A stretch of 64,000 nt of DNA from Paramacrobiotus metropolitanus (lineage: Eukaryota > Tardigrada > Eutardigrada > Parachela > Macrobiotidae), in assembly GCF_019649055.1 (NCBI RefSeq), contig NW_026570223.1:1488001-1552000 (forward strand), read 5' to 3'. A program made the position numbers and the translations under genes. The notes under the pieces are model-generated. The model saw only the letters and a list, made by a program, of their open reading frames with translations. It had not been told where the DNA came from and ran no database searches. Positions 1-64,000 of this stretch are shown here, piece by piece (positions within the stretch are counted from its first letter, which is position 1; each line of letters opens with the position of its first letter).

Positions 1-815
1 GTTGAAAAGTGTAAAAATTGTAGTGTAGTGTTGTAAACAAGATTCAATTGAATTTTAGAGTGGGAACTCGCAGGGATGCCATATGTGCGTAACTTTTACA
101 GGTACTTGTATATTATCTTATCTGTAGCTACGCAGCCGCGAAGCGCGGGCCGCTGCCGAGCAAGTCTTTCTTCATTGCATTCGGAAGTACAGATACTGAG
201 ATATACAGACTGTACAACACTAGCACGATCTTTTTTTATATTTTGGGTCACTGGGACGTAAAACGATACATATATATAAATTTGGTGCAATGTGCAAAAA
301 AATTTGAAGGAAATGGATAAACGCTTTTTTGAAGACCTGAGGGAATCCTTCCAATTTTTTCCTGATTATCCTAATTCAGATCTATATTCAGATCTATATT
401 GCCACGAATGGGATACACCAGAGCCGGCAAACCAGAAAAGACTGATCAAAACCAATATTAATTATATTCCGAAAGCCCGTAGTCGAAAACCCGGCCAGAT
501 AGTATTCATTTCTTTCAAAACCTCTCCCGATTCGAACGCCAAAGCGGAAGAGTTTTGAGTCTTTTGACTACCTTCACCAAATGCAAATGCAATTTACAAC
601 TCTGTAAATTACTGTAATAATAATTATCATCGTGGTATTTTTAACCAGGCAATGTTGCCACGCAAACCAATTAAAATATAGCTAAAAATGAAAGTCATTT
701 CTACTATTCAAATTATCAGAATGCATTTAATTAGCAGACCGTTATTACGACAAGAACGACTACATTTGTAACGTTGTCATCGAGGACAATTTCTGCACGA
801 GTGCCGGTCGATCAA
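1..815. other. Intergenic, one weak short ORF
   Basis: AT-rich sequence without a convincing gene. An ATG-started ORF at 313-558 (+) could code for 81 residues (MDKRFFEDLRESF...), acidic at the start and basic at the end. It has no recognisable domain, and its early part contains a 12-bp direct repeat (cagatctatatt twice), so I do not call it a gene. From 560 to 815 I see nothing but AT-rich spacer. Confidence 0.3.
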
Positions 816-1375
816 GTGACCAAGCTACCGGTACGGTCCAGTGTACGGGACCCGTTTGGTGAGCGGGTGACGGAGCTAACGGTACCGTCCAGTGCACAGA
901 GCCGTTAGGCGAACGAGTGACCAAGCTACCCGTACCGTCCAATGTGCGGGACGCGTTAGGTGAGCAGGTGACTCAGCTCTCGGTACTATCCAGTTTACGG
1001 GACCGTTAGGCCAGCGAGTGCTGTCCAGTGCACAGAGCCCGTTAGGCGAATGAGTGACCAAGCTAGCGGTACTGTCCAATGTACGGGACCGTTAGGTCAG
1101 TGAGTGGCCAAACTACCGACACGGTCCATTCACTGTATGGGGCCCGTTAGATAAACGGGTGACCGAGCTCTCGGTACTGTCCAGTCACAGAGCCCGGTAG
1201 CCAAACGACCTAGCAGGTGACTGATCTACCGCAGATCCCGTAGGAGAAGGAGTGACCGAACTGCCGGTACTGTCCAGTTTACGGAGACCGTTAGGTGAAC
1301 GGGGGACCAAGCAGCAACTGCTGTCCAATGCACAGATCCCGTAAAATGAACGAGTGACCGAGTATCCACTACCCA
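816..1375. repeat. Degenerate minisatellite, ~50-bp period
   Basis: About eleven imperfect copies of a roughly 50-bp unit lie head to tail. Each contains a GTGACCAAGCTACCGGTAC-like core, then a GTCCAGTGYACGG-like segment, then CCGTTAGGTGAACG. Cores begin near 816, 867, 917, 967, 1053, 1103, 1158, 1217, 1252, 1303 and 1355, and one unit near 1016 is shortened. The block is far more GC-rich than its surroundings. ORFs seen here on the minus strand are shadows of the repeat. Confidence 0.85.
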
Positions 1376-3193
1376 CATTCATCAAGTTGGGGTCCACAGA
1401 ATCATGAATTCAGTTGTGAGAATTTATGGTGAGTTGAGAGAATCATGAACTAATTAAAGAAGTCATGTATAATTAAAATCCGTGTTTTTATATAAAATCC
1501 GTTTTTTTTTGCGTCAATACGATTGTGTTTCGACGAAATATGTTATTCTAATAAATATTTATTGAAAACTAAATACAGTGACCGTTGACCACAAGAAACG
1601 CGGAGGCGAAGCCGAGGCTGTTTCTTATATCTATATATTGCTACGCTTTAGTTAATTGGAAATAACGTGATCCCGCCGGAGAAACTCTTTGTTTAATTGG
1701 AAATACAGATTGATTGTTCTTTGAGCGGTTCTTATCTAAACGGATACAATAAATTACTATGATACGTGCATACCCGAATTGTTCAGAAAGGGTTGCAAAC
1801 AGGTGCAGTTGCCCATGCCCATATGTCTGTCTCACTCTAAAATTGTTGTTTTGCAAAGCAAAAGTAAGCCGCAGGATCAATGCTGTGCTATTCCCAACTA
1901 TCGATAGCGGGAAGATTCTCGTAACTTTGTCGACATATTTTTTTCCACAAATCGTTTTATAAAAGTGTACCTGAGCTGTTTGCAGTTAGGCATGCAAGCC
2001 ATGGATCGGATTATCATATACAAGAGTGATGATGCATACGAGTACAAACAAAAATTAGTAATTTCAGAATAACAAGTGGTCAGATGAAGGCATGTATTTG
2101 TGTTGTATTAGACCGGTTGTGTCTTTACGTCATGCATGCTCAGTTATATTCCATAGCACCATGTTGTGACAGGCGCTTCCTTATTTACGTTTTTAATTAC
2201 AGGAAAAAGATGGTGAATAAGGCACTTTAATGGCGAGAATGCGGAATGGCACTTTATAAATACCTGTTCGTTGCAGCGATCCTAGAACACGATGATATCG
2301 GCTGACAAGTGAGCGCTAAGTTTACGTTTCTGTACACATATTGCTATTTTCCTCGTTCAACTTGTTTGTACGAGTACAAGCAGGCTGCAGAAGTTGCAAG
2401 TTTTTTCAAAGCAACATTAGCTGTAACTAATATCATGCCTGTGTTCAGTAAAATTCAATTCTTGCTAAGTGCGGTAAAATTCGCAAACTCTAAGTATACT
2501 TCTGCACTCTGAATTAATATTTTTAGTTCACACATATTCAAGCAATGCCATTTACACTTAAACCAAAGTCTCCATTAGCTAAAACAAGTAAAAATAACTC
2601 TTCCAGCTCTGTAGAACGTAAACAAGTGTGTGGTATTTAGAAAGGCCTCTCAACAAAGAATAATAAACGTACGTACTACTAGCTGCTCACATTAGGAACC
2701 AACAATAGGTATCATATTCGGAGCCGGACTATTGCATCTGATGAACAGATGTTTGACACAGCGGTAAAATTTTTTATAATGTTTTCCTATCCTGCTGTTA
2801 ACTCCTTCGTTAGCTATGGTGTTTTGCTGATTATTTATTATCCGCGGCTTATGCTAGTACTTTTTAATTTATCACTTTTATTGCTGCAATATAATTCGCA
2901 AATTTCATATTGCGCTTATAAATCACGTACGACACTTAAAAGACGACACCGTGTATGCTATAGTTTGCAATTACATTTTAAGGAACATTTGAAATTTGGA
3001 GATTAAGATAACTGAGATAACTTAGTCGGTGCAAGAATATCATGAGCATTGGTAACCTTTGTTTAGTTTGCCTCTCAGATTACCTTTTACTCGTCACGCG
3101 CGGATTATAATTCTCCTTTTGTATACGTCAAAAAAGTTTAAATATAATCGTAGTAATATGACATAACAGGCCATCTTCCTGACTTTTGAAAAT
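1376..3193. other. Intergenic spacer
   Basis: AT-rich sequence upstream of the first secreted-protein gene. It has several short ORFs without coding character. I see no RNA gene or clear repeat. Confidence 0.4.
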
Positions 3194-5507
3194 ATGTACT
3201 TGCCGTTAAAGTTTATCTTTAAAGGAATATTACTGAAATGCCACAGCATTGTGCTTTTTGCCTTATGCGGATCGGAATTGCGATCACTACTTTTTTCATA
3301 CGCGTATTATGATTCTGTTACCTGCTACGGTACGTTTTGCGAGTATGTTGGACTAATTTTAAGCAGTTATTTTTTTCAAATTAGTGATAGACTGTTTTGA
3401 AATTATGTTGAGTTAAACTGTTTGGAAGAGTTGTATGATACCCAAATTCCATATGGTGATAGTACTATCAAGGTATAGTAGCAGTAATGCTATATGATAA
3501 AAATATACCTTGGTACTATAATAAAAATGTCTGAAAGACAGCTCGAGTTGTTAATCGTAAATACGATACGAAGTATAGATATACGCAATATGCCGCGATG
3601 TCCTATGTGCCATTTTCACTGTAAGAGCAATTCCCGCACATCATTAAAACCTTTTTAATTGAATAGCAATCTTCGACAATGTGGTGGTCGACGAATAATA
3701 TCGCTGTTTTTTATTACGCAACAGGTACCGGTGACTGCATCATCACATTGACTTCCGGTGGTCACTCTGATAATCAGCATAAATGGAATACAGAGTGCCA
3801 CGATGGAGAAGGTGAATATGCCAAGTGTCAACTCGAGTTCTAGTTAACTGATAATATCTTTTTAATAAACGAATGTACATAGTGGATCAGATTCATTAAA
3901 TGTCATGCATTAATTTTAAGCTGATGTTCTAGCTTTAGTGGGAATTTTGGACGCTGGCTCGGATTATCAAGGTTTTGGACGTACGTTTGAACGCTCAATG
4001 ACTAAATCATAACTATTTGAACGGTGTTCCGTGGGTCTAAAGCCTCGAAATAAAATCCATCGTCCTATGCTGTTCAGAAAATGATGTTTTTTAACAATAA
4101 TTATTTTGTTAACCAGCAGAAGTTTGGTGTCGGTTTATGTTTCCAAAGAAGGCACCTGCTTTTGGCGTATATCCATACTATCCTTGGTGTAATGTTCGGT
4201 ATGTATGTTCATAAGAATTTGTGTTAGAAGTACGGCAAATCTGTAAAATGAAAACATATTAAGCCATCCGCGATAGAAGTATAACTGAACTTCGATTACT
4301 GTAGTTTAGCGTAATTTTGCATTGCAGTCAGCAAAAATTGTAGTAACTGCATTTTTCAGGGATATTACAGTTCACGAACATTATTGCTACGACCGGAAGT
4401 ACCCGTCAGACACTTATGATACTTTCGTAACCGGTACGTGAAATATTTATGTTTACAGTCCCAAGGAGAAGCTTGCAGCATACTGTCGCATCGTTGCCCT
4501 GCGCTGCTCCTGTAAGCGGGAAGAGATAGTGTACTGTACATATATAATACGCAAAACAATTCACATGTCAGACTACTTTCTACATTCCAGCTCTGACGTC
4601 GTCCCAGTTTTATCCTGGTGGAGTGAGTGTATCCAACTCCTTCAAATGCTGTTAGTTTTTTCGGTATAAACGCCATTTACCGATAACGAAGCCCTTCCTT
4701 ACTTGGATTTCAGGTCGTCTCCCGGATGGATACCATCTTGATTACCGTCGATGTGAATACAAATATACACACGACAAGTAAGCCATTAATGATACAAACT
4801 TTTCGGCTCAGTAGTAATACACAGATCTGGCTTGTTTAGTAATTCATGCTAATTACAAAGCGCTACCAAATTAAGTTCCAAACATAGTTTCTTGTTTTAA
4901 ACAACTTCAGATTTGGAGAACATTATGATGGGTCATTTTGGATCGTGCAGTGTGACAGATATTACCTTCTAACGGGTAACGTACCATCATCAATGTACCA
5001 TCATGATACAGTACTTTAGCAATTCAAAATTATCATAATAATATATTATATGCTACCTCCTTAAAAGCTTTTATAGCAGCGTAAACATATACAAAATTCT
5101 GGTTTTTTATCATGTAACTTCAGTTACTTATGTAGCTTGAGTTAATTGTTCAGATAAATCAATATTATAAGCGAGTATCATATGCGACCTGATAATTCAT
5201 GGCAGCCCTCTCTGAAAGCTTTTCCATATAAATACGGAAAAAGTGAGTAAATTTGTATTTTACTTGTACAAGGTCTTGGGCAAGCGATAAATCCATGGAC
5301 CAATGCGCAGCATTACGTATGGATTCAAGTATGTGTGCTTGTAGAAACGAGAAAACAGCCGTATGTTGGTTTCCGTTGCGGTTTTAGCTGGTATTATTAC
5401 AGTGTTGCCCACTCGTGTTTAACTCATCCTTCGTTTCGCCGTACCCGAAGGATAACAGAGCCGAAGTTAACCATAAACAAACAAATCGGAGTAAAGAAAT
5501 AATTTGA
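3194..5507 (+). CDS. Secreted Cys/Trp-rich protein, dermatopontin-like (copy 1)
   Basis: Ten exons give 258 residues: 3194-3329, 3725-3811, 3933-3980, 4117-4198, 4360-4433, 4591-4650, 4714-4777, 4911-4975, 5273-5328, 5403-5507. Every junction is GT-AG and all phases add up. The N-terminus (LPLKFIFKGILLK...SIVLFALCG) reads as a signal peptide, followed by AYYDSVTCYG. The body repeats a W...C...G..I..I......W-C spacing and ends its fold with HYVWIQCC, which resembles dermatopontin family repeats (inference; the order of Cys and Trp fits but I could not align it). The protein should be extracellular or in the secretory lumen. It is the first of three tandem paralogues. Unlike the other two it ends SKEII, without a KDEL-type tail. 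The start is the only ATG in frame with the signal peptide. Confidence 0.8.
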
Positions 5508-6624
5508 CCAAGTATCCTTTAATTCGGCTTTCCTAAACGGTGAAACGAAAAAGTTGCACGGTTTGGCGATGCTGTGTTTTCTTACGTTATACTAAACTGT
5601 GGATTGCGTTGTGGATTGCATGACCTTTCTTGCAGCTCCCCGTATGCATATTTGAAAATTACGGTATGTATAGCATACTGATATTCTAACAAACAATCGC
5701 AAGTAATGACAGAAGGACACGTTAGCCGCCGCTCTATGGTAGTGACCTTTCTTGCCTATGTCGTTATTCTGACCGGTGAAAGTTACTTTACTTTCACTGT
5801 GCAGCGTACGTACCGGAAACAGCATCAATCAGACCAAATTCTGTAAAAACGCAAGTCAGCGGTCAAAAGATGAGTGGGAATTAACTTTACAAACAATTGC
5901 ATTCTGTATCGGGCTTGAAAAGTAACGTCGTACCGTGCATTTTCAAAACATTCTTTTGTCTTCGTTGTGCAATCCAAATTCTCCAACTCCGTTTTGTCAT
6001 TTTCAAGTTTGCACTATCAAGCAAAACCGTTGCATTTCCGCATTTACAACGAAGACATGCTGCAATTAATATGTCGATCAGGTAATTGATGCACTTGGGC
6101 TTTACGGTGACCGTTCGGCAGACGCCGCTTCCTCGTTATCACACGGAGCTGGGTGATGTTCAAGCAGCGGTGGTGCTAGGTAGAAGTGGTTAATTACGGT
6201 ATCTTCACAATAGCCGAAGATGCTTACAGTCGATCGGCCTGTTGCTACGAAGCCGCCCATGTTTCATCTCGGTAACCACACTGGTCCACACACATAGTAT
6301 CCGTCGGTGTTGTGTCTATTATTAATAAATCATCGGTCACCATATTTTATTGTCCACTGTTGAAGCCATAAACACAAGCTTTTATTGTCGATACTCAGTA
6401 GTAAAACAATTTTCCTTCTCTCGTAAATTCTTTTTCGTTTTGAAAGCCTCGATCAGAAGCTGGTAACTGCTTCGCATACGCCAATTAGCATAGAATAATT
6501 GGTGACGAGTTTTGGATGTGCATTTATTTGCTGTTATTAGTTTCAAAATGTGAGGCAGGCCATTGTCCAATAAATCACTGAGTCATCGGTTGTTGCGGGA
6601 TAGATCTCGATATCGCGCTCATTC
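5508..6624. other. Intergenic spacer between paralogues
   Basis: About 1.1 kb of AT-rich sequence between copies 1 and 2 of the tandem family. Short ORFs on both strands lack coding character, and I see no remnants of a fourth copy. Confidence 0.4.
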
Positions 6625-9603
6625 ATGGAGCTCCGGCTTGTCTTCGATGCAATATTCGTGAAATTCTTTTATACTGTGTTAGCTGGACTAATAATTTTGC
6701 GCAGAAGCGGTGCTTATTACGATTCGATAACATGTTACGGTAAGTTCAGCAAGTTTAATACTGTTTTGCTATGTCCAACGCTGTTTGTACAAAGGTCATG
6801 AGCCGATAAAGATGAAAAAAATGTTTTGCAGTTGCGGATCATACTCGTTCGAACATGTTTCAGATGCATAAACTTATGGTATCTAATTCAGATATAGCAA
6901 TTCTGTCACTTACTTTGCTGCTGTAATTTTTGTAATCACTTCGTGGAATAAATACTTTGCCAGCATTTTGTAAAATCCGCGTTAGATTGTATAATATAAT
7001 AGCAATGTATACTTGTATAATATAATAATAGCAATTACGAGTGTTTTTTTTGTAGGGTTTATTTATATTTATACTTCGTACTTTATAGTGTTTTCGCTCG
7101 TTTATGGCCGCAAATTATATTTGTTATTTTTGACTGCAAACCCCGTTTTGGCGTTCTCTGAAAATTTTCGGATGTGAACTTTGCGGAAGCGCATAAGCAT
7201 CCCGCTCTAAGCAAACACCCGAGGGGATCTTCGTAAAGTCATAACGGAAGTTACTCTGCTGCTGCATTCCTTAGTAAACGCCGACGCTTTCTATAGCTAT
7301 CTGCAGCATCTATCTTTGATTTAAAGCATTTCTGAATGGAATGCAATGGAAAACAACTTATATTCTAGCTGTAATTTTTAAAAAAACTCATCATTGTATA
7401 TACATAATACATATAAAAATTTCAAAAATAATTCCCGGCTAAACCAAAAAAAAATAATCTCCTAAATTAAATATTAAATCTCCTGCTCACTACGTCGAAC
7501 GGTTAATTCGGTTAATTTAATACCAGTGTAATTGACCAATTGACTTTTAATTAAGAACATCTTCAATGCATCAAATTTCTATACGCCGCGCGAGGGGTTT
7601 CAAAACAAAAACGCTTTAATACCTAAAATGTTTTGCGATAATCGGCGAGTTTGCAGTGCAGTTTGTATTTTTATGGTGCTTTTCATCGACACTTCCAGGC
7701 ACCGGAGACTGCATTATCAGTCTGACATCAGGTGGTCACGCTGATGACCAGCACAAATGGAATACAGAATGCCACGATGGGGAAGGTATGCATTGTCGCA
7801 TTGTCCGAAAATGTTACATGGAAAACGCTTGCATCTAGAATTTCATTCAAAAACATTCGTGCTGTAGCCATCGTCGCCATACAAGATTATGGTTCAGACT
7901 ATCAAGGCTTTGGACGTAAGTGATATTTCACTGTTAGCTATTTTGGTACTGAATTTCAAAATAGGGATGTCAGAACATTCTGTAAATGTTGCAGAGGTGT
8001 GGTGCAAATTTATGTTCCCCCGTAAGCCGCCTACTTTTGGAATGTATCCCTATTATCCCTGGTGCAATATCAGGTAACGCGCGTAAAAAAATGTATTGTA
8101 ACTAGCGCGGGATAACTGAATGAAATTGTATGGCAGTAATTCACAGGGAGGCTATCATGTGTACGTAGCAAAGTTATTGTGCTAACCTTGCTAGCGACAC
8201 TCGTTCGTTGGCTTTGTAGCCATTTTTAAAGTACAAAGTACGTTTTCAGTTAATTTTCTTTTGCACTAAAATGCTATTTTGTCTGTTTGACAGAGATATG
8301 TCGCTGAAAGAATACTACTGCTACGACAAAATGTACCCATCGGACACTTACGATACTTTTATGACCGGTAAAACCTAGGGTACTTTTACGTACGGTAGTT
8401 CGCTTGAATGGTACTTTTGTATCGGCACTCGCATGCAAAAATAATATTTAAAAAACTCTTTTGGTAATATTTTTAGCACTATCGTCAATGCAGTATTTCC
8501 CAGGAGGCATCAGTGTTTCAAATTCTTACAAATGCTGTAAGTAATTTCTGGAAAAGTGTATGAGTGTTTAGAGTTCAGTGTTTAGAGATTTGATGTTCAG
8601 TGTTCTCGCCCTTAACAAATCTGTTATGCAAGTATCATCCACCACATTTTAGGTCGGCTTCCAGAAGGATACCATCTGGATTACCGCCGCTGCGAATACA
8701 AATATACTCATGATAGGTAATTTGACAAAGGTCATCAGCGGAAACCAGTACAGTTGTTTTTAAGTGAAACTCCGGATCCTGTACATGTCCGCACTTTTAC
8801 TAATCGTAAATGATGATGCGCTGTATTCAGTGACGAGCAAATAATCATAATTCATAAGCAAATGACTAACCATAAATACATGTTCATAACACTACATAGA
8901 AGTTTCTGTAATCTATTAAATTAATTCGACACCGATTTTAAGAACGCTGTACACGTAAATGATGGTGATTCGTTCATGGTTTCGTTAATAAAAATCCGTA
9001 TGTTTTTGTTTAATTACTGTAGGTGGGGAGAACACTACGATGGCATATTTTGGTTTGTCATATGCGAAAAGAATTATTTAGTTACCGGTAAGAATTAGCA
9101 TGAATTTTGTTCTAGCAAGAGTCTTATAATCAGTACAACGACAAAGGAAGACCAACATGTACGAACATTTCTTGGCAATATAGCCAACTGCCACAATTTT
9201 AAAAAAATGCTATCAGTTATTATGTAGCTAATAAAGATAAAAGAAAAGGAATTTTTGCCGATAAAGCGCAAACCATTTACTCTTCTACTACAGTAATGTG
9301 ACCTTGTGCAAACTCTTAAAGGTCTTGGACAGTCCACTAATCCATGGACAAATGCACTGCATTACGTTTGGATTCAGGTAACAAACTTCTGATACGAATT
9401 TGGATTTTTAGCCAGATCTTTTGGAAAAAATATGTTGTAATTTGTAAAAGATAAAACTGCTCACCTTCGTTTTTCGCGTAGTGTTTTAGAATTACTTTTA
9501 TTTGCAGTGTTGTCCATTGGTGTTTAATCCATTTTTCCAGCCACCATACCCTCCAAGTCCGAAAGCCGGCAATACGACTCGTTCCAAACGCGATGAGTTA
9601 TAG
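6625..9603 (+). CDS. Secreted Cys/Trp-rich protein, dermatopontin-like (copy 2)
   Basis: Ten exons give 247 residues: 6625-6739, 7699-7785, 7868-7915, 7995-8073, 8294-8367, 8477-8536, 8653-8716, 9023-9087, 9322-9377, 9508-9603. Internal exons match copies 1 and 3 in length and phase, except that exon 4 is 79 nt here and 82 nt in copy 1. A hydrophobic leader (FVKFFYTVLAGLIIL) precedes AYYDSITCYG. Landmarks in order are GTGDCIISL, HKWNTECHDGEG, DYQGFGQVWC, YPYYPWC, YPSDTYDTF, RRCEYKYTHD, GEHYDGIFW and HYVWIQCC. The last residues are SKRDEL, a canonical ER-retrieval tail of the KDEL type, so the protein probably cycles in the ER instead of leaving the cell. Function is not known; the dermatopontin relationship is inferred from Cys/Trp spacing only. 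Confidence 0.8.
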
Positions 9604-10584
9604 ATAGAATCTTTTTAGTTTGAAAAATGCTGCAGTAGTGCTGGGAAATACAAAGTACGTACCAAAAAATTTTTTATGGACAACGCGTGTATTTTATTGT
9701 TTACATCCTTCTTCAAATCTTTGTTGACAACTTTTAATAACAGTATATTTTATTTAACGGTCCATTGTTAAGTTTTCTTGTTTAAAGTTTTTTATCGAAA
9801 TTTTTACGCAATGCTGGTAATGATAGCACTCTTTTTTTCTTAATTTGTCTAGCTGCCAAAATGCGGCTTAAGCTGTGATTAACGCATGTATCCTACTAAA
9901 CAACAAATAATTTTCTGTGTTTTGCGAAATTTTTTTGGGAAATAGAAAATGTTAGTTGCAGCATGATTCAGCGTTTTGAGTATGTGCAGTTTTAAGAATG
10001 TCTTGACAATAATACGCTGATCTGCATCTCACACGTTAATTAAGTACCCTTTCAAGAAAAGAGACATCTTCGTACCGGTTCTGCTTTTATGTTCGCCTCT
10101 GTTATTGCAACCGTTAGCTGACCGCCCCGCTAATCACAGCAACATATTATCGGCGGTATATACACAGCATCCTGTCGTGAATCAAGTTTTGTCAATCAAC
10201 GATTTTTAACACTTGCGCTTTTACTTTTTACGCGGTAATTACACTTTTCTCTTGGTAATGATGTGCGCGTGTTGAATACAACAACCAGACAGTTCGCGTT
10301 CTGAGCAAGAAAAAAATTTACCACGTTGCGCAGATTGTAACATACCACACCATTTTCTGTCTGGCGCGCATTTTTGTCAATTTTCGTCGTTGTCGTTTTG
10401 AGTTTATTTCACGGAATCAGAGCGTTTGTTCAAATCTTTATGTACTCCGCTTTTACGCTGATCATGAGAACACAGATTTTCTTTGATCATTTTGCTTTTT
10501 TATGATTTATATTTGCGATGCTGCCTGTATCAGAGTAGTTATTGAGCTCGCAATAATTTTGCCGTCGTTATACATGCAGTTTAA
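9604..10584. other. Intergenic spacer between paralogues
   Basis: AT-rich, about 1 kb, upstream of copy 3. No coding exon, RNA gene or clear repeat seen. Confidence 0.4.
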
Positions 10585-13500
10585 ATGGACGTATCCATAA
10601 TCTTTACACAATTATCGACAGTACTTGCCGCTATACTGGGCATCCTTCGCTTTTACGTTGGAGCTTATTATGATTCCATTACGTGCTACGGTAAGTTATA
10701 ATCTTTACAAATTTATTCAGAGCATACTAGTACGATCACACTTCTTGTTGATTCTATGTGACATTGTGGTGACGCTAAAGTGTACTAAAAGCGTCAAAAG
10801 TGTTTTGATTAGCATTTAATTACATATGTTTGGCCTGTCCGAGAAATACGATACATTTGTATGCCTGTCCCTAGTCAAAAAATGTTTTCTAAATTATATC
10901 AAGATACCTCAAAACCTCCACAGTCTATCACAAAACGTATCCACGGTAACAATTTGGCAGCCAATTAGATATGGAATTATGAAATAATTAATAATCCATA
11001 TCTAAATGTTTCATATTTGTAACTACTTGGGATATGTAATATCCAGATTTAATGCAAAAGTTACCATTAAATCATATTATAATTTTGACAAGGGTGTATT
11101 TCACTTTGGTATCTTTATATTTTGTGACGCTTTTGCAAGCATGAACGGTGATTGTCATAATTAATTATTATTTCTGTATGCAAAATCTGAAATATATTTA
11201 TTGTCACAATTTCAGTATTTGGTAGAATAATGCGGAATAAAACGCTATAAATAGCAAATTATCCCTCATCACGACATTTCTAAATTTCGGATTATTTATG
11301 ACTCCGGCGATCAATGAACTTGAACTTGGATTACACGCCTGCGAGCAGTTTCTAATGGAGGCGGTGTCTATCATGACAGTTTAAGTGCGGTACGATTGCA
11401 GTGGGCAGTTGCGACAACAATAACAGCTCGGTGGCGCTTAGGCGAAAATTAATTATCCTAAACCATAACCAACACAATGGCAACATTATACAACGTAAAA
11501 ATTCAATATTCCATAAAAGATGATATTATTCGCGCGCGAATAATATCCTGTGGAGTACCTATCAATGTTCGAGTACTAGTAATATCATATTGCAACGGCG
11601 GGCCTATTGTAAAGTTTCTGAATCACAAAATTAATAATATCATACATAATATTAACTAATATCACTTTCGACGGCAATTGCCCAGTGAACTTAAAATACT
11701 TATACCATTGCCCAGTACGCTATACTCGGACTACTGCTGTGATTAAAAAATAGAAAAGGTCGAGCATAATCAAGAATTTCTTCAAGAGTCTGCATTTGTA
11801 CTTATATCATTATTAGAAATAATATATGAGCAAACAAAATTTAGGACAGTATTTTTCTGCATGGTATAATTACTTTTGCACTGTTCGGCACACATAGGCA
11901 CCGGCGACTGTATTATTGGTCTTACACAAGGCGGTCACTCCGATGACCAGCACAAATGGAATACAGAATGCCATGACGGGGAAGGTATGTAATTATAGCA
12001 AACATGCCGCTATAAACGCTGCTATTCTAAACTCACTATTTTTTAATAATAATACGAAGTTCATTTTTCACAGCGCTGATCGCCATATTAGACGGTTCCT
12101 CAGATTACCAGGGTTTCGGACGTAAGTTAAAAACAATGTCAAAATTCAGAGAGCGACCGGACATGTTTGAGATGCAAGTTAATAAAAGTTTGGTCTTGTT
12201 CTAGACTACGGTATCTTTCGCACCCTTTTTATAATATATATGTAGATATGTGTTATACTGTTTAATGCATGCATTAAATCAGTTTTTGGTTGCAGAGATA
12301 TGGTGTCGGTTTATGTTCCCCAAGAAACCACCGACTTTTGGAATATATCCGTATTATCCTTGGTGTCATATTCGGTATTTATTTATATTTTGTCTCGAAG
12401 CATATCCAGTTAGGCCTAGCTCATTTTTTGGTTTCTCGTTATTAGAGATATCTCACTGAAAGAATACTACTGCTACGATAGGATGTGGCCAGCGGACACG
12501 TACGACACGTTTGTAACCGGTAATTATTTACTATGAAATTAAAAAATATGCAAAGTATGATCGTAAATCTGTATCAGATTGTGGCAAACCAATATGAAAA
12601 AAATAATGAAGTGTGAAGATATTCTTAAGAACCTTGAACACATACAATACGTGGGCTATACTACGTTATTTTTATGGCATTGCTATACGTTCGATCGTGC
12701 GCGATGTGCCACAAACGCATTAACAGAATTATTTGTGCTGATTTAAGAATTGCCACTTTCCAGTAATATTGTTCGTAAATTTTTTCCAGCGGTAACATCC
12801 TCGCAGTTTTATCCAGGAGGCATCAGTGTATCAAACCAATACAAATGCTGTAAGTTGTTGATAACAATAATGTTTTGGTTATGGATGCAAGGTTCTGATG
12901 TTAACATACCGCGGAACTGCCATGGTTGTCCATATATGACGCCATATGCATATATACGAGTAGCATCATCCGGCAATCAAAAGGAACTCTGAGTAAATTT
13001 ATGTGATTTTATATGGAAATATTTATTCACTTGACAATTGCTGTAGGTAGAACTCCTGAAGGCTACCATCTGGATTATCGGCGATGTGAATATAAATATA
13101 CGCATGACAAGTAAGAATTCTCCGACTCTCCAATACTATGTCATCACAAACTTCGAATGATTTTATTCAGCTAATTCCCGTTTTTCAGGACATTAAAATC
13201 ATTTTTCTAATAATCTTAATGGTAACTTTGCTTAAGCTGTAAAGTGCTTACACTGCAATCGTTGCCCGAAAAGGTCATCACTTTCCCATAATTTAATGTT
13301 TGCATCTTTCAGATATGGTGAGCACTACGATTCGGCTTACTGGTTAGTCCAGTGCGACCGGCATTACTTATTAACCGGTAATTATTGAATCCATTAAGCC
13401 GTATAATTAATACAACCCAGTTAACTATAAATTCAAAAGTTTATTGATTTCGATCACCGAAAAACCTTCTGATTTGGCACCAGTAAGTACGAAATAACGT

Positions 13501-14617
13501 TACGCCTGCAGATTTACAATAAATCAAATTACTGAAATTTAACATTGAAAACAAAAACATGCAAATTAAAATGTTTTTGGATGATCGCAATCAATAAAAA
13601 CAATCTGTTGGGTGCGCATTTTTGTTGTTGAACTGGGTTACCGGAAAGTCTTGTAGTCATATGTAAAAGTTTTTGTCGCTTACCAGGTCTCGGACAAGCC
13701 ACAAATCCATGGACAAATGCCGTGCATTATGTTTGGATACAGGTACAGAATCCGAAAAAAGTATTTAATTCGTTTGAAAAATCGTTAAGGCATATATTGA
13801 CATGATTGCGTACTATATTACATTATAAGTTACAAACCAAGTAAGTTTAGCCAGAATTTTACGCAGAATTACAGTTCAGTAGTAGGGTAGTACTTATCGT
13901 TGTTGTCAACCATGCCAAGCTATTCCATCGTATAGTATATGGAAACGTTTCTCACACCTCGCCGAACAATTAGTACAAACATAGTCATCCCTAAAGAATA
14001 AATCTTGCTGGCGCTGTGACGCGCCTAGTGTTTTCATTGCGGTTTACGATTATATATGGGCAACTTTATTGAAAGAATGTAAAAGAGTTGCCACCATTTT
14101 TACGAGTATTGTGATCGTGCGGTTTCATCGCTAGAACTAACTGATAAGTACAGTTATACATAAGTAATTTCATGTCCGGCCGACACTCTTATTCAACGAA
14201 ACAACTTCAATAACAGGACTATAGGCAAAATATTTGCATAGTACTCACTTTGTGGAAGCCAAGCGATGCCATCTTTGTAACGCTCACTACTTCACAAAAT
14301 TCTTCGCTTACATAAAAATAATAAATAACGTATCATCATAATATGCTGCTTGCATTAAATGTGCACGTGTATTAAACGTGTATTAAACGGGAGGAATGTA
14401 GTGCTGTAAATAAAGCCGATTATCAATGTACATAAACGCAACAACAAACTACGTACGTAAAATAATCCAAATAAATCTACCCAGCTACACCTGCTTTTAT
14501 TTACAGTGCTGTCCTCTTGTGTACAACCCGTATTTCCGCACACCGTACATGGATATCCCGGTTCCCAACAATCAGACTAGTACTAATCAAACGCGCACAA
14601 AACGGGAGGAACTGTAA
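10585..14617 (+). CDS. Secreted Cys/Trp-rich protein, dermatopontin-like (copy 3)
   Basis: Ten exons give 249 residues: 10585-10690, 11898-11984, 12074-12121, 12296-12374, 12446-12519, 12790-12849, 13047-13110, 13313-13377, 13687-13742, 14507-14617. The leader (IIFTQLSTVLAAILGILRF) is followed by AYYDSITCYG as in the other copies. The protein body keeps HKWNTECHDGEG, DYQGFGQIWC, YPYYPWCHIR, EHYDSAYW and HYVWIQCC. Introns 1 and 9 (about 1.2 and 0.8 kb) are longer than in copy 1. The C-terminus is TKREEL, a KDEL-type variant that may work in ER retrieval (weaker than RDEL). The last exon differs most among the three copies, so divergence is concentrated in the tail that would set localisation. 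Confidence 0.8.
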
Positions 14618-16053
<1,436 letters not shown>

Positions 16054-16547
16054 CTTGGGTGACAGCATGGAGAATAATCTCTGCTCCGGCCGTCCATCCT
16101 CCCCCGTCTTCTGGTAGAGATAGTACAGTTTCCCGGGGACCTTCTTGAAATTGCACGCTACATGGTGCAGATTGTGATCGCGGGCGGCCTCCTCCAGCAC
16201 GTTGCGGGCTTGCTGCTGCAGGAATTTAATCTGCTCCACAATAATCGACAGTTTACTGGTGGCGTTGGCTTTGGTGAAGTCGTCGGCCGTCTGGATCTGG
16301 CGGGCCAGCGCCACGAGATCCTTGGCGTCGGATAAACCGCTGCTCTGCTGCGGATTAATCACCACCTGGCCTCGACCGACCAAATTCACCTGCACTGCAC
16401 AACGAGCATTATGGTGAGAATGGTCGGTGAAAAAAAGCCAACAGAACGTGGCGTACCCGCATTACGAGAAGGCTGGGAGGAGGTGGGTGAGAAGAGCTGT
16501 AAATCGTTGGAGGAAGATATTCCTGCTGCGTTCGCCTGTGAATCCAT
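16054..16547 (-). CDS. C1orf50-like protein (DUF2452), two exons, 3' end not found
   Basis: Exon 1 runs 16547-16457 and exon 2 runs 16394-16054; GT-AG junctions and phase agree, giving 144 codons up to a GTAAGT donor. The protein has the core of the C1orf50/DUF2452 family: [58 protein letters not shown] and the FSMLSPK end of the family block. In animal homologues SPK is followed by EWG and a further 60 or so residues; that exon is not visible in the next 1.4 kb. The first 30 residues are Ser/Gln-rich and not conserved. Function of the family is unknown. A short tail in the intron frame could be used if the donor is skipped. Confidence 0.8.
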
Positions 16548-18804
16548 AGTTCTACTTCGATAACGATACAGCACGACAAAGTGCGTGCTGGACTCTTATA
16601 ATTGCAACCGGTCCAGATACGTAAGTTAAACTTCACACATTCATCGATGAATTATTAGCATTTAGAAATGACGAAGCTTTCGAAATCGAATAAAAATTCG
16701 AAATCTGCTCGGTTGCGAAATAGCATGCAAGGCAGCAAGCGCGCCACTGCGCCAGCAGCGGTTTACAGCTTGCGAGACCGGAAACGGAAGCGTATAGAAA
16801 TGCAAACTGCCGTCCGGATGTTGGCTGGCATAGTAGTCGTATGCTTCATACTTCATAGTAGTCGTATGCTTCACTGGCATAGTAGTCATATGTTATCTGG
16901 CGAATTTCAAACTTCGTTCTAATGATCAAATACTTACTGTAAGTACCTAATTATTATTATTTTTCGATAACTGGCCAACAGATATTAATTTTTCAAACGA
17001 CGCCACACGTATCTAAAGCTTTATCAATTTATTCAAACGTAATATAGTTTCCGTTCTTGAAGAGCCGCAGTGTGGGAAAAATGCTATTGCGCTGCTCTGA
17101 CTGCAAAATAATAATAATTAGAAGTAAAAATATCGATCAAACATATTCTGGATATAATGGATAATAAGAGCGACTTCTGTCCATTAGAAGCCCCTCTTCT
17201 GTCCATTAGAAGGTGCCAACCCATACCCATGGGCCGTGGCTATTATTGCTTTTATAAATTATTTTTTAAAAATATCGTTTTATCTCTGAGGGTCGCGCGT
17301 TCATAATTTTTATCCAGTATTCGATAATTGCGGCTTTTCCTATCAAATAGTTTAACAGCCCTAACACTGCCTCCACTTCCAGATGTTTCCACTCGACACT
17401 TTTGCAACTTAAGTAACCCTGGGGTTTTGTTTTTAAATTACTGTATGGTACATGCCAAAATTAGTGTCCTGGCGACAATTTATTGTTTCTCGACCTTCTT
17501 GACCACTTCTTTCAAAACGATATCCTTTAGCCAGTCTATCGCCAATGGGGTTTTTATGGGACAAATAAGTTTTATTAAAAAGTCTTTAAAACGTTGTAAA
17601 AATATTTTGTTCAGTCACACCTAAATGTTCAACTGTGCAAATTCTGAGCTCTATCTTTTTAATTTAAAGTCAACGAAATTTTGCCAGTTGCCAAATGCCA
17701 TGCCTGCCTCATGTGGGGGCTTTTGTCCCTGTTCTATCTGTACAGTCTGTACTCTGTAGCTGCATCAGCCGTAACTGTCAACAGTCAACATTTACCAACC
17801 CGTTCTTAAAAGGTAAACGACAAAGTCGTTTTATTTGAAAATTGTTTTTACTCTGAAGCATCGGTCAGTGTATACCCAACCGAAAAGCGCGGCATTGAAC
17901 AATCTCTACGAAAATTGTCCATTATTTTTCGCATTGTCTCTTTACGCCATTGCCCGTTGGTCTGTATCGAGCTTCCTGTGCTGGGTTGGTTTTCGTATGA
18001 ATAAATAATACCTGTTCGTCGTAGAATTTTGACTGTAGAGCATCTTATCGAAATCGATAAAATGGGATACAATCAGGATATGAAAACTGACAATACTTGC
18101 AATGTCCCCGTGACAAAAATACCTGCGCTGGTAGAGACTACAGACAAAAATACCTGCGCTGGTAGAGACTCTGTACTTTATCTGACTGAAAAGTCAAACA
18201 TTAAAAATGCATTAATGTTTATTAATTTGATGAACAGTCTTTAGACTAACGGTAAGCTTTTAAGTTTCTTGCGGCTTTACCAACCAAGTCTACTCTCAAC
18301 GGCCTTAATAATTTGGAATAGTTTTGGTGGATACTTCATGCTTTTTATTCCTGTGACTAATTCAGTTGTCATATCAATATTATTATTTTCGGTATATCGG
18401 TTGGAGATCGGTATCTGTACAGTACTTTCATTGCGAGACCTAAAAATTGGAGTTTATATAATTCGACAGCAGCCAGCACTCACCAGCACCTGCGAAGATC
18501 TAAAGTGATTAAATAAATAATTGTTTTGGTTTTGCGCCCATCCTCTTTGTGCAATTCTGTACTTACTATTACTCTATGGGTAAAACCAATGCATATATTG
18601 TCATTACAAGTTACAGTTTTAATCAAAATGATACTAGTAAAACTGCGTAGATGTTATTTACTAGTATCTTTTCCCAAGCGTTGCTGGATCATTAACGTAA
18701 GATGAGCGTTTGGATCCAGCACTAACAGGTAACAACCAGTGTAAAATACAATACGTTGGCGGTGCTGCCCATGTACGACTCGTCTTACAGTGCTTTTATC
18801 GAAA
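16548..18804. other. Intergenic with short direct repeats
   Basis: Mostly AT-rich. Small repeats are visible: CTTCTGTCCATTAGAAG twice near 17176-17212, CATAGTAGTCGTATGCTTCA-like units near 16829-16890, and a 28-bp perfect direct repeat at 18112-18139 and 18143-18170. A basic ORF at 16668-16922 (+) is interrupted by the first kind of repeat and is not convincing as a gene. Confidence 0.35.
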
Positions 18805-19671
18805 ATGGACTTTGACGATACAAACCGCGTAGGATTCCGTTTTGGACGTCCGGCCAGGGAATGTCGCCGTCTATCCTGCAGTATCGCTTGCGCCAATACG
18901 GCGATGGTACAGCTGACGCCCAGCACTGGCTGGTATCTTGGATTTATCGAGGATATTGCGGACGACGGCCACCAAATGCTCATCAGCTTCCGTTGCCGTG
19001 GGCAGCCGCCGCAATGGCTGGCCTCCACGCTGATATTTCCTCATGTGATCTGCTGTTATCCTCTGATAGATAGCCATGTTCTGGTGGCTCTGCGCGCCAA
19101 CCTGGCTGATCCGCTTATCTTCCAAGCAGCCACGGTGCTGTCATGGTTGTGGCCGCCGGATGGTGGAGGCATGCTGTGCTACGTGGAGACCTGTGTAAAT
19201 GGCAGCCCCCATCGGCATCTGGTGCACCATATTCAGATCGCCGATGCACAGTTGCCGGAGCGTTCTTTGGCGGCTGCTTCCCGGTTAGAAGGGTGTTATA
19301 GCAAATATTCAATACCCTTGACCCATGACACGAATACTGTCCCACAGCAGGACATGCTCGGAATCGATGAGAACCGTGTGCAGTACGAAATTAAACGTGC
19401 CCGCCACGATCTACAGTGCTTCCCCCGCGGCCCGTCTAGTTGCGCCACGGGGTATCATAATCGATTTTACTTCCATGTGCAGTCTAACGCTGTTACTGTT
19501 GTGTGCTGGGAATACCGGGAGGAGTTTTGGACGACACAGCTGCTGGAACGCTGTGTCCGCCGATGTCGAGAGAGCGGAGCGCTAGCGGCACCTGTGGATT
19601 CTGCATTGGAGATTGCAGCCGTGCACCTGCAACGGCAAAAATGTATGCGAATGACCTCTCACAGTTTGTAA
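18805..19671 (+). CDS. Orphan protein, 288 residues, single exon
   Basis: A GC-rich open frame in AT-rich surroundings, starting at MDFDDTNRVGF and ending with TAA. A possible splice acceptor (cttacag) lies just upstream at 18790, so an extra 5' exon cannot be excluded. The N-terminal half contains GWYLGFIEDIADDGHQMLI, which could be a small beta-barrel of the Tudor/agenet sort (inference only). The middle has two hydrophobic stretches with Cys, and the end is Arg/Cys-rich (ERCVRRCRESGA). I recognise no family. It lies 1 kb upstream of an F-box protein on the same strand with similar base composition. Confidence 0.6.
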   Translation: MDFDDTNRVGFRFGRPARECRRLSCSIACANTAMVQLTPSTGWYLGFIEDIADDGHQMLISFRCRGQPPQWLASTLIFPHVICCYPLIDSHVLVALRANLADPLIFQAATVLSWLWPPDGGGMLCYVETCVNGSPHRHLVHHIQIADAQLPERSLAAASRLEGCYSKYSIPLTHDTNTVPQQDMLGIDENRVQYEIKRARHDLQCFPRGPSSCATGYHNRFYFHVQSNAVTVVCWEYREEFWTTQLLERCVRRCRESGALAAPVDSALEIAAVHLQRQKCMRMTSHSL

Positions 19672-20672
19672 TACAGTTACGTACTAACTTGCGATATACA
19701 GTACTTAACTTAGTCTACGAGTAAAAAGTATTGAAATTATTATTCTGTTTTTTTGCACAATACCGCTGCATCTAGTTTTATTCAGCCTGGCCACCGTAAT
19801 TTGCTATACCTCTGTTACTTATCAAACAGTGACTACTTGGCAATCGAAGGCAACTGCAGTTTTACAACGTTATTAATTAGCGGACACTGTTCAGCTGCGG
19901 AAATAACGAACCAAATTTAAGCAAAGCACAGCATAATCGGGAAAAAATGAATATATTTTAAGTAGTACATTTCAGGATGACCCGTACATAATACTAGCGT
20001 GCAACATTCTTTACATTGTTTCATGACATTGTGTAGCCAAATGACGTGTAGTCGTGTACTGTATATCTATATGCACGTAGACATGATGATCATTGTGCAC
20101 GCAAAAGCCGGTTACGGAGAGACACCTCATGGTCAGATTTGTTAGCGTGTAGAAGTTCTGAGGTTTAATTTCGTCCATAAATCGCAAGTCGCACGATGTT
20201 GCTCGGACAAAGGGTTTTTCTCGCGGCCATGCAAATGTATCTATACAAATCATTTGGCTGCATGCTATCAAATTAATGACGCGAAAAAACACTTTGGAGT
20301 GCGCGAAAGCAAAAGCCAGCTTCCTTACATGTGCATGAATTTGGTACTTACTGGTATGTGCATGTACAGGGCCACTTCCATTAATTGAAGGAAGTCCCAC
20401 GTACATGCATAATTGTTAAGCATAATTACTAATTATTTATTGTTAGTACTTGTACGTAATTGTATTGTACCGTCACCCGTGCATTTATTTGAAGCTGTAA
20501 CTTGTATTAGTCACTGCTAACCTGGTAAGGGTAAGCGACTAATCTTGTACTTATCTGCGCATCCTCTTTAAAGTTGATCGTGTGCTTGTCTTGCCGAGGA
20601 CATGCTCGCTGTTACGTTTTGTCGTGGTAATTCCTAGGTGTCGATCGAGACGCCACATTATCTTCCTTACCC
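19672..20672. other. Intergenic spacer
   Basis: About 1 kb. A 131-codon open frame on the minus strand (20011-20406) is low-complexity in character and has no gene context. No other feature seen. Confidence 0.35.
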
Positions 20673-21620
20673 ATGGAGATAGCTGCGCAAATAGTAGAGT
20701 ATTTGGATGTGATTAGCCAGGAAAAAGTGAAAAGGTACGTATGACTCGTATGATTTGACTTGTAAGTGCTGCTTATTATGCTAAACCTACAAGCGAAAGC
20801 GTACAGTACCAAAATTAGACTACAACAGTCTGAACCATATCTTTAGCATCTTTACCTAAGATACTCGTTTCTTAATTGTGTTTCACTGTATTGTAGTGTC
20901 TGCCGCACGTGGAGCACGATACTAATAGCATTCGTACCAGCCTACAGTATTGTGGATTTGCGCGAACGCCTGGAGACGGTGTACCGCAGTGACGAGATGT
21001 TGCGCGTGGCTGTTCTGCTGCAGCATGCCTGCTGCGTCGCTAGCAGGGCTGTCCACACGCTGGTGCTGACCGGCTGGACGCCAGGTCGGAACTTGCACGG
21101 TGTCGATGAGAGCAGCGCGGAAAGCGATATCGCGGTGCTGTGCAACGTAGTGCAGACACGCTGTGCACCACTGCGTCGCATTATCCTGCACCGTTCTGTG
21201 GTGGATTGTGAGTTCAGCGAATACCGGCCGTACCGGCTGCGCTGCCTGTCACCTCTGCTGCAGCCTGCCGTATGCCGGCACCTCCTCCTCGTCGACTATG
21301 TCATGAACAATACACTGAAAAGCTTTGCCGATGTCGCAGTCCTTTTTGTCGGCAAGAGCGGAGCCCGCTTCCGCAGTCCCTCGCGGGCGCCTCCCCTGTG
21401 CCTTGCATTGCCCTTTGTGCGGCTTGACATCTGCGGAAATGAGGAAGCGGCCTCCACATACAATACCATCCTGCAGGCCATCACGCTGGCGCTGCCGGCT
21501 GCGACACAATCAGCGGACATGCGCAGCGCGGTACTGGGCCTGTGCGCTAACTGGAGCTTTCTTCCGCCGGCAGATCAGGCCTTCTACTGGACTTTTCTCC
21601 GTAAACTGTTAGCATTGTGA
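20673..21620 (+). CDS. F-box protein, 261 residues, two exons
   Basis: Exon 1 is 20673-20734 and exon 2 is 20897-21620; the GTACGT donor and TTGTAG acceptor leave one frame of 262 codons including the stop. The first 30 residues read EIAAQIVEYLD, then after the splice VCRTWSTIL, which is the F-box pattern (hydrophobic helix, YLD, V-C-R-x-W). F-box proteins dock substrates onto SCF ubiquitin ligases through Skp1. The remaining roughly 220 residues contain Leu/Cys-rich helical segments that could be a degenerate leucine-rich repeat region (inference). The substrate cannot be guessed. Confidence 0.7.
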
Positions 21621-24196
21621 GTGCAATAATTCGTGATGCATTCCTTTATAATAAAAGAATAAGAAGGTGCACAAAAATCGTGTCTGTCTCCCTTTTCTGA
21701 GCGACACAGTAAGCCAAACTTAGGTCTCTGTATATCATTCGATAACGCAAGGTATGTAGATGAGCCCAAAAAAGTCAGTTTTGTGAAAACCAAAACCAGT
21801 TTCGAGAAAAAATTCAAAACCTTAACATGCACAACCTACGGGAACGTCAAAAACCAGTTAACGCTATAACTGCCACCTCGAGTGCGAGAGGCTGTGCTAA
21901 TGCGAACAATGCATTCGCTTATATTAAATACTTATTTCGCTATCAGGTTCGTTAGCACACCACAATTCAAAACAGCCATTACTTACCGTTATGGCTCTGT
22001 AGCGATAGCCCTGAATCAGTAAATTTTCTAAAAAGTAATTTTCAAAAGAAAATGAAGTTTAACAAAGGCTATTTTGAAAGACTCCACAGCCAACGTGCTA
22101 TTCCATAATTTCCATTACGAACGGCTCAAAAAATTCTCTAGATAAAGCAGTCGCCTCCCAAAGTGGTTTGGTTCTGGCAGCTTTTAATAATCACTCACAG
22201 AGTTACGGTGCCGTACTTTACCAATTAGGATACCGATTATGTCCAATTAGTTCAAAATTTGTGCAAGGCCTTCGGAAGGGGACGTTATTTTGTGGGGGGG
22301 GGGGTGGTCGGGGTTGGGATAGTATAAATTTGTTTGCTCCTTCAGAGCTTCAGAGTCATGGCGGAACAGCGTACAAAGGGTAAGGGAGGCCGGGAGGTAA
22401 CGGTATTGCGGGGATGCAAAACACGGTAATAGTTACAATGGACGACGAAAAGAAGTTGAAATCGACCGGCCAGTGAGCGGTCGCGCCTCATCAACTTTTT
22501 TCTGTCGTCCAGTTTACGTAATTGGTCAGGGGTCAGTAGGAAATTAGGAATTAGTCGGTCAGCCATCTTGGAAATTTTCTACATTTTGGTTTTTTTATTA
22601 TTAAGCGTGGGCAATAGCGGTGGTCGTCGGTCGAATACTGGAATCTGGAATCAGATTGTTATTACGGACAGATCTGGAGTTAAAAATGGCGGAAAATACA
22701 GTCTGTACTCTGTAGTAACAGTGAGCCGGGCGCGTGATGTACCGACTCATAAAACACGGAAAATTCACAGTGATAGCGGGAAATTTCGCTCCGAGCGCGA
22801 GTGTTTGGGCGAATTGACCCTCCTGCTTTTCAAAAAATTTGAAAAGGAAAGGGTTGACCTAATTATTATGTTACTACAATTGTCATGAAAATTGTTGTTG
22901 CTTTTAACACTTTTTATGAAAATCATCTAGGAAATTTAAAATTCCATTATTAATATTGTACCAGTAACCTTTGCAGAAATTAAGCGACTTAATTTTGTTA
23001 TAGATTCCAACGCTTTGATACAACGTTAACATCCAAAAAGTTTGACGTGAGAAACACGCCAATTTTGATTATATTTTCCGAATATATTTTTATATATATG
23101 ATTCCCTAACAAAATCAAAATAAAACACGGGAAGTTGGACAATGCCAGCTCTCGGCAGTAATTGTGGTATAACAGTACTTACTGTAACGGGACGCCCGCG
23201 CCGATCAGGAAAATGCTGCCGGAAATCGGGAGCGGCAGACGTGGATCTTTGAATTTATTTATTTAATAATTATTTACTGTCTGCAGCTAGAACTACGAGG
23301 TATTGTACACATGGAAACGTCATAAGGTACACATGGAAACGGCAATTTTTGAGGGAAACTTTCAAATTTCTACGGTTAATGTTATTTCGTTCTCTGAGGC
23401 AACGAATCTACGAGACGTTAAGCCATTAAAACATTTACCAGTGGAAATAAATTAATTTGCACTAGGTTTCGCTCATTAAAATTACATTTGTAATCGTTAT
23501 TTTATAGTTTTGCGTTTAGTGATGAAAAGGTAATAATCCTTCGCGGACTTATTCCGCGCAATTTACGCGGGGTCTGCTAGTCTTATAATATTTGTCTCCT
23601 TCGATCAAAAGTACTGCAGCTGCGCGCATACTGTATGACTGCACTGATATAATTGCAATATTTAAATTAAACCACGGCTCACCGACATTTCGTCGACTGA
23701 CACTGGTCCGTCGACCGACACAATGTCGACCGCACTATGGCAACCGTCACTAGAGCGACGACTATTAAAACATAAGACAGAATAGGCAAACAAAAACAAA
23801 CATAAGAAAGTATAAGAAAAACTATCAAAACTAAGATGTAGTTACACACTAGCCGTGAAGGGTCGACATTGTGTCTGTTTGACGAAGTGACCGTCGACGG
23901 AATGGCGGGTCACCATTAAACACTGCGAGCTCGTAATAATTTGTTTAGTAATACGCATGTAATCGTGCATTGTACCGTTGGATCGTTGGATGCCGTGAAT
24001 ATACCCTGTATGATTAAGTTTCGATGAACACTGAATAGCCGGTCAGTTTGCAGCTTGGCTCCAGTCCTGGGTGTTCACCGCACTTAATCGTGCAAGGTAT
24101 ATTTACGGCATCCAACGGTTCTTTCACAGTGCATAACTTTTGCTTTGTGCCCTGCAGTACCGAACCGCACAATACAGATAATCCGGCCGCACTGCC
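21621..24196. other. Intergenic; G-run and inverted repeat
   Basis: No convincing coding exon. An 11-G run at 22294-22304 is followed by further G-runs to 22317. An imperfect inverted repeat is centred near 23800. An open frame at 22568-22888 lacks an ATG start. Confidence 0.4.
23675..23918. repeat. Imperfect inverted repeat, foldback/MITE-like
   Basis: Left arm 23675-23733 and right arm 23867-23918 are reverse complements over about 50-55 bp with scattered mismatches. Both contain the GACACAATGTCGACC core and GTCGAC sites. The loop of about 130 bp is AT-rich. No transposase and no clear target duplication were found, so a foldback or non-autonomous DNA element is only one reading. Confidence 0.5.
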
Positions 24197-24571
24197 ATGG
24201 AGCGACGTGGAGTTGACGCCCACATCGGCGTTGCACTTCAGCCAGCTAACCGTTTTCGCTCTCTATTGGCTGTATTGTGTGCCGGCATCGACCGGCAGCT
24301 GACACGGAACATAATCTCCATCCCCGGCCGTCATTTTGGTTTTTGTTCCCTGGTCGATCCATTCTTTCAAGATTCTATCGTCTGGCTCGCTAGAGAACCT
24401 GGCATGATCGCCATCGCATGGCATGTCGGAAAAGTCGTCCAGAATCCAGATGGACACCTGACGCAGACACCTATTACCAAAGAAATGCTTGTACTTTGCA
24501 CAATGGAAAATGAACATCGCCTGCTTCGACAGTGGATGATAACAACGTTGGCGCGTGCTGATTGCAAGTAG
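24197..24571 (+). CDS. Weak orphan ORF, 124 residues
   Basis: An ATG-started frame (MERRGVDAHIG...) that ends with LLRQWMITTLARADCK. It has the GC-richer composition of the two genes upstream, and the segment SLVDPFFQDSIVWLAREPGM looks protein-like. Another frame upstream (24048-24302) also looks coding, so this could be one frameshifted or spliced gene. No family recognised. Confidence 0.35.
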   Translation: MERRGVDAHIGVALQPANRFRSLLAVLCAGIDRQLTRNIISIPGRHFGFCSLVDPFFQDSIVWLAREPGMIAIAWHVGKVVQNPDGHLTQTPITKEMLVLCTMENEHRLLRQWMITTLARADCK

Positions 24572-26147
24572 TTACATCCACGGCGAAGGGCCGAAGGTCA
24601 GAGAAGACGCTACTTGAACGTAGTCGGTTCCTGTTTTAAGTCCGTCATGTGTCGTCGTGGGATGAACGAATTTCAACGAAAACATTATTAAGTGTCATCA
24701 TGTGTCAGTTAATCTCCTAGCATGTCCTATGGAATTGCAAAAATTTGTTTGAAATTGATTGTCGCATTATAATACGGTACTTCCTTTCTGTTCACTCGAT
24801 TAGATTAGGGCTGGTTGTCGTCTGTTTTTTGGACTCCCGCTTAATTGTTCAAGTTAAACTCAATCTTCTTGCAATTTTTGATGGCCGGACTTTTTGCGCC
24901 TCGGTAGTAATACAAATGCGACGTAATTCCAAGTGCCAACTGTCTAGAGTAACATGCGATAGGAGCACAATAACAGCGTTCAGTAATCGAACTGTACTTT
25001 CGCTTTTTTTCAGTGAATGCTAGTTTGGCGGAGGCAGCTGCGCACTTCGAAATCGCAACGATAATTAGTATAAAGATCTCCAATTAACATCGTGATATTA
25101 CGTCCTAAACTCCGCGATAGATTTCCAGCGCGTGGGTCCATCCGGACGTTCTTTATACAAAAGCAAAATGCTTCGGATGGGAGTCATGGGACTAAATTAA
25201 TGCAATACATATTACATGCCTTGTAAACTTACCCGCAGTATCATCTCGTTGATACTAGTACCGGTATGTCGTTCCCGTCTCTTAGTATACTTCTGGCCTG
25301 CTAGTCCATGACGTTTTTGCTCCGCTACGTCTTTTTCACATCTTTACACGAATGGCGTTACAAATTTTATGCTCCAGGCCACAGACTACAAAGGGAATCG
25401 GTAAGAAAATGCATAGCAAAACTCGCGAGGGTCACTCGACTTTTTTGCTTCGACGTTCAGAAATGAATGCGTGGTAATGCTACGCGTGTGTTGCGCACGG
25501 TTTTGTTTCGAGTTGTTTGAAACAATTTTTTCATTTGATTGTTTCTGCTGAGCGAAGCTTGTCTAGGGATACAGTGCGAAAAAAGTCAAAGTTAAAGATA
25601 AATTTTTGGAGTACTATACGTTTATACTCACTTTACAGTATTACCATATATCGGTACGTACTACATAGTACTCTGTACTATTATTCATTATTGGTACTAC
25701 TTGTATATAAAAGTGAGTTCAGCTTTAGCGGGGAAAGTAAAAAACCAGAAGGAATTTGGCTTGGAGGAAGTTAAATTTACGATGGCACAGATTAGATTAT
25801 CATCGCCTATTCGTCCCCAACCGGACGAAGGTATCAAGTATTAAAAAATTTTATGTCTGCATACGAGTACGGCGTACTCACAATCAGTACGAAGGCTTGA
25901 TTATAACTTTTATTTGAGTATGCTTTCCCCTGACACATCACTTCCAGAACACAAACAAGGAAACAATTATTGTGTTTAGAAACAATTAACAAAGGCTGTC
26001 CCAGTCGGTTGGGTGATCGTTGCAGCTCCTTCTCCCTATCCCGGACTCTCTTCCGCTTCATCTTCTCCCACCGCTCCTCGTGCCCCACCCAAAACCGCTT
26101 CGCTTGGCCGTCGCCGCCGACAGGAATACCTATTGCTGTCCGACAAC
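24572..26147. other. Intergenic spacer
   Basis: AT-rich. Open frames at 25517-25774 (+) and 25834-26147 (-) show no domain or splice support. The latter lies just past the stop codon of the minus-strand gene and is probably its 3' region. Confidence 0.35.
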
Positions 26148-29100
26148 CTACCGTTTCTGCACCAAAAAACCCTCTAAAATATCTAGACAGCGGACCATCT
26201 GCGAGAAGATGAGCACCATGAGAGGAAAGCGGTAAGATAAATGACTGTGTGCCCTGCATAAAATACATATATTTGAAAAAATGAACGCGTTCGTGCTTAC
26301 CTTTGAAAACACCGCTTCTAGTAACTCCCATCGAATTTCGGCTCCAGACCAACAATGGTTAGTCAAATTTCTCCGATCGGCACTTCGTCTTACTTGTTAG
26401 TAAGTGTGCATCAAGGCTTAGTAACAACTGAAATTTCACAATAATAAAATAAATCAATCGACATACGGTTCGGCTTAAAACATCTCTCGTCGAAGAAGAA
26501 AAAAAACACGTCCAAAATTAGCTGCTCAATGCCAAAAAGAAATGCATACTTATTAAGAGCTGCGATACTAAATCCAAGCTTTTTAGCGTGTATATGAAGA
26601 ATCTGTGCTATGTAGTATGCACTATCAGACCAAAGCGCTACCGAAAGAGCGTCGGTCGCTGCCGTCGACGCGACGACGATGTTGCCACAAACATCACGAA
26701 CCTGGAAGGAAAGGTCAGGAAAGCTACCGTCCTTATTCGTCAGCGATACGATCATCCGGCGCCCTGGCCAGCAGGGTAACAAAGCTGCCGAGACACAGAG
26801 TTTCCTGTGGCCCTCGGTATATTTACAGTCTGCGGGTATTCCGTAGCGCTGGAAGAATTAAGGGTACGGTGAGCCCAAATTCTTTTTACAATCAAAAACA
26901 CGTACTCGTCGTATTTTTGCAATTTATAAACTACTGTATTTGATCAGTTAATTTTGAATTTAAATCGTGAAAATTAGTAACATCCGAAACCAGCACTTAC
27001 ATAAAATCAGTTAACAGCACGCGAAGTGCTCCACGATGATCTGCCGGCGCATTTACGGTAGCCAGAACATGGTAGGGCAGTTCATCAACAAATACAGCGA
27101 CAACGGCCGCGTAAGGCTGTAAAGCAGCAACGACATGGCTGCGCAGTGCTTCCCGGCCTGGCTCGTTCTCCACAAGCTGTTGGGCTTCCGCCTCACCTAC
27201 AACCAAAACAAATTTTTCAAGCATTTCAAAAATAACATGCAAAAACGTGCAATGCAAAAATATCGAAGTGATTATAAGCACATTCAGAAATCAGTTAAGT
27301 AAAAAAGCCGTAGAATTCCGGAAATGCAAAAAAAATGCACAATTGTAGACAAGTAATTCGTAAATGTGTAATTTAGAAATGATCGGAATTTAGATCTGTC
27401 TTATTGTTATGACTAGCAAATATGCAGAAATTTTGAGATGAATGCCATAAAATGCAAAAGTGTAGAAATGCGTCTTAATTACTTTACGAATGTAAAAATT
27501 AGAAATTACAAGAGCTCAGAGCTACGAGATACAAATTTCTTTTAAAAATGCATATTAAAACAGCAGAAATTCAGAGCTACCGTACGAGCATGACAGGCAA
27601 ACATGCAGAAACTTAGCAGACGGATTCGAAGCCTTTCAAGCATGTAAATTTTAAAAAATCGCAAAATTCAAATATAAAAAAAGGAAAAAACCAAATTTGT
27701 AGAAATGGATATCAAGTATTTCGTGAAAGAAAATTTTAGAAGCAAAAGTTGAAGGAATTCGGAACTACAATAATGACGTGTGGGAGTAGGATCACACGCC
27801 GGAGTGTACGTACGGATGCTGACTGTCCGCCTTCCACCTGCAACACAACGGATAATCTAGTCAATCAATGCTGTGATTTGCTGTTCTCTTTTACGAGCGG
27901 TGTATGTGATGTCATAACGCGGAGTCTATATAAGTTCTTGTCGCTTCTAATATCGGGAGTCAGTAGTCTGAGATTTACTTCTGAGACTGCTTTCTAATTA
28001 CAATTTCCTTGCGTTGTGGACTGTGAAGTGTATTAATAAAGAGGCAGCAATACTTGTTTTTTCTGATGTACATGATCGTTCCCGGATTATTGCATAGAAT
28101 ACAGGTTTGCTCGTGACACAATCGTCCTAGCTCTTTGTTGATCCTCATAGAAACTGCGACCGGAAGTTGTAGTTGGAGTGTTCCCGAGGGATTCCCGAGT
28201 TCTCGTGTTCCTGAGTAGTTCGTCGTTTCCACCATAAGGATCTGTTACAGTTTGAGATGAGAGTTGCCTACCGATTGAGCATTACAGGCGTGGAAGAGTA
28301 AAGATTGTTCATGAAACCCTAACCGGTGTGAACGCTTATACACGACAATAACGTAAGGAACACAAAAACAGAAAAAACCAGAAATGGATATCAGTCGTAA
28401 TTCGGAATTAGAAATTGTAAGAATATAAAAGGCCATATCAGGGACTTCGCCAAAGTGAGCAAGATAAATGCGCTGTACTTACTTAGTCGTATGCGGAAGT
28501 TCAACCTTTGGGGATTCTGGGGAACTGGAGGTACATGGGCCGCGCCGTGCCCATTAGTGGTCGGGAGTGGAACCACCGAATCATCGGTCAGTCTGCCAAT
28601 ATTCAGGCCGCCGTGTCCGAACATCATCACGCTGAAATGTGAAATATTTAACCATACATACATATTCTGCTTCCCCAGTCAGTACTGAAGAAAAAAAACA
28701 CCCTTACTTGATTGTGGTTATCTGAGCGCGCACAGCCTCCAGCTGATTGTCCGCAACGCGTTCCACACGCACCATCTTGCCTAGGTGGACGCCAGAGAGA
28801 ACGTGGCGGGCTTTCACGAACAACCCGGGTGCAGGTTGCTCAGGATCGTCCAGTTCATCGGGATCCGCAAGTGGAGCAGGTTCGCCCACTGGAGCAGGGT
28901 CGACGAACTCGCGTATGCTGTTTTCGTAGGTTTCTTCGATTTGGCGCAGTTGGTTTGCGTTGAACTGCTGCAGTTCACGGGCACGATCCTCATCTAAATT
29001 ATTAAATGTTGCGTTTATGTTTTATTTTATTATGCTAATACATAGTATCAATATGCTAAACAATACCATCCATATTCTCGGCTAAAACAGAGAATGCTTA

Positions 29101-29443
29101 ATGGCAAACAAAGGACGAGGCGCGAACTAAGATGACGAAACGCGAGCAATTTCACTACTAGCTAGCAAATCGCAATCCTAAACTGCTGATTACAAAATAC
29201 TCGTAGTCCGAGTACGAACAGAAAACCGGCACATCAAGGCTGGCAAGAACCGTAAATAAGATGTGTAAACTTATCAGTTATCTGTTATCACCACCGCGAA
29301 CGGCAACTTTCAGCGATCCCTCCATCAAGCTGGAACAGCTTGGCACGTGAAGTTTACATTTGGAAATGATTCCTTTCACAGGCCATTGGTGAGTGAAACT
29401 TTCACTCACCAATGGCCACTTCAAATTCAATAAAACCACCCAT
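26148..29443 (-). CDS. Orphan multi-exon protein, ~350 residues
   Basis: Minus-strand exons: 29443-29410 (MGGFIEFEVAI), 28993-28708, 28631-28483, 27196-27001, about 26802-26550, about 26385-26299, and a last exon of 17 codons ending at 26148 (MVRCLDILEGFLVQKR, stop). The first four have matching phases at clean GT-AG junctions; the fifth and sixth use weak acceptors and their 5' edges are approximate. The first part has a short helical segment (ARELQQFNANQLRQIEETY) and an acidic Pro-rich stretch. Later segments include ALRSHVVAALQPYAAVVAV and VRDVCGNIVVASTAATDAL. I recognise no family. A solo LTR lies in the intron between the third and fourth exons, and a perfect palindrome covers the first splice donor. 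Confidence 0.55.
27774..28347 (+). mobile_element. Solo LTR of the giant element family
   Basis: This 574-bp sequence begins TGACGTGTGGGAG and ends ACACGACA. It is roughly 85-90% identical by eye to the LTRs at 36203-36782 and 60045-60625, in the opposite chromosomal orientation. It is flanked by a perfect 4-bp duplication, ATAA at 27770-27773 and ATAA at 28348-28351, and no internal element sequence adjoins it. So it arose from an older full insertion by LTR-LTR recombination. It keeps a TATATAAG promoter motif near 27926. It lies within an intron of the orphan minus-strand gene. Confidence 0.93.
29381..29417. repeat. Perfect 37-bp palindrome over a splice donor
   Basis: Two 18-bp arms (GGCCATTGGTGAGTGAAA and its exact complement) are separated by a single base. 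The minus-strand reading GGCCATTG/GTGAGTGAAA contains the 5' splice donor of the first exon of the orphan gene. A transcript hairpin would bury that donor. Confidence 0.85.
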
Positions 29444-29822
29444 TTCTTCTACACAGAAAACGATCGTTTATCAACGAGTACAATCACTGGGCAAAACACT
29501 GAAAACAGGAAACTGGAATCGGCAACTGCTGTAGATATCAACAAATAAAACGTTTTCAAGCGAGACGGTGAAAGTACTGCGTAATGTAGGGTGCCACTGA
29601 CAACTGCAGTTCGGTGCCAACGAATTTCTAGCGTAAATGCAGTACGCGTGCGGTACTCCTTCCGACACTGCTCATAATCAGCTGCAATACTGTTTTTTAT
29701 TAATCGTAATGCAAATATAATATAGATTCTACAGGTATAGGTTCTATAGGTAATGCAAATATAATATAGGTTCTATAGGTTCTATAGGTATAATGTAGGT
29801 TGATCGTCATTTTTTCCAACCT
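29444..29822. other. Spacer with TAGGTTCTA repeats
   Basis: From 29715 to 29795 the unit (T)AGGTTCTATAGG / GCAAATATAATATAGG is repeated several times as an irregular microsatellite. No gene. Confidence 0.5.
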
Positions 29823-30035
29823 GTGGCCTTGGAGACTACAGGAACTTGTGGTGCCAGTACCCGTCAGTTCATCAATGAAGTTGGTCGACGCATAAAAGAT
29901 CAAACCGGAGAAACGCGCGCTACCGAATTTTTGTGGCAGCGCATAAGTGTTGAAATTCAGCGCGGAAATGCCGCTTCTGTTCTGGGAACTGTTGGTTGCT
30001 CAAAAGAGCTAGAAGAGCTGTTTTATTTGTTCTAG
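29823..30035 (+). pseudogene. Fragment resembling the tail of a retroelement pol
   Basis: A 70-codon frame contains TRQFINEVGRRIKDQTGE, then ATEFLWQRISVEIQRGNA. This resembles the C-terminal tail seen in many invertebrate reverse-transcriptase ORFs (GRR-I...TG..R...FL-QR-S..IQR-NA), which I know from general familiarity and could not check. No RT core lies upstream, so if the assignment is right it is a stranded 3' fragment. It has no ATG in a convincing context. Confidence 0.4.
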
Positions 30036-32216
30036 CTATTTGGTATTTGGGATTTAATTGTAAATGGCATTTGCTTGTACAAGGTTGAAATAAAAATTAT
30101 ATAGGTTCTTGAAACTTATTCTGTTTTTAAACAAACCCGAATTCTTGGTCCAACATATCAAAAATTAAAAAAATTCAAGAGCTTGATCTTATGAAGTTTA
30201 GTTATTAACTAATAACTCATAGTAAATATATGCAATCGTTGTGTCGCTTCGACCGTCAGTAAAAGAATTGTGAGTACAAATGCACAATACTTACTTTTTA
30301 AGCCGCCACTAGAGTATGTACTCAGCTACTGACCGTGAATATTCTTTTAAAATTTCGTTTAATCTCTCTAGTTTCCAACTCCTTTATTAGTCCAGCTATC
30401 TATACTGGGTAGTCTTATTTCGGAGCTCTAAATTCAAAATAAAAAAAGTATGTACTTCTACTAACAATATGAAAATTCTCGCTAATACAACACGCACACA
30501 ACGACGAAGCTAACTTTGTATTTTCCTCAAAATATGGATACTGTACTTACTTATACAAACATAATTATGAACAAAAAGTCCGACATACCAAAGTACTACG
30601 TACATAATCGAAAATGTCAGCATTCAGCACATCATTAATAAATAATTTACTTCCATTAAATAAGTTTTCAGAATTATGGTGTGCAAAACGGTAATCGGAA
30701 TATGGCGGCGGCGATTCCGCCGCCGCCATATTCCGATACCGTTTTTCTTCACATATGGAAATAACCCGAAACTAAACAGATAACCTTACATTTCATTATT
30801 ATTAATTTTTCCCCAATGCACGTCACCGATATTACAGTCATGCAAAGAGCCAAAGTTAACAACCATAATTATTGGCCTGTGAATAGATCGAATATCCGCA
30901 AGACAGGTGAACTCTCAACCAGTATTCGATTCTCTATCAAACTAAAATTCGTATATAAAAAGTATGTAGATACCCGCCGAGGTACAATCAGAGAGCCTAT
31001 AATAATACCATATAATATAAATATTTTTGTAACACAAGATTTACAACTAATACGTAGTTAAGTGCAGCCGTACAGGTATGTACTTGTGCAGTTTCCAGTT
31101 ACATTTTGTAAAGTACAGAGCTCTATAGATATCTCACAGTCAGTTGCAAAGTTATACATTTTAGTATGTGATTATTCTAATACTATATAATTTCAGATTG
31201 ATTAACGGTAATGGTGTACTACAATCTACAGTAATTATAAATATGTGTACGGTATACATTGTACCTACAGTCTGTGTGTTAATGATACAGTATACTGTAT
31301 ATTGTCTTTAAAAGTCCCGTAAGTTGTGCTGGAGTTATTTAAAGTAAAGGAGGTAAAGAATAGATTTTACTTGCATTGCATTACTTGCAGTCGTACTGCA
31401 TCACACCCGGTTCGCCAGGTAGCACTTTTTTGACGTGTGTTGTGCAGATCCGAGACGTGACGGCGACAGTATGTTTAAGTAGAGTTATCGCGCAATGTTT
31501 GACGTTAATTGGTAACTCGTACGTCTGGAGTACGTAGACTACGTAAAATTACAACGAAATTGTTACAATTAAAACGCATCCGTCCTGGCTCCGTATTTTG
31601 ACGGTGCTCGGCACATCTAATCCATGAATGCCTTTTACGAAATCGAACCGGGACACCGGACGACCACCGGAAGGTCACCTGCAAGATACATATTTCTGCC
31701 ATCCAGTTCTGGATGCCTAAAAGAGATCCAGCCTAATGTTTGATTTCGGGGGTTATAATTTTTGTTAGATATAGCTTTGTTATTATAACAATCCCGCTTT
31801 CGTAATTTAATTCGTTTGTGAAGAATTAATCATACATTTTATTCAAGTTTATTGCGGCTGGCTGCAGATATTGTATCGCACGTTGATGCATGCAGACCTG
31901 TAAGACAATTTGCCGAACACTAAAACTTTCATGTGTCATGTACAATATCCTGCTGAGATAACGTATCACTGGACATGAGCAACAGATTTTAAAATCTAGA
32001 GTAATAACTTATGCATTGTTTCACCATACAAAAACTTTTTGACAGTATCGTAGGCCCTTTTTATTCGTTATCATTTTATGAATATAATGCAATTATCAGT
32101 CCATGCATTTACATATAAGGCAACAGTTTCGGAGAAGCCAGTTTGTGTGTACGTTAACGGTGGTCTAGACAAAGTATCGGAATCAACTGGGTCTGGCTAT
32201 ATTAGCTTGTAAAACG
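30036..32216. other. Intergenic, AT-rich
   Basis: About 2.2 kb without a convincing exon. It contains the long hairpin at 30684-30746. Confidence 0.4.
30684..30746. repeat. Long near-perfect hairpin with GGCGGCGGC arms
   Basis: The arms read AAAACGGTAATCGGAATATGG followed by CGGCGGCG, and return as the reverse complement with one base missing (GTAATCGG against GTATCGG). Stem length is about 28 bp with a loop of a few bases. Its GC-rich core contrasts with very AT-rich flanks. Confidence 0.8.
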
Positions 32217-34536
32217 ATGGCTACTTTATTGTTCTGGATTGCCGTTTTTGGTGCATCGGAAATTCTTGCTCAGACCGACTTCTCTTTACAGGCTGGTGCA
32301 ACCGGCAAGGATGTGGTTGACGTCGCGATCAACCGCATTGATCGGTCCAACATCTTCCAAAACGACAAAAATATTTTACGACGCATTGCGTGTGTCGAGA
32401 CTCAGTATGGCGCCAATCAAGCCAATGGAAACCTCGGTGGTATTTGGCAGGTGACTATAATACACAGATCCAACGCTAGGCAAGCACAGTTGACCTTTCA
32501 AAGATCAAGAATGTTTTATAAAAATTATACAAGCTTTTTTGTTCGGCTCTATGATCTGTTTTAAGTGATCTGTCCAAAATTTTTATTCATTTTATCATGA
32601 AATGACAACTTTATTTCTTCATTTCACCTAGTATTTTCACGCAGTAATAAATATTTTTTAGGTTAGCGAAACGGACTTCAACAGGACCAAGGAAGCAGAA
32701 CGCTATCCACATCTTATTGACATGCACAATGATATCTGGAAGATGTGGGGAGTACGATGGAAAACTCTCGGATATTCCGAGTTGCTAAAACCATTTTACT
32801 CCGGATTGGCCGCACGTCTTTTACTGAGCCTGACCGAAGTGGGAAGTCGGCGACCCATCCCGGGAATCATTGTTGAGCAGGCTAATTACTGGAAAAATTT
32901 TTATAATCCTGCCGGCTCGCTGCAGGCATTCGAGGCGGCCGCCACATCGGAGACGTGCGAAACAAATTGTCCGGGACGGCTGGACATTTGCATCGCTTTA
33001 GATGCCTCCAATAGTGTAGTCGCTACGGACTTTAACATCTCACGTTACTTCGTGCACCAACTACTGACAACATTCGAAACCGGCGCCGTAAGCGTGCTCG
33101 CTAGATTACAGCTAGACAAAATTTAAATTTTAGATATTCTGTTTTTGCTTTTAGTCTCGTGCAGCTTTGGTAGTGTACTCCAACCGCCTTCACGTGACCT
33201 TTGCTCTGGATACAAATATGACCTGGGCGCAGAAGAAACAGGCGGTTCTCGATCCTGTACAGACCCCGCACATTCAGCACAACACGCACACAGCAGAGGC
33301 GATCAAGTATTGTATCGATATGTTCAACAGCACTCCGGCGGTAGTGGAAGGTATTCCGAAGATCAATGTGATCCTGACCGATGGAAAATCCAATGATCCA
33401 GGTCCCCTTAAGGTGCCGATGGTGGCACCGCTCGCGGAGGCTGCCGGTATAACGTCCTTCGCCGTTGGTATCGGATCGGGAGCTGTATATTCGGAATTAC
33501 TAACCATTGCCAATAATAATCGGGATCGCGTACACGATTTATCTAATTTTGCGGAACTGGCACAGTTTTTCCAGCAGCTCAACCAGGAAACGTGCGAAAT
33601 ACCACAAACGCCCCGTGTCAATGATACCACCACGGATTCGCTCATCAAAGGCGAACGACGCTACTTTAAGTAGGCAGAATCGTTATGGTGAAATTTCCAG
33701 CTATACAGCTTAGGACAAAATGGTCGCATACCCAATATCTCCACATTCAGTACGAATGCAGCGCAGTGCACTGTACGAGTGAGTTCAAAATATCCGTTTC
33801 GTTCAAGTGCACTGCACCGCTTGCGTACAGAATGCTGGGTATGGGGCTATGCGACCATTTAGTCCTACATTGTAAGTGTATCGCGTTAATAATTTAATTA
33901 AATGTGAATGCAACCTAGAAACCCAGGTGACTGATCAAAATATATACGGCTGAGTATATGTGACAAATAATGACGTATACATTTAACAACGTCATATTTT
34001 TGGACGACCTAATGCGCCATTGCATAACCGTATTACTTTTTCTATGTCAGGTTTTTCGTGCCAGTTATTTATCTATTTCCTAAAGCAATTTCCAGTTTTT
34101 ACCAGTAATATTACGAAATTTTTCTTGTAGATATACACTTGGTGTAGAAGGCCTGCAAATAACCGTTTCCACCACTGCCGGACAGACCGCGGTGTACTAT
34201 TCGTACACGGAAACAACCCCTTCGGCGGCGTTGTACGATGGGAAAATTGAAGGTTCAGGAGTGATTCCGTACCGTTTACCCACCACAACTCCGGCGCCGC
34301 CTCCCACAGAGTCGGCCCGCGGTGACCTTTTCCGGACCGGAAACAGCACTAATCCCGAATTGGAGGTATATCTAAGTGTTACTGGTCTCTCCGATCGAAA
34401 TAATTACACGATTGAAGCCAGGATATTTGTGCCCGGCAATGGTGCATCGATTGTTAATAATCTGCACAGAAATGCAGCGTTTGTCGCATTGTTCGTCTGC
34501 CTAGCAAATCTTATCATCCGTCCGTTGTCAGCTTAA
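32217..34536 (+). CDS. GPI-anchor-like vWA protein with lysozyme-like N-terminus (copy 1)
   Basis: Four exons (32217-32450, 32662-33087, 33155-33669, 34131-34536) with agreeing phases give 526 residues. A signal peptide (LLFWIAVFGASEILA) is followed by a segment with RRIACVETQYG and GGIWQV; spacing around that Glu recalls lytic transglycosylase/goose-lysozyme folds (inference). Next is LLKPFYSGLAARL, then a von Willebrand A domain: DICIALDASNSV carries the DxSxS metal site, AALVVYSNRLHVTF, NTHTAEAIKYCI supplies the Thr, and INVILTDGKSND the TDG strand. A Thr/Pro-rich linker leads to a hydrophobic C-terminus (VALFVCLANLIIRPL), as in GPI-anchored proteins. Probably a cell-surface adhesion or binding protein. 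A paralogue lies at 62.1 kb, on the far side of the interrupted CD20-like gene. Confidence 0.85.
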
Positions 34537-35787
34537 TTTGAATCAAAGTTGATTGTTGAAAATGCATGGACATATTGTATGGATTTTACGGATTATCATG
34601 TTTTTGATGATTTCCGTATATGTTAACTGATCTGTGCTTGTAGATAAACAAAAAAACATACTTCGAATTCATAGTTCGTACAAAGTGATAAATAAGATTT
34701 TCAAGAGATTTATTATACATAGTACTGTTATTCTCGATTCTTGACTTGTGCAGTGGTCGACTACGTGAGGTAATTACAAAAATAGCGCAGCACACTTCAT
34801 TCATTTGGTAGGCTTTCGTGGTATCTGCGGCAAAGCTTTTGTTGGACCTGCTAATATGGCAAATCATCGACATATCGTGACCCTGACCAGTTTCATATTT
34901 TAGAAGAAAAATACAGTTAAGAGCCGGCACGCATAAAGCGCCGTTGCATAGCTATTTACATCTGACCAGTATTAACGAATATTCTCTAATTAATTTATCT
35001 TGCGATCCGACATACTGTACCGGTTCAACAGTTATTTGGCGCAAAGAATGCCGGGGAGCGCAGCTCTTTATTAAATTTCATCGTCACTGTGCGTGTCATA
35101 TAGAGTAACAGTTATTATTTAATATTGTTTTTCTGATTGTCTCCATACTGGCGGTTATGTTGATTTCGATCGCTGCAGTAATCGCTCGCGTTCACACGAC
35201 TGGAATAGCCATTTTCAAGATGCTGCCAGATTCATGTTGCAGTAATGCCGGCGGACTGACTGGTGAGTGCAGTTGACCGCGCTCTCAACGTGTGAAACTG
35301 TGAATCCCATGGCCGACACGTGTAGGTGTGGATCATGCAGCAGATTCATGCTAGTACTGTATATGTACATACTTGTATACCACTAACTTTCATAAACAAT
35401 CGAAGTCATGAGAAGTCTACCGAAAGTCTTGGTGGAAATGGAATGTTTGAGAGTAGTGCTGATAACAAAAAAATGTTGGCGGAGATTGTGAAAGAGTACG
35501 CACTAGCATACGGATACATGGTGATATTTTCATACTCTGCTTCTGGCAATATGCTTCGGAAAGTTATTCTGTATTTACAAACCAATGATTTTAAACGACT
35601 TCGCCAGCGTTTACATGGTATATCTTAAAGGTCACGATCGTAGCCGCGTACTCAGTGAACTCTGATTGTTTGACCCAGTCGATTGCAGCAGCGTTGCGTC
35701 TCCAGCAGAAACAGTGTTTGCTAATGTAAGAAGAACTTTGTTAATGGAAATACTCTAATTCTAATATCCTTTTGTAGTTAGTTGATC
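34537..35787. other. Intergenic; possible 5' exons
   Basis: A short frame at 35157 (MLISIAAVIARVH...) ends at a GTGAGT donor and could be an upstream exon of the CD20-like gene, but I cannot join it in a way that requires it. An open frame at 35326-35628 (+) has no domain. Confidence 0.35.
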
Positions 35788-36202
35788 ATGAAGCCGGAAC
35801 TGGTCGCTACATCGTCTCCAAAGCCCACTCGCCTGTGGAACCGCATTCCCATGGTGGTTTTCGGGATGATCCAGATTTTGGTCGGACTGGCGCTGATGAT
35901 CAATGACATTATCGGTAATTATGGGACGCATAGTGTTTTTCCGCTGTGATTGATTTGGGTTTACGCGGTGCAGCGTTTCGTGACCAACAGCTAAGTAATG
36001 CCCTTGTAACACATTGTCAACCATTCTTAGGATTTATCATCTTTCCGGCGCACAACCAGTGGGAAAGCGTCTCCCACCGTGAAGCTGGAAGCCCTCAGTT
36101 CGGCTCGGTTACTCGTATTACGAGTCGCCTCATCAGCCAGGGATCCTTACCGTACAGCGCCGTGGGCTCGGTGTTATTAGTCATGGGCAGCTTCTTCGTT
36201 AT
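35788..36202 (+). pseudogene. CD20/MS4A-like membrane protein, 5' part, cut by the element
   Basis: Exon 1 is 35788-35914 (MKPELVATSS...) and exon 2 starts at 36031 after a CATTCTTAG acceptor. The first membrane segment is VVFGMIQILVGLALMI, the second begins AVGSVLLVMGSFFV, and the frame is then cut at 36202 by the left LTR. GMIQILVGL and the four-segment layout fit the MS4A/CD20-like family of tetraspan membrane proteins. Reading through into the LTR adds about 34 foreign codons before a stop, so no full product can come from this allele. The remainder of exon 2 lies 24.4 kb away. Confidence 0.85.
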
Positions 36203-36782
36203 TGTCGTGTATAAGCGTTCACACCGATTAGGGTTCCATGAACAATCTTTACTCTTCCACGCCTGTAATGCTCAGTCGGTAGGCACTCGTACTCTCAAAC
36301 TGTAACAGATAAACTATGGTGGAAACGACGGACGAGTCAGGAACACGAATCGGGAATCCCTAACGAAGAATCCAACTACAATCTCCGGTCGCGGTTTCTA
36401 CGAGGATCAATAGGAGCTAGGACGATTGTGTCACGAGCAAACCTGTGTACTAAGCGATAATCCGGGAACGACTATGCACTTCCGTAGGAACAAGTATTGC
36501 TGCCTCCTTATTAATACACTTCATAGTCCACAACACAAGGAAATCGTAATTAGAAAGCAGTCTCAGAAGTAAATCTCAGACTACTGATCAGTGACTGCTC
36601 CCGATATTAGTGACAACTCAAACTTATATAGACTCTGCGTTATGACATCATATACACCGCTAGTAAAGAGAACAGCAAATCACAGATGAGATTGACTAGA
36701 TTATCCGTTATGTTGCAGGTGGAAGGCGGACAGTCAGCATCCGTACGTACATCCCGGCGTGTGATCCTACTCCCACACGTCA
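36203..36782 (-). repeat. Left (3') LTR
   Basis: 580 bp, identical to the right LTR except for one missing base in a C/T run near 36507. On the minus strand it starts TGACGTGTGGG at 36782 and ends ACACGACA at 36203. A TATATAAG promoter motif lies at 36623-36630. Open frames seen across it on either strand are not genes. Confidence 0.95.
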
Positions 36783-36793
36783 CCCCCACGAAC
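36783..36793 (-). promoter_or_regulatory. Polypurine tract
   Basis: Immediately inside the 3' LTR the minus strand reads GTTCGTGGGGG, then the LTR start TGACG. This is where plus-strand DNA synthesis would be primed. The tract is short and G-rich. The same 11 bases occur three more times within pol. Confidence 0.75.
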
Positions 36794-37457
36794 GATGCTT
36801 GGCCGTGCCAATATAAACAATCCATCTCGCAACATCCCAGTGCGATTGTGCACTTCCATCCATCCCGATCCCGATCCACCGCACAATCCACGTGTCCATC
36901 CGATGCCCGATGTGACTGTACGCCGCGATTCCAAGTGAGTTAGTGTGTAGAATCCTTGGCGAAATGGCATCCGGAAGTCCACGGGTTTGGCAGGGCGGAG
37001 GTCCAAGGATCCAGGAAGGCGAACTATGAATTACTTGTACTGCATGTGCCGTTTTTAGATGGTGTGGTTGTATATACAGTACACGGCATAAAGCTTTACT
37101 ACTGGTATGATTAAAACTGAAAGATAAAATTACACTCGACTCGATGTTGTTGTACTATGGTTTAAACAAACGGAACCGTGAGATCAACCGGCTGGTATTC
37201 TTACGAATTCTCGAAAACCAGTGACCACAGCAACAAGGTCAATCAACAATAACAAACAAGCTAAGCATAGTGACATAAAGGTCATAAGTGCATAATATGG
37301 GTCAACCAACACTAAAGTAGAAACCAAAAAAAAGCAACAACAACGGAAAGTAATACAGCTCCAACGCATTAAGGTGATATACAAAACAGCACAATAACCA
37401 GTAATACCGGTGAGATCAAAAGGAAACAACAACAGATCATCGAAAGGTTATTCAAGG
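36794..37457. other. Element 3' region; hydrophobic ORF on minus strand
   Basis: A minus-strand open frame at 37432-37184 codes for 82 residues with two strongly hydrophobic stretches (CFFLVSTLVLV and LACLLLLIDLVAVV). It lies directly downstream of the RGG protein ORF, which ends at a potential GTAACC donor, so it could be a 3' exon, an independent small membrane protein or chance. Confidence 0.3.
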
Positions 37458-38258
37458 TTACTTGCCAGCGCTAGGAGCCAATGAGAAGAGACCAGTCATG
37501 CCAGATCCAGACGCAGCTGTAGCAGCATCTAAGCGGCGGGAAACATCCGCAGCCATCTGTCGCCGGCGATCCGCATCCAATTCACGCTGCTGCTGCTGAG
37601 CCAAATAACCAGGCACGAAATTGTGCTCAGCTGAACCAACAGGGCCGGAAGGCGCAGACGGCGCACGTGGACGATCAGCTGGAGAACGGTCACGGGCATC
37701 ACGGATAATCGGCACCTCAGGCAACGGTACAACATTCGGTGGCAAACCCGGAAATTCAGCGTTCTGCTGTACCTGCACTGACGGAATTACAGCCGGAGGA
37801 ATAACAGCGTTCAAGGCTGGCGGGCCAGGTAAATTGACAACAGGGTCGACAGCATGGGGCTGACCTGCAGCCACAGCTCCATTGCCTTGGATCGGATCCT
37901 GCGCATGCGGCGCTTGGTTTCCCGGGGGGTCAACCTCCATGTCTGGGGCGGCAGCTGCCAGTGGAGCAACTGGGTGAGGATCTCCATCAGGTATTTCAAC
38001 AACCTCCGGTGCGCCCAAATGTCGGCCATTACGACGCCAGTGATCGTTTCCGCGACGGAGATTATTGTCTCCAAAATTCCGATGATTTCCTCGGCCGTAC
38101 GGACGAAAGTTGCCACGGAAAGAGCCACGGCCTCCACCCCTTCCTCGGTAATTATAACCGGCATTATACTGCTGTTGGTGCTGGTTATAAGACGAATGAA
38201 AAATGGCGTCTACCAGCTTATCAAAGGCTCGGTTAGGATCAATAGGCGGCATGCCCAA
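37458..38258 (-). CDS. Cargo protein 1: RGG-rich, disordered, 266 residues
   Basis: Starts MGMPPIDPNRAFDKLVDAIF (a short helix), then an Arg/Gly/Asn-rich stretch (RGRGGGRGSFRGNFRPYGRG) typical of RNA-binding RGG boxes. A long Pro/Ala-rich disordered region and a final helix (YLAQQQQRELDADRRRQMA) follow. The RGG stretch resembles the nucleocapsid part of this element's own Gag, so it could be a gag derivative (inference). A good TATA box (GTATAAAACC on the minus strand, 38401-38410) sits about 140 bp upstream of the ATG, implying its own promoter. Confidence 0.65.
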   Translation of the reverse strand: MGMPPIDPNRAFDKLVDAIFHSSYNQHQQQYNAGYNYRGRGGGRGSFRGNFRPYGRGNHRNFGDNNLRRGNDHWRRNGRHLGAPEVVEIPDGDPHPVAPLAAAAPDMEVDPPGNQAPHAQDPIQGNGAVAAGQPHAVDPVVNLPGPPALNAVIPPAVIPSVQVQQNAEFPGLPPNVVPLPEVPIIRDARDRSPADRPRAPSAPSGPVGSAEHNFVPGYLAQQQQRELDADRRRQMAADVSRRLDAATAASGSGMTGLFSLAPSAGK

Positions 38259-38400
38259 ACTAAGGAGAACTACTGACCTTTAACGTTAAAAGTGTATAAA
38301 GAAAAGCGTCAAAATCGCAGACTACAGACTGAAAATCCAACACGCCAGAAGGCCGAAACGAAAAATCCACAATGCCGATTTCTGCACTCTACACGCAGGT

Positions 38401-38410
38401 GGTTTTATAC
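38401..38410 (-). promoter_or_regulatory. TATA box of cargo gene 1
   Basis: Minus strand reads GTATAAAACC in a GC-rich context, about 145 bp upstream of the start codon at 38258. Location and match fit a pol II core promoter; no experimental support. Confidence 0.55.
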
Positions 38411-38765
38411 CGTCTGCCCGCGTGAAAATTTAAAATGCGGCAGATTCCGCAGGTAAGAGAAACGACCAATCAGCGCTTCGCGCTATATCCTTTTAATTCA
38501 ACTTAATCAGGAGATCAGATCTAATCTAGGCACAACGGAAGATTCGGCAGTGACGCTTACACAACTACATAGTACGTACAACGACCAGCTCATTGACTGA
38601 AAGCGTATAAAATGGCGAAATAAAAGTTGAAGAAAATAAGGGACACAATTTCTTCCATCCTCGATAATACAGAGTACAATCGAAAATGTATTAACAAAAG
38701 CGGCTAGCGCAGTACTAAATAAAGGAACAAATCATAGGGAGAATGGCAAAAACAACACTACAGAA

Positions 38766-40296
38766 TTACAACTCTTCCGAATGCGGCTGCTGTTTATCAT
38801 AAACTGCCGGTTCCGCAAATTCGGGCGAATCCTCATGAATAAAAGCTGCAATAGACGGCGCAACGGGTGCAACCGGCTGCATTGACGGCAACGGGTCTAC
38901 ATCCATCTTCTCCAAATCGGACCCATCATCATCATTTTCTTCGTCACTGTCAGCTTCGTCATCCGCGTTTTCGTCAGCAGAGAGCACCGCAGCAGGATCG
39001 TCACTGTCGCCACCATTATCCGAAACCGAGACTTCGCTTTCCGGTGAAGACGAGGACGGTGAGATCTCCTTGTACTTGCGCTTCTGGCCGCGGCTACGCA
39101 GATAATATGGCCCTGCTGAAGTGGACGGTTGGAGCTCCATATTATCCGAATCTCCCGACGCAAGAACCGCTTGTCGTAAAGCTGCGTCCGCCCGCTGATG
39201 TTTTTCCAACTCTTGAAACAGACGGACAAAAACAGGGTTCAAATATAAGTATTGGCGACGCAGTTCAAAGGCGATAGGTGTGGGCAAGGATCGCGTAACG
39301 AGACATAGATCAAATCGATTAATTAAAACTCCGTTGGAATATAAAAAGTGAGACAGGTACAATTCTGAATAACGTGGATGAAAGCGATTAAGGCCAGAGA
39401 AATAGGCCTGAGAAATAACCACATCCTGCTCACCGTTCTTGTCCGCTACAGCCATTCGTGGAAAGACTGGTGAGGACGCACGCTTGCGAGCTGTCTGCTT
39501 GGTCTTATAAATCGGCCGCGGTGCCTTTGGATCGTACGGCACATATAAAATCCCACCACGATTTAAATGCTCTTCATCTAACAGCAATGAAAGCCAATAA
39601 TTAGCTCTACAAATATGCAACAAGGTGACGATAGCTTAATATCAGCTAAATACCATTTAGCGGTGCAATAAAAATTCACAGCAATATCAATTGTAATGTA
39701 GGTAGAGACAACACAAGGAAAACTGGCGAAATAGCATTCGAACATTATCATACAAAATAGGGCACGATGATACGATACATTACTACGAAAATACCTCGCT
39801 TTGCTCGCACAGACGGAGTTTCGGAAGATGATGGTTCTTCCTCAGTAAGATCCGGGGTGCCCAACTGCTTCTCCGCTTGCTTCTGCACTTTCGTCAGAGC
39901 TGGCAAGCAGATCTCAACGTCAGGATCAGCAGGAAATGATCCGCGGCGGTCACGTCGGCGAACCACAGCCGCATTGCGTCGAGCAATAGTTCGGCGCTTT
40001 GCTTCGCGATAAAGATTCTTCAGCGCACCAACTATGGCCTCCGTCCTACTAGTTGAAGGTTTAGGACTCTTTGCTGCAGTCCTACTTCCCGATGGCTCAG
40101 CCGACTGGGCAGAAAACGCTGGCTGCGACGACGTGCGCCGAGAAACTTGTGATCGAGTGACTCTGCTGGAGGAGCGAGCTTCATCGCTGTCAGGCGAATA
40201 ACCAAACGACAAGCTTGACACTTTTCTGCGAGAGCGAGCCACAGGTGTAACCGTTTTACGCGCAGTCGGAGCGGGTTTCTTCGGAGTGGAAGACAT
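38766..40296 (-). CDS. Cargo protein 2: spliced, basic N-terminus, acidic C-terminus, 437 residues
   Basis: Exon 1 is 40296-39795 and exon 2 is 39577-38766. The donor (CGAG/GTATTT) and acceptor (GCTGTTAG) leave matching phases, and the join runs 438 codons including the stop. The first half is Ser/Arg/Lys-rich and disordered (MSSTPKKPAPTARKTVTPVA) with a basic helix EAKRRTIARRNAAVVRRRDR. The second half has a compact part (HPRYSELYLSHFLYSNGVLI), then a basic RSRGQKRKYKE nuclear-localisation-like patch and a very acidic tail. No family recognised; the charge layout suggests a nuclear, nucleic-acid- or histone-binding protein (inference). An intron inside a retrotransposon cargo gene on the genomic RNA strand is notable. 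Confidence 0.65.
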
Positions 40297-40895
40297 ATTG
40301 GTAACTCTTAGCGTCAAGAACGAAAAATGCCAGAAGAAGGCAAAAATCCAGAAATATGCACAAGGCGAAAAACCACAACAAAAAGTGACCAAGTTGCAAT
40401 ACGGTTAATCCGGCACCGCCACCGGAAGTTGAAAACACAAGTAGTCAACCACACAGCGGTTGACAAGCGACAAGCCGATTTTCCGAATTTTTACTGTTTA
40501 GAGTGTCGGAGGCTAACAATGAATATCCTTGATTCTTTCCTTAAAAGTATTAGGGATTTAGAGAGGAAAAACTATAATTTCCACGAACGTACAGCTTCAC
40601 AGCAAAAGGGGCAATAAAAATAGAGGAACAAAGCTCAGAACACGCGGCTGGGAAATATTCAGAACACAGACCGGAAACTACGTAGTTTCCGACGAAGTTG
40701 CCAACGCGAGGCGATCGACAGGCGACAGAGTGCCGCATCGCAAGCGCAACAATTATCAGCTGTTCATTACTTCATATCCCGAAAAGTGAAGAACCCTACA
40801 ATACTTTATTCTTCTGTGGTGACGGTTTTTCTTCTGTTTATTACTATCCTTCTTTTATTTATTTCATTTCGTATTTTAACCAATCTTATAGTGTA

Positions 40896-41966
40896 ATGGC
40901 TGCATTACCCGGAGAACCATCGGCAGAAACAGATGCGATTGAACATGCTCGGTATTGGAAGGAACGGACACGAGAATCTGTGCAGCTTGCCATGGCAGCA
41001 CCATTGACAGAGAACGAGACCGCTACAAGCCGTCGCCAGCTGGCTATGCATACCGCGGCACATGCCTGCATTCTCGAAGCAGATATTACCGGTTTTTCTG
41101 TGGATATTGCCCATATCAAACAGTTCGTACAGGATATGCACACGGACTTTACCGCGGATCGCGTTGAAGTTTTCTTGGAAGACGCCATTAACGCTGGAAT
41201 TCTGCTGAAGAAGATGGCGCGCGACGGGCGCTTCGTTCTGGAAGTCGCGGAAGATGTATACAACAACCGCCAGGTGAAGATCGTGGATACTTACAGCAAG
41301 CTTCGCTGTATAATTCGTGCAATTTTGAACCACGCACGCTACGCCATGAGCCGACCAGAAATTCAGCAATGGGCTACTGGAACATACGATCTTCAGCTCG
41401 AGAACTACGAGTACTGGTTCAACCGCGGCCTACATCGGCTGCTGGAAAAGAAACAAGTCGTGATGGTTTATGGGAATCTGTATGTCCACAGCTGCATTGA
41501 TCTATGGTTGCGGAGTATTCGCGGTTGCTGTCTCTGTGACACTCTGGCTCAAACCATCAGTGAGTATTTTATATGATTACTAATAAGGAATTTGAAAAAG
41601 GGGCACAAACTTTAATTTTACGAGCGTAGTACTGTAAGTTGGTTATGCGAAATTGTACTGGATCTGAAACACACACAATTGCATTTTTGCCCGCGTTTTG
41701 CATAACTACAGTGGGTTGCAGATGTGAAGATGGCCACTCTAAAGGTCGAAAAGAATGGAAAAGAGCTGGAACAGCTGGTAACCGATGCTAGTTTCGGTTA
41801 CGTCGGCGAAGATGTCGAGTTAATTGTCGATGGAGTGATGGAGCGCTTGGACGCCATCGAGCCAGCTAAAAACAACACTATCGGAGGCAATATGCTTGTC
41901 CGCTCTAACAAGGATGCTCGGATCAAGCGAGAGCCAATTATCACATTGAGTCAACTAAAGAGATGA
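40896..41966 (+). CDS. Cargo protein 3 (opposite strand): spliced, helical, 302 residues
   Basis: Exon 1 is 40896-41559 and exon 2 is 41722-41966; GTGAGT donor and TTGCAG acceptor are in phase, giving 303 codons. It starts MAALPGEPSAETDAIEHARY and is largely helical, with FVQDMHTDFTADRVEVFLED and ILLKKMARDGRFVLEVAEDV. Its stop codon overlaps an ATG of a second frame (ATGA at 41963-41966). It is the only cargo gene running against gag-pol, so the element's genomic RNA would not code for it and it needs its own promoter. No family recognised. Confidence 0.65.
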
Positions 41967-42286
41967 ATGCCCGTCCGCGATATGTAGCAGCCCAAAAGAA
42001 CGAACAATGTGAACGGACCAAAAAGAGTAAAGAACATGACGCGGCAAAGGCTGAAAAAGCCAAGGCCAAGGCTGAAAAACCAGGCGATGATAACGTCGAA
42101 GACATCGACAAACTACTGCAGATGGTCGAGAGCGAGCAGAATATCATGAAGAACTGTAAAGCGCTGGTGAACACTCTAAAGGCGCGCGTGTACACCGGCA
42201 TCGATCACATCAAATATGTGCGCGAGGCTTTGGAGCAACGTATGGCCAACATCAACAATGCCAAGGAAGACATGGATTTAGATTGA
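41963..42286 (+). CDS. Cargo ORF 3b: Lys/Ala-rich helical, 107 residues
   Basis: Starts at the ATG that overlaps the stop of the preceding gene by the four bases ATGA. The product has a charged coiled-coil-like part (KEHDAAKAEKAKAKAEK), then EDIDKLLQMVESEQNIMKN and a C-terminal helix. Either it is the natural C-terminal part of cargo protein 3, reached by a -1 shift or removed by an indel, or it is translated by termination-reinitiation. Composition matches the upstream frame, which supports a common origin. Confidence 0.55.
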   Translation: MNARPRYVAAQKNEQCERTKKSKEHDAAKAEKAKAKAEKPGDDNVEDIDKLLQMVESEQNIMKNCKALVNTLKARVYTGIDHIKYVREALEQRMANINNAKEDMDLD

Positions 42287-42609
42287 ATTACGGCGTTTTA
42301 TGCATTTCCGGCGGCTGTTAAATAATTAGTTGGTAGCTTGGCCGGTCTTTCGTATATCCCAGTTGTGTCTTAACTTTGGATCTGAGTTTAATTTTACCAA
42401 TTTTGCTCATATAATTTCTGATTATCCTGGTCGTACAGATCTCATCCTTTGAGTTTAACATGAATTTGTATCCAGAGAATGTAATTGCCGGTCGGTAATA
42501 ATGTTGCCGAAATCAATTAAAGGAATTTTTAGCCGTAGACCTTGTGCATTACTAGGCTGTAGCACATTAATAAGAAAATTAACCGTACTTTGTAATCGGG
42601 ACAAATTTA
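42287..42609. other. Spacer inside the element
   Basis: AT-rich spacer between the plus-strand cargo gene and the tRNA-like array. Nothing further seen. Confidence 0.4.
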
Positions 42610-44650
42610 ATTCCCAAAGATACAACACATCCGCATAAATCAGCGTCGGCAAAGACCAAAAAGAGATAAAAAGAAATTTTATGAGTTACAAAATGGGTCT
42701 TAACGTGGAGTTGAACCTGAGAACTAGCTGCACGGCTACATCCTGTTCTTGCCACTACGCTAGCGTGACTACGCACATTTCCAACGATTATTTAGACACC
42801 GTAAGCGGCATGCGTATATATGATATGACTACATTAAAGCGTTGAGCAATTTATACGTTGCTTTTCCAGTTGAGACACCAAATTCTGTATCCCTCTCTGG
42901 CATAATTTTCGTTCCGGAAATATACACAAATATATATATATTTGTCCGGGAATATACCGACAAAAGAACATGAGAGAAAAAGTGTTCTGACATGCAACAT
43001 GCAACCCTGAGATTATCAAAGAGGTAGTAATTGTAATGAATGGCCATCATTCCAGCCACTGTACTACGAAGTCATTCGATTACAAGTGAAGACACGAGCA
43101 TGCGCACTGTCACTTCAAGAATATACGCATAGATGCGCCGCTCTTCCAATTTAATTCCGCAAGTCCAGGAACTATTGTCAGTGCTTTTCAAAGCGATTAT
43201 AAAAATATAAAACAAGAAAAAGTAGATTTCCCAGAAAATGCAAATAACTGTGAGGGACTTGAACCCGAAACCTTTTAGTTTCCCCGTTGCAGTAGTTCAA
43301 CAGTGCTGAGCGCTACACTACGACATTTTACGACGGTAACTCTTAAGTTACTCAACCGAAGTGATCGTGAAATTATCATCGTCAATGCCAACACATTATT
43401 CTACGTTGTGGTAAAAATATAAACCTAAAAAAAAAGAAGGTTTTCAAAATTCGCAATTTAACTTTTAGGGATTTGAACTCTAGACCTTGAAGCAGTTGGA
43501 GAACGAGAATTCCCGGCCGAGCCACTACGCTACGAGGTACTCTACGTAAAAGCCCCGTTGACTTTGACACCGGAAGCGCCATGTCGTGTATAATATGTGG
43601 CAGCTCATCAGGTGGCTAAATTCAGCGTTCAGGTACAAAAAATACTGCGAGAACAAAAATTTTGTAAGTATAAATTCAAAAGAGTTCGATTAAACGGTGT
43701 GGACTAGCTCCTTCTTGTGGCTCAGCAAGTCAGCCGCTATACTACAAACGAACCCGAGACTCCGATAAGTAATTTCCTTAATTATTTGCTCGGCCACTAC
43801 TCTACGAAATCATTCGACAGAAGGCAGAGAACTGAAACATTACACTTGATATACATACAGCAACAGCATAATGTGCACTTGATTTATAAAGCCGTTCCCT
43901 TGAGGTAATTGCAAAATTCGAATCGCCAGCACGAATATCTTAAGTGAGGTACTAATGAAAATATAAAAACCAAAAAGTAAGTGTTTCGAAATTACGATTT
44001 AATTCTAAGGGGTTTCGAACCCAGCACCTTCCAATTAACCATTGTCGTAGTTCAACAGGTCAAAGCACTATACTACGGCGTTCTACGACGTTAATTTCGA
44101 ATTCCTCCATTGGAAGCAATTTGAGCGTGACACCGGAAATGCACCATATCGTGTATATCGCAATAACGCGGCCGTACGCTATTGCTCATTCATTATGATA
44201 GCAAAATTCAACCCAACAACACCAAAACATTAATATTTTACAGCACAAAAGTATAAAACTGAAAAAGAAGGTTCAACAAAATGTACATTAGTTATCGGGG
44301 TTTTGAACCTAAAGCCTTAAATTAACCGGGTGGTTGCAGAAATTGGCTACTCGACCACTACACTACGAAATCGTTCAACGGAAACTGCATAAACAGGATG
44401 CTAAGGATTGTACATTTGTGCGCCGCTCACCGGTGCTTAGAATAAGATTAGCTCTCAATGTAGAATAAGCCATAATTCACGTTATTTAAGCCAGTGTCTT
44501 AAAATATGAAAGCATAAAATAATAAAACCAAAAAGGAAAGTGTATTTACAAAATCACATTTTTATATGGATTAGAACCTCAGACCAACACGAAGCCAATA
44601 ACGGGAGCCCGTACTATACCAGCAGGGTCGCTCTACGCAAAACACAGGGT
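42610..44650 (-). repeat. Array of ~8 diverged tRNA-like units, ~270-bp spacing
   Basis: On the minus strand each unit has a pol III A box (e.g. TAGCGTAGTGG near 43525) and, about 45 bp on, a B box (e.g. GGTTCAAGTCC near 43260), then an AT-rich tail like CTTTTTGGTTTTTATATTT. B boxes lie near 42712, 43006, 43260, 43474, 44015, 44303 and 44573; a poorer unit lies around 43700-43800. Spacing is near 270 bp or twice that. Units are much diverged, and acceptor stems are not clearly paired, so these are tRNA-derived repeats more than working tRNA genes. Three of them (42795-42819, 43566-43592, 44129-44156) carry a sequence like the element's PBS/LTR junction. Confidence 0.7.
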
Positions 44651-45175
44651 AATTGTAGCGCCTAAAACGTACCTAAAACGTAACAAGAATGCATAATCTG
44701 CGTGTAGGTTACCCGCCCGAGTAGTATACTCCGTGCAAACTAGCACGAACATTAACGGAAGTAGTCTATCGTGTGGTTGCGTGCTACAGAAGCTAAAATT
44801 CGTGGACCAACAGCCGAAACGGCAACTACGTAGATTTTATTAAATTTGCAACCCGCATAATAGCCAACCATTCGAACGAACGGAACAACAAAACGCAAGA
44901 GCCGTATTGTCTACACGGAAAACAGCACAGCTGGAAGTCACATAACAAAACAAAAACTGACACAAACTATATGGACAATCCGAAAGATAAATATCTAAAA
45001 GAGACCCAAGAAGTATGAGATCGCAAAGGGATATACAGCCAGGATACAACTGAGTAATTAACTAGAGTAAAAACTAAGAGCTCGAGAAACTAAAACCCGA
45101 ACATCCCCATGTTTACCATACTGAAGCAACGAAAAGCAGGATCCCAGTCAGAGACTCCATTGAGTCCAAGAAACA
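44651..45175. other. Spacer inside the element
   Basis: About 0.5 kb between the tRNA-like array and the next cargo ORF. No supported gene. Confidence 0.4.
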
Positions 45176-45358
45176 CTACGGGTTCTTCAGCGGAAGCTTG
45201 GAGACGGCCTCCTTGACAGCAATCTTCTTCCGCTCGAAGCGATGTTGGGCTTCAGTGCGTTGAGCCATCTTCTGCGCGACAGATGCTGTCCATTGTGAAA
45301 CACGGTTTTCGAGCGCTTGTTTAGCCGCGTTCTTCTGCTCACGTGCAGGAGGAGTCAT
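45176..45358 (-). CDS. Cargo ORF 4: small helical basic protein, 60 residues
   Basis: From MTPPAREQKNAAKQALENRV to a stop at 45176. Predicted to be one long basic amphipathic helix. A TATA-like element (GTATATATACGC on the minus strand, 45476-45487) lies about 120 bp upstream of this ATG, which favours it over the earlier in-frame start. Too short for a family assignment. Confidence 0.45.
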   Translation of the reverse strand: MTPPAREQKNAAKQALENRVSQWTASVAQKMAQRTEAQHRFERKKIAVKEAVSKLPLKNP

Positions 45359-45890
45359 AGTGAACGAGATTGTCAGAGAAATGACAATGAAACAGAACAA
45401 GAGCTGGGAGATATTCAGTATACGAGAGAATGTAGCGCAGTGACAATTGCCGTACGCGACTCTACGGCAGAGCGCGTATATATACAGACTGCAACAACAC
45501 TTTCCGACTCTGTCAGCAAGTTCGATAGAGTGGGTATATTAAGGTAATATACACACATCAAATTAGGTTTATCATATTGCACAGGCGATATCATTGACGA
45601 TTTTAATTCCTTACCAGCGTCGTTTACAAACTTATAAAATTACTACAGAATAGGCAAAATCATTTAATCACTACAAGATTCGCAAAAAGACAAGCCATAA
45701 CAATGCGGCTTGATCACAACTGTAGAAAACGATGATCGCTCATTTAAACATTTAAGATGCAGGAACATTTAAATTATACCCGAGATCCAGACATCTGCAA
45801 AGCACACAACGGCAGAAATTTTTAAGAGGAAAACCTGTACAATTGAAATTTTAAGCCGTTGAAAAAGGTGCAGACAGGCGGCGATCCTCT

Positions 45891-46679
45891 TCACTTCCAG
45901 TAATTATAAGGAATTCCGCGCAAGGAATGTCGCTGCACAACGATGAGCTTACGCTTTTGCTTGGGTGTCTGCTCAATACCAAGTTTTTCGTCCACCCACA
46001 ACGCATTTTCCGGCCACACCTTCAGTGGGTCTGGGAAGTCCAGCTTGTTCTGTTCCCACCAGTCATCAAGATCTGAAGCAGGGTTCTTCGAATCCTCCTG
46101 ATCGCGAGATCCCCACAGCTTCGGGACAGGTGGTTCATATGGTGTCCGAAACATACGGCCACAGGTACCTGGCCCATAATTCTCACATTCCACACAGCAG
46201 AGATCGTGTTCGATACGCTTATTTTCTTCTTCCAGTTCCCGACGTCGACGCGTACGCGGAGATTCCGGTGGATTAAACAGAGACGGCAGGCCACACTCCG
46301 CACGGATTCGCTCAGCAGCTTCACGGCAAACCGGAGTGTCGGGGAACAACACAAGGCCCACCCTCACGTAATACATCAACATCTCTGAAGCGCGAATGTC
46401 CGCAATGGCTAAGGCCACCTGAGCCTCAAAATCCAATGGCTCAACTTCTGCAAAGTTCAAGGCCATGATTTCGGAGTTGGACAGCTTACACAGCTCCTTA
46501 ATAGAGGTATAGGGAGCGCCCAGAGAACGCCAAAAGTAAACAAACTTCACGATGTGTTCCTGGTTTACCGTGAAGTACGACAGCACATCAGAAAATTCCA
46601 CAAACTTACGGCGCTTCTTTTCATCCTGCTCCGCACAGATCATGCGCCCACGCTCACTTTTATAAAATTCCATCTCCAT
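45891..46679 (-). CDS. Cargo protein 5: orphan, ~262 residues
   Basis: Open from MEMEFYKSERGRMICAEQDE (an upstream in-frame ATG adds three residues) to a stop at 45891. The N-terminal half is helical (FVEFSDVLSYFTVNQEHIV, EAQVALAIADIRASEMLMYY). The middle has a charged helix followed by a Cys cluster (CCVECENYGPGTCGR) that may bind zinc, and the C-terminal part is Trp/Pro-rich (DDWWEQNKLDFPDPLKVWP). Codon quality and length leave little doubt it is coding. No family recognised. Confidence 0.7.
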   Translation of the reverse strand: MEMEFYKSERGRMICAEQDEKKRRKFVEFSDVLSYFTVNQEHIVKFVYFWRSLGAPYTSIKELCKLSNSEIMALNFAEVEPLDFEAQVALAIADIRASEMLMYYVRVGLVLFPDTPVCREAAERIRAECGLPSLFNPPESPRTRRRRELEEENKRIEHDLCCVECENYGPGTCGRMFRTPYEPPVPKLWGSRDQEDSKNPASDLDDWWEQNKLDFPDPLKVWPENALWVDEKLGIEQTPKQKRKLIVVQRHSLRGIPYNYWK

Positions 46680-46688
46680 GTTGAACAA

Positions 46689-47238
46689 GAAAATTAGCTA
46701 ATAGAAATCAGATAAGGTAGGATGAATTAGGTGGACGAGTTAAAGCAGGAAAACTGCTGATACACTGCAACAACCGGAAACAGCTGAGCGTCCAAAACTG
46801 CCACTGCCCTAACATTTTAACGACATACGGGTGGCTGCCAGACGACACCCATATCCAACGTGTTTACACGTGAACCCTGACGGCTTTTATTTGTTTTTCT
46901 AAACCCAATAAATTCTTTTCGACCATATCTGCGATGTTTCCATGAAAATAAGTTAAATTATACTGTTAGATCAGGACTGAAATGGATTGCGATTGGATTT
47001 ATTTCACAACGGAGAGATCTCACAATCGAATGCGAAAAGGTACGCAAGACACTACTAAGAATTTAAATACTTATTACAGCCCGTATAAATGCTGGTAAAA
47101 AGTCGAGGCTAAGGCTAAAAACTGCGGATTCTGTACAGAAGCTTCAAACGAAAAGACAAATTATTTAAACTAAAATAACCAAAGATTATACAGCCTTCTA
47201 TGAGCAGAATATAATGCTAATGAAAAGCTCACATGCGG
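46689..47238. other. Spacer inside the element
   Basis: About 0.55 kb between cargo genes 5 and 6. Probably holds the promoter of gene 5, though I see no strong TATA box. Confidence 0.35.
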
Positions 47239-48039
47239 TTAAACCGCAGGGGCCATGTCTTCGTCGTCATCACGGCCAGGATGGTGGCGTTTAGCGATCA
47301 AGTCATCCAACTTGCCCGGGCCACGTTTCTCCTGTCCCTTCGTCAGCCAACGAGCTTGCTGCAGGTAATCCGAACGACGGTGGGCTGAGTGCCAGCGTTC
47401 CTCAGCTTCCAATTGCAACTCAAAGTCAATATCCGAGACAGGATCGTTGGCATGTTGATTGTAGACATCCACGAGTGTGACGACGGCACCACGATCACCA
47501 AGTTCACCCGGGGCGTAATTGATCGCCGTGAGTAACTGCACAGGATTCCGAACCACATTAATACCATGGTTCCGGCGGAGTTCACAAATAATCTGGCCAA
47601 GAAGCCATTCCTGATGGAAGTCCGCGCGCAGATAACGCAAAAGTGCATAATGAGCTTCCTTCGACAGGTCCAAGGTGTGGACAAAACGGTTGTATTTATC
47701 CAGACTCATCTGAGATCCATTGTGATAGATCTTGCCGCGGAAACGCAACTTAGTGTCCGGGTGTAACACGATGTATTCACTGTCCGGGTCATACGGGCAC
47801 TGATGTAAGCCAGACGGGGGAATATATCCATGTTCACCACGCGCATACTCATACGGGGATGGCGGAAGACCGCAGTGGACCATTCTACCCGTCCATTCGA
47901 ACGTTTCTGGCCAGCCAACATGAGGATCGTCATTCGACGGCTGCGGAACATCAGCTATAACTTGCACGGAATCCTCTGAGGAACTAGTGCCTTCCTCCTG
48001 CTGATTCGAACGATGGGGCGGCAGCGTAGGACGATGCAT
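47239..48039 (-). CDS. Cargo protein 6: orphan, 266 residues
   Basis: I start it at MHRPTLPPHRSNQQEEG (48039), because the 61 codons upstream in frame are hydrophobic and look like untranslated sequence. A Ser/Glu-rich segment is followed by GYIPPSGLHQCPYDPDSEYIVLHP, YNRFVHTLDLSKEAHYALLRYLRADFHQEW and an acidic end (GRDDDEDMAPAV). Shares general style with cargo proteins 2 and 5: a small folded core and charged disordered tails. No family recognised. First gene beyond integrase in the element's 5'-3' order. Confidence 0.65.
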   Translation of the reverse strand: MHRPTLPPHRSNQQEEGTSSSEDSVQVIADVPQPSNDDPHVGWPETFEWTGRMVHCGLPPSPYEYARGEHGYIPPSGLHQCPYDPDSEYIVLHPDTKLRFRGKIYHNGSQMSLDKYNRFVHTLDLSKEAHYALLRYLRADFHQEWLLGQIICELRRNHGINVVRNPVQLLTAINYAPGELGDRGAVVTLVDVYNQHANDPVSDIDFELQLEAEERWHSAHRRSDYLQQARWLTKGQEKRGPGKLDDLIAKRHHPGRDDDEDMAPAV

Positions 48040-48756
48040 AATGAATGCCACAAGGTGGTATACAATTGCAATGAGAGGGTCCCCGAGAAACGGAAGTAAA
48101 AACTTATGAGTTTGAAAAACTGATAATACTTTTACAGGCAGAAGGTTTCGGACGTTTGGCCAAACCAGCCCAACTTCACGCGAGATGTGCTTGTGCGAGA
48201 GCAACGAACCCAACGTCATCAACTATTAGCCAATGGCGATTCAGAATATGTAGCGAACCGTACGTACCGTACGTACAGCTTAATTCGGGAATGTTCCACG
48301 ACGTCTGCAGGTAAAATTATTAAATTATGGACAACTTGAAATTCAAAATTCAAAATAATTGTACATAATTACACGGCCGCTCACCCTTTTATTCGATATT
48401 GCACAACGGACAAACCCTACTGAAATTTTCTAAGTCACGTTTCATTTCCGGCCAGAAAAATCTGTGCTTTAAATAAAGATAATCGTACGGTGATAGCGCA
48501 CTGTTATACTTATGCAAGAGCCGGCGATGTACCGACTCAACTAGAATTTTCCTCCACTGATAGGGATTAATATTCTGGGAATTCTTTTAGTAACATCCTC
48601 TTTTTCTCCGTAATGACAAATAACACCGTTGATTTTTAGGACTAAAGGAAGATGCCAAGCTGCATAATGCGATTCTTCCAGGGTGTGATCTCCGTCAACT
48701 ACAGCGTCCCACAACATGGTGTCACTACACTCCAATTGCCGATATTTCCAAAACTC
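48040..48756. other. Spacer between pol and cargo
   Basis: Contains the 3' end of the pol transcript region and upstream sequence of cargo gene 6. A palindromic GTACGTACCGTACGTAC lies near 48264-48280. The minus-strand open frame at 48541-48735 lies just past the pol stop and may be a displaced extension. Confidence 0.35.
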
Positions 48757-51700
48757 TTACTTGTCCAAAGTATCATCAGTGATCGCGCCCTGAGGCCAGA
48801 ACTGCTCAAGCGGACGTGCCCAAGCCGGGGCTGGAATGATTTTCTCTTCTGAAGTTACCACAGGTACCGGAGGAATTTTCATTTGCTGTACCGGCGCGAT
48901 TTCCATAGCATTACAAGTAATCGGTGTATTACTTGCAGATGTTTCAGGCGGTATGGAATTATTCTCCCCAGGCTGGGATACATTCAGAGTAACCGGATCC
49001 CGACCATTAGTTGTCATTCTCTTTTTATTATCCACCGATGGATCCCTTTTCCGCTTTTTATCATTATTTTGGTTGATGAATCTCTCCACAGGCTTGACCA
49101 CACGCCCAGAGCGGGTCTTCAAAAGCGGTACCTCTTCCAATTGTTTATCCAGATATTCCGCATACTCAGCATCAAGGCGCGACGATGCTGAGTCAACAGA
49201 CGGAATTACCGGTGGCGGCGCGGGTGCTTCGACAATTTCATCGGGGCATTCCTTCTCAACACAATCAAGCAATTTAGGTAGGTGCTCATCTTGCAAAATT
49301 GTATCGACGTCGCGGAAATTATAGGGCTTTAAGCGGCTAACGTGGACTGTGTCAAATTTGACATTGCCACGCCGATTACTCTTCACAACATAGTGCACTG
49401 GTCCTGACGGGCGAACAATTTCCCATCCTGCAGTCCAACGGGGCATAAGCGACGGATTTTTGCCCACTTTTCGGTGAAGGACGTAAACCAGCACCTGATC
49501 TCCGGCTTTATAAATAACATGCGAGACATTCGCGTCATAACGGATTTTGTCTTTTAGTTTATGCCGGAATTCCTCTGCGTTCACCAAATCCAGAGCCTCA
49601 CCAAGGCCACGCTGCATTTGCTGGAGAAAGACGTGAGCAGGAATCACGAAGTCTTCTTCAAAAGGAAGGAAGTTGTTCACTGGTAATCGCATCTCGGCGC
49701 CGTGCATCATGAAGAATGGTGTGCGGCCCGTTCGTTCCACTACTTTGCTGTTAAAGGCAGCACAAAGGGCTGGGAGGAAAATATCCCAGTCACTTTGCTG
49801 CTCATTAACATATTTCGCCAAAGCCTTTTTGATTTCTCCTACCCGTTTTTCAACTAAACCGTTGCCCTGCTGGTGTCCTGACGCTGTAGGCGCATGAGCA
49901 ACACCAGCGAGAGCGAGAAGCTCTCGAAACATTTCTGACATAAAGTTGCTGCCACGATCTGACGTAATGTGTATAGGCATCCCAAAAACCGTTAATATAC
50001 GCCGATAAAAGAATAATGCCAGAGTGGCAGCATCGTTTCTTTCTACAGCTTCCGCTACGATATATTTACTCCCGTAGTCGACTGCAATAATTATGTTTTT
50101 GTTTCCAGATTCCGTCGTTGGAAGAGCCGGGGCGACATCAATTGCCCACACCAACCGAGGCGGAACGGTCGGGTTTGACTGCAAAGCACCAGCCGGAGCC
50201 GTAGCAGGGACATTTTGGGCGAGACACGCCGCACAGGATGCACAGTAATTCCTGACCGACTCGAACATCCGTGGCCAATAGAAGTACTTATACATACGTT
50301 TATAAGTGGCCAAGACTCCCAAATGCGCTGCTAAAGGTGAGTCGTGATTATCTTGTAAGAACTGAAGACGCCAGTGAACGGGCACGTACATACAATAAAA
50401 AATCTTCCGGTTTAACTCAAACTTATAATAAACAACTCCCTGCTTAACAACGAACTTATTCAAGTGTAACTGCTCGTGTTCTGACATCTTTTCCTTTTTG
50501 TTTTCTAGGAGCAACCGCCACCGGACGATCCGCGCATCTCGGGACTGTTCTTCAGCCCAATAGGAGGCTTTATCATCTGTAATCAACTTTTGCACTTTGT
50601 CTGCGTCAAAGGCTTTCATGTTTTCCTCCGAAATGGCTTTCACTTCGGCCGTCATCATCTCAAAGCGGATATCCGCATAGTCTCTTTCCAGAACCGCAAA
50701 ACAGCACTCGATCATTGCTGCATCACCGGCAAAAGGGTAAGTCTGCCGATAATCGAATTCAATATCCGAGTCATCAGAGTCAGGTTCCGGTTGTTCTCCT
50801 GGGTTTCTGCTCAAAGCGTCAGCAATAACATTCTCTTTACCAGGTATGTGGACTGGTTTAGTGTTAAACTGCTGGATATACAACGCCCATCGCCCAAGAC
50901 GGCCAGCGGCATCGCGCATATTATTCAAGAAGACCAACGCCTGATGATCGGTTTGGACTTCAAACTGGTAGTCCGACAGGTAGTGTTTCCATTTCTTTAA
51001 AGCGCAAATAACTGCATAGGCCTCAAGTTCTGTAGGAAAGTACAACCTTTTCTGTGTTTCCGTTAACTTACGACTTAAATATGCAATAGGCCTCCAATTG
51101 GTCGGCACCTCCGTCGGCTCATTCCGAGGGCACTGCATAAGTACTGCGCCGACAGCGATAGTGCTGGCATCCACCACAACACGGGATAAAGCCTCTGGAT
51201 CATAACGAGCCAGGACCGGCGCTGTCACCAATGCTTCCTTCAATTGTTCAACTGCGCGACACTGTTCAGTTCCCCATTCAAAGGTAACTTTTTTCGGAAT
51301 AAGCTTTTGAAGCGGTTCTGCAATTTCTTGAAAGCTCTTAATAAACTGACGATAATATCCTACCATGCCCAAGAAGCGCAAAATGTCTTTTTTGTCTTTA
51401 ATAGGGCCGAATTCCTTAACCGCCTGAATCTTTTCTGGATCTGTACTGATACCGAACTGGTCAACAGTATGTCCCAAAAAGGTAATTGAATTGACAAATA
51501 ATTCAGTTTTTTCGGGATTGATCGTCCAACCGCACTCCTGGAGCCTCAGAAAAACCTCCTGCAAATCCCGCATGTGGTCCGCTAGATTTTTACTGAAGAC
51601 AATAATGTCGTCTATGAAAACAAGAACGTTCCTCCATTTCATATTCGCAAGCGTCAAGTCCATTGCACGCTGGAAGGCAGAAGGCGCGTCCTTTAGACCA

Positions 51701-51966
51701 AACGGTAGGACTTTATATTGAAACGTAAACTCTTCACCGACCATCGTTGTTTTACAACGGTCTTCCGGCTTAATCTTTATTTGCCAGAAGCCACTTTTCA
51801 AATCGATCTTACTAAATACAGTAGCTTTATCGAGAGCATTAAGAATGTCATCCACTCTGGGCAAGGGATAGCTACTGCCCATTAATCGTTCATTTAGTTT
51901 ACGAAAATCGACAGTTAGTCGCCGGGATTTATCCTTCTTTTTACTATACAAATAGGACTTCCCCAT
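48757..51966 (-). CDS. pol: Pol, second part: RT, RNase H, integrase
   Basis: 1069 codons in the -1 frame relative to the preceding pol ORF; it opens within the N-terminal motif of RT, so its first ATG is not a real start. RT includes KIDLKSGFWQIKI and the catalytic VFIDDIIVF (residues 116-124). RNase H has VVVDASTIAVGAVL and AYAVICALKKWKHYL. Integrase has its zinc finger (HRLQ..., HLGVLATYKRM, CASCAAC; about residues 545-605) and catalytic core with D in VWAIDVA, D in ITSDRGSNF and E in GLVEKRVGEIKK. A GPY/F-like module (PRWTAGWEIVRPSGPVHYVV) follows, then a disordered tail; there is no chromodomain. Order and motifs are Ty3/Gypsy. Confidence 0.93.
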   Translation of the reverse strand: MGKSYLYSKKKDKSRRLTVDFRKLNERLMGSSYPLPRVDDILNALDKATVFSKIDLKSGFWQIKIKPEDRCKTTMVGEEFTFQYKVLPFGLKDAPSAFQRAMDLTLANMKWRNVLVFIDDIIVFSKNLADHMRDLQEVFLRLQECGWTINPEKTELFVNSITFLGHTVDQFGISTDPEKIQAVKEFGPIKDKKDILRFLGMVGYYRQFIKSFQEIAEPLQKLIPKKVTFEWGTEQCRAVEQLKEALVTAPVLARYDPEALSRVVVDASTIAVGAVLMQCPRNEPTEVPTNWRPIAYLSRKLTETQKRLYFPTELEAYAVICALKKWKHYLSDYQFEVQTDHQALVFLNNMRDAAGRLGRWALYIQQFNTKPVHIPGKENVIADALSRNPGEQPEPDSDDSDIEFDYRQTYPFAGDAAMIECCFAVLERDYADIRFEMMTAEVKAISEENMKAFDADKVQKLITDDKASYWAEEQSRDARIVRWRLLLENKKEKMSEHEQLHLNKFVVKQGVVYYKFELNRKIFYCMYVPVHWRLQFLQDNHDSPLAAHLGVLATYKRMYKYFYWPRMFESVRNYCASCAACLAQNVPATAPAGALQSNPTVPPRLVWAIDVAPALPTTESGNKNIIIAVDYGSKYIVAEAVERNDAATLALFFYRRILTVFGMPIHITSDRGSNFMSEMFRELLALAGVAHAPTASGHQQGNGLVEKRVGEIKKALAKYVNEQQSDWDIFLPALCAAFNSKVVERTGRTPFFMMHGAEMRLPVNNFLPFEEDFVIPAHVFLQQMQRGLGEALDLVNAEEFRHKLKDKIRYDANVSHVIYKAGDQVLVYVLHRKVGKNPSLMPRWTAGWEIVRPSGPVHYVVKSNRRGNVKFDTVHVSRLKPYNFRDVDTILQDEHLPKLLDCVEKECPDEIVEAPAPPPVIPSVDSASSRLDAEYAEYLDKQLEEVPLLKTRSGRVVKPVERFINQNNDKKRKRDPSVDNKKRMTTNGRDPVTLNVSQPGENNSIPPETSASNTPITCNAMEIAPVQQMKIPPVPVVTSEEKIIPAPAWARPLEQFWPQGAITDDTLDK

Positions 51967-54900
51967 GCCGAATTAGTCGGCTCAATGATACCATCCTTAA
52001 TCATTTCTTGTGTTTTAGCCTGGAGCCATTTCCTGTCTTCAAACGATGTGCGATACGGAGGGGTTCGGACCGGTAAACTCGTTCCTGTGTCTACCGAGTG
52101 CTCATAAATGGTACAACATCCGACTGGGCGAGCTTTAGTTGGTAACACTGATTTCGCTTGATAAAAGATCTGTTTTAATTCTTCCTTGCTTGGGCAGATC
52201 TCGCCGACCTTAATTTTAGCAAAGGTTTCTTCCGTCTCAGGATCGACGGCGCTGGGAGTAGGAGGCTGCAACTGCATCGCGGCACATTCATTAATTTTCT
52301 CCGGGGCTGGGACGCCTTTCCCATCACGAGGAATGCCGCAGGGCTCATCATGATAATTCTCTTGGAACTCCGGAGAGTCCATCTGGTACACTGCGTCGAC
52401 AAGTGCGACTTCCCCAAGGTTAGTCTGTTCATTCAAGACTAACGGTTTATCCGATACATTCACAACACAAACCCTGCAATTACCGAATTCATTCAACGTT
52501 AACACGCCGTCCAACAGCACTGCGTTTTTGTTTGTTTCAGGAATCTTGCCTTCATACAAGAATGGTTGGGTGTATAGATACTCATCCTGGAATTCCATAA
52601 ACTGTTCATCCGACATGGCCGTAGTTGCGCGGATAATTCCCTGCGAATGGGGCTGAATTATAACAGGAGAAGCCGGAAAGAGCTCCATTTTAAAACAATC
52701 AATTGGGCCGGGTTCAGGCTCAAAACGGTAAATATCCTGTTCTGCTAAATTTACTTCCGTCTGTGCTTGAGCTTGTTTCAGGTGGGCGTCCCTATACGCC
52801 AATTCGATGACATCCTTGGAATACACGCATGCCGGAATATCTGTGGATTCTCGGACGTCCTGTGACCGTTTCGGTAAGTCTTTAGCCGTCGGTTGTTGTA
52901 AGACCGATGCCGGCTGCATTGTCTCGGCGGACATCTGGCTTGCCGCATCTCTTTCCGCGTATTCGCGTCTAATTCGGCGACTGTAACTGGATTTTTTACG
53001 CCTAGGTGAACTCCTTGCCGAACCTTCCGATAACTGTTCAAAACTTCCCACGGTAGGTTGCAGTGAATTAACACTTGTCGATTCTCTTTCCGCTTTCCGT
53101 TTTTGTATCTCGTTCCAGATTGCCCACTGTTCGTTTATATTTACATCGATGGGGGTATCATATGTTGCCCTGACAGCCGGAGGAAGCAAGTCTGACATTT
53201 GGTCACTAATCAACTTATGCTCCTGCGGTGAGTTGCCAATCAATTGAGAGTTAACTTCCCTTTGCTTCTCTGCCTGCTTATCTTCATAGGAAACCGGGCA
53301 AGGGCCAATATTGATAGGCTTCATGCCGTCCGCAGGAATGAAGTTACCATCCTCGAAATCACCAGCAGGTGCCGGATTATCCACAGAAAAGGTAACTTTA
53401 CGTGTTCCTGTTGCTTTCTGGGCATGCAATTGTTCCTTCCGTTTTGTTAATTCAAAATGTCGCCGATCGTTTACCGAATTACGACATATGTCGCAGTTCT
53501 TTTCGTATCGCTCGATTTCAATAATACAATCTGGCCAGTAAAAGACCTTAATTAGGTACGGATATAATTTTTCGCACCGGCCATATACCTGCTTATGCAC
53601 TAAAATATCGTGAAAGCACGCTATCAGCTTTTGCCGCCATTGGTGTGGCACATATATCCTTGGACATGCGCCAGAGTGATCGGGCACTCTACATAGAATT
53701 CCTTCGCAAATTATCATCCGATTTATTTCGTACTTAGTGTAATTGGTGTTAGCATGCGACGGTTTCTTATACAACTTGTACCACATCCGACTGTCCACAC
53801 ACATCTGTTGAGTTTCACGCCAGAACTGTGGATCCCTAAACCTTCTTTCTGTAGGAAACAAGCCCTTATCCTGCGGCCGGTCCATCGGTGACATCCATCT
53901 TTTTAGCTCTGGATTCCGTGCCATGAAGGACGGGTAGTCGTGGATTTCGTCAACGTCTCTGCGGTCGCGTTCGACAGGTATGACATTTAATAACTTATTG
54001 TCGATACTGAGACATTCCACTGATTTAGAGGATTTTTCTAGGACGCCCATATACAAATAATTTGCTGCAGGATGCTGTTGTAAGACTGCATCCAATGATG
54101 AAATCTGAATCGGAAGTTGTAAGGGATCGTCACCCCCACGAACTTGACGTGAGCCAGAGTTGGGCACAGGACTAACCGACACCGAAGACGAGGTACTCGA
54201 ACTGCATGCCGGCGACGGCTGACAGGTTTTTTCTTGTTTAATTGGCGACTGAACAGGCGCTTGTTTTCTCCCCCACGAACTTGACTGCATGTTATGTACA
54301 ATTATTCCGCCGCCTCCCCCACGAACTTGACTTGGTTCTGGGATTCTTTCCGTCTTAATTTCTTTTTTAATTACAGGTTTGACCGGTTCGTCAGCGAAGG
54401 AAGCCGCTTTCGGGAGATATTGACGAATCATCTCCTGAACTACACTACGGACAAACTCCTCATCACGTTGATCGGATCCTTTCTTCGACGGTGCCGCTTG
54501 TACGGGCACAACTTCCTCAGTTTCCGGTTTGATAGGAGCGTCCGCAACTTTTATCGCCGGTGGCGATTGAACTGGACGAGGCCATGACTGTTTGGCTTTC
54601 TGTAAGTGTAGGATGCAGATCTCCGGATCAGCTTTTGCCAGAATTAAATGTGCGGATTCGTATGGCACAAATTTTGCCTCTTTAGCGACGCCAATTCGCT
54701 CAGTCAGCATCAGTGCTGGGATCAGAGGAGACGGCTTAACTCCCGGGGGAATTAAAGGATCAAAATCATGCGACCGGATGACATCCGACATGAGGTGAGT
54801 TTCACGACGTAAAAACACTGGCGCACCAGGCGGTCTGCGCGAGAGACGCCACGTCATCGTATTCATATCAAGGACAAATGGTTTTGTGGCTAAAAAGTCT

Positions 54901-55880
54901 AAACCTAAAACAACATGATCCCTGTCAAAGGTGGAGCTTACAAGAATTGCGTGCTCAAAGGCCATGCCAAACTCATGGATTGTGACAACAACCGAAAGCG
55001 GCTCGATTAACTGCCTGCCCTGGTAAGCTGTATGTACCACTCTACCTTTAATGTGATCAGGACAGCGGTGAATATTCAATTTTAAATCATTAGCCATTTT
55101 TAACGACATAACGGAAATGCTAGAACCCGTATCCAGCATTGTTTTCACCTTTTGGTAGTTGATATCGATCACCGAGTACCAAGCCTGCGCATCAAGCGTG
55201 GGCAACAGACAGACATGATCCGCCAGTGGATACTGCGAAAAATCCTGTACTTCCATTTTATTACACTGAGGCGTCGGAGAAGACAAACCTGCTGGTAAGT
55301 CTAATTCCATCATATTAATTTGCTGCTGCGGGTTGTTGTATTTTGCCAACAACTCTGCGGACGGTTCATACTGACGAGGAAGTACAAACTGATTTGTACA
55401 ACCTGCTGCCGGATGTAAGCCATGGCAGCGGAAGCAAATTTCAATCCCACGATTTGTTCGCCATTTTTCTTTCTGGATATTCCGCTCGTCAAACGGGGGC
55501 TGGCTACTAGCCTGCTGATTTGGACGATAGTTCTGATTCTGATTTTGTTGACGATTATTATTGTTATTATAACCCCCGCGCTGATTATTGTTTCCACGAT
55601 AATTATTATTTGGGCGGTAATTCCCGCGATTATAACCGCCGTTATTATTATTATTTACAGGACCATCCTGCTGATACTGTGGATCGAAATTCTGGACCGG
55701 CTGCTGAAACTGGGGTTGCATTACCGGCATCATCGGATTCATCATCTGCACAGGAACAGGCATAGCAGCTTGCATCGGAATGGGCTGCTGAAATGTCTGC
55801 GCAAATTGTACCGGATGCTGCTCGACGAATTGTGGATGCTGATATACCGGGACCGGAACAAACTGCGGCTGGGGGTACAC
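51915..55880 (-). CDS. Gag-pol middle: zinc knuckle, protease, extra H2C2 finger, RT start
   Basis: 1321 codons in the +1 frame relative to the Gag ORF; it opens at a non-ATG codon, so it must be reached by a frameshift or be split from Gag by an indel. In order: Asn/Arg/Gly-rich linker, CCHC knuckle (C149-x2-C-x3-H-x4-C161), retropepsin-like protease (MLDTGSSISVMS, catalytic Asp at 250, and VVLGLDFLA), a disordered region, then at about residues 735-805 a second integrase-type H2C2 finger (H...H...YWPD...C-DIC). A beta-rich segment of the sort often found before RT (about 1055-1165) leads to the first RT motif (SAWGSPICIV) close to the stop. Length is well above the family norm. Confidence 0.88.
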   Translation of the reverse strand: MYPQPQFVPVPVYQHPQFVEQHPVQFAQTFQQPIPMQAAMPVPVQMMNPMMPVMQPQFQQPVQNFDPQYQQDGPVNNNNNGGYNRGNYRPNNNYRGNNNQRGGYNNNNNRQQNQNQNYRPNQQASSQPPFDERNIQKEKWRTNRGIEICFRCHGLHPAAGCTNQFVLPRQYEPSAELLAKYNNPQQQINMMELDLPAGLSSPTPQCNKMEVQDFSQYPLADHVCLLPTLDAQAWYSVIDINYQKVKTMLDTGSSISVMSLKMANDLKLNIHRCPDHIKGRVVHTAYQGRQLIEPLSVVVTIHEFGMAFEHAILVSSTFDRDHVVLGLDFLATKPFVLDMNTMTWRLSRRPPGAPVFLRRETHLMSDVIRSHDFDPLIPPGVKPSPLIPALMLTERIGVAKEAKFVPYESAHLILAKADPEICILHLQKAKQSWPRPVQSPPAIKVADAPIKPETEEVVPVQAAPSKKGSDQRDEEFVRSVVQEMIRQYLPKAASFADEPVKPVIKKEIKTERIPEPSQVRGGGGGIIVHNMQSSSWGRKQAPVQSPIKQEKTCQPSPACSSSTSSSVSVSPVPNSGSRQVRGGDDPLQLPIQISSLDAVLQQHPAANYLYMGVLEKSSKSVECLSIDNKLLNVIPVERDRRDVDEIHDYPSFMARNPELKRWMSPMDRPQDKGLFPTERRFRDPQFWRETQQMCVDSRMWYKLYKKPSHANTNYTKYEINRMIICEGILCRVPDHSGACPRIYVPHQWRQKLIACFHDILVHKQVYGRCEKLYPYLIKVFYWPDCIIEIERYEKNCDICRNSVNDRRHFELTKRKEQLHAQKATGTRKVTFSVDNPAPAGDFEDGNFIPADGMKPINIGPCPVSYEDKQAEKQREVNSQLIGNSPQEHKLISDQMSDLLPPAVRATYDTPIDVNINEQWAIWNEIQKRKAERESTSVNSLQPTVGSFEQLSEGSARSSPRRKKSSYSRRIRREYAERDAASQMSAETMQPASVLQQPTAKDLPKRSQDVRESTDIPACVYSKDVIELAYRDAHLKQAQAQTEVNLAEQDIYRFEPEPGPIDCFKMELFPASPVIIQPHSQGIIRATTAMSDEQFMEFQDEYLYTQPFLYEGKIPETNKNAVLLDGVLTLNEFGNCRVCVVNVSDKPLVLNEQTNLGEVALVDAVYQMDSPEFQENYHDEPCGIPRDGKGVPAPEKINECAAMQLQPPTPSAVDPETEETFAKIKVGEICPSKEELKQIFYQAKSVLPTKARPVGCCTIYEHSVDTGTSLPVRTPPYRTSFEDRKWLQAKTQEMIKDGIIEPTNSAWGSPICIVKRRINPGD
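54128..54324 (-). promoter_or_regulatory. Three internal copies of the polypurine tract
   Basis: GTTCGTGGGGG occurs on the minus strand at about 54143, 54280 and 54324. The first copy continues TGACG, so 16 bases match the PPT/LTR junction exactly. Two copies are read as QVRGG and one as SSSWG, meaning the bases are kept while the reading frame differs. They could serve as central polypurine tracts. Confidence 0.6.
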
Positions 55881-58800
55881 TCAGGACAGGCTGCACTGGA
55901 GCCGCGGGATTTTGTTGCTGGGGAATTACCGTCTCAATATATGAACGGGAATATCCACCACGGTTATTCCCATAGTTTCCACGACCTCCGCGAGTTGGGT
56001 AATAATTTCCTCTTTGGGACGAGCCACCGCGGCCGCCTCGATTTTCGTAATTCGAGTTATTATTATTATTACTACCCGCACTTCTTGGCTCTGTAAGTGC
56101 ACTTTTCTGCGTTGATTCCGGAGTTTTCTTATCTTTATTCATTCGTTTCCACAATTTCTCACAATCCTGCAGTTTCTTTTCAAATTCAGAGTAATTCTTC
56201 GGTGATGCGTTGTAGATCTCGCGGAACCATGCCGGTCTATTTTCCTGAACTCCTTCAAGAAGTGCTTCAACTTGTTCCTCATCGGACACCTTGAGCTCTT
56301 CAAACCACGGAAGGAAACTATCCAGGTAGGCACGAACTGGTTCGAAAAAGTCCAGTTTGCGATTGTTCATTTTTCTGCGAATGTCGGCTTTAGAAAGGGA
56401 GCCGTTAAAGTGCTCAATAATTGCCGGTTTAAAGAAATCAGCCCACGATTTACCTTTATTATCTTTCCAGAATTTTTCAAACCATTGAAAGGATGCTCCC
56501 GTAAATGCGCCAGTAACTCTGCGACACGTGACCTCATCGTTCCAATTATTTGTGGTTCGACACTGCTCCACATTCATGAGCCACTTCTGAATCTTTTCGG
56601 GATGTGAATCATCGAAGGTAAGCAGTTTCATACTGCCTTCCGCTTTATCATTTCCTTTTTCAGCCAGCTTCGTGATTAATTCGACAACACATTCTTGAGT
56701 AAGTGCTGCTCTGTCCGATATTTGCGTTTGTTTGATTAACCATTCTTCCAATTGTGCGCTTCTGGAAGTGGATTCATTACTGGCTGTGCTACTAGGACGG
56801 CGGTGTTCGTCATCGGCTAGTATATCATCCATCAGATCATTTTCGATATCAGAACCGTCCCTATTTTCAGGTCTGCGCATCTGGCGATTTACGTCATCAG
56901 ATGCTCTTTTAAATATCTCTTGCCGCAAATCTGCTGACCGGTTTTTCCTCTGTGTAATCGACGCGACTTCTTTTGGAATCTGACTTTCAGAAGACGAACG
57001 GGGCATAGCGTGTGCTTCCGAAAATCCCACCCGTGATTCCTGTCTGGGCTTCCGAAGGATACTAGCCGGATTGGTTACAACAGCTGGAGGCTGTTCATTA
57101 GACGCCGAAAAGTTCTGGGGATCAAACAAGGAAAGGGGAGTGGACCGCAACACATCACCTGTCGCTACCGGCGCCTCCCTTTCAAAATGTCTTTGACCTC
57201 CTCCAAGAGCAAGACCAGAATTTCTGAACTGGAGAAGTTCGTTGCACGCTTGCTTAAATTCATCCTCCAATTTGGTGAGTTGATCTTGTTTTTCGTACCA
57301 TTCATCACGAAGCTGTTTGTTTTCTTCATATAAACGGTTACAATTTTGATCTTTCTCGAAGGCGGCAGCTTGTGCTTCCTTCTTCGCTTTAATCGCCGAT
57401 TCACAATTAGCGCATTTTTTATCATTCTTAATGTCGCTCAGTTCCTTCTGGACTTTGCGATTATTTTCCTTTTCGGCGTCCAATAATCCTTCGAGCCGTT
57501 CAATTTCCTTTTGGGACTGCTCATCCTTTTCCTTGGGAATATGCATTGGGCCAACCGTAGACAATTTGTTAAGCTGTACATTTGCTTTAGTTAGGTCCCG
57601 CTGCAGGGTATCCTCTCTATCTTTAGCGCGCTTCTTTTCATCATTTAAATCCTTAGCAAGCTTTTGAGAGAGGTTTTGCGCATCCGCTAGGTTTTTATTG
57701 GCCAGCTTGTGCGCATCTTTTTCAGCATTTAAATCCCTCTGTGCTTTCGATAATCTCTGATCTAAATCCGCGACTTGCTTCGCCGTATCAGGGAGCGTTG
57801 GTGCTTTAAAACCGTCAATGGTGGCTTTTGCTGTCGACAGCTCCCTCTGAGCTTCCTCTAATTGTTTTTCCAAGTGCCGATTTGCATCCTTTAATCCATC
57901 ATGGTCATTTTTCATATTATCAAATGCGTTTTGTGCATTTTTATTTGCATCTCTTAACCGCGAAAGATTATCGGTCGCGATTCGCAATTCATTTGTCAAG
58001 CGGTCATTTTCGGTTTGTTCCCGTTCAAATTTAATACGCATTTCGTTAAAATCATTCTGGAATTTTAATTTCAGATTACGCTCTTCGTCGACTCGGGTAT
58101 CCAGTGACATGGAGTTTCCCATTTCATCCACTTTTGATTTCGTGGTGGCTATCCATGTCCGCAGACCCTGGAGTAGCACGGGCATCGTCTTCCGGGCGAC
58201 TAATCCCACATCTTGGTCAGTTTGCGTTAGCGCCAATAGCTCGTCGACTTCCTTTGCCTTGGTGAGGAATTCTTCATCTGGTTGCTCAAAGTCTTTCTCC
58301 GAAACAAAAGCATGTAATTTCAATTGAGACGGGTGAAAAGACATTGCGCCACCCATAATGCTTTTCTTTCTTGCAGAAGCTTCCGGAGCTATGTCCGTGT
58401 TTTCACCGAACGCCATGTGAATGGGCGTATCATCCTCTGATCGGCTATCCTCATCCATATCAAAATCTGGAAGAGGTTGTTCCTTGTTAAAGAGGCTTTC
58501 CTCTGACAGTGACTCTACGAGCTTAAGCGGTTCTGTATTTGGTTCACTACGAGTAATTTGTTCTGTATTCTCGGTAGTTTTCGATTTTGCCGCCACCGCT
58601 CGCTTGGGTCGATCGTCAGAAACGGACTCCTTTGGTTTTATTCCAACTTTTGCAGCTGCTTCAAGCGCAATAATGGCCGCTTTTCTACGATCTTCCATAT
58701 TTTTCTTATATTCAGGTAACCACTTGTAAGCTTTTTTAACTGCTTCATTAAACTGTTCATCAGTGACATCCAGATAAGCTTCTGGAATACACCGTTCAGT

Positions 58801-59070
58801 CTCATACCACCCATTGTAGTAAAAGGGTGCCCTTTTGTTTGGGTCCACCGATTTCCCCAACTCCTGGAAATCTACCCACGGCTTACCACAATAAGCTCTG
58901 GAACCTTTGGGTGGTTCCAGATTGAGTGCGAAATACATCAAACCTAACGGTATTTCATCGGGTTTGAATTTAAACCTAGTTTGCGTCGCCGCGCCTTCAT
59001 ATGGACCTTGTATAACCTTATCTTCTGGAACCTGGCTTAGCGCCTTGTTCTTATTTTCTGGATTGGACAT
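55651..59070 (-). CDS. gag: Gag with long coiled coil
   Basis: Starts MSNPENKNKALSQVPEDKVI at 59070 and stays open for 1139 codons, but the last 75 or so, past about 55885, are probably an out-of-frame reading of the next ORF. Residues about 330-640 form a very long charged coiled coil (LRDANKNAQNAFDNMKNDHD...). Residues about 770-1000 are a retrotransposon capsid-type domain (EKIQKWLMNVEQC, GASFQWFEKFWKD, MNNRKLDFFEPVRAYLDSF). An RGG/Asn-rich basic stretch follows (NRGGRGGSSQRGNYYPTRGG). Most Gags of this class lack such an N-terminal extension and are 300-500 residues long. Confidence 0.88.
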   Translation of the reverse strand: MSNPENKNKALSQVPEDKVIQGPYEGAATQTRFKFKPDEIPLGLMYFALNLEPPKGSRAYCGKPWVDFQELGKSVDPNKRAPFYYNGWYETERCIPEAYLDVTDEQFNEAVKKAYKWLPEYKKNMEDRRKAAIIALEAAAKVGIKPKESVSDDRPKRAVAAKSKTTENTEQITRSEPNTEPLKLVESLSEESLFNKEQPLPDFDMDEDSRSEDDTPIHMAFGENTDIAPEASARKKSIMGGAMSFHPSQLKLHAFVSEKDFEQPDEEFLTKAKEVDELLALTQTDQDVGLVARKTMPVLLQGLRTWIATTKSKVDEMGNSMSLDTRVDEERNLKLKFQNDFNEMRIKFEREQTENDRLTNELRIATDNLSRLRDANKNAQNAFDNMKNDHDGLKDANRHLEKQLEEAQRELSTAKATIDGFKAPTLPDTAKQVADLDQRLSKAQRDLNAEKDAHKLANKNLADAQNLSQKLAKDLNDEKKRAKDREDTLQRDLTKANVQLNKLSTVGPMHIPKEKDEQSQKEIERLEGLLDAEKENNRKVQKELSDIKNDKKCANCESAIKAKKEAQAAAFEKDQNCNRLYEENKQLRDEWYEKQDQLTKLEDEFKQACNELLQFRNSGLALGGGQRHFEREAPVATGDVLRSTPLSLFDPQNFSASNEQPPAVVTNPASILRKPRQESRVGFSEAHAMPRSSSESQIPKEVASITQRKNRSADLRQEIFKRASDDVNRQMRRPENRDGSDIENDLMDDILADDEHRRPSSTASNESTSRSAQLEEWLIKQTQISDRAALTQECVVELITKLAEKGNDKAEGSMKLLTFDDSHPEKIQKWLMNVEQCRTTNNWNDEVTCRRVTGAFTGASFQWFEKFWKDNKGKSWADFFKPAIIEHFNGSLSKADIRRKMNNRKLDFFEPVRAYLDSFLPWFEELKVSDEEQVEALLEGVQENRPAWFREIYNASPKNYSEFEKKLQDCEKLWKRMNKDKKTPESTQKSALTEPRSAGSNNNNNSNYENRGGRGGSSQRGNYYPTRGGRGNYGNNRGGYSRSYIETVIPQQQNPAAPVQPVLSVPPAAVCSGPGISASTIRRAASGTICADISAAHSDASCYACSCADDESDDAGNATPVSAAGPEFRSTVSAGWSCK

Positions 59071-60027
59071 TCTTATGGTAAGTACAGTAACTATTGTGCT
59101 ACAGCTTACCGTAACCTTCAGGAATTACAACTGCGCAATTCGATTTCGCTAGACAGTTCTCCTTTGAGGTTTGAACCGTTTCGCGAAAGATTTTGCTCAC
59201 AGCCAACCTTTGCGGTTTGACTGTAAAAATAACTGTTAAAATTACTCGGCTGCACTTTGCGTGCTGTCGTAATTTTACACTTTCGGGTCAATCTTACGAT
59301 ACAAACAGTAACTATTGTGTTACTATTTCTCGTAAAACTCAAGAATTGCAATTGTGCAATTTTAATTTCACTCACAGTCCTCCTTTGAGGTTTGAACTGC
59401 TCAGTGAAAAATTTAACCACAGCCGACCTTTGCGGTTCGGCTGCAAAACTAACTCTTAAAATTACTATGCTGCACTTTGCGTGCTGCCGTAATTTTAACT
59501 TACAGGTCAATCACCGTTTGCCGGTGTTTACCTTTTCCACGAACAACTATCTCTAGCTGCTGATTTTGGCTACCGCTTGCGGCTTGCCTTTATCGAGCTG
59601 CTGGAGATCGTTATCTTACCTGGCCACTGACAGTGGCTCAGAGCTTACTATCTGATTTATCTGCCGGCCAGGTACACTGACACAACAGTTCACAGTTTAT
59701 TCGCCGCGGTTACTGCTTTGCGCAGACAACCCGGAAATTACCCACAAAACACCACTCAATTCACACAGTCGACCTTTAAGGTTTCGACTGTTTCCCTACG
59801 GTCCGATTAAATTAAATTTAAATTTAATTGGCGAGGAAGCTCACCAGTGAGGAAGCTCACGATTGCGAGGAAGCTCGCCAAAATAAATTAACTAGGCCAG
59901 ATCAGGAACGCTGACCTCCTTCGGCGCACCTTTGCGGTTCGACGCCTTTCCTATACGGACCACTTTTACTGTAAATTACCACCAAACTTTCCACCAATAA
60001 TTTTCTGTTACATCGGGAAAATTAAAA
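59071..60027 (-). other. Untranslated leader with hairpins and a tandem duplication
   Basis: About 0.96 kb between PBS and Gag. Two tandem copies of a unit of about 220 bp lie at 59085-59305 and 59306-59512. At least six short hairpins share the loop core CCTTTG(C/A)GGTT: 59156-59176, 59200-59223, 59375-59399, 59420-59443, 59766-59790, 59923-59946. A triple GAGGAAGCTC(A/G)C repeat lies at 59832-59880. No ORF. Likely RNA structure for packaging, dimerisation or translation. Confidence 0.7.
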
Positions 60028-60044
60028 GACACCGGTGGGCGCCA
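60028..60044 (-). promoter_or_regulatory. Primer binding site
   Basis: Directly inside the 5' LTR the minus strand reads TGGCGCCCACCGGTGTC. TGGCGCC is the classic start of a site complementary to a tRNA 3' end; the first nine bases fit tRNA-Lys of animals, and the rest departs from it, so the primer identity is open. Confidence 0.8.
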
Positions 60045-60625
60045 TGTCGTGTATAAGCGTTCACACCGATTAGGGTTCCATGAACAATCTTTACTCTTCC
60101 ACGCCTGTAATGCTCAGTCGGTAGGCACTCGTACTCTCAAACTGTAACAGATAAACTATGGTGGAAACGACGGACGAGTCAGGAACACGAATCGGGAATC
60201 CCTAACGAAGAATCCAACTACAATCTCCGGTCGCGGTTTCTACGAGGATCAATAGGAGCTAGGACGATTGTGTCACGAGCAAACCTGTGTACTAAGCGAT
60301 AATCCGGGAACGACTATGCACTTCCGTAGGAACAAGTATTGCTGCCTCCCTTATTAATACACTTCATAGTCCACAACACAAGGAAATCGTAATTAGAAAG
60401 CAGTCTCAGAAGTAAATCTCAGACTACTGATCAGTGACTGCTCCCGATATTAGTGACAACTCAAACTTATATAGACTCTGCGTTATGACATCATATACAC
60501 CGCTAGTAAAGAGAACAGCAAATCACAGATGAGATTGACTAGATTATCCGTTATGTTGCAGGTGGAAGGCGGACAGTCAGCATCCGTACGTACATCCCGG
60601 CGTGTGATCCTACTCCCACACGTCA
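60045..60625 (-). repeat. Right (5') LTR
   Basis: 581 bp, ending TGTCGTG on the plus strand next to the PBS. A TATATAAG motif lies at 60466-60473 and would drive the element's transcript on the minus strand. One base longer than the left LTR. Confidence 0.95.
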
Positions 60626-61083
60626 TTATCATCGGAATGCTAGGCATCAAGGCCGGTGAGCATTTGCCGGTCGGCACTCCGCCGTCATCCCGAATGGCCC
60701 TACTGATTGCGTGTATCGTTATGAGTATCCTGGGTGCGGTAGGCTCAGTTGTGTTAACTGCGCTGTCGGTTGTTACTCTGGGACCATCAGTGCAGTTCGG
60801 TCTGCATATCGTCATGTTTCTGGCTAACCTGGGACAGTCGACCGTGGCGGGGATCAATCTATGCAAGTTGACCACGACACTGAAGGTAGCGCAACAGATC
60901 ATTGTCCGTCCAACAGGCACTTCTCCCGGAGCGCAGGCACCATTCTGCAGTCAAGCCGGACAGCCGGTGTATGTTGTACTGGCGCCATCAGCTGGACCAA
61001 CAGCGCCTATTTATACACAACAGCAGGAAACCGATGTGGGACCACTTCCCATCAAGCAAAACAACGTGACCCAGAAGGTTTAA
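60626..61083 (+). pseudogene. CD20/MS4A-like membrane protein, 3' part
   Basis: Starts with the second copy of the TTAT target duplication and continues the frame broken at 36202, to a TAA at 61083. It holds the end of membrane segment 2 (IGMLGIKAG), segment 3 (LLIACIVMSILGAVGSVVL), segment 4 (FGLHIVMFLANLGQS) and a cytoplasmic tail rich in Pro/Gln. Lengths 127 + 172 + 454 nt sum to 251 codons with stop, with no other damage. It may still be transcribed from the adjoining LTR only in the wrong direction. Confidence 0.85.
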
Positions 61084-62079
61084 TGATACTAGTATATATA
61101 TTGTGGTGGCCGCATTGGCATTAATATTGGTCCATTTTGTGTAGACAAGATGTAAACAACTTAATTAGCAGCTACACGAGTAGCTGTTCATGTTAGACTT
61201 TGTATCGTCGTTTGTTTCCTTCTGCTGCTTATTCGACAATAGTCATCAAACAACCATAATTATATTGCTTATGGTTAATTAAAGATTTTCTAGAAATAAT
61301 GTTCGTTATATTGTCGACGCTTAACTAGGGTATTAATCATGATTTCTAAGCTTTAATAAGAAAGCTATCGTATTTTAAGCTTGAAGTAATTTTGATTAGA
61401 AAGAAGCGCTGATCGGTTGTCAACCTGCAGAGAACTGTACGCTCATTAAGAGTGGCCACGCCATTATTTTGCTTAGGATCCGCATTTTTGTCCAGTGATT
61501 CACAGAATTAGCGTATGTTGGAATCACGAATGTTTCTGTTTAATCATTTGCTCGAAGATATGATAGTTTAGCCGCTTCGTAAAGTTTGAACCAGTCGGCG
61601 AAAGTGCACCACCACCGATTGGGACGGTTGACGCTTCCTGCCACATTTATGTACTCGTATGATGCATACACTTACCGGCGCACTAAACGCATATTTGATC
61701 TACAAATGAATCATAAGATGAAATTTGGTTTATTGTCCGAACTTTATACTTTACAGGAATTTCAGTAACAATAAAATATAACCGACAGTAGACTGTACTT
61801 CACTGCCATAATAATAATGGATTTGGTTTCGCAAAGAACTTTCTATTACTTTCGAATTATTTTCGATTAGGCTAGGGTATTTACATTTACCCAAAAGTAC
61901 TACCGATCGCAGGTTTATAACATACTAAAGCAAAAGTTTTTCTTTAAAAAACCGTAAAAGACTTAGACGAACAGAGAATTTCTATCTCGACGCGTCGCTC
62001 GAAATTTACTGCCCACGAATAATTACATGGTTACTCGTGTTCTTCTGGAGCGGCAACCGCATCTGCAGATTTTAAAATC
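61084..62079. other. Intergenic spacer
   Basis: About 1 kb of AT-rich sequence between the interrupted gene and the second vWA gene. No exon, RNA gene or repeat recognised. Confidence 0.4.
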
Positions 62080-63993
62080 ATGATGGAAGCAGCTCAGTCT
62101 GCGCTAATGCTGTTATTATTCGTGGTACGCACACCTACAAACTTCGCTCAGCAGGATGCAACGATGGACAATCGTGCAGCCGGGAAATCTGTAGTGGACG
62201 CCGTCATTAAACGCCTTGATCGCGCCAATATTTTCAAGACGACAGAAACATTCTGCGCCGAATTGCTTGTGCGGAAACGCAGTACGGGCAAAACGCTATA
62301 ACTTTTACCGAAAGCAACTGGGGCGGCATCTGGCAGGTGCAAAACGTGGTTAATCACGTTTACATTTACAAATTATATAAAAACCTGTTCATAGCTATTT
62401 CGTCATATTTGAAATGAAAAGGATAATGCGCTTTATGAAATAGTTAGGTTTAAAATATTGGTACCATATTTTTTGCGCTATAGGTCACTGCCGCAGACTT
62501 CGAGAGAACCCAAAATACGGAACGATATCCCCACCTTATGCAATTACACGACAACATAAAAAATCTATGGAATGTACAGTGGAAAAGTCTCGACCGCCGT
62601 GAGCTGCTGAAACCTTTCTACTCAGGATTAGCCGCTCGTCTAACGGAAACTGCTGAGCACAAGCCGATCCCGGTACTGATATCCGCTCAAGCCGATTATT
62701 GGCAGACATACTACAATCCACTGGGTTCACGGCCCGCGTTCCAGACGGCCGCCACATCGGACGCATGCGAATCGCAGTGTCCAGGACGTCTGGATATCTG
62801 CATTATGATGGACTCATCCGGGAGTATTGGCTTCCTGAATTTCTTCCTGGCTCGGGTGTTTCTTAAGGATCTGCTTGGTTCATTTGAAGGAGGATCGGTA
62901 CGCAAAACAAGACTTCATCAGCACCAACGTTTGAAACTGCAAAATTTTGGTTCACATTTTTATCTGACAATCATGACCAAAACCTAATTTTTCGGATATT
63001 CTTTACTAGAACATATTGCAAATCGGTTCAATTTTTAGGCGCGGGCAGCGTTGGTGGTCTTTTCCAGTACAGTCCACTTGACCTTTCCACTGGACACGAA
63101 CATGACGTGGAGCGAGAAACGGCTAGCGGCGCTCGACACAAAACTCACACCGCACTTACGGGATAACACACACACGGCCGCTGCTATTAAATATTGTATC
63201 GACATGTTCAACAGCATGCCCTCCATTCCTGGCGTACCCAAAATTAACCTGGTTATTACCGACGGGCAGTCCAATGATCCCGGTCCCGAAACTGTGGCAG
63301 ATACAGCACCCTTGGCGGCCGCTGCCGGTATATCATCCTTCGCTGTCGGTGTGGGTGCGGAAGTGGTACTGTCGGAACTGTTACAGATAACCGGCAATCA
63401 CCGCGATCGTTTACACTATCTGGACAGTTTCCAGGACCTTGCCGAATTTTTTCGCCAGCTGAATCAAGAAACGTGCGAAATACCACAGACTCCTCGGATA
63501 AATGATAAGATTAGCGATTCTCTTATTCGAGCAGAAAGGCGATATTTTCGGTACAGATTTTATATAGTTGAGCTAATCGCTCATTTACAGACAGATTCAG
63601 AAATACATTTTTTTCTGTAGGTATTCGGTGAGCGAAGAAGGTCTCCACATAAGAATTTCAACCACTGCCGGTAAAACAGCTGCCTATTATTCCTATGCGG
63701 AGAAGACGCCTTCGGATGCGGTGAATGATGGAAAAATCGACGAGATCACTGTGATTCCTTATCATAGGGCTAGCACTACATCAGCATCCAGATTCGATTC
63801 TGCAGGAAGCAGCAGCGATTTAGTAGAAGTTTACATCACCGTTGTTGGAATGTCAGAAAATAACAACTACACCATACAAGGCACTACGCATATGACAAAC
63901 GCGGTTTCGGTGCCAAATCATTTGTATAAAATCGTCCTGTTTATTTATGGTTGCCTACTGTATGTGGGAAGTGTTTTAAATGCTGTCGTTTAA
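62080..63993 (+). CDS. GPI-anchor-like vWA protein (copy 2), frameshifted in exon 1
   Basis: Four exons (62080-62336, 62484-62897, 63039-63550, 63621-63993) correspond one to one with copy 1. The vWA domain is well kept: DICIMMDSSGSIGF with a classic DxSxS metal site, AALVVFSSTVHLTF, NTHTAAAIKYCI, INLVITDGQSND. The C-terminus is hydrophobic (IVLFIYGCLLYVGSVL). Exon 1 is 257 nt, one short of the multiple of three needed by the phase-0 junction: relative to copy 1, a base is missing near 62232-62238, after NIFK, and the frame seen stops at 62301 while the paralogous frame continues as RRIACAETQYG. So this is a recent pseudogene or an assembly error. Confidence 0.75.
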
Positions 63994-63998
63994 ATAAA
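63993..63998 (+). terminator. Polyadenylation signal
   Basis: AATAAA overlaps the last base of the stop codon of the second vWA gene, so its 3' UTR would be very short. Confidence 0.5.
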
Positions 63999-64000
63999 GT

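What the first reader, a model, noticed from the sequence alone, without database searches (positions are those of the whole stretch)
36203..60625. A 24.4-kb Ty3/Gypsy-type element carrying six or seven extra genes
LTRs, target duplication, PBS and PPT frame a single element that is three to four times the normal size. Beyond integrase it holds about 11 kb with five minus-strand and one plus-strand gene or ORF, none with a recognisable relative, one or two of them with their own TATA boxes. Giant LTR elements are known from plants (Ogre) and giant retroelements from rotifers (Terminons), but I know of no animal Gypsy element with this cargo.
Basis: partly seen in the sequence, partly recalled or inferred. 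Interest (0 to 1): 0.92.

Follow-up and report, generated by a model that had tools for sequence, protein, structure and literature searches.

The report
Giant retrotransposon with conserved extra genes
A 24-kb jumping element of the Ty3/Gypsy retrotransposon kind carries a block of extra genes of unknown function, one of them on the opposite strand, plus a row of tRNA-like units, and dozens of related copies in the same genome keep the same genes in the same order.

Summary
Two LTRs (580 and 581 bp, one 1-bp indel apart) frame 36203-60625, with a 4-bp TTAT duplication, PBS-like and PPT-like stretches; the insertion splits a host coding exon. RT and integrase are Ty3/Gypsy. Tested accessory genes are under purifying selection (median dN/dS 0.11-0.30), antisense D included. 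A second lineage has the same layout with other proteins (X, Y) near A/B; a third shares D, A and G in another order. Between B (or Y) and D lies a tandem array of tRNA-like units with A box, B box and T-run. Pol carries three integrase-type H2C2 zinc motifs. No cargo protein has a significant Pfam match; A and D have none in a 5.8-billion-protein search. Giant animal Gypsy elements are known (Burro), as are antisense genes and arrays after pol in plant Retand: a new variant of a known kind. Gene roles are inferred.

The parts
60045..60625 (-). 5' LTR
36203..36782 (-). 3' LTR
36199..36202 (.). target duplication TTAT, left copy
60626..60629 (.). target duplication TTAT, right copy
60028..60044 (-). 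PBS-like stretch
   Evidence: read; primer tRNA not tested
36783..36789 (-). PPT-like G-run
   Evidence: read
55651..59070 (-). gag-like ORF with a coiled-coil stretch
   Evidence: coiled coil below cut-off; no Pfam gag match, gag by position and by eye
51915..55880 (-). ORF with aspartyl protease and, between protease and RT, an extra H2C2-like motif
   Evidence: protease 28.7 bits, cut-off 28.2; H2C2 20.6-23.9 bits, below cut-off 25.5
48757..51966 (-). reverse transcriptase, RNase H, integrase (H2C2 and rve)
48389..48583 (-). third H2C2 motif, after integrase; out of the pol frame in this copy, in frame in 14 of 20 loci compared
   Evidence: (28.8 bits)
47239..48039 (-). accessory gene A (266 aa; the ORF is open further upstream, to 48222)
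   Evidence: dN/dS 0.14 across copies
45891..46679 (-). accessory gene B (262 aa)
45176..45358 (-). small ORF C (60 aa), conservation not tested in the genome
   Evidence: no match in ten second-lineage stretches
42600..44680 (-). tandem array of about eight tRNA-like units (A box, B box, T-run)
40896..41559 (+). antisense gene D, first exon
41722..41966 (+). antisense gene D, second exon (splice inferred)
39795..40296 (-). gene E-F, first exon (E; basic)
38766..39577 (-). gene E-F, second exon (F; acidic; splice inferred)
37458..38252 (-). accessory gene G (264 aa, Arg/Gly-rich N-terminal part)

Best explanation
The window holds one copy of a family of giant Ty3/Gypsy LTR retrotransposons, without a recognisable envelope gene, that keep an accessory gene block of their own. 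Shown: an LTR-bounded unit; a conserved order of Gag-Pro-Pol, A, B (X and Y in a second lineage), tRNA-like array, antisense D, E-F, G; purifying selection on the genes tested; recent insertion of this copy. Inferred: the element is transcribed from its LTR as a ~24-kb RNA and copied by its own RT; the accessory genes are read from separate transcripts, at least two of them spliced and D from the opposite strand; their products regulate the element's RNA and chromatin (G as RNA binder, E-F as a basic/acidic nuclear factor, D as a nucleic-acid binder), as regulatory genes do in complex retroviruses; the tRNA-like units are most likely transcribed by RNA polymerase III; copies exchange genes, most simply by template switching.
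For: LTRs, duplication, PBS/PPT-like stretches. Pol is Ty3-like: 308 bits to the Ty3 Gag-Pol structure. Using every row of six genome searches, 93 clusters hold two or more of the six genes: 77 in the order pol-A-B-D-F-G or a subset of it, 14 in a rearranged order, 2 with extra A or A-B copies. Ten LTR pairs of 23.0-24.7 kb, all with cargo inside. Median dN/dS: pol 0.04, A 0.14; X 0.115, Y 0.15, D 0.12, second part of D 0.22, E 0.17, F 0.24, G 0.30. Array pattern 6 times in 2.2 kb against 0.42 in shuffles, and concentrated at the same place in the second lineage. Gene-to-gene differences in dS within one pair of copies.
Against: No transcript data. Gene roles rest on composition and weak hits: D has Linker_histone at 20.7 bits, below the cut-off of 22.4, in 1 of 12 family members. 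The RNA units fold no better than shuffles (z -1.5 to +1.1) and ARAGORN and Rfam see no known RNA there. Counted over whole 10-kb second-lineage stretches, the array pattern is not above the shuffle maximum in most loci (1-6 hits, shuffle means 1.2-2.0, maxima 3-6); the case rests on its position and spacing. The window copy's own gag-pol frames are split, so it need not be autonomous. dS of pol and of A correlate (r 0.69 over 136 pairs), so exchange is not pervasive. B, C and the window lineage's D, E, F, G were not tested for selection.
Confidence: 0.8

Rival explanations
1. The cargo is a nested insertion or an assembly misjoin inside an ordinary Gypsy element.
For: A composition shift lies between gag-pol and cargo (AT skew changes sign).
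Against: The same order recurs in dozens of clusters on many contigs and inside ten LTR pairs of similar length; no terminal repeats bound a sub-unit (only array repeats, short weak direct repeats and one 20-nt 80% inverted pair).
Confidence: 0.02
2. The cargo genes are passengers captured from the host, drifting without a function for the element.
For: Third-position base use of some cargo genes is nearer to host genes than to gag-pol. Ancient capture from a host or virus cannot be excluded.
Against: dN/dS far below 1 across copies and conserved order. Many D rows are single and unassigned (25 single D clusters); none was examined as a possible host gene.
Confidence: 0.06
3. The element is an endogenous virus that moves between cells or hosts with an envelope.
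For: A complex accessory block, recent insertions and very diverged accessory proteins resemble viruses.
Against: No cargo protein examined has a strong membrane segment (highest 19-residue Kyte-Doolittle mean 1.49 over nine proteins or exons) and no envelope match was found in Pfam. Use of another element's envelope cannot be excluded.
Confidence: 0.07
4. The tRNA-like array is a pile of old SINE-like insertions with no role for the element, while the protein genes are functional.
For: Units are strongly diverged, two are weak, no tRNA is called, folds are ordinary.
Against: One orientation, regular spacing (168-171 bp in four second-lineage loci, 214-288 bp in the window), the same place between B or Y and D in two diverged lineages, with A box, B box and T-run kept.
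Confidence: 0.3

Closest known systems
Burro (GYPSM1), giant Gypsy-like LTR elements of planarians (PMC6431247, passages read)
   Same: Ty3/Gypsy-like, more than 20 kb, extra coding capacity, in an invertebrate.
   Different: Burro puts extra domains (ankyrin, BIR, MATH, BCL2-like, Env-like) into a huge polyprotein before pol. Here the extra genes lie after pol as separate genes, one antisense, with none of those domains found by Pfam, plus a tRNA-like array and three H2C2 motifs.
Retand lineage of plant Gypsy elements (PMC11963269, abstract and Discussion read)
   Same: Long region between pol and the 3' LTR with antisense ORFs and tandem-repeat arrays; accessory proteins of unknown function, proposed to regulate the element.
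   Different: Retand pol-3'LTR regions are 2.9-6.6 kb and the described ORFs mostly antisense (often TRP28); here about 12 kb with mostly sense genes, one antisense gene, and units with Pol III-type boxes.
Ogre (plant Gypsy, 16-25 kb; PMC6431247, passages)
   Same: Size class; extra ORFs.
   Different: Ogre's size is largely due to 1.9-6.5 kb LTRs with 1-2 extra ORFs; here the LTRs are 0.58 kb.
Bdelloid rotifer LTR elements with captured ORF3 (PMC5408684, outline and abstract)
   Same: Animal LTR elements that carry additional ORFs.
   Different: One extra ORF type per lineage, with recognisable enzymes or envelope; here several orphan genes.
Cassandra / Helenus / Ajax (PMC10886601, abstract and passages)
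   Same: LTR elements with small-RNA-gene-like Pol III promoters.
   Different: Those are short non-autonomous elements with the promoter in the LTR; here a tandem array inside a coding element.
Complex retroviruses with antisense or Pol III-transcribed genes (HTLV antisense genes: Retand Discussion; bovine leukemia virus Pol III miRNAs: abstract start in a search listing)
   Same: Functional analogy: accessory regulators, an antisense gene, Pol III units.
   Different: Analogy only; no sequence relation tested, no envelope, no hairpin support.

Membership tests
Ty3/Gypsy (Metaviridae) LTR element | RT-RNase H followed by integrase, Ty3-like | tested here: met
   Pfam order RVT_1, RNase H, H2C2, rve; best solved relative is Ty3 Gag-Pol
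Ty3/Gypsy (Metaviridae) LTR element | LTRs with TG..CA ends and a short target duplication | tested here: met
   4-bp TTAT
Ty3/Gypsy (Metaviridae) LTR element | tRNA primer-binding site | tested here: inconclusive
   PBS-like stretch in place; tRNA not matched
Burro | internal region over 20 kb, Gypsy-like pol | tested here: met
   internal region 36783-60044, about 23.3 kb
Burro | ankyrin, BIR, MATH, BCL2 or Env-like domains in a giant ORF before RT | tested here: not met
   Pfam scan of gag, ORF2 and pol lists none; remote homology by HHpred not tested
Retand | antisense ORFs and tandem array between pol and 3' LTR | tested here: met
   gene D and the array
Retand | TRP28 domain; plant Retand RT lineage | not tested
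   no TRP28 profile or Retand RT set was at hand
Retrovirus with envelope | env glycoprotein gene | tested here: not met
   no Pfam envelope match and no strong membrane segment in nine proteins or exons
Helenus-type TRIM | tRNA-like sequence in the LTR, non-autonomous | tested here: not met
   tRNA-like units lie in the internal region of an element with pol
Terminon | Penelope-like RT, no LTR integrase | tested here: not met
   Ty3-type RT with integrase

The most novel reading that the evidence does not exclude
A lineage of Gypsy retrotransposons has evolved a genome plan like that of a complex virus: a Gag-Pro-Pol polyprotein with three integrase-type zinc motifs, five or more separately expressed accessory proteins (some spliced, one antisense), a Pol III-transcribed cluster of tRNA-like small RNAs, and gene-by-gene exchange between co-resident lineages, all on a ~24-kb RNA.
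Probability: 0.4. Interest if true: 0.92.

Novelty: new variant of a known kind. Interest (0 to 1): 0.8.

Why it matters
A retrotransposon family keeps, under purifying selection, a multi-gene accessory block and a tRNA-like array through two diverged lineages, with a rearranged set in a third, all in one genome. Dozens of copies make it directly testable what each gene does for the element, whether one LTR element can run sense and antisense Pol II genes and Pol III units together, and how a 24-kb genome is copied and packaged by a Ty3-type machinery.

Tried and rejected
Nested insertion or misjoin: rejected. miRNA hairpins in the tRNA-like units: no support. ARAGORN found no tRNA in the window; Rfam gave one weak match far from the array. 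B related to X or Y of the second lineage: no support by profile comparison. PDB searches with D, B, A, ORF2 and gag gave no significant match; the D-family profile's best hit, E 0.022 to an adhesin, is read as chance. PHROGs with six cargo proteins: nothing significant. IMG/VR scans with pol, B, ORF2 and the D family, and one GTDB scan with pol: no relative. Phage records: no match to pol. One search compared loci in mixed orientation and is discarded. One search clustered a hand-picked part of the rows (pol 43 of 45, A 70 of 101, B 60 of 71, D 69 of 123, F 66 of 93, G 70 of 91; some strong rows were left out); one search repeats it with all 524 rows, and only its cluster counts are used; the placing of clusters inside LTR pairs uses the clusters. 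Host identity: not settled. The three capped protein searches went to A, pol and D; B, C, E, F and G were not searched in that database.
Full report
Observation. Two LTRs (36203-36782, 60045-60625) differ by one indel in 581 bp. TTAT lies on both outer sides; a PBS-like and a PPT-like stretch lie inside. Joining only the host flanks, without the element and one TTAT, gives one open frame across the junction, so the element sits inside what looks like a host coding exon. With LTRs this alike the insertion is recent. A solo LTR of the family (87% identical, ATAA on both sides) lies at 27774-28347.

Core genes. The minus strand holds a long gag-like ORF, an ORF with an aspartyl protease, and RT-RNase H-integrase. 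Pol scores 308 bits to the Ty3 Gag-Pol structure. Of 8000 candidates scored in the protein database 5316 pass 1e-10; the 120 listed align at 29-42% identity. On a tree of those 120 the window's tip is the second longest (1.12 against a median of 0.28). Pol is Ty3/Gypsy without a close relative among the listed ones. An unusual trait is three H2C2 integrase-type zinc motifs: one between protease and RT (20.6-23.9 bits, below the cut-off of 25.5), the normal one (60.8 bits) and one after integrase (28.8 bits). The three align pairwise (E 4e-7, 5e-7 and 2e-10, each for a single comparison). In 14 of 20 loci compared (the window is one of the other six) the frame at the end of pol runs on to codon 1182-1194, through the third motif; the motif is seen below the cut-off (17.5-24.3 bits) in 6 of 6 such tails scanned. 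In the window copy the gag-pol frames are split; 6 of 45 pol matches lie, without stops, in open frames longer than 3,200 aa, so uninterrupted frames exist in the family.

Cargo genes. The 11.6 kb after pol hold 5 ATG ORFs of 200 aa or more where 200 shuffles average none. First codon positions are richer in G+C than second ones, as in coding sequence, in six of seven cargo ORFs; E is the exception (0.57 against 0.62). Two introns with GT..AG and matching phase are inferred, in E-F and in D. In two of ten second-lineage stretches the two parts of D form one uninterrupted ORF (393 and 387 aa), which fits their being one gene.

Copies. The window is C3:1488001-1552000 of a genome of 169.8 Mb in 533 contigs. 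Matching rows: pol 45 (43 of 2106 candidates scored), A 101, B 71, D 123, F 93, G 91; these are lower bounds. Using all 524 rows, 135 clusters form. 42 hold one gene only (25 D, 8 G, 6 A, 3 F). Of the 93 others, 77 are in the order pol-A-B-D-F-G or a subset of it (28 with all six genes, 20 with all but pol), 14 show D-A or D-A-G (third lineage), one has A-B twice and one has two extra A fragments before pol. D is antisense to its neighbours, except at two decayed-looking places (C90:188074 and C272:39192). All 43 clusters with a listed pol also hold cargo. The 40 scored LTR matches (of 199 candidates) give 13 neighbouring same-strand pairs: ten of 23.0-24.7 kb outer length, all ten with cargo inside; one of 31.4 kb (the A-B duplication); one of 44.6 kb with cargo; one of 7.9 kb without. 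Target duplications were checked only for the window copy and the solo LTR.

Selection. Ten stretches of a second lineage were fetched (pol 75-82% identical to the window in the four loci where it is listed). D and G match in 10 of 10 by tblastn, F in 7 of 10, in the window's order, with long ORFs at the places of X, Y, E and F; X is found again in that lineage by its own search (15 rows). Some ORFs are short or broken there: my length filters keep X in 5, Y in 10, D in 8, its second part in 7 (two of the other three read through), E in 10, F in 9 and G in 10 of 10 loci. Nei-Gojobori median dN/dS, pairs in range of all pairs: X 0.115 (6 of 10), Y 0.15 (21 of 45), second part of D 0.22 (5 of 21), D 0.12 (7 of 28), E 0.17 (12 of 45), F 0.24 (11 of 36), G 0.30 (33 of 45). 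Among the window's closer copies: pol 0.04 (118 of 190 pairs), A 0.14 (109 of 136). The accessory proteins change faster than pol but stay constrained.

Mosaicism. For one pair of copies synonymous distance can differ between genes: L001/L011 pol 0.91, A 0.29; L009/L015 pol 0.41, A 0.07; L010/L015 pol 0.32, A 0.88. For L023/L026: X 0.54 (95% 0.41-0.72), F 0.34 (0.24-0.44), G 0.036 (0.010-0.066). Identities to the window also jump within single copies, e.g. A 94, B 51, D 93, F 74, G 93 on C213. Against pervasive exchange, pol and A distances correlate over 136 pairs (r 0.69). Template switching is the simplest reading; extra constraint on G's synonymous sites is an alternative for that gene.

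tRNA-like array. Between B and D, on the sense strand, lie about eight diverged units with an A-box-like word, a B-box-like word and a T-run (box names recalled). The combined pattern occurs 6 times in 2.2 kb against 0.42 in shuffles (maximum 3), once on the other strand, and no more often than in shuffles in 36 kb of host flank. Two of the eight units (4 and 7) were added by eye and align weakly with most others; the best pairs reach z 21.7. The stretch is matched by 148 pieces in the genome, most of them on contigs that hold other copies. In the second lineage the pattern is concentrated between Y and D: 28 hits in 12.5 kb against 12 in the other 87.5 kb, one antisense, with repeat lags of 168-171 bp in the four loci examined; the window's own array shows no sharp lag. 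Counted per 10-kb locus the totals are mostly not above the shuffle maximum. Folds are ordinary. Transcription is not shown.

Third lineage. D-like genes at 26-30% identity to the window's, 15 of them near full length and 94-100% alike, lie in another repeated family. In six fetched stretches an A-like match follows D in 6 of 6 and a G-like match in 4 of 6. Upstream of one such block lie a stretch similar to the H2C2 region of the window's ORF2 (E 9e-19) and two stretches similar to another part of ORF2; RT was not reached. D, A and G thus travel with Gypsy-type sequence in a second arrangement.

What it is. A giant Ty3/Gypsy family with a conserved accessory block and no recognisable envelope gene. 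The mechanism proposed is regulation in the manner of complex retroviruses, by nuclear and RNA-binding proteins, plus Pol III-type RNA units. Layout and selection are shown; expression and roles are inferred.

Literature. Read in passages: PMC6431247 (Burro, Ogre, Terminons), PMC10886601 (with abstract), PMC11410931 (one passage on Burro), PMC11071193 (tardigrade repeats; its passages say nothing of giant elements), PMC6338049 (nothing used). Abstract or outline: PMC5408684. Abstract and Discussion: PMC11963269. The original Burro paper is not held. Seven paper searches listed no title or abstract start that describes this combination; most subscription papers are not held, so this is weak evidence of absence.

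Noticed in passing
window 27774-28347: Solo LTR of the same family, opposite orientation, 87% identical, with ATAA on both sides: an older insertion reduced by LTR recombination.
   Followed up: partly
window 36053-36202 and 60630-61083: The insertion splits an open frame that continues across the empty site, apparently a hydrophobic membrane protein of the host; no Pfam match to the downstream part.
   Followed up: partly
window 32926-34271 and 62736-63761: Two diverged copies (68-79% in pieces) of a region with a VWA-domain ORF lie on either side of the element, which suits an undisturbed neighbourhood of duplicated genes.
   Followed up: no
window 3722-13745: Short stretches (53-94 bp, 79-87% identical) recur at about 4-kb spacing, as if a ~4-kb unit had been triplicated.
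   Followed up: no
window 59084-59512: A 221-bp repeat in two copies in the leader between 5' LTR and gag.
   Followed up: no
G000:C50:452505-491246: A copy with A and B duplicated in tandem, framed by identical-scoring LTRs 31.4 kb apart, with a third LTR 7.9 kb further on.
   Followed up: no
L031, L032, L034-L038: A further repeated element family carrying D, A-like and G-like genes in another order, with ORF2-like sequence upstream.
   Followed up: partly
gene G in L023, L025, L026: Synonymous distance in G is about ten times lower than in X of the same copies: recent exchange, or constraint on G's RNA near the 3' LTR.
   Followed up: partly
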